From Toxorhynchites rutilus septentrionalis (lineage: Eukaryota; Arthropoda; Insecta; Diptera; Culicidae), in contig NC_073744.1 in assembly GCF_029784135.1 (NCBI RefSeq), positions 103,643,266 to 103,707,265 of the forward strand: a stretch of DNA of 64,000 bases. Reading direction: 5' to 3'. The notes beneath the pieces are model-generated. The model saw nothing but the letters and a program-made list of their open reading frames with translations. It was not told the origin of the DNA and did no database searches. The translations under genes and the position numbers were made by a program. Below are positions 1 through 64,000 of this stretch, in pieces (positions within the stretch are counted from its first letter, which is position 1; each line of letters starts with the position of its first letter).

Positions 1-1540
1 AGGATTTGATATCTTTTTCAGTTCTTGGAGCGGGCCAATTCTTTATTGCGTATATCTTGTCTGGATTCGGCTTAACACCATCTTCTTTGACGATATGTCC
101 AAAAAAGCTGACTTCTTTTTGCAAGAAAAATCTTTTGTCTAGTTGCACTTTTAGGTTAGCATTTTCTAAAGCATTGAATACTTTGTTCAGATTAACGTAA
201 TGTTCTTGCAGGCCCGTGCTGTAAACGATAATATCGTCCATATACACAAGGCAAACGGATCCGACAAGACCTTTGAGAACGGAGTTCATGAGCCTCTGAA
301 ATGTCGCTGGAGCGTTTTTTAGTCCAAACGGCATCCGCAAATATTCGTAATGCCCTTCGTCTGTGGAGAAGACTGTTTTTTGGATGTCTTTCTTATTCAT
401 ACCGATTTGATGAAAACCGGATGCGAGATCCAGTGTTGAAAAATATGTGCTTCGTCCTAATTTATCTAGGATGTCTGTGATATTTGGTATTGGAAATTTA
501 TCGTCCACAGTTTTGGCATTTAATTTCCTGTAATCCACTACAATTCTTCATTTTTGTAAGCCTGAGGCATTTTTCTTCTTTGGTACAACCCATATTGGAG
601 AGTTCCATGGGGAAATAGAAGGTCTAATTATGCCTTCTTTCAACATCTTTCGAATCTGATTGCTAACTTCCTCCCTATGGCAGTGAGGATAACGATAGCT
701 TTTCTGGTATACTGGTAATTCGTCTTTTGTGTGTATTGAATGTGTAACTTCTGAAGTGTTTGAAAGTGATTCGCCGTCGATGTAAAATACTGATTGGTGT
801 TCGTTTATGACCTTTATTAGTTGAGCTTTCTCTTCTGAATTCAAATGACCTAATCTTAATTGGTCAATTAGTTTCCTGTATCTGTTACTGATGGGTACGT
901 TATCATTTATGTGGTTTAAGTCTGTACTAGATTTCAATTGTTCGAAATTATTTGATTCTATTTCGAATGGGGAGTTTAAACTGAGCAGCTGTGATACTTT
1001 TGCTCTGTTTTCTATCGCTACAAAAGCTTTACTTTCATGTGCGTGATAGAGTCCAGCACATATGATTAAATTAGGTGAAATTTCGAAATCGCTTTCAATT
1101 AAGAAATCTCCATTCTTCGTAGAAACTGGGATTTCGATATTCAAGATCGTTTGTCTGGGAATTTCTTGTGAAATAATTTCTGGATATTTTCTGTACATTT
1201 TGTATGTTTTGTTTGCAACGTTCAGTGTATTGTTTCTAGTGTCAATGATTGCTCCTATCTCCTGTAGAGTTTCATATCCGATTAAGCCATCAAAGAATTT
1301 ATGAAACTCGAAAACGTGAAAAACAAATTTGGATTTGATGATATCAGGGAATGGGTTAAATTCAACATAGCTATCAATCAAATGTTTTCCAGAAATATTT
1401 GTGACCAATGTTGGAGACGGTAATTTTGAAGATTGTTTTACAAGTCTGGGGCTCAAATAATTTTTATTGGCTCCTGTGTCGACGAGTAATTTTAGGTCGA
1501 ATCCTTCTAGGGTTATCAATCTCAAGTACGGTATGAAGTT
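1..1540 (-). pseudogene. gypsy/errantivirus-like pol fragment: protease and reverse transcriptase
   Basis: Minus-strand pol of a Ty3/gypsy element. The open part (1525 to 548) carries an aspartic protease motif, DTGAN, near residue 17 and the start of RT. A TGA at 548-550 falls where the family normally has Trp, just before the VDYRKLN-type RT segment. Beyond it the same frame continues to base 1 with the catalytic YMDD box near base 240 (reverse), so the copy is broken by at least this stop. The window edge removes the rest of RT, RNase H and integrase. The pol frame overlaps the extended gag frame by -1 near 1522-1540, the usual arrangement in gypsy elements. Domain calls are from motifs. 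The errantivirus assignment comes from the LTR and PBS upstream. Confidence 0.85.
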
Positions 1541-2799
1541 GATGTTATCGGGTCTTCTTTGGTGCCCATATGAAAATTTAGATTATCTACTAAAGCGGAA
1601 TTTTCTACCGGAGTGTTTTGCGATGGTGGTTCTATGGTCAACTGTTCCGTTTTTTCGATAGTTTTATCGTAATTTATATTATGATCGTAATATTGATATG
1701 GCTGTGGATAGTAATATTAGTATGGATCGAATGATTCATCCACTGCGTTATGTAATTCTTCTACGTGAAATCTTGGTGGTCCAGTTTGTTGAAAAAAGTT
1801 ACGGTTATTCTGTTGCGGGTGTATAGGAGGATAATTTATTCCCTGGTTTCTTGAATTAGGTCGATTCATGTAGTCTACTTGTCTAGATCGGATTGATCGA
1901 TCTACTTCCATAGGTACTTGTTTTGGTTGTGGTACCGGGTATGATTTTGGAGCCCAAACGTTTCTATTTGGTATTGGTATTCTTGGTGTATTAAAGTTAT
2001 AGTTTCTTGGTTGGTGTGCGGGCATCATTCTAGAGGTTGATGGTTGAAATCTAGGATTTAAGTTCCCGTACTTAAGCGGAGGAACGAATATTGGGGATTT
2101 CAGTCCTATTTTTGATTGAAAATTTCTCTCTTCGATGCAAGTGTCAAATGCCGCTTTGATCGTGGATGGTCTTCTTGCCCTCACATTCCCGCCTATCGGT
2201 TCCTTCAATCCAGAAAGAAATACTTGTAGAGCATTTTCTTTGTGCGTATTTATCCTGTCAATTCGCACTTTTTCGTTATCTGTCGAAATGTTTGTATGGT
2301 TTATTAAGAGCGACAAAATATTTTGTACACGTCCGAAAAATTCCTCAACAGTGTTTACTTGCTGTAATTGAAATAATTCGCGCGTCAATGTTACGCTATC
2401 CCTTTTATCGTTATAATAAGCGATCAGGTTTTCTTTAATACTATCCCAATCTAGTGGAGTTCCATAGATTTCCAGGACTTGGTCTGCGTCGCCAATAACT
2501 TTTGCTCGAATTGATTGGAGCCACACACTATGAAAGGGTGTATTTTCCAATGCCGTTAAAAATGGAATCAGATTTTCGACTGAACGAATACAGCTATGGA
2601 GCTTTACAGGATTTCCGTCGAAATTCGGAAGCTCTCGAATAGCTTGCGGAGTTTGCATAGATTTTAAGATTGTTTCGGCCTGCTGAAACATTTGCGCTGT
2701 TTCTACGGCCCTTCTCTCTTCATCTTCGTTGCTCTGATTTTCTACGTTCGCAATATTTGGAAATCGGTTTTCCATTGCTGTTCTGAGAATAATCAACAC
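1522..2799 (-). pseudogene. gypsy/errantivirus-like gag
   Basis: Structural gag-like protein of the same minus-strand element. The open frame runs from 2799 to a TAA at 1717-1719 (360 aa). The same frame then continues without a stop to a TGA at 1522-1524, where it overlaps pol. The TAA is therefore probably a disabling mutation rather than the native gag end. The protein starts with a helical, Glu/Gln-rich stretch, has an ELPNFDGN-type segment typical of insect gypsy gag, and ends in a basic, Pro/Asn/Gln-rich tail without a zinc knuckle. It should have made virus-like particles. Family assignment is by resemblance and gene order. Confidence 0.75.
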
Positions 2800-3120
2800 T
2801 TTCCCTTTATAAAATTATTGAGACACTGAATGAAACTTTCGCTTGGTAAAATTATTGAAACAAAAACAATTTTCGTTTGGTAAAGTTATTCAAACACTTG
2901 TGGTTTAATATTTTGTTACTACTAGTTTTTTTAATTATTTGTTACTTACATTAAGAAAAGGATGTGTTCCATATCCGCTGGAATTCCTTTGGTCCGGTCG
3001 TCGTCATTTTGGCTGCTTCTGTATTCACCTCGCAAACACTAGTATTCGCTTAGTCTTAGAGAGTTAAACACGTAGCCTGAACACTTTTCAAATTCAACTG
3101 ATTTTCACCAAAACACGACG
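2800..3120 (-). other. Untranslated leader of the gypsy-like element
   Basis: AT-rich stretch between gag and the primer binding site, with no open frame. It has short internal repeats of the type GTAAA(A/G)TTATTGAA around 2806-2900. It is annotated as leader only from its position. Confidence 0.6.
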
Positions 3121-3137
3121 CCTGTTCGACTGCGCCA
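3121..3137 (-). other. Primer binding site of the gypsy-like element
   Basis: On the minus strand this reads TGGCGCAGTCGAACAGG, directly after the LTR end. TGGCGCAG-type sites complementary to a tRNA 3' end are characteristic of 17.6/297/ZAM-like insect elements. This fixes the LTR/leader junction. Confidence 0.75.
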
Positions 3138-3841
3138 ATTATATGTTTAGAGACGGGAACGATCTTTTTTAAAAAGAGAACAACTACACTTTTCGGAGGT
3201 TTAAACTAGACTGGCTTTATTTCTAAACTGTCCCTACAAGCTAAGCTAGATTCTGTTTTACATTTCTTATGCTACGAAACTACCCACACGTGTTCTTCTC
3301 TTCTTTCACTCATGTGTTGAGTGAGATGATCCTTATGCTGGCGCGCATGTTGAGTGTCCGGGGGTTCTATCGCTTCGTTGCTTATGTTGCTGTTCGGTTT
3401 ATTGCTTCGGTTGATTTACGATCCTGCGCTTATCAATGCGTTCCTTGTTCGTGACGAGGCAGCGTTTGCTGGCTCGGCTGTAGTTTATGTTCTGGTCGTA
3501 AACGGATTGCACTTAAGGCTGATTTAGACGATGCCAGTCAGCGCTCTAGTTGAAGTATCCAGTGAATAGAGAACAGACACTCTGTTTAAGTTAGAGGCCA
3601 ATTACTTGTTCGATACTGGTACAAGTAACTTGAACAGAGTGTCTGTTCTCTGTTCACTGGATACTTCAACTAGAGCGCTGACTGGCATCGTCTAAATCAG
3701 TCTTTATGGTGAATGGTTTTCAATTCATGGAATCGGCTCAATGGGAAGCTTATGGCGTTGATACCGCGTTGGCTGTTCTGATGGAGTTCGTGTGGTCTGT
3801 TTTGAGATCGGATGTATTACAGGGGCTAGGGTGGTACGTTG

Positions 3842-3847
<6 letters not shown>
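3138..3847 (-). repeat. 5' LTR of the gypsy-like element, interrupted by a foldback
   Basis: On the minus strand the LTR begins AGTTAACAAC and ends ATAAT immediately before the PBS. AGTTA starts are typical of gypsy/errantivirus LTRs. The 5' flank is a TATATA run, matching the known preference of this group for alternating purine-pyrimidine targets. The length is about 710 bp, of which roughly 187 bp is an inserted palindrome (3517-3703). The other LTR lies outside the window, so identity cannot be compared. Confidence 0.7.
3517..3703. repeat. Foldback/MITE-like palindrome inside the LTR
   Basis: Two inverted arms of about 77 bp (3517-3593 and 3627-3703) are nearly identical. The 33-bp centre contains a second short hairpin (TTACTTGT ... 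ACAAGTAA, 3602-3628). No coding capacity and no clear target duplication are visible. It most likely inserted into the LTR. Confidence 0.75.
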
Positions 3848-4250
<403 letters not shown>

Positions 4251-4909
4251 ATATAATATAAAACATATTTCATATTAGCGTCGCGAATTAAATCTTTCCG
4301 CTTTCAACTATATTTTCTAAGTGCGGTAGATTTGCATATCAATTTACTGAAATATTTACCCTGAACTCCAAAATATGAAATTAAAATTTTATTTGATTAT
4401 TAATTTTACAATCCAATTTAAAACCATCGTATCCTGATATGTTGCGTTTTTTAGGAAAGCGACAATACCGACATATTCCCATACCTCGCTTTACGGGCTA
4501 GATACGTTCCACGAAATTCGGCCGCAAAGCGAAAAGCCGTATGAGGAATTAATTATTCTAATACAAATTCATACAAATTCAGTCAGGTCAGTTCCAAATT
4601 TGTTAAATATGTAACATGGTTTATCATTCAAAATGCATTCTATCCTTTTGTTTTTATTTCATTTTAATCCAAAATTAAATTCATTTAAATCAAAAATACA
4701 TACATAACATAAACATAAACATACAATACATACAACATACATACATACATAAAAACCAACAATAATCTATGAACAAAAATGGAACAACTTCATGTTACAT
4801 GGAATATGTGTATGTATACATAATTAGGTATGTTGCTTAAGTTATTGTCTCGCAAATTTTTTTTTCACTTCTGTACAAAAGTGATTTTTGAACCAATCCT
4901 CAATATTTT
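4251..4909. other. AT-rich stretch, no gene seen
   Basis: No supported coding region. A short block around 4470-4550 (CATACCTCGCTTTACGG-like) resembles 8400-8500 in reverse and is probably a small repeat. Simple ATAC/CATA repeats occur at 4690-4755. The rest is unassigned. Confidence 0.6.
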
Positions 4910-5869
4910 GACGTAGAACTACGTCTTTCATTAAGGGTGCCAAATTAGAAAACAGGTCACGTTTTTATGAAATAAAGTTAACGTTAATAACTATTTTTGC
5001 CGCGAACGGATTTTGGCGATTCACATACTAAACGAATCGGAAATTCCGTAAGATTGCTGGGGTGTCCGGACATATGCTATACATTAGAATCCCCTGGTTT
5101 GTAAATGGTTAAAATTCATGAAAACTTGAGGCGTTTCCATTTTTCCATACATTTGTTCTGTCCATTTGTGTGCTTTCCCGAACAGACCTGTCAATAACGA
5201 GCAACTTATCAACGACCAACAGAGGGGAAATCGTAGGATTCAAAGTCCCCATGAATGAGGATATGGCTAACGCCATATGAGCCTTGATAAAATATATATA
5301 TTTTGGAAAAAAAAGTCCCCATGAACAAAGGAAAAGTAGAAGAATGAAGGGGAATACTTGCCTAGAGTATAAACAGTGGATCTCGCTGAGGCAAACTTTC
5401 ATTCGGCATCGGACTGTTGAGCAATCCAGTTCACTTTGCTTTCGCTGCGCTTCGATCTAAGATTGGACCCCACCAGTGGTAATCCAACTTGGATATCGTC
5501 GTTTGGTAATATTAACCAGTAATATTAACAGAAGCGTTTCTTTTGAGAATAGCGCAAAATGATTAGAAGTATTTATATTCCTAGTAGATTCAAGCCACCA
5601 ATGTATGGCTCTGTATGCATGCTATGGCGAACGCTTGTTTGGCGCTTGGTTTACGTTGTACGAACGATGCCTAGAGGTGCGATTCCTTTAAGGAAATACT
5701 AAACAACATGTAGCATAATATTCGATACTTGCAAGTGTTGTCATTGTTGTTTCCATGCGGTGCCAAAAATATATTGATGTAGTTATGAGATGTGGAATAA
5801 TGGTGCTGGTGCAACATGTATATAATCGACTCTAGCCGAGTCTATGTCAATTGCGAAAAAGGCAAAAAA
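4910..5869 (+). mobile_element. Palindrome-ended element, copy 1 (E1 type)
   Basis: Starts with the palindrome GACGTAGAACTACGTC (4910-4925) preceded by TTTT. It is repeated in inverse orientation at about 44950-46593. The two copies agree from the palindrome through about 5510, then again from about 5530 to the GGCAAAAAAA end near 5869. The second copy has about 780 bp more between these blocks. No intact ORF is present. It belongs with the histone-carrying group by its shared palindromic end. Confidence 0.65.
5256..5311 (+). mobile_element. Short retrotransposed insertion with 14-bp direct repeats
   Basis: A 56-bp sequence ending in TTTTGGAAAA is flanked by direct repeats AAAGTCCCCATGAA at 5242-5255 and 5312-5325. 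The sister copy near 46250-46270 has the empty site. The A-rich tail and long target duplication fit a heavily 5'-truncated LINE- or SINE-type insertion. Confidence 0.65.
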
Positions 5870-6133
5870 ACAGGAAGTGGGTTATATCTATGGTATAACC
5901 GCAAGGGTGACGTAGGACTATCGTTGATTTAGAGATCATTTGTATGAAGTTGAATCTGAATTCATTCTGAATGAATGAATATTTGGAGAACTTCGAAAAC
6001 GAGAGCGTTACGTTGGAGGCACAAGGTTTTATGCATCCAATATTGGATACGGAAATATCCTACTGATGGGGAAGAATAATCTTCAGAAGCTATCCTGTTG
6101 ATTGCGATTGATTGAAAAACCACAAAACCAAAT

Positions 6134-6815
6134 GTATTTGGTCACAGTGTTACATGGATAGAAAACATTCAATTAAACTCTTTCACATGAATATATTTTG
6201 AAAATTCCCAAAGGAACTGGCAGATTATTTTCAGTAACGATTAGATATTTCCACATTTTCCTCGATACTTGGAATGCCAACTCGATAACCACCTGTTAAT
6301 AGCACTTGATTGAAACATATTTGGTCACAGTGTTACATGGATAGAAAACATTCAATTAAATTCTTTCACATGAATATATTTTGAAAATTCCCAAAGGAAC
6401 TGGCAGATTATTTTCAGTAACGATTAGATATTTCCACATTTTCCTCGATACTGGAAGCCCACCAGTGGTTAATGCCAACTCGATAACCACCTGTTAATAG
6501 CACTTGATTGAAACATATTTGGTCACAGTGTTACATGGATAGAAAACATTCAATTAAACTCTTTCACATGAATATATTTTGAAAATTCCCAGAGGAACTG
6601 GCAGATTATTTTCAGTAACGATTAGATATTTCCACATTTTCCTCGATACTGGAAGCCCACCAGTGGTTAATACCAACTCGATAACCACCTGTTAATAGCA
6701 CTTGATTGAAACATATTTGGTCACAGTATTACATGGATAGAAAACATTCAATTAAACTCTTTCACATGAATATATTTTGAAAATTCCCAAAGGAACTGGC
6801 AGATTATTTTCCAGC
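6134..6815. repeat. 198-bp tandem repeat, block 1
   Basis: Units starting at ATTTGGTCACAG recur at about 6134, 6319, 6517 and 6715 (spacings 185, 198, 198). Each contains the TGGATAGAAAACATT and AACTGGCAGATTATTTT segments. Neighbouring units are almost identical, suggesting recent local amplification inside the element. Confidence 0.85.
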
Positions 6816-7194
6816 AATGATTAGATCTTTCCGGAACTTTCTCGTTGCTGAATGGCATCCTAACGGAAAGAGTTCTGCGCGTGTATGTGTCGATCCTTCG
6901 CCAGCACGTTAGGCAACGATATTGTCTTGTCGATGTCCTCACGAAAAATGAATGTGTCTCACCACCAGAATATCGCTTAAGTATGCTTTTTGTGTGTGAT
7001 TGAATCGAGAGAAGGTGTGGTTTACGATGGCAATTTGGAAGGCAAACTAGAGGGGAATGAACTCTCTGAGCTCGGATCTTTCGGCGACTGAGCAATAATC
7101 GATTGCGGGCGCATACAATATTGGATACGGAAATATCCTACTGATGGGGAAGAATAATCTTCTGAAGCTATCCTGTTAATTGCGATTGATTGAA

Positions 7195-7530
7195 AAACCA
7201 CAAAACCAAATGTATTTGGTCACAGTGTTACATGGATAGAAAACATTCAATTAAACTCTTTCACATGAATATATTTTGAAAATTCCCAAAGGAACTGGCA
7301 GATTATTTTCAGTAACGATTAGATATTTCCACATTTTCCTCGATACTGGAAGCCCACCAGTGGTTAATGCCAACTCGATAACCACCTGTTAATAGCACTT
7401 GATTGAAACATATTTGGTCACAGTGTTACATGGATAGAAAACATTCAATTAAACTCTTTCACATGAATATATTTTGAAAATTCCCAAAGGAACTGGCAGA
7501 TTATTTTCCAGCAATGATTAGATCTTTCCG
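7195..7530. repeat. 198-bp tandem repeat, block 2
   Basis: Two more units of the same repeat (starts near 7212 and 7412), separated from block 1 by about 380 bp derived from the H3-5' type segment. Confidence 0.8.
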
Positions 7531-7639
7531 AAACTTTCTCGATGCTGAATGGCATCCTAACGGAAAGAGTTCTGCGCGTGTATGTGTCGATCCCTCGCCG
7601 TCCAGCTCGTCCAGCAACGATGTTGTCCAGTCGGTGTCC

Positions 7640-8000
7640 ACACAAAGAATGATCGTTACTGCAGCGGAGCGGGGATTTTTAAGCTGACTGGCTGGCTCGA
7701 GAATTACGCATGTGTGATACTGCGACTAATGTTTCGTTCATTTTTTTTCTTTTTCCTTTCTAATCGTGCTTCATTCTATTTCGCTGCTGCTCTGGTTGCC
7801 CGTTTTGGTCGGTACGATTTGAGGAGCACAAAATGGACCAATCAAAAATGGGCACATAGGGCATTTGGACAATGCTTGATATTTAACAATTATTCAATTA
7901 TTTATCTCAAGAAAAATGAAATGTTATTCGTTATGATAGATGCGTAGATATATTTCCTATCAATTGATGCAAAAACCTTCGCGATCTATTGAGAAATGCT
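7640..8000 (-). pseudogene. H2A promoter/5' region fragment
   Basis: This matches the upstream part of the H2A cassettes (compare 22320-22650): a CCAAT motif in the TTTTTGATTGGTCC segment, the TTAAAAATCCCCGCTCCGC segment, and the shared AT-rich far-upstream block. The H2A coding body is absent. The right side runs to the element end at 8101. Confidence 0.65.
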
Positions 8001-8101
8001 CGAGTTCTAAGCGTTCCAAATCTTGCATTTTTTCCTACTTGTTCAGTGCCTAGATTTCCATTTCACCCCCTATATCTTCCGGTTAGACGTAGTCCTACGT
8101 C

Positions 8102-8925
8102 AAAAAGCGTTCGAGGTAAATGTTCATTGCATTGACATGAAATAAATTGCGACTTACGATCAGCTAGTGTATTGTTTTGCGAGGGCAAGAATGAATCATC
8201 AATCAATTATCGTCAACGAATTCTACAATGAAAAAGCCATTTCAGAGATTATTCTACTAAGCAGTTGTTTCTAAAATTTCACAGCATTATAGAATAATAT
8301 CCGAAGGTATAAATAAGCGACTTATATAGAATAACAGCGTAGTTCTACGTCAACAATGCGGTCGTATCTTACACACAACCTCCTATAATTTTTTGCCGTT
8401 ATAACGAAACATTTTTGGCCGTAAATCGAAAACGCGTCTGAGGGCCGTTATAGCGAAATGCCGTATAAAGAGCGGCCGTATAGCGAGGTATGGGTGTATT
8501 ATTTTTGTTGTTTCATGGGGCTATCATTTGTTTCCATTCGTTAATTTGAGAACTATTTATCTTGCAGCACCATTCATCTATCACTCGTTCGTTTTCTTTC
8601 CTCTTATGCACCGCCTACCGTACACAGTTCGTTCTGAACCAGGTGTATGACACGATTATAGCTATCTCACTCTACCTACCGTCACCGCCTATCTCACTAT
8701 CCCTCTGCTGCAAAAGTTCATCATCGACATCACGATATGTCAGATGGTGGTAAATTCAGGGGTTAGACATCAATTGAATATAGGCTACCCAAAATCAAAA
8801 TCAATATGGCGTCATTTGTTTACTAACATATCATTTACGAGGATTGAAATCATTGAAATCACGGAGATAGTATGCTTTATTTTTAACTGCATGAGCGATT
8901 TTCATATTTCGGTTTCACATGGAGG
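8102..8925. other. Non-coding stretch, partly repetitive
   Basis: 8102-8230 matches 39665-39797 in reverse. A palindrome-like TAGTTCTACGTCAA occurs near 8341-8354. 8400-8500 has repeated GCCGTATA/GTTATA(A/G)CGAAA short motifs. 8620-8640 shares ACACAGTTCGTTCTGAAC with 13730-13795. No gene is supported. Confidence 0.5.
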
Positions 8926-9192
8926 TGTTCAAATTTAACATGGAATTTAAAGTTAGCCACTTGTTTGATATTGCATTTTTTAGACGATAATGTATTCAGA
9001 AATACTTTCCGTGCATGCTATAAGTATGGAACACCTTCAATCCAATGTACTGAAATTACACAAGCTTGAATATTATGAATTATTTTGAATTCTACTGTTT
9101 CCTCTGTCTATTGGTATCGCATTATATAAAAGCCCGAAGTGGATAAATAAAACTCTCTCTTATCATACAACTCTACATCTGTGTACATCATT
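8926..9192 (+). repeat. Possible solo LTR
   Basis: Contains a TATATAAAAG box (about 9124-9133), an AATAAA signal about 20 bp later, and then a TCTCTCTTATC segment, the layout of an LTR promoter and polyadenylation region. The ends could be TGTTCAAA...TACATCA, but no partner LTR, PBS or clear target duplication is seen. Confidence 0.3.
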
Positions 9193-9723
9193 TATTGGAA
9201 GAAGTCATTGATTTCGACAAGTTCGCCTCGCTCGCTCTCGGAGGATAGAGAAAATAAGTTTATCTAAGTCTTCAACACCACTATTCGACTATATAACCGG
9301 ACCGAGTTGTAAACAATAGTAATTGATAGAACCAAAATGTCAGTAAACCGCAGCAATATTGGGTACACTGGCAATACAAGGGATTTGACGTTTTAGTCAT
9401 ACCCCTGGGTAAATTGGTAATTCGCGATGACGTCGACGTCTAGTGGCGACCAAGACGGGTCTATGGTACTAGGTGAGGCCGTTTCGTCACTAAGTTGGTT
9501 AGGGGAGCGGTATATGAAAACAGTACGGAAGAAAGCAGAAGGGGAATTATTTGCTTGTAGCGTGAAAGAGACAGACTGATCACGAGCGAGCTTCGGCACT
9601 AGCGTATTGTGTTTTGTTTACAAACAAAACACAGTAGACTTCCAAGATGGCTGAAGAGTGGTTTTAGCAAGTTGGCCCACCAACTTGCAAAACAAAACAA
9701 AATCAATATAAGATATACTTCTA
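9193..9723. other. Non-coding stretch
   Basis: No supported gene. It contains an AACACAAAACAA-rich short inverted motif near 9610-9632 (GTTTTGTTTACAAACAAAAC). Confidence 0.4.
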
Positions 9724-10921
9724 CACTGTGAGGAAAATTTAGTAAATATGACGAATTTTTTGGTACATGTTACCAATTCTCTAGTCATTTTCTACCCTAC
9801 TAATCATTGGTACATGTTACAAAAAAAGAATGGTAGGCACATATGTCAAACAAACTACAAATTGTTGGTCCAACATTGGTGCAATAACAGTGAAAATTTT
9901 GCTTCATATTTGTTAGAAGTAATCATCAGGGATAATGACATTATTTTTTAATAATTATTTTTAATTTAAAAATGTAAATTCGATTGCGTTTAATTCTACA
10001 TACTTAGAATACATTATACTAATAACTTATTCTATAAACAACATCAATAATTCTCGTTGGAATCATTCTATAAACTGCGTACAAGAGGCAAATTTTAATC
10101 GCAGCCTCAACCACCTCAATTTGATGAGCATTTCCAAAACAAGTTCCCGTTCCTCTTCCTGCTGCATTGCTCTGATTTGCATTAGCTGATTAGCAGCTGA
10201 TTAGCAGAGTGACGGTAGAATTAGCACGTTTCATCCGTATTTTGTTCTCTCGTGTCCCTATGAAGAAAAGAAATACATATGTTGATGATATTAAATATGC
10301 AATAAATTATGTATGTTCACCTTAAGTTTTTTACGGTCGATGATGTGTTGAAGAAAGATTCCAATCTTAGCGACAAACTGGCCGTTACCTTCAATCCCAT
10401 AGCTTGGATGGTTTTTGGTAAACAAGTATTACGAGTCTGGGATCATGCCAGCTGTAAAGACAAGGAAAAAGGTCAATAGTGTTGTAATGTATAAAATATA
10501 ACTGATGTTTATCCTTGGCGGGAATATGAAAATAGTTTCCCAACCGAGCTGACTGATGTAATGATGTAAAAAAAAACGAAAAAAAATATGTAATGATGTA
10601 AAAAAAAAAAAGAAAACAAATTCTCGGGGGAGTTGAATGCATAATTGAATTCAATATAAACAAAGTGCTTACCTCCAAATCGCTTCGTCTCCTAAAGACA
10701 AAAGACAAAGTGCGCACATCACAGTTGTTAGGTATGACAATAAAAACAAACTTACTAATGGTATGAAGTAAAATATACGAATTCCTGGTAGGAACATTCA
10801 TTGCGTCTGACATATTTTTTACGCAATTTTAGTAATATTTACAAAAAATGTGTATATTTTACCAATGTTTTTGCTACTAAAGATTTGGTAGCTGCTTTTA
10901 CTAAACTATTTCTCCAGTGTA
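9724..10921 (+). mobile_element. TIR element, TA-flanked (long copy)
   Basis: The left end is CACTGTGAGGAAAATTTAG after TA. The right end near 10912-10921 reads CTCCAGTGTA. The interior is AT-rich with no transposase ORF. A second, shorter copy lies inverted at 10986-11606, and most of 9724-10150, 10395-10560 and 10860-10920 is repeated there in reverse. TA flanks and CACTG ends suggest a Tc1/mariner-type non-autonomous element. Family is uncertain. Confidence 0.6.
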
Positions 10922-10985
10922 GGCGCCTTGGTGGCGACTTCAAGTTAGAGCCATAATTTGGGTCCCAAAATCGTTAGTGTAATCT

Positions 10986-11606
10986 CTACACTGGAGAAAT
11001 AGTTTAGTAAAAGCAGCTACCAAATCTTTAGTAGCAAAAATCTTACATCATTTTCACCTCGGTCGGGAAACTATTTTCATATTCCCGCCAAGGATAAACA
11101 TCAGTTATATTCTATACATTACAACATTATTGACCTTTTTCCTTGTCTTTACAGCTGGCATGATCCCAGACTCGTAATAGAGAGAACTTGCTTTGGAAAT
11201 GCTCATCAAATTGAGGTGGTTGAAGCTGCGATTAAAATTTGCCTCTTGTACGCAGTTTATAGAATGATTCCAACGAGAATTATTGATGTTGTTTATAGAA
11301 TAAGTTATTAGTATAATGTATTCTAAGTATGTAGAATTAAACGCAATCGAATTTACATTTTTAAATTAAAAATAATTATTAAAAAATATTGTCATTATCC
11401 CTGATGATTACTTCTAACAAATATGAAGCAAAATTTTCACTGTTATTGCACCAATGTTGGACCAACAATTTGTAGTTTGTTTGACATATGTGCCTACCAT
11501 TCTTTTTTTGTAACATGTACCAATGATAAGTAGGGTAGAAAATTACTAGAGAATTGGTAACATGTACCAAAAAATTCGTCATATTTACTAAATTTTCCTC
11601 TCAGTG
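10986..11606 (-). mobile_element. TIR element, TA-flanked (short inverted copy)
   Basis: Begins TACACTGGAGAAATAG and ends CTCTCAGTG followed by TA. It is the inverse of the 9724-10921 copy but lacks the parts corresponding to about 10150-10395 and 10565-10860. The two copies are separated by a 64-bp spacer and form a large imperfect foldback. Confidence 0.6.
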
Positions 11607-11831
11607 TACCAGATTAGAAGACACGGAGCCGGTTTTCAAATTTTAAAATTTGAATGAAAATTTTCACATTATGTTATTTAATTATTAGAATCACGTATTT
11701 CTGACTTTCATTCAACCATATGATCATACAATTCCAACATTGTTGCTGATTTTTTTCTTTATAATATAAAATTGTCTTCATAAAAAATTTTCGTATGAGA
11801 CTTTTCCCCCACCTGCAAACAAAAATGTTTT
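11607..11831. other. AT-rich spacer
   Basis: No gene seen between the TIR element and the palindromic end at 11832. Confidence 0.5.
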
Positions 11832-12059
11832 GACGTAGGACTACGTCTTTCATTTCTATACCGGGGTGTAAAATCAAAGTTTCGAAAACGAAAGCGTTAC
11901 GCCGGAGACCGAGATTTTGAGTGTTAATAGCTCCTAAACAACTGAACAAAATGGTATGATAAACACTTCATTCGAAAGGTAAAATGTCTACGCGTTCTAT
12001 ACTTGTTACTTTCGGATCCAAAAACTTGTTTCAATAGTCTTAAATTTGCTTTCACAACA

Positions 12060-12290
12060 GGCTATTGAAATCACCAATAGGTATATAAGCGAGCGCCGCT
12101 CGGAAATCCACTCAGTTCTAATTGAACAGCGATTGGAGCATGTTGTCGCTGTTGTGGTGAAGCTCTTAATTTATCATGAAAGCGCGGATGAACGGTGTCA
12201 CCAAGAGCCTGTTTGTGCACCTTAGGCCAGAAGGGAATCCATCAGGAGGAGAGTGATGCCACAAACGGTTCCCCGGGAAGATCTCGAAGC
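12060..12290 (+). pseudogene. Decayed histone H3 promoter and N-terminal half
   Basis: A TATATAAG box (about 12080) and the inverted CCAAT box GCGATTGGAG (about 12128) precede an ATG at 12176. From about 12180 the bases align imperfectly with the start of H3. The best segment, near 12226-12278 (GCCAGAAGGGAATCCATCAG and following), matches the codons for the ARKSAP-GGVKKPH-R-RPG part of H3, with indels. It has no H3 C-terminal half or stem-loop. The same piece recurs at 19480-19690 (reverse) and about 41950-42170. The H3 identity is by-eye alignment. Confidence 0.5.
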
Positions 12291-12944
12291 AGCCGCTACA
12301 CACACACACACACATACACGCGCGGAATTCTTTCCGTTTGGATGCCATTCAGCATCGAGAAAGATCCGGAAAATAATCTGCCAGTTCCTCTGGGAATTTA
12401 AAAATACATTCATGTGAAAGAGTTTATTTGAATGTTTTTTATCCATGTAACACTGTGACCAAATATGTTTCAATCAAGTGCTATTAACAGATGGTTATCG
12501 AGTTAGCATAAACCACTGGTGGGCTTCCAGTATCAAGGAAAATGTGGAAATATCCAATCGTTACTGAAAATAATCTGCCAGTTTCTCTGGGAATTTAAAA
12601 TTACATTCATGTGAAAGATTTTATTTTAATGTTTTCTATTCATGTAACACTGTGACCAAATACATTTGGTTTTGTGATTTTTCAATCAATCGCAATTAAC
12701 AGGATAGCTTCTGAAGATTATTCTTCCCCATCAGTAGGATATTTCCGTATCCAATATTGTATGCGCCCGCAATCGATTATTGCTCAGTCGCCGAAAGTTC
12801 CGAACTCAGAGAGTTCATTCCCCTCTAGTTTGCCTTCCAAATTGCCATCGTAAACCACGCCTTCTCTCGATTCAATCACACACAAAAAGCATACTTAAGC
12901 GATATTCAGGTGGTGAGATGCATTCATTTTTCGTGAGGACATCG

Positions 12945-13085
12945 ACAAGACAACATCGTTGCTGAGGGTGCTGGACGGCGAAGGATCGAGATCTGCCCTG
13001 AAACGCAAGCAGTTTGTTTGAAACTGTGAGGAGCACAGAGAAGCCGATCCTTCAGGAGAAGAGAAGGTGACCATCGAAGCAGCCG
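12945..13085 (+). pseudogene. Possible second H3 N-terminal fragment
   Basis: Contains AAACGCAAGCAGTTTG, like the codons for RKQL, and a GGAGAAGAGAAGGTGACCATCG segment like GGVKKPHR codons. It is highly decayed, and shorter related pieces occur near 6880, 7590, 15770, 21160 and 24310. The assignment is tentative. Confidence 0.3.
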
Positions 13086-13473
13086 CTACACATACACATA
13101 CACGCACGGAATTCTTTCCGTTTGGATGCCGTTCAGCATCGAGAAAAATCCTGAAAATAATCTGCCAGTTCCTCTAGGAATTTAAAAATACATTCCAAAT
13201 ACATTTGGTTTTGCGATTTTTCAATCAATCGCAATTAACAGGATAGCTTCGGAGGATTATTCTCCCCCATCAGTAGGATATTTCCGCATCCAATATTGGA
13301 TGCATAAAACCTTGTGCCTCTAACGTAACGCTCTCGTTATCGAAGTTCTCCAAATATTCATTCATTCAGAATGAATTCAGGTTCAACTTAAAACAAATGA
13401 TCTCTAAATCAACGATAGTCCTACGTCACCCTTGCGGTTATACCATAGATATAACCCACTTCCTGTTTTTTAT

Positions 13474-13810
13474 TTAAACATAATACTAATTTGGTATGGA
13501 AAAGCTAATTTTCATTCATAATTTTAATTTTGAAAACGTTCATTCCGACTTAAAATCAGCTATTCTTTGACGCTCCCCTAAACTAGTAAACGAAGCTCAC
13601 TGCCGTCAACGCGGATCGCTGTTTTGAAGAAAACAAATACTTCTGACGTTTGAGATGTTGGCACCAAAAACATGGCGGGTGCCATACGGCTGTTCTGAAT
13701 TGCTTGCACAGTTCAGCCAGCGGTCAGTTCGTTCTGAACTGCATAAATACACAGTTCATTCGGCGGTCATCGCACACAGTTCGTTCTGAACTGTATACAC
13801 AAAAAATGAT
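13474..13810. other. Non-coding stretch with short inverted motifs
   Basis: Repeated CAGTTCGTTCTGAACTG-like palindromes occur at 13722-13795. No gene is supported. Confidence 0.5.
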
Positions 13811-14185
13811 TCTATGGTGCAGCGCCCCTTTAAATTAATTCTCATCTCATCAGACATTTTTCTAACCAGACAATATGAGAATCCAATAAAAGATTCTACA
13901 ATAAGAATGAGCAACATAAGAATGCCGGAATTTTCCATACAGATGGAAAATTCCATGAATACGATAGGCAGCAGTAAATAAATAAATACAAAGGAGGTAG
14001 CAGAATAGACAAACTCTACCTAGAGTTTGTCGGTAGAAATTAAGGCATTAATGTTATCATGAAGAGAAGTAAAATAAAGAAAAGGGAGTCGATCGTGAGC
14101 CACGCAGGAGAACGGTGGTGTCTCCTGAAAACCAAGAAGTTGTGTTTTTTGTGTTTTAGAACATAAGAATGCCGTGAGGCCGCTC
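13811..14185 (+). repeat. LTR copy (solo) of unknown LTR retrotransposon
   Basis: From TGCAGCGCCCC to about GGTGCTGTACA. Nearly identical to 26796-27176, where the same sequence follows a polypurine tract. No internal region adjoins it here, so it is probably a solo LTR. The exact 3' boundary is uncertain. Confidence 0.6.
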
Positions 14186-14269
14186 GGGGTGCTGTACATT
14201 GTGGTGACAGCGGTGAGATGCTGTCCAAGTGGGGACAGCAGCCCACCCATCGTTGTGTTAAGTTTTGCG

Positions 14270-14400
14270 TGAAAAAAAAAGACGGGTGGGTAATGTCGGG
14301 GACATAACCGGAGTGACGTAGGACTATACAAAGGGGACAGCTTTTGTTAAATATATATTTTAAATATATTGTTTTATTTTCTTCTCCTACACATTACCAG
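14270..14400 (+). repeat. Hairpin-type terminus of the palindrome-ended group (GACGGGTGGG end)
   Basis: A-run, then GACGGGTGGGTAATGTCGGG, then GACATAACCGGAGTGACGTAGGACTATAC. The GTAATGTC..GACATAAC part can pair with itself. The same terminus occurs at 20084, 28645 and 40143, and in reverse at 36487 and 44940. Confidence 0.75.
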
Positions 14401-14785
14401 CACATTACCGTACCTTAAACTGTGGTTTCGGAGACGAATGAATTGTAAGATTTGTAGTCTCCGCAAACAAAGTAAATAAAAATGAAAAAGAACTGAGGTT
14501 TTGGAGACGAACTCTACGATCTGTCGAGAAATAAACGAGCTATAAGCGTTCTGAAAAACCAACAGTAAATACAGGGACGGATGACCTTCGGATTAAAGGC
14601 CCTTAAAATAAGAACAGAGCAGCAGGAACTACATAGCTCATCATGTTGCTCGTTAGTTATTTTTCTATACAATGCAGATGTAACGTCAGTCAATTTTCAA
14701 CATCAGTTATCAACCAAAGAAAGCAGTTCATGCTACCGAGAAAATTCGTTAATGCCAACCTGCATATGGGTCTTCGTAGCCTAAT
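14395..14785 (+). repeat. Dispersed repeat, inverse copy at about 44220-44610
   Basis: About 390 bp matched in reverse at 44220-44610, with the same order and only scattered differences. No ORF of note. It is part of an element whose left end is the GACGGGTGGG terminus. Confidence 0.7.
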
Positions 14786-15157
14786 TGGTTGCGTGTCCGC
14801 TACTAAGCGAACGATCATGAGCTAATAACTCAGGGCCCCTCAACTGACCATCTTTGTGTGTTATTCTAGCTACTACGTCCACGCAACAATCATCATGTGT
14901 CGGTAATCCCAGTCCCTTACCGCTCACATTACGATCTGCTGCATCGGTAATTGGTGCTAATTCTAACACAGCAATGGAAGCCTCATATCAGCAGTTCCGT
15001 TGTGAACAGTCCAACTGTGAACATTCGAACAATAGGAATATTCTAACGCCGAAAAAGGCATGTGTTGTGTATCGATAGAAATGGAATACTCGGCATATGT
15101 TGTGTATCGATAGAATTCGAATATTCTTAGGCCTAAACAGCTACTGTGTTATACATA
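14786..15157. other. Non-coding stretch
   Basis: GTAGCCTAATTGGTTGCGTG (near 14775) looks like a tRNA A box, but no convincing B box follows. A short duplicated motif (TGTTGTGTATCGATAGAA) occurs at 15062-15113. Nothing else is recognised. Confidence 0.45.
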
Positions 15158-15819
15158 AAAAAACAGGAAGTGGGTTATATCTATGGTATAACCGCAAGGG
15201 TGACGTAGGACTATCGTTGATTTAGAGATCATTTGTTTGAAGTTGAATCTAAATCCATCCTGAATGAATGAATAAATAAATATTTGGGTGACTTCAAAAA
15301 CGAGAGTGTTACGTTGGAGCATCAAGGTTTTATGCATCCAATATTGGATACAAAAAACCTTGTTCTGAAGAATAATCTTCAGAAGCTTTCCTGCTAACTG
15401 CACTTGATTGACAAATCACAAAACCAAATGTATGTGGTCGCAGTATTATATGGATAGAAAACATTAAAATAAACTCGCTTGAATGTAATTTTCAATTCCA
15501 AGGGGAACTGGCAGATTATTTTTCAGCAACGATCATTTCTTTCCAGGTTTTCTCTCGATAACCAGCAAACGAAAAGAGTTGCGCACGTGTATGTGTGTGT
15601 GTGTGTGTGTATGGCGGCTGCTTCTATGTCTTCCCGAGGAACCGTAATTCGATGCTGATACTCTCTTGGTCACGAGAGTATCAGCATCGGCTTTTCTGCG
15701 CTCCCTCACAGTTAAAACAAACTGATTGCATTTCAGGTCAGGTCAGGCCAGGTAATGAATCCCTCGATTCCTCGCCGTTCAGCTCGTTCAGTAACGATGT
15801 TGTCTTGTCGATGTCCTCA

Positions 15820-15977
15820 GGCGTCGTGCACAAATTACGTAACGCTAAAAATCCGAATTCTGAACCACCTCTCCCCCCCCCCTTTCGTAACGCAATTTCC
15901 TATCTCTAATAAACAGAAAGGAACGCAACATCTACCCCCTCCCCCCTTATCGCGTTACGTAATTTGTGCACGACGCC
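15820..15977. mobile_element. 158-bp MITE with TCA target duplication (Harbinger-like)
   Basis: The terminal inverted repeats (GGCGTCGTGCACAAATTACG and complement) are about 26 bp and almost perfect. Flanks are TCA at 15817-15819 and 15978-15980. The uninterrupted host sequence, TGTCCTCACGAAAA, is reconstructed by removing it and is seen near 6940-6950. A 3-bp target duplication suggests PIF/Harbinger. Confidence 0.8.
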
Positions 15978-16467
15978 TCACGAAAAATGAATCGGTTTCA
16001 CCACCACAATATCAATTCAGTATGCTTTTCGTGCGTGATTGAATCGAGAGAAGGTGTGGTTTACGATGGCAATTTGGAAGGCAAACTAGAGGAGAATGAA
16101 CTCTCTGAGTATGAAAATTTCGGCGACTGAGCAATAATCGATTGAAAATTATATAATTTTCGCGATACGAAACAATTTCCGTTTTTCATGTTATGCATCC
16201 AATATTGGATACGAAAATATCCTACTGATGGGAAAGAATAATAAATCAAATGTATTTGGTCGCTGTGTTCGCCATATAATTAGAAAACATTAAAATAAAC
16301 TCTTTCGCATGAATGTATTCTTCAATTCCCAGGGAACTGACAGATTATTTTTCAGCAACGATTAGATCTTTCCGGAATTTTCTCGATGCTGTATGGCATC
16401 CACACGAAAATTCTCGTTTCAGTTTGGCCTGTAAAAACTTTTCTAAACTCTAATCCATGAAATTTGG

Positions 16468-16868
16468 AGCCCTGAAAAGGGTCGTTGATTATATGCTAAG
16501 CTAATATAGCACCCTCTTCTTGTATTCGATGGGCCAGCTGAATGTCCTTGGGCATGATGTGACGCGTTTTGCGTGGATAGCACACAAATTGGTATCTTCG
16601 AATAAGCCTCCTGCAGCGTCATAACAGCGGAACATTTGAAGCGCAAGTCGGTTTTGAAGTCCTGAGCAATTCCACGATCCGAAAGCTGCAAAGGTAGCTT
16701 GCGGATTAGCAATTCGGTCGACTTCCGATAGCGATGAATTTCACGCAAAGTTCCCGGTCGATAGCGATGTGGCTTCTTCACCTATCCTGCGGCTGATGCG
16801 CTTATCCGAGCTGCTTTCGTGTGCCTTACCACTGATAGACTAACTTGCTATCTGCTTGGTCCCAAACA
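16468..16868 (-). pseudogene. Histone H3 pseudogene 1
   Basis: Read on the minus strand, H3 can be followed nearly end to end. There is a TKQ-like start near 16865, then GGKA-RKQL, then an open run from [10 protein letters not shown] through [10 protein letters not shown] and QDFKTDLRF (16781-16600), then after a frameshift [17 protein letters not shown] (about 16610-16555) and the MPKDIQLA segment. A histone-type stem-loop follows (GACCCTTTTCAGGGCT, 16468-16483). H3 normally packages DNA as part of the nucleosome. This copy has indels and stops and cannot make H3. The stem-loop shows that it came from a replication-dependent, non-polyadenylated gene. Confidence 0.9.
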
Positions 16869-17017
16869 AACGAGTCGTCACGGTGCGAGAGTAGAGTAAG
16901 AAATGAACGAAAGCAAAGAAAGTGTCATTTTATAAACCATAAAAGTATAGAATCTAAACCCCACCCTTATTATATTCGTTGCTTACCCTGAGAGAGAAAC
17001 GAATAACATCGAATGTA

Positions 17018-17223
17018 TTTGAATCCGGACACTTTGCGTTACATTTAATACCATACCGCAGCCACAACATTTTCTGCATGTTGAATTAATGCGATTGAAT
17101 AGTAACTATCAAGAAACTATCAGTAACTATATTAGCAACTATTAATCGCATAAATTCAACATGAAAAAAATGTTATGGCTGTGGTATGATATTGAATGTA
17201 ATGCAAAGTGTCCGGATTCAAAA
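17018..17223. mobile_element. Palindromic MITE
   Basis: Inverted arms of about 75-80 bp, outermost TTTGAATCCGGACACTTTGC and its complement, with a short AT-rich centre of repeated GTAACTAT/ACTATC motifs. Non-coding. The target duplication was not resolved. Confidence 0.75.
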
Positions 17224-17239
17224 GCATTACTGTAAAAAA

Positions 17240-17890
17240 GAGTTAACTCGACTGAAATTTTTTCTGTTCGGCCTGCAAAAACGAAATTAAGAGCCCCCGC
17301 CGACTGCAGACTGACTTGACGACCGATAGTTCGGTCGGCTTCTTAATCAGTACGGAGAAAAAAAGTCTGTAGTGTACAGCATAATGCATAGACGTAAGTA
17401 TGAGCTTCCCCATCTCGCATTCCAATAAGATTAATGGGTTTCCAAGTGGACGCGCTACATACGGATACGAATGATTTCAATAACCTGTTTTCGAAGCTAT
17501 CATTAAGCTATTGAAACAATTTTTCGACTCAATAAATATCAATCATATAACTCTTGGACATTTTATCTTTTGTATGAAATGATTATCATACTGTTCCGTT
17601 GATCCGAGGCAGAATGAATCACGCTTAAAGAAGGAATGGATTTTTTCTTGGAATTTAGTCAGCAGAAATAATGCCCTTTCCCAACAATTAAAAACGACAA
17701 ACGGTAAACAGTTTCATCAAAGTGATTTCTTCGATATGGGGATATATTCACTACAACATGTCATATATTTCATATTCTTCATTATCAAATCCATATCCAT
17801 GGCACCTACCGGTAACGAATTATTATCGAAACCACGATTTTCGCTAAATGCTCCTTTCAGTTCGGCCTGTAAAAAACTTTTCTGTACTCT
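17240..17890. other. H3-flanking and promoter-like debris
   Basis: Contains pieces similar to the H3 3' flank (CTGTAAAAAC) and to the upstream region seen at 11980-12080 and 19680-19800 (for example GACATTTTATCTTT near 17560). No gene is present. Confidence 0.4.
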
Positions 17891-17899
17891 AATCCATCA

Positions 17900-18552
<653 letters not shown>

Positions 18553-19400
18553 CCAAATTTGATGGATTAGAGTACAGAAAAGTTTTTTACAGGCCGAACT
18601 GAAAGGAGCATTTAGCGAAAATCGTGGTTTCGATAATAATTCGTTACCGGTAGGTGCCATGGATATGGATTTCTTAATGAAGAATATGAAATACATGACA
18701 TGATGTAGTGAATATATCCGAAGAAATCACTTTGGTGAAACTGCATTATAAAATTATTTGTGTATGAATGCCGCAATTGATAGTCGACTCTAATTTGCGC
18801 TGGGTAATTTCCTCGGAGGACTCGATTCCTCCTTTGAGCATTAATAATCTCTTTCTGGCAAAACGATGTGGTATTAATCACATTGTTTGAATGATAGAAT
18901 GAAGAAGTTTTCTGCCAATTTCCTTCAACCTCCAAACGTATCTTTCTCCCGTTTGTCGTTTTCGCGTTCGCTAATCCTTTCTCACAACACCCATTTCTAG
19001 TTTGAGAAATTGTTTGTCAGTGCGCGTAGAGCGGGAATTCCTAAAGATTCATTGCACCTCTAATAAATTGCCGAAAGACGTGGTCTTACGTTGATCGCAC
19101 TTGATTGAAAAAATCAAAAACGAAATGTATTTGGTCGCAGCATTATATGAGTAGAAAGCAAATAATCGCTCGAAAATGACTTGATTTTCGCGATGTGAAA
19201 CATTTTCCGTTTTCCAAGTTATGCATCCAATATTGGATACGAAAATTTCCACTGATGGGGAAAAAAATATTCAGAAGCTTTCCTGTTAATTGCGATTGAT
19301 TGAAAAATAACAAAACCAAATGTATTTGGTTGCAGTGTTATATGGATAGAAAACATTAAAATAAACTATTTCGCATGAATGTATTTTTCAATTCCCAGGG
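18553..19400. other. H3 3' flank and composite-element interior
   Basis: 18553-18750 mirrors 17720-17906, the shared 3' flank. 18750-19075 is non-coding. 19080-19400 contains the CAATATTGGATAC and AACTGGCAGATT blocks seen in the other H3-5' type elements. Confidence 0.5.
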
Positions 19401-19479
19401 GAACTGGCAGATTATTTTTCAGCAACGATGATAGCAACGAGAATTCCGCGCGTGTATGTGTGTGTGTGTGGTGGCTGCT

Positions 19480-19690
19480 CCGATGTTTCAAGCGGAACCG
19501 TGGCATCACTCTCCTCCTGATGGATTCCCTTTTGGCCTTAGGTGCACAAACAGGCTCTTGGTGACACCGTTCATCAGCGCTTTCATGATAAACGAAATTA
19601 GCTTCACAACAACAGCGACAACATGCTCCAATCGCTGTTCAATCATAACTGAGTGGGTTTACGAGCGGCGCTCGCTTATATACCGATTTT
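19480..19690 (-). pseudogene. Decayed histone H3 promoter and N-terminal half, copy 2
   Basis: Reverse-strand relative of 12060-12290: a TATATAAG box near 19676-19683, the CCAAT-type ATTGGAGC block, then the ATG region and the AGGAGGAGAGTGATGCCAC segment. A GT-rich microsatellite abuts it (19455-19475). Confidence 0.5.
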
Positions 19691-19932
19691 TGATTTCAAT
19701 AGCCTGTTTTGAAAGCAATTTTAAGACTATTGAAACAAGTTTTTGGATGAAAAAGTAACAAGTATATGACGCGTAGACATTTTATCTTTCAAATGAAGTG
19801 TTTATCATACCATTTCGTTCAGTTGTTTAAGAGCTATTAACGCTCAAAATCTCGGTCTCCGGCGTAACGCTTTCGTTCTCGAAAGTTTGGTTTTACACCC
19901 CGGTATAGAAATGAAAGACGTAGTCCTACGTC

Positions 19933-20083
19933 AAAAACAAATGTTTATCGATGGATAGGAATCTTAAGCCCAAATAATATACAACAATAGTTATCTTAAC
20001 ATAAAAATGTATACGAATAAATTCGGCTCTGTGACAGCTGAATTGCTAAATGAGCCTAATAAACGGATGGGATAAAAAAAAGA
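19933..20083. other. Spacer between two palindrome-ended elements
   Basis: About 150 bp of non-coding sequence. It is the only candidate here for original host DNA between adjacent elements. Confidence 0.4.
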
Positions 20084-20329
20084 CGGGTGGGTAATGTCGG
20101 GGACATAACCGGAGTGACGTAGGACTATACAAAGGGGACAGCTTTTGTTAAATATATATTTTAAATATATTGTTTTATTTTCTTCTCCTACGTGAATACC
20201 TACCTATCTACCTTAAAAATGGATTAGTTTACTGTTTACTCTTCATGAATATGTTGATGGTTCTGAAAAGAACCTTTGGTGTTGTGTTTTTGTTATCACT
20301 CGATATTCCCATCTTGTTCGGTTAAACCT

Positions 20330-20830
20330 TCCTGTTTAGCTATTGCGTTTGCCACTCGCCACAGCTTTCACAGTTGGAAAATTTCTTCCCATCCAGCTTG
20401 TGACATGTTGTTCAGTAAATTACATTTGATGCGACGTGCCGGAGAAACACTTTGCCACTCACTGAAACTAATTGTTGCCTTGATGAGAGCCGAACCGAAG
20501 CTGCTCTGTTCTTGATGCGGGTTTTCTGATTGTCGTGAGCAGCTTTGCAAGCCAACTCGAGCACTCCGACGGCCGAAACTCTATAATCGCTGTTAGGTAT
20601 ACTGGTGCTCCGGCACCAATCCGTTTGGCCTAGTTACCCTTGCCGAGCAATCAGTGAATGCGACCAACAGGGAACTGGAGACCTGCACGGTACGAGTGAG
20701 ACTTTGCCTTTCCATAACTTGTCCTCCTTTTTGTTACGTCCACGATGCCGATGTCGTACAACCACACGGGTTTACGGTTTGAAAGAAAATAAGATTTTTT
20801 TTGGGGTCCGCGTGTTTTATACTCTAGCGG
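20330..20830 (-). pseudogene. Histone H2A pseudogene, cassette type 1
   Basis: On the minus strand a GTATAAAA box (about 20815-20822) precedes the H2A body. A GRNKKED-like start near 20745 is followed by AGLQFPVGRIH (about 20690-20655), then in the same frame LLGKGN and GAGAPVYL with R and Y codons turned into stops. After a frameshift comes an EL..KAA.DN.KTRI-type segment. H2A is a core nucleosome protein. This copy has at least two stops and a frameshift and lacks a recognisable C-terminus. A histone-like stem-loop of the opposite strand lies upstream at 20982-20997. Confidence 0.9.
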
Positions 20831-20981
20831 TGCACACTCACAGGATAGAGACAAATCGGCAGACTCAGCCAGAGGGACGAGTCCAACGAGACGAACGAAT
20901 GAGCGTTAAAAGGGAGCGATGGCAAAAAAATACATTCATTACGATTTGTTCGCTCGTTGGATTCACATGCAGGCTAAAAAG

Positions 20982-20997
20982 GGTCCTTTTCAGGATC
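20982..20997 (+). terminator. Histone-type 3' stem-loop, opposite strand to H2A
   Basis: GGTCCTTTTCAGGATC has the size, UUUC loop and flanking AAAA/ACAA context of replication-dependent histone mRNA 3' ends. It points away from the H2A promoter, as expected if a divergently transcribed neighbour gene once ended here. It recurs at 29547-29562 and about 40580-40595, and in reverse at 34917-34932, 36239-36254 and 43465-43480. Confidence 0.6.
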
Positions 20998-21019
20998 ACA
21001 AAATTATCTTCAAGGGAAG

Positions 21020-21440
21020 GAAGGTCTTGAATTATAGAGACTTTAAACTTTTGCAGTTCATTCGTCTCTAGCCTTGAGAAAGGCCCTTTGAAAACTCTAC
21101 TCTACTCTATTACTCTACTCCAGCGCTACCACCTCCGCCCTCTTGCCTTGAGAAAGGCACTCGATCCCTCGCCGTCCAGCTCGTCCAGCAACGATGTTGT
21201 CCAGTCGGTGTCCACACAAAGAATGTATCTTCAATCTAAAGAGTTTATTGTTTTGTTATCACTTGATATCCCCATCTTGTTCGGCTAAACCTTGCTGTTT
21301 AGCGATTGCATTTGCCACTCGCCACAGCTTTCACAGTTGGAAAATTTCTTCCCATCCAGCTTGTGACATATTTTACAGTAAATTACATTCAATGGCACGT
21401 CGCATTACCACCACTCAGTATCGGATTGGAGGTAATTTTA
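21020..21440. other. H2A-element interior with SINE-like TAGCCTTGAGAAAGGC segment
   Basis: 21030-21170 has the ATAGAGACTTTAAACTTTTGCAGTTC...CTTGAGAAAGGC sequence, also at 24190-24310. It is bounded by the GATCCCTCGCCGTCCAGC block. 21240-21440 repeats the H2A 3' flank segment seen at 20300-20420. Non-coding. Confidence 0.5.
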
Positions 21441-21793
21441 ACCTGTAATTGAACATTTGCGATGACAGTGGTACAGTGTCGACCTTCAATGTGGGGTCAT
21501 AATTTGGACCCCGAACTCTATGTTTACAAAAATGTCCAACTAAATATGTCGCATTACTGGTCCGACCAATTAGCTAAATGTCGAGATAAGTGTAAATTAC
21601 TGTACTTTCAATCTAGAAGCAATTTAAGAATTGGTGAAAATCAATAAGCTCAGAACAACTGCCAAATTCACATACTCATCATATCCTGGCAAACAAATTA
21701 TGAAAAAATCAATTTGTGTTTTATTATTATTTTGGATATTGTTTTAGAAAGCATTGAACTGTATCTCCTAAACTCTTTTTTGGAAGGTTTAAT

Positions 21794-22650
21794 GGCCCTG
21801 AAAAGCGCCTTGTTTTATGGAATGGTTCCGATTTAGAAAACTTTGTACTCGTGGTTTTGAAAAAAAACCATTTCGAACGCCCTCGATGCCGCCTTGTTCT
21901 GGATTTGCCACCAAAGCAGTTTGTATAAAGAACAAACTTTTTTCTTCTGCTACCTGATGCCGTTTTGCGATTGCGTTTGCCACTCGCCACTCGCTGCAAC
22001 TGCCTGTTGTCTTGATGTCCACCGAACCGAATGTGTTCTGTTCCGAATGCGGGTTTTCTTATCGTCGCGAGCAGCTTTGCCAGCTAACTCGATCACTTCG
22101 GCGGCCGAAACTATATAACGCCGACTAGGTGGACTGGTGCACTGGTACTAACGCGCTCGGCCTAGCTACCCTTGCGGGGAACTCCAGATCAACACGGTTC
22201 GAGCGGGATTTTGCCTTTCCCTTCACTTTTCCTCCTTTACCATGTCCAGACATGGCTGCTTGGGTTGGTTTGTTGATGTGTTGTGATGCGAATCGATGTG
22301 GTGTACGGTTTGAATGAGAATGATCGTTGCGGCAGCGGAGCGGGGATTTTTAAGCTGACTGGCTGGCTCGAGAATTACGCATGTGTGAGACTGCGACCAA
22401 TGTTTCGTTCATTTTTTTCTTTTTCCTTTCCAATCGTGCTTCATTCTATTTCGCTGCTGCTCTGGTTGCCCGTTTTGGTCGGTACGATTTGAGGAGCACA
22501 AAATGGACCAATCAAAAATGGGCACATAGTGCATTTTGACAATGCTTGATATTTCACAATTATTTAATTATTTATCTCAAGAAAAATGAAATGTTATTCG
22601 TTATGATAGATGCGTAGATATATTTCCTATCAATTGATGCAAAAACCTTT
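21794..22650 (-). pseudogene. Histone H2A pseudogene, cassette type 2 (copy A)
   Basis: Complete H2A gene layout on the minus strand. The upstream block has a CCAAT motif and a TTAAAAATCCCCGCTCCGC segment (about 22330-22350). The start codon at 22253-22251 begins MSGHGKGGKVKGKAKSRSNR, a near-perfect H2A N-terminus. The core is decayed, and ELAGKAARDDKKTRI-type coding is recognisable around 22090-22040. The 3' stem-loop is GGCGCTTTTCAGGGCC (21794-21809). The frame is broken after about residue 20 and again in the C-terminal third, so no H2A can be made. Confidence 0.9.
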
Positions 22651-22771
22651 GCGATCTATTGAGAAATGCTCGAGTAATAAGCGTTCCAAATCATGCATTT
22701 TTTCCTACTTGTTCAGTGCCTAGATTTCCATTTCACCCCCTATATCTTCCGGTTAGACGTAGTCCTACGTC

Positions 22772-23702
22772 AAAAAAACCATTTCGAACGCCCTCGATGC
22801 CGCCTTGTTCTGGATTTGCCACCAAAGCAGTTTGTATAAAGAACAAACTTTTTTCTTCTGCTACCTGATGCCGTTTTGCGATTGCGTTTGCCACTCGCTA
22901 CTCGCTGCAACTGCCTGTTGTTGTCTTGATGTCCACCGAACCGAATGTGTTCTGTTCTGAATGCGAGTTTTCTTATCGTCGCGAACAGCTTTGCCAGCCA
23001 ACTCGATCACTTCGGCGGCCGAAACTATATAACGGCGGCTAGGTGGACTGGTACTAACGCGCTCGGCCTAGCTATCCTTGTGGAGCAATTGGTGAATACA
23101 CCTACGGGGAATTGCAAACCAACACGGTTCGAGCGGGATTTTGCCTTTCTCTTCACTTTTCCTCCTTTGCCATGTCCAGACATGGCTGCTTGTGTTGGTT
23201 TGTTGATGTGATGTGATGCGAAACGATGTGGTGTACGGTTTCGATGAGAATGATCGTTACGGCAGCGGAGCGGGGATTTTTAAGCTGACTGGCTAGCTCG
23301 AGAATTATGCATGTGTGAGACTGCGACCAATGTTTCGTTCATTTTTTTTCTTTTTCCTTTCCAATCGTGCTTCATTGTATTTTGCTGCTGCTCTGGTTGC
23401 CCGTTTTGGACGATACGATTTGAGGAGCACAAAATGGACCAATCAAAAATGGGCACATAGTGCATTTGGACAATGCTTGATATTTCACAATTATTTAATT
23501 ATTTATCTCAAGAAAAATGAAATGTTATTCGTTATGATAGATGCGTAGATATATTTCCTATCAATTGATGCAAAAACCATTGCGATCTATTGAGAAATGC
23601 TCGAGTTATAAGCGTTCCAAATCTTGCATTTTTTCCTACTTGTTCAGTGCCTAGATTTTCATTTCACCCCCTATATCTTCCGGTTAGACGTAGTCCTACG
23701 TC
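22772..23702 (-). pseudogene. Histone H2A pseudogene, cassette type 2 (copy B, tandem)
   Basis: Second unit of a tandem run. The H2A start codon at 23183-23181 has an MSGHGKGG-type N-terminus, the decayed body spans 22790-23100, the promoter block 23230-23450, and the right end is GACGTAGTCCTACGTC (23687-23702). It lacks the stem-loop: the left junction cuts in just inside the AACCATTTCGAACGCC segment, so this unit is shorter than copy A. Confidence 0.85.
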
Positions 23703-24824
23703 AAAACCATTTCGAACGCCCTCGATGCCGCCTTATTCTGGTTTTGCCACCAAAGCAGATTGTATAAAGAACAAACTTTTTTCTTCTGCTACCTGCTGTC
23801 GTTTTGCGATTGCGTTTGCCACACGCCACTTGCTGCAACTGCCTGTTGTGTTGTCTTGATGTCCACCGAACCGAATGTGGTCTGTTCTGAATGCGGGTTT
23901 TCTTATCGTCGCGAGCAGCTTTGCCAGCTAACTCGATCACTTCGGCGGCCGAAACTATATAACGCCGGCTAGGTGGACTGGTGCACTGGTTCTAACGCGC
24001 TCGGTCTAGCTACCCTTGCGGGGAACTCCAGATCAACACGGTTCGGGCGGGATTTTGCCTTTCTCTTCACTTTTCCTCCTTTGCCATATCCAACCATGGC
24101 TGCTTGTGTTGGTTTGTTGATGTGATGTCATGCGAAACGATGTGGTGTACGGTTCGGATGAGAATGATCGTTACGGTGGTGGTGGTAGTTTTGTATTATA
24201 GAGACTTTAAACTTTTTAGTTCATTCGTCTCTAGCCTTGAGAAAGGCCCTTAAAACTCTACTCTAACTCCTTCATTACACCTCCGCCCCCATTGCCTTGA
24301 GAAAGGCACTCGATCCCTCGCCATCCAGCTCGTCCAGCAACGATGTTGTCCAGTCGGTGTCCACACAAAGAATGATCGTTACGGCAGCGGAGCGGGGATT
24401 TTTAAGCTGACTGGCTGGCTCGAGAATTACGCATGTGTGAGACTGCGACAATTGTTTCGTTCATATTTTTTCTTTTTCCTTTCCAATCGTGCTTCTTTGT
24501 ATTTCGCTGCTGCTCTGGTTGACCGTTTTGGTCGGTACGATTTGAGGAGCACAAAATGGACCAATCAAAAATGGGCACATAGTGCATTTGGACAATGCTT
24601 GATATTTCACAATTAATCAATTATTTATCTCAAGAAAAATGAAATGTTATTCGTTATGATAGATGCGTAGATATATTTCCTATCAATTGATGCAAAAACC
24701 TTTGCGATCTATTGAGAAATGCTCGAGTTTTAAGCGTTCCAAATCTTGCATTTTTTCCAACTTGTTCAGTGCCTAGATTTTCATTTCACCCCCTATATCT
24801 TCCGGTTAGACGTAGTCCTACGTC
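23703..24824 (-). pseudogene. Histone H2A pseudogene, cassette type 2 (copy C, tandem)
   Basis: Third tandem unit. The start codon at 24097-24095 reads MVGYGKGG (R to Y and S to V changes), with the body over 23703-24020. A 185-bp SINE-like piece (about 24180-24365) interrupts the promoter block, which resumes at 24370-24600. The end palindrome is at 24809-24824. It begins at exactly the same internal point as copy B, which shows copying from one another. Confidence 0.85.
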
Positions 24825-26780
24825 AAAAAAATATCAGTGACAAAAGTGATTGTTTCAACAGTTTGGCGAAAACTCAAAAAAAAATCAATTACTGCCCGTT
24901 AGAAGGACTTTCTGGAAACATATTGAGCTCCGAGCACCATGCAAGAACGTGCTGGCGGGGCAAGCAACCCAAAGAATGTAAGAAGTGTAAAGAAAACAAA
25001 CGAAGTTTTATTGGGAGAGATCAATTATGAACTGAAGTGCTGAAAAGAAGGAAGAATTACACAGTCGATAAGAAGAATAAAGAACAAAATTCGCGGTTCA
25101 GTTAAATGCAGTAATGTTCCGCAACCTAAAAACGAATAACAACTCGGTGTTCCTCAAGTTCATCAAATAGTTCGGCGTGTCTTCACAGAATTGGAACTCG
25201 ATTGTTATATGCACTCAGTCGATGTGCAATAAGTCGGGCGAGTATGGAAAACCATCCGTTGGCCAAAGGAGGCGGACAAGAAAGAATGGATTCTTGGAGG
25301 AACAAATGGTAATCTCATTGTGACGCGGGTCCAACGAAAGGACAACACAGAAGGGCATCAGTTTAGGTAACGCAAGATAAAAAAATATCATATTCTATCA
25401 ACGTATTCCCATTAGCTTATGTGTATCATGAAAAGTTAGCAGAGTAGGTTGCCAAATTAATGAAATTATAAAACAAAGTAATTGCAAATATGCGAGAAGG
25501 AAAGACAAATCAGCCGTAAAAATCCGAAAAATCACATATGTTCCCCGTTAACTATTTGAAGTATAAAATCATTTAATCGTTTTCTCTGATGCATTATTAT
25601 GGCATTAATGAATAACGTATATGTCTACAGCCAAATAATAACGAGAATGAGTCCATCAATCGCTAAAATAGCTTTTGAATGTACCGAAGGGCTGGAAGGC
25701 CAGGAATTCATTCCTGTAAGGACATGTATAAATCGATATTTACATAAAAGTTCACGAGAAACTAGAAATGTGGGATATAACGATGATATTGACGAATGAT
25801 AAAGAAAAATAAAACGAAGTAGCGCTATGAAAGCGAAGAATCAATATATTCAAGAAAATTAATATAATATATGAAATAAGAAAGGGATTTTAATAAACAT
25901 ATTGTACGAAGAGGCTGTAAAAGCTCTACTATGTTAATCGATAAGACTTTTTGGGACATTTCAAGGAGATATGATCGTTCTTATTTTTTCATTTTTAAAT
26001 TGGCGGAAATTACAGAATTGAAGGAATAATTATTTAAATAGCATTCCGAAATTAAGAACAGTAACTGAACATTCGTCTGTTTAGGGAAATCGAAACAGAT
26101 TGAATAGATCATAATGAATCGTTTATCAACACACCACACATCACAATATATCAGCATATTGTGGATGCTGTCAGAGTTGAAGGAATTTTTATAAAAATTA
26201 CATCCGGAATATAAGAATATAAACTGAAGAAAATATTGTTAACGAATTTTTCGACATGTCGAGCTCAAATCACATTGAGTAGTGTTCTGCACTATTTTAC
26301 TATTTTTGTATCAGGCGGCAACATCACTTTTCATACTGTTTCATTGTTTTGTGAAACTCCCAACAATTGACATACAAAAAAAAAATCGGATTAGTATAAT
26401 TTTATCAATTCACATACATTAGTACATTAGGGAGTTAGGATATATACATATATTAAAGTGAACTATCATTTTTGAAGAAAACTCACATATACATTTACAA
26501 AACAATTATAAAGTAATAACATATAAAAAAAAATCAAGAGAAACATAGTTATATAGATAGATATTATGACAAACAAAAATATATTTTTACAACTATACAC
26601 AATTATAAAAAAATGCAAGAAACATTAACAAGTTTAATTACATTAGCAAACATTCATGAAATTGAACAATTAAGATAAAACCTAAACAAAAAGATGAAAA
26701 CTAAATATAAGCAAGTATATAGGAGAACTAGCCTTACGAACCAATTTTAGGGAAAACTCTTCTAGTTTCCCCTAAAACTC
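24825..26780 (+). other. Unassigned AT-rich region, possibly degraded LTR-element interior
   Basis: No convincing ORF or domain. It ends in a polypurine tract and an LTR (26781 onward), so part of it should be the internal region of that element, but no gag or pol motif was found. 25380-26720 is strongly AT-rich. Confidence 0.4.
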
Positions 26781-27176
26781 ATTGAGTAGGGGGAGATGCA
26801 GCGCCCCTTCAAATTAATTCTCATCTCATCAGACATTTTTCTAACCAGACAATATGAGAATCAAATAAAGGATTCTACAATAAGAATGAGCAACATAAGA
26901 ATGCCGGAATTTTCCATACAGATGGAAAATTCCATGAATACGATAGGCAGCAGTAAATAAATAAATAGAAAGGAGGTAGCAGAATAGACAAACTCTACCT
27001 AGAGTTTGTCGGTAGAAATTAAGACATTAATGTTATCGTGAAGAGAAGTAAAATAAAGAAAAGGGAGTCGATCGTGAGCCACGCAGGAGAACGGTGGTGT
27101 CTCCTGAAAACCAAAAAGTTGTGTTTTTTTTTTTGTGTTTTAGAACATAAGAATGCCGTGAGGCCGCTCGGGGTAC
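26781..27176 (+). repeat. Polypurine tract and 3' LTR of an unknown LTR retrotransposon
   Basis: GAGTAGGGGGAGA (about 26783-26795) is followed directly by TGCAGCGCCCC, the start of a 380-bp sequence also present at 13811-14185. A polypurine tract followed by TG is the normal 3' LTR junction. The LTR runs into the tandem-repeat block near 27172. Confidence 0.65.
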
Positions 27177-28034
27177 AATGGTGGTTAGATACTCTTCCCC
27201 CCTCTCTTAGTCGGGGCTGCCATACAAATGAAACGCGAATTTCTGCATTACTCGAGAATTAATCAAGCAAATCAAACGAAATTTGGCATGTTGAGTGTGG
27301 GAGATGTGATATGAATAAAAAATACTAGCTAAGTTTATCGGTTCAGAAATTTCTAGGAATATAAATAATTTGTGATTCGTCTGTTCTGTAGCTTTGATAA
27401 GATACTTGACGAACCTGAGTTTAAGGAATCATGGATATAGAACTCTATGGATAGCAATAAGAGAAAGGAACTTGCATAATGCTTCTTAACATGAGAACAT
27501 TGCAGAGAGAGGAAATAGGAAATAAAAACCGATCTCATTCCCTTATGTACAGAATATGGAGAGCTGAGAATAAAGCAAAAAGCAAGATGCTAATATCCCT
27601 ATAATAATGAACTCATGGAAATTAGAGTCAGTCTCTGGATTATTGTTGGATCGAGTAGTCGTGTTTGAAATTGAATTGAAAACCTGAATACGACATTGAG
27701 GTTTTAGGGTGCAATAAATGATTCTATCGGGGTGCTGTACAATGGTGGTTAGATACTCTTCCCCCCTCTCTTAGTCGGGGCTGCCATACAAATGAAACAC
27801 AAATTTCTGCATTATTCGAAAATTAATCAAGCAAATGAAACCAAATTAGGCATATGGAGGTTTTAAGGTACAATCAATGTTTTTACGGTGGTTAGACACT
27901 CCACACCCTTCTCTAAGGGGGAGCTGCCATACGAATGAAATGAAAATATCTGCATTACTCGAGAATTAATGAAGCAAATGAAATCATATTAGGCATACGG
28001 TTTTGGGGTGCAATAAATGTTTCTATGGTAGTTA
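27165..28034 (+). repeat. Dispersed tandem-repeat element, copy 2, left part
   Basis: Diverged units of about 165 bp with the common segments GGGGGAGCTGCCATACAAATG, TTCTGCATTACTCGAGAATT and GCATATGGAGGTTTTA. It continues at 31437 after removal of the TA-flanked insertion. The same units occur at 51051-51600, 55690-56386 and 62293-62620. Confidence 0.75.
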
Positions 28035-28469
28035 CCCAGCAAACATTAAATCGTATAATTTTGCACGTGTCAAGTCTTACAAGAAATCCGAATAAATCAT
28101 AATCGCATATAATATCAATCAAAGTATGTATCGTGTATATTTGAAATCGCATAAAATGTAAAAACTCGATTTTATATACCATTATCAAATTAAGTCGCAA
28201 TTCGGTATAATAAACATTAATTTTATGATGTACATTGTCGTAAAATATATTTAATCCGCATCATATGCGTATATTACGCTGATGCAGTTTATGTGTCGTA
28301 TAAGCGTATAATTTAAATCGATTCAGTACTGTAGTAAATCGTGTTGCATGCTGAAGAAAATCATGAAAGAGTAAATCATATTAGATCCTAATAAAAACAT
28401 ATTACATCATATTGAAATGTCAATGAAATGCTGATGCACTCGAAAGTTTTAACCGCTGTTGAATTGAAT

Positions 28470-28640
28470 TTCAGATAGCCGCGCGAGAGGTGGATGATAA
28501 TCCAGACGACCGGAGTTCGAACCCACATCGGAGCAGTTGTCACCAAACATCAATCTGTGCCATTTTAAACATTCATATTCCATTCCCAACACAAGTCAAT
28601 CAAACAATTATTATTTCCACAAACATAAATACTCATATAT
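28470..28640 (+). repeat. Possible tRNA-derived SINE fragment
   Basis: GATAGCCGCGCGAGAGGTGG resembles an A box, and GGAGTTCGAACCCAC, 35 bp on, a B box (RNA polymerase III internal promoter). The tail is AC-rich and then A-rich before the next insertion. Too short to assign to a named family. Confidence 0.5.
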
Positions 28641-28899
28641 AAAAAAAGACGGGTGGGTAATGTCGGGGACATAACCGGAGTGACGAAGGACTATTCAAAG
28701 GGGACAGCTTTTGTTAAATATATATTTTAAATATATTGTTTTATTTTCTTCTCCTACGTGAATACCTACCTATCTACCTGAAAAATGGATTAGTTTACTG
28801 TTTACTCTTTATGAATATGTTGATGGTTCTGAAAAGAACCTTTGGTGTTGTGTTTTTGTTATCACTCGATATTCCCATCTTGTTCGGTTAAACCTTCCT

Positions 28900-29400
28900 G
28901 TTTAGCTATTGCGTTTGCCACTCGCCACAGCTTTCACAGTTGGAAAATTTCTTCCCATCCAGCTTGTGACATGTTGTTCAGTAAATTACATTTAATGCGA
29001 CGTGCCGGAGAAACACTTTGCCACTCACTGAAACTAATTGTTGCCTTGATGAGCGCCGAACCGAAGCTGCTCTGTTCTTGATGAGGGTTTTCTGATTGTC
29101 GTGAGCAGCTTTGCAAGCCAACTCGAGCACTCCGACGGCCGAAACTCTATAATCGCTGTTAGGTATACTGGTGCTCCGGCACCAATCCGTTCGGCCTAGT
29201 TACCCTTGCGGAGCAATCAGTGAATGCGACCAACAGGGAACTGGAGACCTGCACGGTTCGAGTGAGACTTTGCCTTTCCTTAACTTGTCCTCCTTTGTTA
29301 CGTCCACGATGCCGATGCCGTACAACCACACGGGTTTACGGTTTGAATGAAAATAAGATATTTTTTTGGGGTCCGCGTGTTTTATACTCTAGCGGTACAC
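28900..29400 (-). pseudogene. Histone H2A pseudogene, cassette type 1 (second copy)
   Basis: Close relative of 20330-20830, with the GTATAAAA box at about 29380, AGTTCCCTGTTGGTCGCATT (LQFPVGRI codons) near 29242-29223, and the same stop codons in the core. The opposite-strand stem-loop is at 29547-29562. Non-functional. Confidence 0.85.
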
Positions 29401-30121
29401 ACTCACAGGATAGAGACAAATCGGCAGACTCAGCCAAAGAGGCGAGTCCAACGAGACGAACGAATGAGCGTTAAAAGGGAGCGATGGCAAAAAAATACAT
29501 TCATTATGATTTGTTCGCTCGTTGGATTCACATGCAGGCTAAAAAGGGTCCTTTTCAGGATCACAAAATTATATTCAATCTAAAGAGTTTATTGTTTTGT
29601 TATCACTCGATATCCCCATCTTGTTCGGCTAAACCTTCCTGTTTAGCGATTTGTTGCCACTCGCCACAGCTTTCACAGTTGGAAAATTTCTTCCCATCCA
29701 GCTTTGTGACATGTTGTACAGTAAATTACATTCAATGCGACGTGCCGAAGCGCCACTCAGTGTCGCATTGGAGGCGATTTTAACCTGTAATTGAACATTT
29801 GCGATGACAGTGGTACAGTGTCGACTTTCAATGTGAGGTCATAATTTGGATCTCTATGTTTACAAAAATGTCCAACTAAATAAGTCGCATTACATGTCCG
29901 TCCAATTAGCTATCTGGAAACAATTTAAGAGTTGGTGAAAATTGAATAATCTGGAAAGTTCCCAACTATCAATAAGCTCAGAACAACTGCCAAATTCACA
30001 TACTCATCAGATCCTGGCAAACAAATTATGAAAAAATCAATTTGTGTTTTATTATTATTTTGGATATTGTTTTAGAAAGCATTGAACTGTATTTCCTAAA
30101 CTCTTTTTTGGAAGGTTTAAT

Positions 30122-30990
30122 GGCCCTGAAAAGCGCCTTGTTTTATGGAATGGTTCCAATTTAGAAAACTTTGTACTCGTGGTTTTGAAAAAAAAAACCT
30201 ATTCGAACGCCCTCGATGCCGCCTTGTTCTGGATTTGCCACCAAAGCAGTTTGTATAAAGAACAAACTTTTTTCTTCTGCTACCTGATGCCGTTTTGCGA
30301 TTGCGTTTGCCACTCGCCACTTGCTGCAACTGCCTGTTGTGTTGTCTTGATGTCCACCGAACCGAATGTGTTCTGTTCCGAATGCGGGTTTTCTTATCGT
30401 CGCGAGCAGCTTTGCCAGCTAACTCGATCACTTCGGCGGCCGAAACTATATAACGCCGGCTAGGTGGACTGGTGCACTGGTACTAACGCGCTCGGCCTAG
30501 CTACCCTTGCGGGGAACTCCAGATCAACACGGTTCGAGCGGGATTTTGCCTTTCCCTTCACTTTTCCTCCTTTACCATGTCCAGACATGGCTGCTTGGGT
30601 TGGTTTGTTGATGTGTTGTGATGCGAACCGATGTGGTGTACGGTTTGGATGAGAATGATCCTTACGGCAGCGGAGCGGGGATTTTTAAGCTGACTGGCTG
30701 GCTCGAGAATTACGCATGTGTGAGACTGCGACCAATGTTTCGTTCATTTTTTTCTTTTTCCTTTCCAATCGTGCTTCATTCTATTTCGCTGCTGCTCTGG
30801 TTGTCCGTTTTGGTCGGTACGATTTGAGGAGCACAAAATGGACCAATCAAAAATGGGCACATAGTGCATTTTGACAATGCTTGATATTTCACAATTATTC
30901 AATTATTTATCTCAAGAAAAATGAAATGTTATTCGTTATGATAGATGCGTAGATATATTTCCTATCAATTGATGCAAAAACTTTTGCGAT
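30122..30990 (-). pseudogene. Histone H2A pseudogene, cassette type 2 (copy D)
   Basis: Stem-loop GGCGCTTTTCAGGGCC at 30122-30137 (minus sense). The ELAGKAARDDKKTRI-like segment is in one open frame (about 30431-30380). The start codon at 30588-30586 has an MSGHGKGG-type N-terminus, and the promoter block with CCAAT motif is at 30660-30860. Almost the same as 21794-22650, so the two elements copied recently from one source. Confidence 0.9.
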
Positions 30991-31436
30991 CTATTGAGAA
31001 ATGCTCGAGTTATAAGCGTTCCAAATCTTGCATTTTTTCCTACTTGTTCAGTGCCTAGATTTCCATTTCACCCCCTATATCTTCCGGTTAGACGTAGTCC
31101 TACGTCAAAATGGCGATTCGTGAGGCTATAATAAATATTTCACGAAAATGTTTTGCGCCATTTGTTTTTTTTTCTATGTATGTAATAAATCGTATATGAG
31201 TATGGCAATGATGAATATATTCATATTAGATCGCAATTCAATTTCAACATAATCGCTATTATATCCGGTCAATGTTGCATATTCATCCAAACAAATTCGG
31301 TAAGCATTTGCCATGTATGTATATGGCATGCAAAAGTGGAGCATGCATATGCCAGTTAGGCGCATTATATGCCAACCAAATTTTAGGGCATATGATGTTA
31401 TATATACGCTTGTTATGCGATTTAATGTTTGCTGGG

Positions 31437-31953
31437 TAGACACTCCACCTCCCTCTCTAAGGGGGAGCTGCTATACAAATGAAAGACAAACTTCTGCATA
31501 ACTCGATAACTAATCAAGCTAATTGAGTCATATTTGGCATGTGAAGGTTTTAAGGGGCACGAAATGGTGGTTCGACACATTTACCTCCTCTCTAAGGGCA
31601 TGGGGATGCCATACTAATGAAACACAAACTTCTGCAGAACTCGAAAAATAATCAAGAAAATGGAGTCAAATTTGGGATTTTTGGGTGCGAGAAATATTTC
31701 TATGATAGTATGACAACCCTTCCTCCTCTGGAAAGGAGAGAGGTCCCATAAAAATAATGCACATATTTCAACCAAACATATTCCAACCAAACATGACAAT
31801 TGGAAATTATCTGTATCGATCATTTATTCCATGTAACGGAGAAACATATTATTTGCAAGTGGATGAAAAATCTTGCATCAGAAATTTGTCTGAAAATAAT
31901 CTGATATTATAATGTCCAAAAATAATAATAAATTTGAAAAATAATAATGCCGG
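31437..31953 (+). repeat. Dispersed tandem-repeat element, copy 2, right part
   Basis: Continues the units interrupted at 28034, then the last part of the relict ORF region (CNGETYYLQVDEK-like codons near 31830-31870) and TCTGATATTATAATGTC. The terminal GCCGGGTCAGCTAGTA end is missing, replaced by an LTR-like sequence. Confidence 0.65.
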
Positions 31954-32174
31954 TGTAGAGATGAGAGAATGAGAGAGCGAGGCGATTGTAAGGAATGATT
32001 ATATTAGAGAATAAGCAGGGTAGCTTAAGAGGAAACGGAGAACTTCGGGAAGTCGGGTTGGCACCACACGGGTGAACGGTTGTGTAACGAACATGGGTAA
32101 TGTGAACCGGGAGTTGACATTAAGTGAGAGTTGTTAATAGTAGAGTCCTAATATCCAGGAGGCAAGACTTAACA
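31954..32174 (+). repeat. LTR (partial or short) of a gypsy-like element
   Basis: Ends ...GCAAGACTTAACA and is followed 2 bp later by a TGGCGCAG primer site. The start is approximate (TGTAGAGATG). No promoter elements were identified with confidence. Confidence 0.5.
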
Positions 32175-32176
32175 TT

Positions 32177-32193
32177 TGGCGCAGCCGATACGA
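32177..32193 (+). other. Primer binding site of gypsy-like element
   Basis: TGGCGCAGCCGATACGA, complementary in type to a tRNA 3' end, directly after the LTR. It defines the start of an element whose leader follows. Confidence 0.65.
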
Positions 32194-32494
32194 TTTTTGT
32201 GTGATTTTTTTTCTTTCTTCCTTGAATCGTGTATTACCTGGTGCTCATGGAAGAAATAGTTACACGAAAGAACCTGTTTTAGGTGTTGAATTTGGCGGAA
32301 AGGAAATCAAAAAGTGTATAAACAATGTAATTAGTGGCAACATGTAATCGAGGCTTTTCATGTTGGTTAATTCCAAGAGAGGAGAAAATGGAAATTGTGA
32401 ATCACGTATAGTGGAGTTTCTGCCACGAGAATCATAAGATAAAAGTATAATAAGTCTGAGTATTCCTCAAAGCTACCATCGCAATGATGCAAAC

Positions 32495-33122
32495 GGTGAA
32501 AAGAGAAAGGGCGAGTCCGGTTTCAAAGCCGAAGCGCACCAATACAATGCTAGACCAGTCGTTAGACTGAAGAGCAGATAGCGAGTCCGGTTTCTCAGCC
32601 GAAGCGCACCAATTAACGCTAGACCAGTCTTCGAACTGAAGAGCGGAAAGCGAGACCGGTTTAAAAACCGAAGCGCACCAATACGATGCTGGACCAGTCG
32701 TTTGACTGAAGAGCAGATAGCTAGTCCGGTTTCTCAGCCGAAGCGCACCAATTAACGCTAGAACAGTCTTCGAACTGAAGAGCGGAAAGCGAGTCCGGTT
32801 TCAAAGCCGAAGCGCACCAATACAATGCCAGACCAGTCGTTAAACTGAAGAGCAGATAGCGAGTCCGATTTCTCAGTCGAAGCGCATCAATATAACGCTA
32901 GACCAGTCTTCGAACTAAAGAGCGGAAAGCGAGACCGGTTTAAAAACCGAAGCGCACCAATACAATGCTAGACCAGTCGTTAGACTGAAGAGCAGATAGT
33001 GAGTCTGGTTTCAAAACCGAAGCGCACTTAATACAAAGCTAGACCAGTAATCGGACTGGAGAGTAGAGAGTGAGTACGGTTGCAAAACCGAAACACATCC
33101 CACACTATACCAGTCACTTATC
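32495..33122 (+). repeat. Leader minisatellite with alternating 66-bp units
   Basis: About nine units of roughly 66 bp share GAGTCCGGTTTC, GCCGAAGCGCACCAAT and GCTAGACCAGTC. Two unit types alternate (CGTTAGACTGAAGAGCAGATA and TTCGAACTGAAGAGCGGAAA), giving a dimer period of about 132 bp. It lies downstream of the primer site, so it is leader sequence of the gypsy-like element. It resumes at 37762 after a hAT insertion. Confidence 0.85.
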
Positions 33123-33599
33123 TGTGTGACCAGCGTTCCCAATGTTCCAGTTTAAACTGGATTCTTCCAGTTTTTTTTCCTCGGTCCAGTCAAACAGTAA
33201 TCCTAAAATCTTCCAGTTTTTTCAAATATTGTCCAGTTTTACCCAGTTTTTTTATGGTTGCTTCATTTTACCAAGTTTTTGTGAAATAAATTCACGATAC
33301 ATAAAAATTATCCCTCCCTCACCCTTCCTATTTCTCAACCGATTCTGTTTTGACGTAGGACTACGTCTAACCGGAAGATATAGGGGGTGAAATGGAAATC
33401 TAGGCACTGAACAAGTAGGAAAAAATGCAAGATTTGGAACGCTTATAACTCGAGCATTTCTCAATAGATCGCAAAGGTTTTTGCATCAATTGATAGGAAA
33501 TATATCTACGCATCTATCATAACGAATAACATTTCATTTTTCTTGAGATAAATAATTGAATAATTGTGAAATATCAAGCATTGTACAAATACACTATGT

Positions 33600-34330
33600 G
33601 CCCATTTTTGATTGGTCCATTTTGTGCTCCTCAAATCGTACCGACCAAAACGGGCAACCAGAGCAGCAGCGAAATAGAATGAAGCACGATTGGAAAGGAA
33701 AAAGAAAAAAAAGAGGGAAACATTGGTCGCAGTCTCACACATGCGTAATTCTCGAGCCAGCCAGTCAGCTTAAAAATCCCCTCTCCGCTGCCGTAACGAT
33801 CATTCTCATCCGAACCGTACACCACATCGTTTCGCATCACCTCACATCAACAAACCAACACAAGCAGCCATGGTTGGATATGGCAACGGAGGAAAAGTGA
33901 AGGGAAAGGCAAAATCCCGCTCGAACCTTGATCTGGAGTTCCCGCTCGTGTTGATCTGGAGTTCCCCGCAAGGGTAGCTAGGTAGCTAGGTGCACCAGTC
34001 CACCTAGCCGGCGTTATATAGCTTCGGCCGCCGAAGTGATCGAGTTAGCTGGCAAAGCTGCTCGCGACGATAAGAAAACCTGCATTCGGAACAGAACACA
34101 TTCGGTTCGGTGGACATCAAGACAACAGGCAGTTGCAGCGAGTGGCAAACGCAATCGCAAAACGGCATCAGGCAGCAGAAGAAAAAAGTTTGTTCTTTAT
34201 ACAAACTGCTTTGGTGGCAAATCCAGAACAAGGCGGCTTCGAGGGCGTTCGAAATGTTTTTTTTCAAAACCACGAGTACTAAGTTTTCTAAATTGGAACC
34301 ATTCCATAAAACAAGGCGCTTTTCAGGGCC
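33600..34330 (+). pseudogene. Histone H2A pseudogene, cassette type 2 (copy E)
   Basis: The CCAAT-containing promoter block (33600-33830) leads to an ATG at 33870 starting MVGYGNGGKVKGKAKSRSN. The body has a duplicated GTTGATCTGGAGTTCCC piece and frameshifts. An ELAGKAARDDKKTCI-like segment lies in a plus frame from 34036, and the stem-loop GGCGCTTTTCAGGGCC is at 34315-34330. Broken. Confidence 0.9.
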
Positions 34331-34914
34331 ATTAAACCTTCCAAAAAAGAGTTTAGGAAATAAAATTCAATGCTTTCTAAAACATTATCCAAAATAATAA
34401 TAAAACACAAATTGATGTTTTCATAATTTGTTTGCCAGGATCTGATGAGTATGTGAATTTGGCAGTTGTTCTGAGCTTATTGATAGTTGCGGACTTTCCT
34501 GATTATTCAATTTTCACCAATTCTTATATTGTTTCCAGATTTAAAGTACAGTAATCTACAATTAGTTCGACATTCAGCTAATTGGACGGACATGTAATGC
34601 GACTTATTTAGTTGGACATTTTTGTAAACATAGAGATCCAAATTATGACCCCACATTGAAAGTCGACACTGTACCACTGTCATCGCAAATGTTCAATTAC
34701 AGGTTAAAATTACCTCCAATCCGGCACTAAGTGGTGGTAATGCGACGTGCCATTGAATGTAATTTACTGTAAAATATGTCACAAGCTGGATGGGAAGAAA
34801 TTTTCCAACTGTGAAAGCTGTGGCGAGTGACAACAAATCGCTAAACAGGAAGGTTTAGCCGAACAAGATGGGGATATCGAGTGATAACAAAACAATAAAC
34901 TCTTTAGACTTTTT

Positions 34915-35652
34915 GTGATCCTGAAAAGGACCCTTTTTAGTCTGTATGTGAATCCAACGAGCGAACAAATCGTAATGAATGTATTTTTTTGCCATCACTC
35001 CCTTTTAACGCTCATTCGTTCGTCTCGTTGGACCCGCCCCTTTGGCTGAGTCTGCCGATTTGTCTCTATCCTGTGAGTGTGTACCGCTAGAGTATAAAAC
35101 ACGCGGACCCCAAAAAAATATCTTATTTTCTTTCAAACCGTAAACCCGTGTGGTTGTACGGCATCGGCATCGTGTACTCAACAAAGGAGGAAAAGAGAAG
35201 GGAAAGGCAAAATCCCGCTCGAACCGTGGTGGTCTGCAATTTCCCGTAGGTGTATCCGCCAATTGCACCGGAAAAGGTTGCTAGGTCGAGCGCGTTAGTA
35301 CCTGTGTACCAGTCCACCTAGCCGGCGTTATATAGTTTCGGCCGCCGGAGTGATCGAGTTAGCTGGCTTAGGTGCTCGCGACGATAAGAAAACCTGCATT
35401 CGGAACAGAACACATTCGGTTCGGCGGACATCAAGACAACAGGCAGTTGCAGCGAATGGCGAGTGGCAAACGCAATCGCAAAACGGCATCAGGTAGCAGA
35501 AGAAAAAAGTTTGTTCTTTATACAAACTGCTTTGGCGGCAAATCCAGAACAAGGCGGCATCGAGGGCGTTCGAAATGGTTTTTTTTCAAAACCACGAGTA
35601 CTAAGTTTTCTAAATTGGAACCATTCCATAAAACAAGGCGCTTTTCAGGGCC
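34915..35652 (+). pseudogene. Histone H2A pseudogene with TATA promoter (copy F)
   Basis: An opposite-strand stem-loop (34917-34932) is followed by a TATAAAA box (about 35094) and an H2A body starting near 35183 (KGGKEKGKAKSRSNR-type codons, start codon lost, then LQFPVG). The body continues in decayed form to about 35470. The stem-loop GGCGCTTTTCAGGGCC is at 35637-35652. This copy joins a type 1 promoter to a type 2 3' end, so the two cassette types recombine. Confidence 0.85.
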
Positions 35653-36059
35653 ATTAAACCTTCCAAAAAAGAGTTTAGGAAATAAAGTTCAATGCTTTCT
35701 AAAACATTATCCAAAATAATAATAAAACACAAATTGATGTTTTCATAATTTGTTTGCCAGGATTTGATGAGTATGTGAATTTGGCAGTTGTTCTGAGCTT
35801 ATTGATAGTTAGGGACTTTCCTGATTATTCAATTTTCACCAATTCTTAAATTGTTTCCAGATTTAAAGTACAGTAATCTATAATTAGTTCGACATTTAGC
35901 TAATTGGACGGACATGTAATGCGACTTATTTAGTTGGACATTTTTGTAAACATAGAGATCCAAATTATGACCCCACATTGAAAGTCGACACTGTACCACT
36001 GTCATCGCAAATGTTCAATTACAGGTTAAAATTACCTCCAATCCGGCACTGAGTGGTGG

Positions 36060-36487
36060 TAATGCGACGTGCCATTGAATGTAATTTACTGTAAAATATG
36101 TCACAAGCTGGATGGGAAGAAATTTTCCAACTGTGAAAGCTGTGGCGAGTGACAACAAATCGCTAAACAGGAAGGTTTAGCCGAACAAGATGGGGATATC
36201 GAGTGATAACAAAACAATAAACTCTTTAGACTTTTTGTGATCCTGAAAAGGACCCTTTTTAGTCTGTATGTGAATCCAACGAGCGAACAAATCGTAATGA
36301 ATGTATTTTTTTTGCCATCGCTCCCTTTTAACGCTCATTCGTTCGTCTCGTTGGACCCGCCCCTTTGGCTGAGTCTGCCGATTTGTCTCTATCCTGTGAG
36401 TGTGTACTGCTAGAGTATAAAAGCTGTCCCCTTTGTATAGTCCTACGTCACTCCGGTTATGTCCCCGACATTACCCACCCGTCTTTT
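36060..36487 (+). pseudogene. H2A promoter region fragment at element end
   Basis: Repeats 34740-35100 (opposite-strand stem-loop at 36239-36254, TATAAA near 36416), then changes directly into the GACGGGTGGG terminus in reverse. No H2A body. Confidence 0.75.
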
Positions 36488-37753
36488 TTTGATATTTTTA
36501 TTTCGATCAATCCAATGTGTATTTACCTTGGATCGATCATTTATTTCTTACACACTCTCAGTGTTATTTTTCTCCTGCTTTTACTACGGTTAGCGCGCAA
36601 TGCGTGTGGTGCCTACCCAAGCAACAACGTGCTACAATGAGTTTATATAAATATTATATGTTCTAGGTCTTCCAAAACATTCTGAAGTTCAGACCAATTG
36701 ACCGACTATTTCAACCACGACTGGTGCAATGTTCATAACTTACCTAAAATAGTTCATAGAGCCTACGTGATATGCTGGCTTTCAGTTTATATAAACATCA
36801 GATGTTATAGGTCCTCCAAATCATACTAAAGTTCAGAAAATCAATCAGGGTGTTCCATTTGTATTTGTGTTCCATTAACTTTAATTGATATGAATATGAA
36901 AACCAAGTAATCATTTTTCCATTTACATCCGTTTATATAGGGATCATTCGACGAAATGGAAATCCGACAATATCCGAACAACATGCGGGAAAGATTATTA
37001 AAGACTAACATGCGGGAAAAGTAAAGTGAAAAGGAAAACCTGTACAATTAATTGGACAGGCTATATATTATATTATTTATCGCATATTTTTAATCGAAAT
37101 ACAATGGCAACGATGGAAAGTTAACTGTGGGAAACCTGAGAAGGTAACCTAGAGAACTCCTCTAAAATCAATCGTCTCGGCTATATCTTCTGTTTTTCAT
37201 AGCGTAAACACTTTATAGAACTCCATTCGAACAAACGTTCTCCTTAGGGGTTTGAATCCTCTACTCTGGTTCTCAATAGTTTCATATTTTTTTCGGATAT
37301 AATACTATAGGAATCCGTCATTCGCTGGCGGATTTTTTTTTCATTTCATTTTCTTCGTGAGTGCGAAAAAGATAGCAGCTAAGATGGTAAAAACACACAA
37401 ACACAAAAAAACAAATGTCTAAACTCGAGAAGGGAAAGAATTTATTTTATCAAAATAAAACCTTATTTTCTAGAGATTCTAGAAGAAAAAATCCTCAAAA
37501 ATGGTTTCATAGTAATGTTCCAGTGGTGGGAAACGTTATTTTGATCTGTTCGAATGGTTTATCAATGGTTTATTTTGCTATTTTCTGAACTTCATATAAA
37601 TACTATATGAAACTTCGAAGGAGATTATATTTCTGAAACATTGGAATAAGCAATAAATTAAAGAAGAACTTCTTAAAATAAAACTATTTCACATGATCCA
37701 GTTTTTTTAAGAGCAAACTTCCAGTTTTTTGAAAAATATTGTTGGCAACCCTG
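36488..37753. other. Right part of the hAT-type element
   Basis: AT-rich and non-coding. Two related segments, TTTATATAAA(T/C)AT followed by ATGTTCTAGGTC/ATGTTATAGGTC, occur near 36640-36670 and 36785-36815. No transposase motif. Confidence 0.5.
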
Positions 37754-37761
37754 TGTGTGAC

Positions 37762-38095
37762 GAAGAACGAGTCCGAATTTTAAGACCGAAGCACACCACT
37801 TTAACCCTTTCATTACGGCAGTGTGCTCCGCCGAAGTGCTACACCTGTACGGAGCACTGCGCCGAAAAGTATACACATTGCGCTGGTGTGATCGAAGAGC
37901 AGTATGAATTTCATGTCGTCTATAGACGACGCTCGTAACGAAAGGGTTAACGATAGGCCCGCCGTTGAATTGAAGAGCGAATAGCGATTGAGGATGTAAA
38001 AATAGAAGTCTATCAATGCTGAACCACCTGTCGAACTGGTGAGAAAAGAGCGAGTCCGGCCTCAACACTGGAGCGTAGGCTTGCATCTTCCATTA
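37762..38095 (+). repeat. Leader minisatellite, continuation after hAT insertion
   Basis: Decayed units (GAGTCCGAATTTTAAGACCG, GAACCACCTGTCGAACTGG, GCGAGTCCGGCC) continue the 66-bp repeat. It is itself interrupted at 37801-37950. Confidence 0.75.
37801..37950. mobile_element. TTAA-flanked MITE (piggyBac-like)
   Basis: TTAA at both ends (37801-37804 and 37947-37950), with CCCTTTC(A/G)TTACG terminal inverted repeats. 142 bp between the target copies. The TTAA target and CCC start point to piggyBac. It has no coding capacity. Confidence 0.75.
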
Positions 38096-39797
38096 TTATA
38101 CTAAAATATTTTAGAAATGATCGGAATTTATAATGAAGAACTTCAGCTGCTGCTTATTTGTGAGCTCATCAATGGATGTCTTTTCTAATTTTCAATTAAA
38201 ATTTTCTCATCGGGAAAAGAAACGAGTGTATGGAATTGGAAGAATTTCGCTCGCTTAGGTGAACTGAAACTCAGTCAATTGGTCACGAGTACTTGCTTAT
38301 TTGAGAATAATCAATTAAATAAAACGGAAATTATGGCTAGTAGGTTACTGAGAATTCGCAAATGAGATCATTATGTGAAATGGATTTATTCCATGGTCAT
38401 TGTTCAGAGCGGAAAATACGAAATACGGTTGTGTATTATAATCTATGTTGGTGATTGACGAGAGAATCGAAGAAAGCATCCAATTTTTTTCAGTATGTAA
38501 AAACAGCTCCTTCAATCAATGTATTGGTCTCGCACAGTGTTGCTAATGGTCACCATCGTATGACTGTTCATGGAGACGTATGTGCTGTGTCATTAATGAA
38601 CATCATAAAATGAACAGTCAAACAACCGTCGAACTAAAAATGTCATATGACATTTCGGCTTTTTTTCGTCCTATACATTAGATATCCATCGCCCCGTAAT
38701 TAAACAACAGTGTTCACGGGGAACGTTACCGCTGAAAACGTTCATTCAACACATTCGCACTTGATAGGGGAGAGTTCGACGGTTGCTTTGATATAGCAAT
38801 CCGTCTGAATACCATCCATCGTGTATGGATGTGTGAGTGAGCAGGTGGATGTATATGTGCAGCTACGCTTGAATGCAGAATAAAGGGAGAAAAAGAATGC
38901 ACACCACTGCAGTTTTAATGTCAAATGACATTAAAACTACAGTCATATTAGCCGGAATTGAGGGATGGTTATGAGCACGAATGGTAGAATGGAAATAGCA
39001 TATTTTCATCGCTCTTCTGGGTACGGTCGACAGAAAGAGAAAACATATAAACGTTTAATTGATAGTCATAGCTGTGCGTTTATTTCTGATGTGACTGTTA
39101 GAACCGAGCAATGCATTCTTGGTTACATTCGCAATACATATTGAGCCGTAACTCTTGAGCAAGGGCAGTAGGTGATGGTTGAGAGAAATGTCGACCGTTT
39201 ACAACACTGGTCTCGCATCAAACGCTACCACTCAGTGAGTGAATAAATCCGAACATGTGGCAGACAAGTTCATTCTGCTCGTGAATTGAACAAACAACAG
39301 CTCTGACAACAAATGATTCAATCTTCATGGATCGGATTTGTGTACGAATAAGGTAGAGAAGGATCGCCGGGCGATAATTTTTCCATGATTGCACTCATTT
39401 GTGAAATTATCATTTCGACAGCAAGCGTTACAGGGAAATACAATACATTGAATGTCAGTTAAGATTTTCGGTAGACTAAAGACTAAAAAATATATATTTT
39501 ACTGGAGCATGTGCTCCTTTATTCACGCTTGCTTAAATGCTAAAATACAACTTGTTCTTACGCTCTAAAGTCAACTAGGAATCCCTGTATGTGTGATAAA
39601 AGATGCCAAGTTTTGTACCTGCCTATGGCACAATAATATAGGAAATTTAAAAAACCCATTTTTTCATTGTAGAATTTGTTGACGATAATTGGATGATGAT
39701 TGATTCTTGCCCTCGCAAAACAATACACTAGCTGATCGTAAGTCGCAATTTATTTCATGTCAATGCAATGAAAATTTACCTCGAACGCTTTTCTTTT
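38096..39797. other. Non-coding stretch with hairpins
   Basis: No supported gene. Features: a strong hairpin at 38907-38942, a shorter ATGTCATATGACAT palindrome near 38640, and 39665-39797 matching 8102-8230 in reverse. It could include the decayed interior of the gypsy-like element whose leader precedes it, but no motif supports that. Confidence 0.45.
38907..38942. repeat. Strong 36-bp hairpin
   Basis: CTGCAGTTTTAATGTCA pairs with TGACATTAAAACTACAG across a 2-base loop, with one mismatch. No function can be assigned. Confidence 0.7.
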
Positions 39798-40142
39798 GAC
39801 GTAGGACTACGTCTAAGCGGAAGATATGAAAATCTAGGCACTGAACAAGTAGGAAAAAATGCAAGATTTGGAACGCTTATAACTCGAGCATTTCTCAATA
39901 GATCGCAAAGGTTTTTGCATCAATTGATAGGAAATATATCTACGCATCTATCATAACGAATAACATTTCATTTTTCTTGAGATAAATAATTAAATAATTG
40001 TGAAATATCAAGCATTGTCCAAATGCACTATGTGCCCATTTTTGATTGGTCCATTTTGTGCTCCTCAAATCGTACCGTCCAAAACGGGCAACCAGAGCAG
40101 CAGCAAAATACAATGAAGGACGATTGGAAAGGAAAAAGAAAA
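39798..40142 (+). mobile_element. Truncated H2A-carrying element end
   Basis: Starts with GACGTAGGACTACGTC (39798-39813) and follows the far-upstream and promoter block of H2A cassette type 2 to AAAGGAAAAAGAAAAA. There it is cut by the GACGGGTGGG end of the next element. No H2A body. Confidence 0.75.
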
Positions 40143-40399
40143 AGACGGGTGGGTAATGTTGGGGACATAACCGGAGTGACGTAGGACTATACAAAGGAAC
40201 AGCTTTTGTTAAATATATATTTTAAATAAATTATTTTATTTTCTTCTACTTGAATACCTACCTATCTACCTGAAAAATTGATTAGTTTACTGTTTACTCT
40301 TTATGAATATGTTGATGGTTCTGAAAAGAACCTTTGGTGTTGTGTTTTTGTTATCACTCGATATTCCCATCTTGTTAGGTTAAACCTTAAGATATTTTT

Positions 40400-41415
40400 T
40401 TGGGGTCCGCGTGTTTTATACTCTAGCGGTACACACTCACCGGATAGAGACAAATCGGCAGACTCAGCCAGAGGGGCGAGTCCAACGAAACGAACGAATG
40501 AGCGTTAAAGGGAGCGATGGCAAAAAAATACATTCATTACGATTTGTTCGCTCGTTGGATTCACATGCAGGCTAAAAAGTGTCCTTTTCAGGATCACAAA
40601 ATTATCTTCAATCTAAAGAGTTTATTGCTTAGTTATCACTCGATATCCCCATCTTGTTCGGCTAAACCTTTCTGTTTATAGATTGCATTTGCCACTCGCC
40701 ACAGCTTTCACAGTTGGAAAATTTCTTCCCATCCAGCTTGTGACATATTTTACAGTAAATTACATTCAATGGCACGTCGCATTACCACCACTCAGTATCG
40801 GATTGGAGGTAATTTTAACCTGTAATTGAACATTTGCGATGACAGTGGTACAGTGTCGACTTTCAATGTGGGGTCATAATTTGGACCCCGAACCCTATGT
40901 TTACAAAAATGTCCAACTAAATATGTCGCATTACAGGTCCGTCCAATTAGCTAAATGTCGAGATAAGTGTAAATTACTGTACTTTCAATCTAGAAGCTAT
41001 TTAAGAATTGGTGAAAATCAATAAGCTCAGAACAACTGCCAAATTCACATACTCATCATATCCTGGCAAACAAATTATGAAAAAATTAATTTGTGTTTTA
41101 TTATTATTTTGGATATTGTTTTAGAAAGCATTGAACTGTATTTCCTAAACTCTTTTTTGGAAGGTTTAATGGCCCTGAAAAGCGCCTTGTTTTATGGAAT
41201 GGTTCCAATTTAGAAAACTTTGTACTCGTGGTTTTGAAAAAAACCATTTCGAACGCCCTCGATGCCGCCTTGTTCTGGATTTGCCACCAAAGCAGTTTGT
41301 GTGAAGAACAAACTTTTTTCTTCTGCTACCTGATGCCGTTTTGCGATTGCGTTTGCCACTCGCCACTCGCTGCAACTGCCTGTTGTTGTCTTGATGTCGA
41401 GCCGAGCGCGTTAGT
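40400..41415 (-). pseudogene. Histone H2A-derived segment, left arm
   Basis: Promoter region with TATA box (about 40417, reverse), degenerate opposite-strand stem-loop (about 40580-40595) and the cassette 1-2 linker. The H2A 3' part has stem-loop GGCGCTTTTCAGGGCC at 41171-41186 (minus sense). The N-terminal half is absent, replaced by the junction to the right arm. Confidence 0.75.
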
Positions 41416-41703
41416 ACCAGTGCACCAGTCCACCTAGCCGGCGTTATATAGTTTCGGCCGCCGAAGTGATCGAGTTGGCTGATGAAGCTGCTCGCGACGA
41501 TAAGAAAAACCGCATTCAGAACAGAACACATTCGGTTCGGTGGACATCAAGACAACAACAGGCAGTTGCAGCGAGTGGCGAGTGGCAAACGCAATCGCAA
41601 AACGGCAGCAGGTAGCAGAAGAAAAAAGTTTGTTCTTTATACAAACTGCTTTGGTGGCAAATCCAGAACAAGGCGGCATCGAGGGCGTTCGAAATGGTTT
41701 TTT
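41401..41703 (+). pseudogene. Histone H2A C-terminal fragment, right arm
   Basis: From an ACCAGTGCACCAGTCCACC segment through the decayed EL...DDKK-like region to GTTCGAAATGGTTTTTT, where the H3-5' type element has inserted. The remainder resumes at 42777 with TCAAAACCACGAGTAC and the stem-loop at 42838-42853. Confidence 0.75.
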
Positions 41704-42776
41704 TGACGTAGGACTACGTCTTTCATTTCTATACCGGGGTGTAAAATCAAAGTTTCGAAAACGAAAGCGTTACGCCGGAGACCGAGATTTTGAGTGTTAA
41801 TAGCTCCTAAACAACTGAACGAAATGGTATGATAAACACTTCATTCGAAAGATAAAATGTCTACGAGTTCTATACTTGTTACTTTCTGATCCAAAAACTT
41901 GTTTCAATAGTCTTAAATTTGCTTTCAAAATAGGCTATTGGAATCACCAATCGGTATATAAGCGAGCGCCGCTCGGAAATCCACTCAGTTCTAATTGAAC
42001 AGCGATTGGAGCATGTTGTCGCTGTTGTGGTGAAGCTCTTTATCATGAAAGCGCGGATGAACGGTGTCACCAAGAGCCTGTTTGTGCACCTTAGGCCAGA
42101 AGGGAATCCATCAGGAGGAAAGTGATGCTACAAACGGTTCCCCGGGAAGATCTCGAAGCAGCCGCTACACACACACACATACACGCACGGAATTCTTTCC
42201 GTTTGGATCGAGAAAGATCCGGAAAATAATCTGCCAGTTCCTCTAGGAATTTAAAAATACATTCATGTGAAAGAGTTTATTTGAATGTTTTCTATCCATG
42301 TGACACTGTGACCAAATATGTTTCAATCAAGTGCTATTAACAGATGGTTATCGAGTTAGCATTAACCACTCGTGGGCTTCCAGTATCGAGGAAAATATGG
42401 AAATATCTAATCGTTACTGAAAATAATCTGCCAGTTCCTCTGGGAATTTAAAATTACATTCATATGAAAGAGTTTATTTTAATGTTTTCTATCCATGTGA
42501 CCAAATACATTAGGTTTTGTGATTTTTCAATCAATCGCAATCAACAGGATAGCTTCTGAAGATTATTCTTCCCCATCAGTAGGATATTTCCGTATCCAAT
42601 ATTGGATGCATAAAACCTTGTGCCTCCAACGTAACGCTCTCGTTTTCGAAGTTCTCTAAATATTCATTCATTCAGAATGAATTCAGATTCAACTTCATAC
42701 AAATGATCTCTAAATCAACGATAGTCCTACGTCACCCTTGCGGTTATACCATAGATATAACCCACTTCCTGTTTTT
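41703..42776. mobile_element. Histone-carrying palindrome-ended element (H3-5' type), copy 2
   Basis: A clean insertion. The left end is GACGTAGGACTACGTC (41705-41720) and the right end the GGTTATACC-hairpin block and CTTCCTG. It interrupts the T-run of an H2A cassette; the empty site is at 35575-35600. It contains the H3-like TATA/5' half (about 41950-42170) and 198-bp-type units. At 1.07 kb it is the best-defined member of the group. Confidence 0.8.
41950..42170 (+). pseudogene. Decayed histone H3 promoter and N-terminal half, copy 3
   Basis: TATATAAG at about 41955, ATTGGAGC at about 42005 and ATG at about 42045, followed by the AGAAGGGAATCCATCAGG segment aligned with ARKSAP-GG codons of H3. 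Same breaks as the other copies. Confidence 0.5.
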
Positions 42777-44060
42777 TCAAAACCACGAGTACTAAGTTTT
42801 CTAAATTGGAACTATTCCATAAAACATGGCGCTTTTCAGGGCCATTAAACCTTCCAAAAAAGAGTTTACGAAATACAGTTCAATGCTTTCTAAAACAATA
42901 TCCCAAATAATAATAAAACACAAATTTATTTTTTCATAATTTGTTTGCCAGGAGATAATTTGTTTGAGTATGAGAATTTGGCAGTTGTTCTGAGCTTATT
43001 GATGGTTGGGGACTTTCCCGATTATTCAATTTTCACCAATTCTTAAATTGATTTTAGATTGAAAGTACAGTCATTTACATTTAGCTCGACATTTAGCTAA
43101 TTGGACGGACCTGTAATGCGACATATTTATTTGGACATTTTTGTAAATATAGAGTTCGGGGTCCAAATTTTGACCCCACATTAAAAGTGGACACTGTACC
43201 ACTGTCATCGCAAATGTTCAATTACAGGTTAAAATGGCCTCCAATGCGACACTGAGTGGTGTTTCGGCACGTCGCATTAAATATAATTTATGTTGTACAG
43301 TAACTCACAGTCACAGTCACAAGCTGGATGGGAAGAAATTTTCTAACTGTGAAAGCTGTGGCGAGTGGCAAACGCAATCGCTAAACAGGAAGGTTTAGCC
43401 GAACAAGATGGGGATATCGAGTGATAACAAAACAATAAACTCTTTAGATTAAAGATAATTTTGTGATCCTGAAAAGGACCTTTTTTAGCCTGCATCTGAA
43501 TCCAACGAGCGAATAAATCGTAATGAATGTATTTTCTTCTTCTTCTTCTTTTTGGCTTTAAGAGGGTTTAAACTTTTCAGTTCATTCGCCTCTATGAATG
43601 TATTTTTTTTTGCCATCGCTGCCTTTTAACGCTCATTCGTTCGTCTCGTTGGACTCGCCCCTTTGGCTGAGTCTGCCGATTTGTCTCTATCCTGTGAGCG
43701 TGTACCGCTAAAGTACAAAACGCGCGGATCCGCTGAAAAATATATCATTCTCTTTCAAACCGTAAATCAGTGTGGTTGTATGGCATCATTTCACATCTCA
43801 CCGCATCAACGGATTGGTGCCGTAGCACCAGTATACCTAATAGCGGTTATAGAATTTCTGCCGCCGGAGTGCTCGAGTTGAGCACATTCGGTTCGGTGGC
43901 AACAACTAGTTTCAGCGAGTGGCAAACGCAATCGCAAAACGGCAGCAGGTAGAAGAAGGAAAAAGTTTGTTTATACAACCTGCTTTGGTGGCAAAACCAG
44001 CCTCCGTAAAACACGGCGCTTTTCAGGGCCATTAAACCATTCAAAGAAGAGTTATTAAAA
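42777..44060 (+). pseudogene. Histone H2A-derived segments after the insertion
   Basis: 42777-42900 is the 3' end of one H2A cassette with its stem-loop (42838-42853). 43200-43480 is the linker with the opposite-strand stem-loop (43465-43480), and a CTT-rich SINE-like piece interrupts at about 43535-43600. 43700-43720 is a decayed TATA region. 43800-44030 is an H2A body lacking the N-terminus, with GA.APVYLIAVIEF-type codons (43818-43860) and stem-loop GGCGCTTTTCAGGGCC (44015-44030). Confidence 0.8.
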
Positions 44061-44640
44061 GTTATTTACAATACCAATGCATTCTAAAGTGACATAATAT
44101 GACATATAATATGAACTGAATTATTTTGTTTATGCGTGTTTTTGAACTTATTGATGGTTGGGGTCTTTTAAATTGATCATTCAGTTTTCTCAAACTCATA
44201 CATGGTTTCCGAATTAAAAGTGGCTTCAAATTACAACACATTGTATGCAGGTTGGCATTAACGAATTTTCTCGGTAGCATGAACTGCTTTCTTTGGTTGA
44301 TAACTGATGTTGAAAATTGACTGACGTTACATCTGCATTGTATAGAAAAATAACTAAGGAGCAACATGATGAGCTATGTAGTTCCTGCTGCTCTGTTCTT
44401 ATTTTAAAGGACTTTAATCCGAAGGTCATCCGTCCCTGTATTTACTGTTGGTTTTTCAGAACGTTTATAGCTCGTTTATTTCTCGACAGATCGTAGAGTT
44501 CGTCTCCAAAACCTCAGTTCTTTTTCATTTTTATTTACTTTGTTTGCGGAGACTACAAATCTTACAATTCATTCGTCTCCGAAACCACAGTTTAAGGTAC
44601 GGTAATGTGCTCAATAGTGAAATATATGATAGTGAATGAG
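44060..44640 (-). repeat. Dispersed repeat, inverse copy of 14395-14785
   Basis: Matches 14395-14785 in reverse over about 390 bp, within the right arm of the inverted double element. Confidence 0.7.
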
Positions 44641-44945
44641 CTGATGACCACCTATGCATTCCCTATCACAGCCATCATTTTGATTGTACGATATGTGCAT
44701 ACGCCAAAAGAAGTTTGTAAAAAAAACGCAAAAACACAACACCAAAGGTTCTTTTATGAACCCCCAACATGTTCATAAAGAGTAAACAGTAAACTAATCC
44801 ATTTTTCAGGTAGATAAGTAGGTATTCACGTAGGAGAAGAAAATAAAACAATATATTTAAAATATATATTTAGCAAAAGCTGTCCCCTTTGTATGGTCCT
44901 ACGTCACTCCGGTTATGTCCCCGACATTACCCACCCGTCTTTTTT

Positions 44946-46593
44946 TTTTGCCTTTTTCGCAATTGACATAGACTCGGCTAGACTCGATTATATACATGTT
45001 GCACCAGCACCATTATTCCACATCTCATAACTACATCAATATATCTTTGACACCGCATGGAAACAACAACAATGACAACACTTGCAAGTATCAAATATCA
45101 TGCTACATGTTATTTAGTATTGCCTTAAAGGAATCGTACCTCTAGGCATCGTTCGTACAACGTAAACCAAGCGCCAAACAAGCGTTCGCCATAGCATACA
45201 TACAGAGCCATACATTGGTGGCTTGAAACTACTAGGAATATAAAACACTTCTCATCATTTTGCGCTATTCTCTAAAGAAACGCTTCTGTTAATATTACTG
45301 GCCTCGAAAAAAGTTGTATTTCTTTCTCATGATCGAGAGAAGCGCAGCTATCACCTTTAGTGGAGGAAGTTTTGCTACTGGCAAGCGAAACCACATACAA
45401 AATTCCAGAACGACATTTACTTTCTCGGCGACTAAACAAGCGAAATAAACTCTTTTTGTTAATAACAACCTCGAAAACAGTAGCAATGCTTCATAGCGCT
45501 AATGCAATCCTAGCTGTAGGCAGTTTTGAAACTGGCACGCGAACCCGAATAACTTATAACATTCCAGTAAGACATTCAAGATGCTTGGTATTCCCCAAAT
45601 ATTTTTTTGACGCACAACCTTATGATGACGGAAAACAAACAATGTTAACTGCTTGGAAAAAGACTGAATTATGCCACACAGCTTGTACTCTGCTGTAACA
45701 CCCATCGATGCGAATTCGCTGATGAGTTTGTCCTTCTTCACCACCAGCGGGGGAAGCTTGATTTTGGTTGCTGGGTAACGGCGTTTACATTTTCGACCGA
45801 CGCGCCGAAATCGCCTACTTCGCTGTTGTGCGATGCGGTGTCACACTCGCGAAGGCTCGGTTCAGTGCGAGCGCTTTTCACTACACCAACATCGCGTGCA
45901 TCATTGGATGACGCTTGCCTCGAAATATTATTGCCCCTGGCAATGCGTTCGTTTTTTGCAAGGCTCGAGCCTGCCTTCCTCTTCTTCTTGCTCATCATAC
46001 ACTACGTGAAGCGTCCAATTTATGACGCGGAAAGAAAAACACACGATACGAATAACGCGAAAAACCAACAGAAAAACCAAACGACGATATCCAAGTTGGA
46101 TTACCACTGGTGGGGTCCAATCTTAGATCGAAGCGCAGCGAAAGCAAAGTGAACTGGATTGCTCAACAGTCCGATGCCGAATGAAAGTTTGCCTCAGCGA
46201 GATCCACTGTTTATACTCAAGGCAAGTATTCACCTTCATTCTTCTACTTTTCCTTTGTTCATGGGGACTTTGAATCCTACGATTTCCCCTTCGTTGGTCG
46301 TCGATAAGTTGCTCGTTCTTGACAGGTCTGTTCGGGAAAGCACACAAATGGACAGAACAAATGAATGGGAAAATGGAAACGCCTCAAGTTTTCATGAATT
46401 TTAACCATTTACAAACCAGGGGATTCTAATGTATAGCATATTAAACAAATCTTACGGAATTTCCGATTCGTTTAGCGTGTGCATCACCAAAATCAGTTCG
46501 CGGCAAAAATAGTTATTAACGTTAACTTTATTTCATAAAAACGTGACCTGTTTTCTGATTTGACACCCTTAATGAAAGACGTAGTTCTACGTC
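44946..46593 (-). mobile_element. Palindrome-ended element, copy 2 (E1 type)
   Basis: Reverse copy of 4910-5869 with about 780 bp extra in the middle. Its end is GACGTAGTTCTACGTC (46578-46593) followed by AAAA. The extra part contains an ORF fragment (45738-46000). The left end is TTTTTTGCC abutting the GACGGGTGGG terminus. Confidence 0.65.
45660..46000 (-). pseudogene. Fragment resembling a Jockey/Juan-type ORF1 start
   Basis: On the minus strand a Lys/Arg/Ser-rich N-terminus beginning MMSKKKRKAGSS (from 45998) is followed, after a one-base shift near 45745, by PPLVVKKDKLISEF and AEYKLCGI. The latter looks like the segment before the zinc knuckles (pre-C2HC region) of jockey-clade ORF1 proteins. 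No zinc knuckle follows before stops. The upstream 46130-46400 could be its 5' UTR. The assignment rests on a short motif. Confidence 0.4.
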
Positions 46594-47858
46594 AAAACAT
46601 CAGGGCCATAGGATAGGATTTTTTGCTTTTGGGTGATTCGATCGAAACATTCAACACATAGAACCCAATCGGATCAGAAAATGAGGGTAAAACGGTGACA
46701 GAACTAACGAACGAATCATAAAATTATACACACAAGCATCGATGCACATGCACACAGTTGCAAGGCGATGACACTCATACCACAGCAGTGGAACTCCATA
46801 CAATTCACTAACTAAAAAGTGTCCACATTTTCATCGCTTGTTTACGTGAAGAATATATTTTTTTCAGGCACACTTGATTTGAGAGTGTATGGATTTCTAG
46901 CTGTCTTGACGCAAGGTCTTTAATGAAGAATGCTAAGATGGGAAGGTTTATATAAACACGTGTATAATTAAATAAGTTTATTCAGATATTAATATTGCCG
47001 TTTTTTAACTATTCAGTGCAATTTTATCGAAATTTGAAAGAGAAATTAAAAAAGAAATGTTTTTTTTTCATTTTTTTTCTGAGATGGTTATTAAAAATCC
47101 ATGATTATCTTTGCATTATTATTTACCCCCCATTATTTGTTAATTTTTCCTGCTTTTCGTGCTTTGACCTATCATTTTGACAATTCACGTGACTTGTGAA
47201 AGAACGAATTGTGGAAAATTAAGTGGCAAATTTTCTAAGCTTTATAATACAAGTTTTTCTGTAGTATTTAATTTCTGAGTTTGTTTGAAAGACCGACTGA
47301 AGTTGATTCATAGAAGAATAAGATTTCATTTTATATGTCGATTTTTGAAATCGACTCAATGGTTAAAAAGTTATGACGTTTTGGAATAAATCTTACTTAC
47401 TTAATCAGCAATAGGCCCCAGTGGCATGTGCTGTACACAAAAGTCGTCTCCATTCACATGAATTTGTATTTTTGTGTATTTTTCATATTTTTTTTACAGT
47501 TTTACAGTACACATTCGCTTATTGGCGCTTTTTTAGTTGGAGTGTTTTTTAATTGGTGGTTCGCTAGTTGGTCTTTGCTAGTCTTTGAATGTAAAACTCA
47601 AAAAATGAAGGCACAGTATAAATGTTTTTAGTTTTGCAGTTTGTTTAACAAACGTGTTCGTTTAAAAATATATAGAAAAATATATACAAATATAAAGTGA
47701 ATTACATCACATCTACTAGTAAAGGAAGTTGATGATACTTTTATTTTCTAGCATCAATCCAAATGCAGTAATCCTAATTATTATTATGGCCGCACTAAAA
47801 GACATGAAAAACAACAAGAACAACGCTTACTTTGAAATTTGTGAACTATTGCAGTAAT
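46594..47858. other. AT-rich non-coding stretch
   Basis: No gene recognised. Poly-T and poly-A runs and short A/T microrepeats only. Confidence 0.5.
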
Positions 47859-49090
<1,232 letters not shown>

Positions 49091-50010
49091 GGTGTTAATT
49101 TCCCCGGCTAAAAAGCTGATTATTAGAAACTAATTGATGTTAACGTTTCATTACCTTGTGAATACCTTGTGATACAATACCAACAGAGGGTATTTTGAAA
49201 AATTAAAATGGCATTTTACGGGGTTTGAACAAAATGTAATTTATTCAGAAATCTATTTTTATGTTGTTTTTTAAGCGTACATACATTACCTTGTCGTATA
49301 ATTATTGTATCATTCAATTTATTTCGATGAGAATGCTCTAAAATATTTCAACTGATGATCTTACCACATTTTAATTTTTTTTATTCAATGTCCAGTTTCT
49401 ATGGCGAAGCTTCATTCGTAAATTACACATTTGTCATCATTGGTGCAATAAGACCATACATGTTGTTATGAATAGCACAGCAAGTTATGATTACAATACA
49501 TATGGGTTTATTTTGATATAAAAAAAATTATAGCAAATATTAACGACATTATACATAAACCGATAAAAATGCATTATAATATTTGTCCATAGCACTTTCG
49601 GTGTCTATATATATATTTTATTCAATTTTCAGTTCGTAATTCTATCCCATTCGCCGTGTTTATCATGATGATGCTAACATTAATAACATTATATACGAAC
49701 CTCCCACCTTATATATGACGTTTTAGAGACATCTTAACATTATGTTCAATTTTTAGAGCGTAAACCATCTGTCAATTTTTTCACTGTTTACATTTTCTTG
49801 CCACAAATCGTTGCCACTTTTTTCTCTCATGTTCCACTTCTCTTCTCTGCTCATACTGTGTTCATTCGGTGTTTCTCTTGACATGTCAAAGTTCTCTTCC
49901 GAGGGTGATGCAAAACATATGATTGAGTGCGTTGAATGAATCCAATAAGAGAATGCAACGAACGCTCGTTGATACGATTGGAACCATCCTTGATTAAAAC
50001 AGATCAATGA
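49091..50010. other. AT-rich stretch, no gene seen
   Basis: No supported ORF or repeat boundary. It may hold decayed pol sequence upstream of the integrase remnant, but no motif is visible. Confidence 0.45.
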
Positions 50011-50014
50011 ACCG

Positions 50015-50431
50015 AATACAAAGGAGTATTCGATGAGGTGTGCAATCTGTTACAATTAAATCATATCTGTTCAACAGCGTACCATCCGCAAATTATTGGC
50101 GCTCTAGAACGAAACCACAAATGCCTCAATGAATATTTAAGAATATTTGAAAACGAATGTAAAAACGACTGGGATATTTGGTTACCATTTATACACTAAA
50201 TATACACTAAATACTGAAAAGGCAAAAAGAACAAACACAACTAATAAGGAAATTAAGCCAACAGAGATAAAACTAGGTGAAAAGGTATATCTACGTAAAG
50301 AAAACAGAAATAAATTAGATCCAGTGTATAGTGCACCATTTTTAATAACTAAATTGAATACACCAAATGCAACAATAATCGATAAAGATAACAGACAACA
50401 GGAAGTACATATTTCCAGGTTAGTTAAGTAA
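50015..50431 (+). pseudogene. Gypsy-like integrase C-terminal remnant
   Basis: A plus frame near 50040-50200 has STAYHP and GALERNHKCLNEYL, the region around the catalytic Glu of Ty3/gypsy integrases. After a frameshift, the frame ending at 50431 has LGEKVYLRKENR and a VHISRLVK end, a typical C-terminal integrase domain. Everything upstream (gag, PR, RT) is missing. Confidence 0.8.
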
Positions 50432-50653
50432 TAAATAGTAATGGAACTTTCTTTTCCAATAGGGGGAAGGAATGCAATATATTAAATAAAAAACTAGATA
50501 CAGAAACAGATAATGACGAATCATCAATAACTATTGAACAATCATAAAACAAATATAGAAGTAAACCTTAGGCAGATGTAAACAAAACTGTAAGAGTCAT
50601 TTGAAGCAAAACCCGAACAAATTACATCCCATATTTAGCTTTTAGGGGGATGG

Positions 50654-51050
50654 TGTGACATGTACATTCCACATGTCATTTTCATTCTCATTAATTCATG
50701 CCAGATCACACAAGTGGAAACATGCTGAGAAAAATATTTCTACACGGAATTGAACCTTCAGTTCAATGCGTGCACAAAATATGTCAGCACATTTGACGAC
50801 AAACAGAAATGTCGCATTACAAATTTGTTGAACCATATTGTTACCAAATATACCGTCATCGATTTTAGTGAACCCTCTCCTTGTCTCTTTCGCATGTACA
50901 ACGATCGCTGATTGATGATCGTTTACATAGCAATTCATATACATCGGTGCTTCAACTGTCTCTAGTAGACTCCTGTAAAATATTGAAATGGAAAATAAAA
51001 TCATTCTTAAGAGAAATCAAAGAGTGTGTTTTAATGGACAAGACTTAACA
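50654..51050 (+). repeat. 3' LTR of the integrase-bearing gypsy-like element
   Basis: TGTGACATGT...AAGACTTAACA, 397 bp, starting just after a purine tract (TTTTAGGGGGATGG, 50640-50653) downstream of the integrase remnant. It ends exactly at the tandem-repeat block (CCCCCTCTCTAAGGGG), so the element inserted there. The partner LTR is absent. Confidence 0.7.
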
Positions 51051-52214
51051 CCCCCTCTCTAAGGGGGAGCTGCCATACAAATGAAACACAAATTTCTGCA
51101 TTACTCGAGAATTAATCAAGCGAAGGAAACCAAATTTAGCATGTGAAGGTTTTAGGGTGCAAGAAGTGTTTTTACGGTGGTTAGACACTCCACCCCTCTC
51201 CACAACTCGATAACTAATCAAACAAATGGAATCAAACTAGGCATTTACAGGTTTTAGGGATCGATAAGCGTTTCTATGGTAGTTCGACACTCCTCCCCCT
51301 CTCTAAAGGGGTGGCTTCCACGCAAATGAACAACAAATTTCTGCATAACTCGATAACTAATCAAGCAAATTGAGTCATATTTGGCATGTGGAGGTTTTAG
51401 GGGAAACGAAACGTTTCTATGGTGGTTAGATACACCTACCCCCTCTCTAAAGGGATGGGGGCTGCCATACAAATGAAACACAAATTCCTGCCCAACTCGA
51501 TAACTAATCAAGCAAATGGAGCCAAATTTGAGGGTTTTTGGGTACGAGAAATGTTTCTATGATGGTATGACACATCTTTCTTCTCTGGAAAGGAGAGGGG
51601 TCCCATAGAAATAATGCACATATTTCAACCAACCATATTACAACCAAACATGACAATTGAAAATTTTCGGTAAACTCCGAAGGAAAACGGGTAAATTCAA
51701 AAAAATCAATTCGAATGTGTTCTACAATTACATATTGACAAGCGTTGTTAGTCCATTTGATGTTTGCGGCCACGAAATTCATCTTCGTTCGAAAGTGGAA
51801 ATGGATTTTAATGTGATAAAACGAAAATCTTCTATCTATATAAATAAAAATGAATCGTCGAATATGTTGATAAGAGCAAAACTCGAGGAAGGAATTGTCC
51901 GATTTAGGGCTGTCTTCATTCTATCACATTTTCTGTATCAAGTATTTGTTCCATGTAACGGAGAAACATGTTATTTGCAAGTGAATGAGAAATTTTGCAC
52001 GAGAATTGTGGCTGAAAATAATCTGATATAATGTCGAGTTTTGGTAGAAGTACTGAAATTTTATAGTAAAAAATAATTTTAAAGGGTAGATTGGAAGATC
52101 AATCATTGAACAGTTCTGTGATTGGACCCATGAACGTGCACTTAGTAAGAAAACATGTATATGATAACTAAAAATAAATTTTGGGCGGGACGAAGTTTGC
52201 CGGGTCAGCTAGTA
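51051..52214 (+). repeat. Dispersed tandem-repeat element, copy 3
   Basis: About 550 bp of roughly 165-bp units, then a relict ORF (51657-52031, 124 codons), then the terminal block ending TTTGCCGGGTCAGCTAGTA (52196-52214). The terminal 200 bp matches copy 1 at 4002-4250, and the ORF matches the reverse copy at 55344-55622. Confidence 0.8.
51657..52031 (+). CDS. Relict or small ORF inside the dispersed repeat, unknown function
   Basis: 124 codons, including SPFD(V/I)C and LRSKVE(M/I)DFNVIK, which are also readable in the reverse copy at 55622-55344 (92 aa). The C-terminal FVPCNGETCYLQV segment can be followed in 31800-31900. No known domain is recognised. Three copies keep parts of the same frame, which could be constraint in an ancestral element or simply shared descent. 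Confidence 0.35.
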   Translation: MKIFGKLRRKTGKFKKINSNVFYNYILTSVVSPFDVCGHEIHLRSKVEMDFNVIKRKSSIYINKNESSNMLIRAKLEEGIVRFRAVFILSHFLYQVFVPCNGETCYLQVNEKFCTRIVAENNLI

Positions 52215-52440
52215 TAATATAAAAACTTTCCCTTCGAGAGCCATCTAAATACCGGCATAAATTTTGTGCTAGCGTATGATGAAAACATCGAGTCAGATTG
52301 CATATGAAAATGGACAGAGAAGTAGGTCGCCAGCATTATATCTCACTCAACGTTGTTGCTGAGAAACTCACACCAGTTCTTCTTCAACTGTTATAGAAGA
52401 TAGCAGGTTGCTTTTTTTTTCTTACCTAGCTATTCGAGAT

Positions 52441-55226
52441 ATGCGTTCAGGTTCATCGATGGAGCATAATAACAATACAGTGGTATTCCCGTATGAAACC
52501 AAATTTGTTGATCATGAAATTAATTATAAACTACTTGAGGATTTCCACGGTGAGTTTTCACGTTTTATGTTCTAAGGGTACTTGAAAGACTACCAAAATG
52601 AGATATGTTTAAAGCGCATGCAATAAACAATGCGTACGTAGGAGTAGGCAAAGCTATCAAATCACGTTTTTTCATTGTGAAATACCTAGATCGATCTCAT
52701 ATAAAATATGATGATTCAATTATGGTGTTGATAGTCGATGAAATTCAAAAATATAATAGGAATAAGATAAAAAAAGAGATTCTTTTGAAATTTGTGTTAT
52801 TTATATACGATAGTTTTGAAACGATGACAGAACATTTCTGATGAAGCTACGGATTTCTTTAAAAATGCATAGATTAATTATTTATTTGAGAAAAAATTGC
52901 ATACTACGATTGGAAGGTATCTTGGTCGAAATGACTCAAATAAAAATATATAAAATCAGATACATTTAATTATTTTTTATCAAAAACGATGTTTGGATTT
53001 TAGGCGAAAAAACTGGATTTGTGCAGACCGGTTGTGATAAATGGTTTTTTCCCAGCAAATATTTACAAGCAGCCGAAAATTTTTATAATTTCGAAGCGAG
53101 GACTTCTGATGTTTGGGTAATCGACATTGCTTATAGTACTATTCAATTTGAGATAAATCGATGTATCCTACAGATTGCTACATTTCCTCGCTCAGGTACT
53201 ACATGGACTCAAGAGATGGTATGGCTAATATGCAACAAACTAAATTTCATAGAAGCTCGACAACGACAACTAAACGAACGTGTTCCGTTTTTTGAGTAAG
53301 TTTCTCTAGTTAATATAATTAATATCCCTTTTATTGGTACATGTTTTATCACGAAAAAAATGGTGTAGGTCTGCTTTCGCATCAGCTTAGCTTAGTTGGT
53401 TTAGTTTTCAATAGTACTATGCCAAATTACAATCCTTGAATACATTCTGAGTGACTATAGTTTATCATTAGATGAGATTTGCAGTCGTTTTCTCTTTTGT
53501 TAGCGATTTTGGTATTAAATAGGAGCTGAAAATAAGTCGACTACCAGAACAAAGCGAGTATCTTTGCTCTCACGTCACTCGCGGAGCAGAATAAAAGGTC
53601 GACGAAGAAAACTTCATATTGCAATCTACGATCTGATGCGGTAAACTGGAAAAACTCACATGTGTCTCATTTATTGTTACAAACTTTCGTGAAAATACAA
53701 CAAAAATGTCTTTCATAACAGAATGGCTGTGTAAGGAATAGATAATTAACCATTATTCGTTACCCCAAAACCTCTTGTTAATTATTTTCGTTTTTCAGGT
53801 TTCACATGTTCATGCACGACGAAATGAAAAAACAATTTCTTTCTGAGAATACAGACGCGAGCGCCAAAATGTTTATAGAAGATATATCAAAACCAGCATA
53901 TGACATGCTGAGTTCATTAACAGTTAACCGATTTATCAAAACACATTTCCCATTTTCTCTTCTACCTCCAAGTATTTTCAAAACAGGAGCAAAGGTATTG
54001 TCATTGATTTATTGTAAGAATGGCTTAGAATCAAAAACAATAAGATTTGAAGCCCCTGTCGATTTGGATGATTATTTCTTAAATCGTATTTCCTGACTAA
54101 TCCGACGTTATGTAGTTAATCATAATTGACATTCATATAACGTAAATCATGACCGGAATAAATCGTCGCAATAAATAACTGCAACAGAAACAATCGCTTA
54201 GAAAAAGTGTAGTAGGCTAGAAATATTATGGCGCGTGAAAAACATCATGTGTATAAATGCCTCACATTTCTATTATAAATTTACTGATTGTCAGGTTAGT
54301 TGGGAACATAGCATCCTTTAGCAATGCAAATTAACAGATTTATCAACCTTTTCCTGCTGAGTTACGTTTACCCGGTTAATTTTTTGTTTTGAAATGCAAT
54401 GTCGCGCCACATTACTTCTAGCCTACTACACTTTTTTTGAGTGATTGTTTCTATTGAAGCAGTTTTCTGTGGCGATTTATTCCGGGAACCGACGTAATAG
54501 ACCATCAGAATTACATCTTTACGCATTCTACGAATACAACCTACAGAATATGTCACATGTAGAAAATATATACATCTACTAAATATCCAGAAATTTCACC
54601 AAGTCGAAGAGGTGGATATGGAATTCGTAATAATCATTTCCGTCTTTTCAGGTTATATATGTTGCTCGGAATCCATCGGATGTAGTTGTCTCTTATTATC
54701 ACTTAAATAAGTTATATCGAACTCAGGGGTACGTTGGCGATTTGGAATCATTTTATAATTACTTTGAAAAGGGTTTAGGTGGGTAGAAGCATAGTATATA
54801 AATTGAAATGCTATATAAATAATTTCATTTGCCGTAGTACCCTGGTCGCCATATTGGACCCATTTGAAACAAGCATGGAATGCACGACACTTACCCAACG
54901 TCTTGTTCATGTTCTATGAAGAAATGAACCAAAACTTACCCGCGACTATAAATAAAGTAGCAAATTTTTTAGATAAACGGCTATCGGATGCAGATGTTCT
55001 GAACCTTTGTGAACATCTGAGTATAGATAATTTCAAAAATAACCCTTCTATAAACGGTGCAGAATTGATAGATGTGGGTATTCTCAATTCCAGCGCTCAA
55101 GGATTTATAAGAAAAGGACAAGTGAACTCATCAACAGACGAATTAACTGATTCAATAAAACAACGAATTAAAGCGTGGACTGAAGAAAATTTATCTGATA
55201 CTGACTTAAAATTTCCGACCATTTGA
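52441..55226 (+). CDS. Cytosolic sulfotransferase, six exons
   Basis: Transfers sulfonate from PAPS to hydroxyl or amine groups of small molecules in the cytosol. Exons: 52441 (or 52459)-52549, 53004-53116, 53174-53295, 53799-53994, 54652-54778, 54838-55226. All introns are GT-AG and all phases agree, giving 345 aa from the ATG at 52459 or 351 aa from the in-frame ATG at 52441. Residues below count from 52459. The 5'-phosphosulfate loop TFPRSGTTWTQE is at 71-82, the catalytic His in KTHFPF at 158, the 3'-phosphate site YVARNPSDVVVSYYH at 177-191 (Arg180, Ser188) and the C-terminal RKG at 308-310. Length is normal for insect SULTs. Intron 2 is only 57 nt, in frame and stop-free, so unspliced reading inserts 19 residues before the loop. 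No defect is seen. Substrate cannot be predicted. Confidence 0.93.
54140..54490. mobile_element. Foldback element in sulfotransferase intron 4
   Basis: Arms of about 95 bp (about 54150-54235 and 54400-54490) are inverted copies sharing AAAGTGTAGTAGGCTAGAA and CCGGAATAAATCG. It lies wholly within the 657-nt intron, between the KTH exon and the exon with the 3'-phosphate motif, away from the splice sites. Confidence 0.65.
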
Positions 55227-55260
55227 AAATGGATATCCGGAATTCGTACAAAAATATATA

Positions 55261-56395
55261 TTACTAGCTGACCCGGCAAACTTCGTCCCGCCCAAATTTT
55301 TTTTTTGCGTTATCACATTCACGTTTTCTTACTAAGCGCACGTTCATGGGTCCAATGGAATAAATTCTTGATACAGAAAATATGACAGAATAAAGACAGC
55401 CCTAAATCGGACTTTTGCTTCCTCGAGTTTTGCTTTTATCAACACATTCGGCGATCCATTTCTATTTATATAGATAGAAGAAGCTATAGAAGTGAATTTT
55501 ATCACATTAAAATCAATTTCCACTTTCGAACGGAGATCAATTTCATTAGTGCAAATATCAAATGGGCTAACAACGCTTGTCACTATAAAATTGTAGAACA
55601 TATGGAAATTGAATTGTCGCAAATTTTGCCATTTTCTTCAGAGTTTTCCGAAAATTTTTAATTGTCATGTGTAATATGTGTTTTAATTTTTAGGAACCCC
55701 CAACCATTCCAGAGGAGGGAGGGGTGTCATACCATTATAGAAACATTTCTCGTACCCAAAAACCCTCACATCCGAAATTTGGCTCCGTTTGCGTGATTGA
55801 TTCTCGAGTAATGCAGCCCCCTCTTAGGGAGGGGGAGGAGTGTCAAACCACCATCAAAACGTGTATTGCCCCCTACAACCTCCATATACCGAAATTGGTT
55901 CCATTTGCTTGATCAGTTCTTGAGTTATGCAGAAACTTATGTTTCATTTGTATGGTAGCCTCCCCTTAGAGAGGGGGAGGAGTGCCGAACCACCATAGAA
56001 TCGTTCATCGATCCCTGAAACCTCTATATGCCAAGTTTGATTCCATTTTATTGATTAGTTCTTGAGTTATGCAGAAGCTTATGCTTCATTTGTATGGCAG
56101 CCCCACCTTAGAGAGGAGGGAGGAGTGTCTACTCACCATAGAAACGTTTCTTGCCCCCTAGAACCTTCACATGCCAAATTTGGCTCCATTTGATTGGATT
56201 GGATTTCGAGCTATGCAGAAATTTGTGTTTCTTTCGTACGGCAGCCTCCCCTTAAGAAGGGGGAGGAATGTCGAACCACCATAGAGTCGTTTGTTGTCCC
56301 CTAAAATTTTTATATGCCAAATTTGGCTTCATTTGCTTGATTGGTCTTCGAGATATGCAGAAATTTGTGTTTCATTCGTATGGCAGCTCCCTCTT
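55261..56395 (-). repeat. Dispersed tandem-repeat element, copy 4, first part
   Basis: Reverse orientation to copy 3. Begins TTACTAGCTGACCCGGCAAA (55261-), then the relict ORF (55622-55344), then four to five units of about 165 bp. It stops at CTCCCTCTT (56387-56395), the target duplication of the non-LTR insertion, and resumes at 62284. Confidence 0.8.
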
Positions 56396-56445
56396 TTTTC
56401 CCCTGTTGTGTGTGAACCACTGCGTCCATTATTTTGAACTATTGT
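56396..56445 (-). mobile_element. Non-LTR retrotransposon, 3' tail piece
   Basis: Fifty bases between the 9-bp repeat CTCCCTCTT and the BEL element. Being on the minus strand, this is the 3' UTR/tail (a short TTTT at the junction is the A tail). The rest of the element is at 61246-62283. Confidence 0.65.
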
Positions 56446-57068
56446 TGTTCAGTCCACCGCTCAGCGCAGAGCACTGAATTTACGAGCGACAGGAAGGTGG
56501 TGGAAGGAAGACAACAAAAGGACGATCGCGAGGATACACACACCAACATACGCCCCACCCGTGGGGAGAGTGCATTGCGAGCGACAACATCCTGCACTGC
56601 GTGCAGGGAGAAAGCGACTTGAGTTTCAACCGCCGCTAAGCAAAGAAGTTTATTTCGCGTGATAAAACATTGGGAAGCAAGAAGCTAAAAAGAAAGTGAT
56701 AATATTTTATCTTGTAAATTTGGTGTAAATAAAATGTGTACAAAGGATTAAGTGACTTATTGGCTACCAACCGATTAATCCCTCATTCGGTCCGTGGTAT
56801 AGTTTTTGGTTTTGGATTGGTCCTTAACAGGACCAAAGAAGCGAATGGAATTTTCCATTTGCTTCGTATCGCACGCGGCACTGGGCCGCTCGGAATCATT
56901 TCCGTGGAAACGCATTCTCTCCTAAGTAGCATAACTGCTACTTTGGTTGAGATTGCCATATTCGTTGACCTTGCGTGTCAGCCGCATGGGCGTCTGTGGA
57001 AAAGTTTGGTTCGAACACGCACAAACATGATCGCAGCAAAATACAGTCCACTGCTTGGTGAAACAACA
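56446..57068 (+). repeat. BEL/Pao 5' LTR
   Basis: 623 bp, TGTTCAGTCC...GAAACAACA. About 99% identical by eye to 60377-60999 (roughly six differences counted), so the insertion is young. The left flank is ATTGT (56441-56445), repeated at 61241-61245. Confidence 0.9.
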
Positions 57069-57090
57069 TTTGGTCCTTCGAACCGGATGG
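57069..57090 (+). other. BEL/Pao primer binding site
   Basis: TTTGGTCCTTCGAACCGG directly after the LTR, the type of site used by insect BEL elements. Confidence 0.7.
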
Positions 57091-57360
57091 AGGCCGGATG
57101 ACATATGGATGGCGTTGGGTTTTTGGTCAACGATTTGGCAAGCAAACTGTGCCATGGATTTGAGTGAGTGGATTAGCTGGTTGGTAGCAAACAAAATTGG
57201 AATAGTGAATCGCAAAAAGACTGGAAAAAGTGCTTGCAAATTGCAAAAAGTGGATATTGGATTATTGGAAAAAGACATTGGACATTGGTGAATTTAAGAC
57301 ATTTAATGTGCAACAAAAACTATTAAAGCTTAAAGTGGATGTGATTACAAGTGCTATATA

Positions 57361-59547
57361 ATGAAGAACACGCAAGCTAAAGGTGGAGCTGCTGGCGAGA
57401 CCGGTGCGCAATCCGGTAGCGGCAATGGCATTGACATGGAAGAGTACAACACGCTGTTCAATCTTCGAGGACTAGCGAAAGGGAAAATCATCCGCTTAAA
57501 CGACATGTTGGAGAGAGTGGAAGAGGAACAAACGCAGCTAACATCGCCACAGGTAAAGGTGTACATGAAGAAACTTGATGCTGCCTATAAGGAATTTCAC
57601 AACTACCACGAACGGATCGTGGCGGTGGTGGCGCATGATCGGAAAGAGGAACAAGACTGTAAGTACGTTGAATTCGAAACGCTATATGACAATGTGTCCG
57701 TTCATCTCGAGACATGGCTCGAGAATATTGCCACGCCTGAAAATCGTCCTACTGCTAATCAACCTGCAACTCAACAGCCGTTGATTGTGCAACAATCGCT
57801 TCCTCGTGCCATCCCTACTTTTGATGGGAAATACGAGCAGTGGGAAAAGTTCAAGATTATGTTCCAAGATGTGGTGGACAAGTCGAATGAACCATCACGA
57901 ATCAAGCTCTATCATTTGGAGAAAGCATTGATTGGGGATGCTGCCGGTTTGATTGATGCGAAAACAATTGATGATGGCAATTATGATCGCGCATGGGAAA
58001 TTTTAAGAGAGAGGTTCGAGGATAAGAGGCGCATGATTGATATGCATATTGTTGGTCTGTTAAGCATAACGAAGCTATTTAAAGAAGATCATTGCGAATT
58101 ACGGAAGCTTGTTGATACATGTGTGGGTCATGTCGAAAATTTGAAATTTCTGGGTCAGGAATTTTCAGGTGTGTCCGAACTGGTTGTCGTACACATCCTT
58201 ACTAGCGCTCTAGACAAAGAGAGCAAACGAGCATGGGAATCAACAATGGAACATGGGTCGCTTCCGAATTATGATAACACAATTTCTTTTCTGAAAAATC
58301 GCATTTCCATTCTTGAAAGATGTCAGGATTCTGTAAGTAGCATTCAGAATCAGTTCAATCGTATGTCGCATACAGGAAATCAAATGTCTAACAAACAACC
58401 AAATTTTCGAGTAACACACAGTAACACAGCTATAGTTTCATCTAATTGCGAGTTTTGTGAAGGAGAACATTTCGCATTCAATTGTCCAAGTTTTCATAAA
58501 TTAAAAATTGATGAGCGGCTCAAAATGGTTCGTGACAAACGAGTTTGCTTCAATTGCTTAAGGAGAGGCCATCGTGGAGTGAATTGTTTGTCATTGAAAT
58601 CTTGCTCAAAGTGTCAGTGCAGACATCATAGTTTGCTTCATAGAGAGGGAGATCGTTCGTCAATTGTTGGAAGAAGAGACATAGTACATGAGAATCAAAA
58701 CCATCATTGCTCTCCCAGCACTTCGAGATGTTCATCAGTGCAGGATATTACTGCTGCTTATTCCAACACGCATGGAAAACCAGCTCACCAAGTGCTTCTT
58801 CTAACAGCACAAGTAAAAGTTTTAGATAAAGATGGAAATCCGCATTTATGTCGAGCACTTTTGGATAGTGGCTCACAAATCAATTTCGTTTCTGAATCGC
58901 TGCTTGATAAGCTAGGAGTTCCGAAAAAAAAGGCAAATATATTAGTCAACGGAGTTAGCAATATCAAATCCAAAGTACAGCACAAGGCTCGGACTCAAGT
59001 ATGCTCTAGGTATAGCAACTTCAAATTCAATCTGAATTGCTTGGTTACTCGTGAAGTCACTGGCATTCTGCCAACTTGCGAGATAGATGTAGATTCGTGG
59101 AACATTCCGCCTGGAACACAATTGGCTGACCCTTCATTCCACAAACCTGGTCAGATAGATTTGCTAATCGGAATGGAGTGGTTCGATGACCTCATTAAAC
59201 CTGGACGAGTGAAGTTTTCAGAAAAATTGCCAACTTTGATGGACTCGCAATTTGGATGGCTAATTGGTGGAAAGGTTAAAAGCGAATCTGTGACTGGTTC
59301 TACCTTTCATTCATATACAGTAACATTTTCAACAAAGCAATTAAGTCAACAGATTCATAATTTTGGAAAATTGGATCACGTGGCCACTAAGCAATGTGTG
59401 CCAATCGAGATTGATGAGTGCAAGGCTCACTCTCAGTCAACATTTCGTCGCAAATCAAGAAAGTTTAACATGATAGAGTCCAAGCTAGGCAAGGAGTTAG
59501 AAGTTAACGGACAGTATGATAAATTCATGGAAGAGTATGTTTTTTAG
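57361..59547 (+). CDS. BEL/Pao gag-protease polyprotein, intact ORF, truncated before RT
   Basis: 728 codons without a break. A Gly-rich start and coiled N-terminus is followed by a gag core with PTFDGKYEQWEKF (from about residue 150, DUF1759-like), and CCHC-type knuckles CEFCEGEHFAFNC (about 362), CFNCLRRGHRGVNC (about 395) and CSKCQCRHH (about 415). The aspartic protease has DSGSQINF (about 501) and FGWLIGGK (about 640), then the linker with KFMEEYV. In complete BEL elements RT follows this point at once. Here the frame stops two codons later and RT, RNase H and most of integrase are gone. The protein could still form particles and a protease, but the element cannot move alone. Confidence 0.9.
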   Translation: MKNTQAKGGAAGETGAQSGSGNGIDMEEYNTLFNLRGLAKGKIIRLNDMLERVEEEQTQLTSPQVKVYMKKLDAAYKEFHNYHERIVAVVAHDRKEEQDCKYVEFETLYDNVSVHLETWLENIATPENRPTANQPATQQPLIVQQSLPRAIPTFDGKYEQWEKFKIMFQDVVDKSNEPSRIKLYHLEKALIGDAAGLIDAKTIDDGNYDRAWEILRERFEDKRRMIDMHIVGLLSITKLFKEDHCELRKLVDTCVGHVENLKFLGQEFSGVSELVVVHILTSALDKESKRAWESTMEHGSLPNYDNTISFLKNRISILERCQDSVSSIQNQFNRMSHTGNQMSNKQPNFRVTHSNTAIVSSNCEFCEGEHFAFNCPSFHKLKIDERLKMVRDKRVCFNCLRRGHRGVNCLSLKSCSKCQCRHHSLLHREGDRSSIVGRRDIVHENQNHHCSPSTSRCSSVQDITAAYSNTHGKPAHQVLLLTAQVKVLDKDGNPHLCRALLDSGSQINFVSESLLDKLGVPKKKANILVNGVSNIKSKVQHKARTQVCSRYSNFKFNLNCLVTREVTGILPTCEIDVDSWNIPPGTQLADPSFHKPGQIDLLIGMEWFDDLIKPGRVKFSEKLPTLMDSQFGWLIGGKVKSESVTGSTFHSYTVTFSTKQLSQQIHNFGKLDHVATKQCVPIEIDECKAHSQSTFRRKSRKFNMIESKLGKELEVNGQYDKFMEEYVF

Positions 59548-60376
59548 GAAAATGAATTGATGTAAAAACAGATGTAAATCGTATTTTAAAATGACAACTT
59601 TGTAAGCAAAAGTTTAATTTCGAAGAGAAAAATGATAAACGGTTTAGAACTTATTTTATGTATGATGAGGATACGCTACAAGTGATGAACACAAGTAAAA
59701 AGTTAGAGCAAGACTGGACGAATTTGAGACCTTTCAAACCAAAGCGAAAAAAATGAACAATCTTTCCCTCATTGGGAGGCCGAATCGAAAGTTTAACGAT
59801 CATTCTAAATCATGTTTATAAACCAACTCACCTTACAAAAATGGAATTTGCGACTTTTTGTAGCAAAATGAAGCAATTTGGAACTCAAGACCCCTATTTT
59901 TCTATTGTTATGACCCAAAAGACCCAGAAGTTTTAACCCCTAGACACATGATAATTGGCAGGCCTGTAACAGCCATACCCGAATTCTTTTTCAAAGACTT
60001 TCCCATGAATGAAATCGATTGTACCGACGGCAACGCATCCAGCAGCTGAGACAGCATTTCTGGAATCGCTGATCTCATGAATACTTGGTAGAGCTTCAAT
60101 CTCGAGCAAATTCGTCAAAGAAAAAGATCAACGTGACAATAGACACAGTCGTTCTCTTAAAAGAAGGGTAAGGTTCCAACTCAACAATGGAAAATAGGAA
60201 GATTTGTTCGAACCTACCTTGGTTCTGATGGCCTAGTTCGACTTGTGGATGTACATGTTGGCGATACTATATACAGAAGACCGATTCACAAACTAGCGCC
60301 GCTACCAATTTTGGACAACGCATCGATTGAGGACAAGGATAATCAACAAAGTAACTTTTCTTCTGCCGTGGGAGTA
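59548..60376 (+). pseudogene. BEL/Pao integrase C-terminal remnant
   Basis: Decayed pieces in several frames: an LTPRHMIIGRPVTAIPE-like block (about 59935-59990) and, in the frame ending near 60350, WKIGRFVRTYLG...DGLVRLVDV and RRPIHKLAPLP, the C-terminal domain typical of BEL integrases. About 59560-59840 is non-coding debris at the deletion. A short purine tract (GTGGGAG) precedes the 3' LTR. Confidence 0.8.
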
Positions 60377-60999
60377 TGTTCAGTCCACCGCTCAGCGCAG
60401 AGCACTGAATTTACGAGCGACAGGAAGGTGGTGGAAGGAAGACAACAAAAGGACGATCGCGAGGATACACATACCAACATACGCCCCACCCGTGGGGAGA
60501 GTGCATTGCGAGCGACAACATCCTGCACTGCGTGCAGGGAGAAAGCGACTTGAGTTTCAACCGCCACTAAGCAAAGAAGTTTATTTCGCGTGATAAAACA
60601 TTGGGAAGCAAGAAGCTAAAAAGAAAGTGATAATATTTTATCTTGTAAATTTGGTGTAAATAAAATGTGTACAAAGGATTAAGTGACTTATTTGCTACCA
60701 ACCGATTAATCCCTCATTCGGTCCATGGTATAGTTTTTGGTTTTGGATTGGTCCTTAACAGGACCAAAGAAGCGAATGGAATTTTCCATTTGCTTCGTAT
60801 CGCACGCGGCACTGGGCCGCTCGGAATCATTTCCGTGGAAACGCATTCTCTCCTAAGTAGCATAACTGCTACTTTGGTTGAGATGGCCATATTCGTTGAC
60901 CTTGCGTGTCAGCCGCATGGGCGGCTGTGGAAAAGTTTGGTTCGAACACGCACAAACATGATCGCAGCAAAATACAGTCCACTGCTTGGTGAAACAACA
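60377..60999 (+). repeat. BEL/Pao internal (3') LTR
   Basis: 623 bp, same ends and length as the 5' LTR. It is not followed by the ATTGT duplication. Instead an inverted LTR-like piece follows directly, so this LTR is not the outer end of the insertion. Confidence 0.9.
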
Positions 61000-61240
61000 T
61001 TTGATCTTGCTTCAAATAACTTTAGCAGACCAAAATAAGCTTCCTTCCAAGTTAGCGGTTGAAATAGAAGTCTTTCTCTGCACTCAGAGCAGGTTGCTTG
61101 CGCTCGCAATGCACTCTCCCCACGGGTGGGGCGTATGTTGGTGTGTGTGTATCCTCGCGATCGTCCTTTTGTTGTCTTCCTTCCACCACCTTCCTGTCGC
61201 TCGTAAATTCAGTGCTCTGCGCTGAGCGGTGGACTGAACA
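61000..61240 (-). repeat. Inverted, divergent partial LTR forming the right end of the BEL insertion
   Basis: The outer 140 bp (61100-61240) is nearly the exact reverse complement of the first 140 bp of the LTR, ending GGACTGAACA. The inner 100 bp aligns only loosely with the following LTR sequence (shared TTTCAACCGC), so it derives from a related but different LTR. ATTGT follows at 61241-61245 and matches the left flank. Confidence 0.85.
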
Positions 61241-61245
61241 ATTGT

Positions 61246-62283
61246 GGTATACACCTTTTTTATTCTACACTTCAAGCTTATCTGCTACCTATTGATGAAG
61301 GAGTAGACTGAAGGCTATAGCGTGATAGGTGCCAATCAGGAATAATCTGTTTGATAAAATTTATAATCCTGATCGGCGACACAGACCTAATTTCCTTGGG
61401 CTCCAGAATAGCTTTATCAAGGTGTTGAAGTCTGCGTCTAGTTAGAGCTCCGCAGTTACAGAGCAAATTTTCCGAGGTTTCGCTTTCGGCATTACAAAAG
61501 CGACATATATCATCTTGTGCTAAACCTATGTTCTTAAGATGGTATTTACTCGGGCAGTGTCCTGTTACAAGACCAGTGAATGTGCTTAAATTCTTCTTAT
61601 TAAGGCTTAGCAGCTGTTGAGTAATTTGAATACTCGGCGTAATAAATTTTTTCGCCTGTTTAAGTTTTGCAGCCATCCAATTGGCTGTCACTTCCCGGTC
61701 TTCCCATTTTTTCAGCTCGCTTTTCAACACATAGTCGGAGAGTCCACAGAATGATTCTGGACCAGTGAATGGTTAGTTTGAGCCGTTCCTGGCAAGTTCA
61801 TCTGCTCGCTCGTTGCCCTCTATACCGCAATGGCCAGGAATCCAGTACAATTGTACCGAACTTATCTGACTTAATTGCCGTAAAAGAGAAATGCATTCCC
61901 CGACAATTTTTGAAGAGCACTTGAAGGCATTTAGAGCTTCAAGGTCCGCTTGACTGTCAGAGAATATGCAGATGTTAGCATGTCTATACTTTCTTTTGAG
62001 ATATACATTTAGACATTCTATTATTGTAGCTATTTCTGCCTGAAAAATTGTTGGCCAGTTTCCCATTGCCACTGAGATTTTTGTTCTGGGACCATACCCT
62101 CCAGCACCTGTTCTGATTCCCATTTTCGACCCATCAGTGTAGAACATGATTGAACCATTACGAACGTTGGGGCCACCTCCATCCCATACTGAGCGAGAAT
62201 GTTCGATCACTCTGTATGGAATGTCATAAATGGTCCTAGGTCTTTTAAGCTTTAGAGCGCCTTTTTTAGCCTCTCGCTTACAT
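61246..62283 (-). pseudogene. 5'-truncated non-LTR retrotransposon: RNase H and C-terminal zinc knuckle
   Basis: On the minus strand an RNase H domain shows all landmarks: FYTDGS, AEIATI, FSDSQAD and WIPGHCGIEGNERADELA (62190-61780). A single in-frame TAA at 61773-61775 interrupts it. The same frame then continues to 61278 with a CRFCNAESETSENLLCNC-type knuckle. An RNase H placed after RT is typical of the I/Loner/Outcast/LOA-type clades. EN and RT are missing because the copy is 5'-truncated at about 62283. The target duplication CTCCCTCTT is at 62284-62292 and 56387-56395. Confidence 0.9.
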
Positions 62284-62735
62284 CTCCCTCTTAGAGAAGA
62301 GGGAGAAGTGCCTAACCACCATAGGAACATTTATTGCCCCCTAAAACCTTCACATGTCAAATTTGGCTCCATTTGTCTGATAGCTTTCGAGTTATGCAGA
62401 AATGTGTGTATCATTTGTATTGCAGCCCCCCATTCGAGATAGGGGAGGAGTCTCTGCTCACCATAGAAACGTTTCTTGCCCCAAAGGCCAAATTTGGCTC
62501 CATTTGCTTGATTGGTTTTTGAGTTATGCAGAATTTTTTGTTTCTTTTGTATAGCAACCACCCCCTTTTAGAGGGGGGAGGAGTTTCGAACTATCATAAA
62601 AACTTTCCCCGATCCCAAAAACCCCTACATACCAATTTTCATGTCGATCGGTTCAGTTGTTTTCATAGTAGTATCCATAAGAATCAGACAGACAGACAAC
62701 ATTCCAATTTTATGTATAACTTATCTTCCCATATG
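62284..62735 (-). repeat. Dispersed tandem-repeat element, copy 4, last part
   Basis: Resumes with CTCCCTCTTAGAGAAGAGGG, has about two more units, then the far end: ATTTTCATGTCGATCGGTTC, AGAATCAGACAGACAGACAA and TTTTATGTATAAC. With 55261-56395 it shows the whole element from one end to the other. Confidence 0.8.
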
Positions 62736-62739
62736 GGGA

Positions 62740-62985
62740 AGTGAAGTTTTAAAAAAAAGATAACTGAACCAAAGCTAAAGCTAAAAGAGTCACGACCGTC
62801 CTCGTCCACTAACTTACAAGTTGGAAATCATTAACATTATTACCTGGAAGATATTGAATCAGCATAATTTGATGCCTCCGTGGTTGGTCGTTTGCTGCGA
62901 TCTGGTTCCGGGTTGTTTATAGTTGCGGCAAGTCTTATGCCGAGGGTATGTTCGCTGGTTTTGTTGTACGGATTTGGCGATAACT
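62740..62985 (-). repeat. LTR start and polypurine tract of an errantivirus-like element
   Basis: On the minus strand a purine tract (CCAAAGGGAGG, 62996-62986) is followed by AGTTATCGCC, an errantivirus-type LTR start (AGTTA). The LTR end was not found, and it seems cut short or decayed before the repeat end at 62735. Confidence 0.5.
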
Positions 62986-63020
62986 CCTCCCTTTGGTATG
63001 AATGAGACGTCCCGTCTCAC

Positions 63021-64000
63021 TTAGGATGATTTCGCTTCTTCGGATGGTGACTTGGGATTTTCTGCTGGTTTTGGTAAACGAGCTAAGGAAGATTCGTGTG
63101 GTTGAGGTTTTCCAAGAATTCTGATATTGATGCTTTTGATTTTTATTAAGTACAGCACGATCATTATTATAACTCCCAGAATACTGACAATAGATGAACT
63201 CATTGATGAGTAATGGTGAGTTTTATAGCTTTCCACCAATGAATCCAGATGATTTATGTTGATAATATATAGATCTTCAATGGCGGTGATTTTGGGTAAT
63301 TTGCTCTTCGATTTTCAAACCATCGAAAGGGAGTATTATTGGAATTTCGTTCCTGATTATTTCTGTGTTTGTAAATATCACTTCGATGCTGCAGTTATGA
63401 AACTCAATTAAATCCAGATAAATTCCAGATAAATCCAGATAAATTTCTATCAGTAATTCCGCAATTTGTTTTGATTTCCAGAGGAATCATAGATTTTAAA
63501 ACGACATGGTGATCAGTTAGAAGCTTAATTTCATTTTTCTGTTCATACTTTTTAAACGTACAATTCCCAGTAAATCCTCGTAATATTTTCGAGAAGCATT
63601 TATCATCGCTGTATTTAGTTTAAGAGCATGTCTTCGTTACAAATGTTGTTTTGCTCGATCTGCTGACATTCTCTCGTGATGAAATAAGTTCCTATCTCGC
63701 TGGTCATAGCTTTGTTTGCTGGTATGTTCAATATCTTGTTTCCAACTGGTAAGGTTTCTAGTATCGAATTATTATATGTTACATTTTGAAGAGAAGGTAT
63801 CTTGACTACAAATATTAGTTCAGATGAATTAAAAAATGCAGATATTCCAAGGAAGTCTCTCTGTATTTTTGATTTCTATGCCTTTTTCTTCTAATCTTTC
63901 TAATGAAAACAAAAGTTCTTCTGGGTGGAGGATATGTTTCGAGACAATGTTAAGTTTTGCTAAGTGAATCGATTCTGATATGTCTTCGAAATGTGAGATT
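63021..64000 (-). pseudogene. Env-like 3' region of an errantivirus-like element
   Basis: The last frame (63239-63021) has a hydrophobic membrane span (SILGVIIMIVLYLI) near residue 18 and a short polar tail, as at the C-terminus of insect retroviral envelope proteins. Upstream, minus-strand frames around 63880-63990 (LAKLNI, HPEELLFSLERLEE) look env-like but are broken by stops and shifts. It lies immediately upstream of a purine tract and LTR start. The remainder is outside the window. Confidence 0.55.

Follow-up and report, generated by a model that had tools for sequence, protein, structure and literature searches.

Elements with shared ends in the window

The window, by which we mean the whole 64-kb stretch of DNA that was analysed, contains seven complete elements whose 5′ and 3′ ends are correctly ordered (three on the plus and four on the minus strand; 1.07 to 4.77 kb, with bounds that stop before the T-run), together with fragments of such elements. 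Pieces of core histone genes were found in four of the seven, three with H2A and one with H3, and two further 3′ ends belong to H2A-bearing fragments. The original prediction that H2A or H3 pieces lie inside the elements therefore holds for these four, whereas no such piece was found in the other three.

The 5′ ends are marked by a 16-nt palindrome, GACGTAG(G/A)ACTACGTC or its complement, which had been placed at element ends beside TTTT or AAAA. All 12 proposed copies (4910, 8086, 11832, 19917, 22756, 23687, 24809, 31091, 33352, 39798, 41705 and 46578) are exact, and each follows at least four T's. A search allowing two mismatches or fewer returned 25 rows, made up of the 12 exact copies on both strands and one imperfect copy (8336..8351, minus strand) with TT before it. 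In element orientation, at least TTTT directly precedes 12 of the 13 5′ ends, against a background of 1.7% of window positions, and the same search of 100 shuffled sequences gave a mean of 0.04 and a maximum of 2 palindromes. Three types of 5′ end were distinguished (a, b and c), type c carrying GACGTAGAACTACGTC; elements of types a and b have 13 nt, TGACGTAGGACTA, in common between their 5′ and 3′ ends, in inverted orientation. The 5′ end with its T's had no match among viral and GTDB genome contigs, a set from which the genome of the window was possibly left out.

The opposite ends had been described as hairpin blocks, and ten were found, each consisting of the 15-nt motif GTGACGTAGGACTAT, a hairpin and a T-run at a fixed distance. 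The motif ATAGTCCTACGTCAC is present in eight exact copies and two with one mismatch; at two mismatches or fewer, 20 rows were obtained, ten of which were 5′ palindromes and were dropped before the count. Two types could be separated. In type A (n = 4), the hairpin is GGTTATA...TATAACC and a run of five or more T's starts exactly 36 nt after the motif, while in type B (n = 6) the hairpin is GGTTATGTC...GACATTACC and the distance is 32 nt. The T-run begins 9 nt (A) or 8 nt (B) after the end of the hairpin, whose predicted DNA folding energy is -3.2 and -4.0 kcal/mol, respectively. Over the last 60 nt, type A ends are 100% identical to one another and type B ends 88-100%, compared with 58-64% between A and B.

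The three complete elements that yielded no core-histone piece are two a/A elements on the plus strand (11832..13465 and the short 41705..42771, which is nested in a T-run of an H2A-bearing element) and a chimera on the minus strand (5871..8101) that joins a type b 5′ part to a type A 3′ part and contains internal tandem repeats of ~198 bp. The remaining a/A element (15164..19932, minus strand), delimited by its ends and recognised as histone-bearing by tblastn and Pfam Histone matches, carries degenerate H3 copies and H3-type stem-loops. Three b/B elements carry degenerate H2A. The one at 28648..31106 (minus strand) has two H2A units and stem-loops; by eye, TATA-like boxes are present in it and it sits inside another short inverted-repeat element. 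The one at 33352..36483 (plus strand) has two H2A units and a rearranged 3′ part. The third, at 20082..24824 (minus strand), has three tandem 5′ units (5′ ends at 24824, 23702 and 22771), with degenerate H2A after each, and a single 3′ end. Its type b 5′ ends at 23702 and 22771 abut a target-like place of other H2A copies, and the units behind them are not separated by any 3′ end, which indicates a tandem array of 5′ parts. Rolling-circle slippage could have produced such an array, as could a nested insertion with recombination afterwards.

Among the fragments, 40144..44939 comprises two head-to-head b/B pieces with H2A remnants (3′ ends at 40144 and 44939), split by the nested a/A element at 41705-42771. 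It is flanked by a type b 5′ fragment fused to an inverted 3′ end (39798..40143, plus strand). Two type c 5′ parts were seen, at 4910..5870 (plus strand; its own 3′ end was not recognised) and 44941..46593 (minus strand); no 3′ end of type c was recognised in the window. One type B 3′ end, at 14281..14327 (minus strand), has no matching 5′ end.

The insertion site

We compared the filled site of the nested element 41705-42771 with related sites in the window. The filled site reads GG-T7-element-T6-CAAAACC, and five paralogous empty sites read GG-T(7 to 10)-CAAAACC, one of them with a single G. The comparison, which concerns the one insertion with a demonstrable empty site, indicates no duplication other than of T. 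For this insertion, the target is T-rich, the number of T's is variable and nothing but T is duplicated.

Histone pieces carried by the elements

Searching the window with fly core histones by tblastn matched H2A and H3 pieces. All 28 matches (E ≤ 0.05) fell within five histone-bearing bodies covering 19.9 kb of the 64 kb, bodies that were picked after the tblastn result was known and matches that are not independent of one another. All 28 also lie inside the total listed element sequence (19.9 + 6.9 = 26.8 kb of 64 kb). Twenty rounds with shuffled histone queries gave three matches in total. H4, H2B and H1 were searched in the window with no convincing match; the E of 0.03 for H4 was explained by the resemblance of the H4 N-terminus to that of H2A. 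The Pfam scan covered 17 of the 58 stop-free pieces of at least 70 aa, a set without the bodies 20082-24824 and 40144-44939; two pieces gave histone matches above the curated cut-off and 15 gave nothing above it, while at E ≤ 1 weak sub-cut-off matches to unrelated families also appeared. Within the type c fragments, the five pieces tested with Pfam had no histone match.

Three matches to the Rfam Histone3 stem-loop (RF00032) exceeded the gathering score, at 20235..20279, 28801-28845 and 40293-40337 on the minus strand. With weaker matches included, 17 were obtained in all at E ≤ 0.13 between 4800 and 46700, a further two having E values of 1.9 and 3. Some of the weaker stem-loops are on the strand opposite to H2A, an arrangement compatible with the 3′ end of an adjacent, convergently oriented histone gene having been captured too.

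The histone pieces are degenerate, with stops and gaps. In H2A, the Tyr of RKGNYAER (query residue 39) is replaced by TAG in all seven copies in which the codon was found, out of ten H2A places from tblastn, and this includes both H2A types, in which the histone reading is also lost at a similar point, following residue 78. The common TAG and the common break point to one broken ancestor for the H2A copies, so a single capture that was later copied would most simply explain them. The H3 copies are confined to one element, two on one strand and one inverted (16508-16820 and 17947-18169, minus; 18201-18512, plus), and H3 is a second cargo. The original prediction that one transposon group repeatedly carries histone genes is therefore right as to the many copies, but not as to repeated capture.

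Comparing b/B copies, we found 23 of 26 alignment windows (at least 30 aligned columns each) between 28648-31106 and 20082-22775 to be at least 94% identical; the three others drop to 75-89%. For 33352-36483, no alignment was obtained over the 3′ half in this comparison. Selective conservation of the histone regulatory parts was not seen by eye in the three b/B copies. Since by eye the histone parts look no different from the rest, we read the histone pieces as most likely passengers, not working genes.

The elements as probable Helentron-type transposons

These findings led us to read the elements as non-autonomous Helentron-type rolling-circle transposons (HINEs) with captured, broken histone pieces, to which we give a probability of about 0.87. 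In the published description of Helentrons and HINEs, the subterminal repeats are palindromes of 12-15 bp, the 5′ one lying 2-4 nt from its terminus and the 3′ one at a distance of about 38-60 nt (a figure given for mites); a further palindrome is found 8-35 bp from the 3′ terminus, targets are T-rich and unmodified, the number of T's at both borders varies, and some copies contain internal tandem repeats (PMC4067079). Here the 5′ repeat comes directly after the T's, and the 3′ palindrome lies 8-9 nt from the T-run, inside the published 8-35 bp range. With 2-5 T's counted as part of the element, the 3′ repeat is at 38-41 nt in type A and 34-37 nt in type B, so that type B, at 32 nt plus T's, is slightly below the published "approximately 38-60". 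In the same source, members of a family share 11 or more bases of the subterminal repeat, and a subfamily is defined by 80% identity over the last 60 nt; by this rule a/A and b/B form one family with two subfamilies (PMC4067079). The proposed single group with common ends and histone pieces inside is supported. The further claim that no named family has this combination is not supported, as the ends match Helentron/HINE and histone fragments from Culex are already in print (PMC4067079).

In this model, the palindrome GACGTAGGACTACGTC would be the 5′ subterminal repeat adjoining the terminal T's, and ATAGTCCTACGTCAC, the hairpin and the T-run would form the 3′ end. By analogy with the family, an autonomous Helentron elsewhere would supply the Rep/Helicase/Endonuclease, no such gene having been seen here; this protein would nick the element, copy one strand and insert the copy into a T-run. 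Capture may have brought an H2A piece, together with promoter-like sequence and a 3′ stem-loop, into one element and an H3 piece into another, the common stop suggesting that the histone pieces were broken beforehand or soon afterwards. Amplification, duplication within elements, inversion and nesting would have followed. No autonomous Helentron or Rep/Helicase was found in the window with 17 of the 58 stop-free pieces in the Pfam scan, and the window is likely to lack one.

Canonical Helitrons start with 5′ TC, end in 3′ CTRR and insert between A and T. The elements described here resemble them in the rolling-circle mechanism and in gene capture; they differ in lacking the 5′ TC and the 3′ CTRR (the ends are 5′ TTTTGACG... 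and 3′ ...CTTCCTG or ...CCCGTC, then T's) and in inserting into T-runs instead of between A and T. The Helitron analogy drawn originally was thus close, the elements probably belonging to the endonuclease-type (Helentron) branch, but their ends are not the canonical TC...CTRR. DINE-1/INE-1 elements of Drosophila are likewise non-autonomous Helentron relatives with a TT target and a 3′ stem-loop, whereas their own subterminal repeats are not palindromic and histone cargo is not mentioned for them in the accessible portions of the source (PMC4067079).

Relation to the Culex element

The nearest counterpart comes from another mosquito and involves the domain model smart00428, which we take to be that of histone H3. 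Helentron-Cq-32A of Culex quinquefasciatus carries broken histone fragments in eight copies, annotated as "H4 superfamily (smart00428)" and an H15 of 87 bp, according to Thomas et al. 2014 (PMC4067079). If our assumption about the model is correct, the Culex element and the a/A element here both carry H3. Helentron-Cq-32A and HINE-Cq share with the present elements a mosquito host, palindromic subterminal repeats, a 3′ hairpin, T borders and histone fragments, and HINE-Cq also has internal tandem repeats, as does our chimeric element, a likeness drawn from the published description (PMC4067079). The cargo described there is H4 superfamily and H15, and H2A and H3 here; in contrast to the Culex description, the pieces here come with 3′ stem-loops and promoter-like sequence and lie in elements that yielded no transposition gene. 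Our literature search, the scope of which left out most subscription journals and Repbase/Dfam, found no other report of mosquito Helentrons or Helitrons that captured histone genes. In the print-based record searched, this is thus the second mosquito case of histone capture by Helentrons, and it adds a new histone, H2A, which comes together with regulatory parts. The main value of the finding is that repeats and histone pseudogenes of mosquitoes can be annotated correctly.

One special case of the Helentron explanation is that the a/A elements are of the same lineage as Helentron-Cq-32A, the cargo either predating the split of the mosquitoes or having passed between them. We regard this as possible yet rather unlikely. 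The occurrence of H3 in an a/A element alongside the Culex smart00428 (presumed H3) and H15 fragments speaks for it, and a 28-aa stretch of the a/A element here (19610-19527) aligns with two Culex H1 proteins at 43% identity. However, among the 13 of 120 listed proteins used for the H1 comparison, these matches are not significant (E 0.52 and 0.84, other H1 chance matches reaching 0.02), and Pfam and PDB comparison gave no linker histone at 19610-19527. Were the Culex cargo of the same lineage, its age and a possible use of captured histone promoters would become testable. Broader still, and to our mind improbable, would be a lasting association between mosquito Helentrons and replication-dependent histone genes, in which one lineage with H3 (perhaps with a scrap of H1), its cargo older than the separation of Culex and Toxorhynchites or transferred between them, had a sister subfamily with H2A, promoter and 3′ stem-loop, and in which S-phase transcription, or a preference for histone repeats in strand switching, was the cause.

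Alternatives to the Helentron reading

Insect histone clusters are tandem, and the tandem H2A units with their 3′ stem-loops and, by eye, TATA-like boxes could recall a decayed, once functional cluster; the palindromes and hairpins would then be ordinary spacer, and mobile elements would have arrived later. We consider this very unlikely, as both kinds of end also bound 11832-13465, 41705-42771 and 5871-8101, where no core-histone piece was found, as the same ends enclose H3 once and H2A elsewhere, and as one T-run that holds an element is empty in its paralogues. The idea of gene capture by a cut-and-paste DNA transposon or a Pack-MULE-like element, to which the gene fragments and the short inverted repeat common to both ends would be suited, is also very unlikely, given that the sole insertion with empty sites has no fixed-length target duplication and that the 3′ end reaches 32-36 nt past the repeat with a hairpin, so that the terminal repeats are not symmetric. 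Pack-MULEs have long terminal inverted repeats and an 8-11 bp target duplication; they were set aside because the ends here are asymmetric and because, at the one nested insertion, nothing but T's is duplicated.

That the window comes from a mosquito, probably Toxorhynchites or a near relative, is indicated by a gene outside the elements. Joined exon-like pieces at 53-55 kb correspond to a sulfotransferase gene that, among the best 120 of 503 matches, is 79% identical to a Toxorhynchites rutilus protein and 51-56% identical to proteins of Wyeomyia, Aedes, Topomyia, Ochlerotatus, Armigeres, Malaya and Culex.

Element ends and the chimeric element

Two different 3' ends of the Helentron-type group, the type A end at 5871 and the type B end at 44939, have a common flank, GCCTTTTTCGCAATTGACATAGACTCGG (regions 5835-5880 and 44940-44990), which forms a portion of the adjoining type c piece, a 5' part. 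One T-run may have been used twice, or ends may have been exchanged. The element at 5871-8101, which contains tandem repeats of ~198 bp, is chimeric, its 3' part being of type A and its 5' part of type b; this suggests strand switching or recombination between the two subfamilies. By eye, a basic coding remnant, possibly gag-like or retrotransposon ORF1-like, was seen in the type c piece at 44941-46593 (-); a Pfam search with this remnant gave no match.

Stem-loops and hairpins within elements

Weak histone stem-loops were observed on the strand opposite to H2A at 34892-34937, 36214-36259 and 43439-43485, and may represent the 3' end of a convergent neighbouring gene carried along with H2A. 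The H3-bearing element (15164-19932, -) contains a palindrome (17012-17228; arms 82% identical) that matched plant microRNA families in Rfam with scores below the cut-off, most likely due only to its long hairpin form.

Surrounding repeats

The b/B element at 28648-31106 appeared by eye to be nested in another short element (28036-28647 and 31107-31437) with inverted CCCAGCAAACATTAAATCG as its ends. A large inverted repeat (9722-11608; 425-nt arms, 98.6% identity) lies between two elements of the group, and a tandem repeat of about 70/139 bp (32511-33092) is found beside the element at 33352. Coding pieces of LTR and non-LTR retrotransposons, judged by eye at 548-2799 (-), 57361-59547 (+) and 61278-62330 (-), included gag/protease/RT-like, zinc-knuckle gag and RNase H-like kinds.
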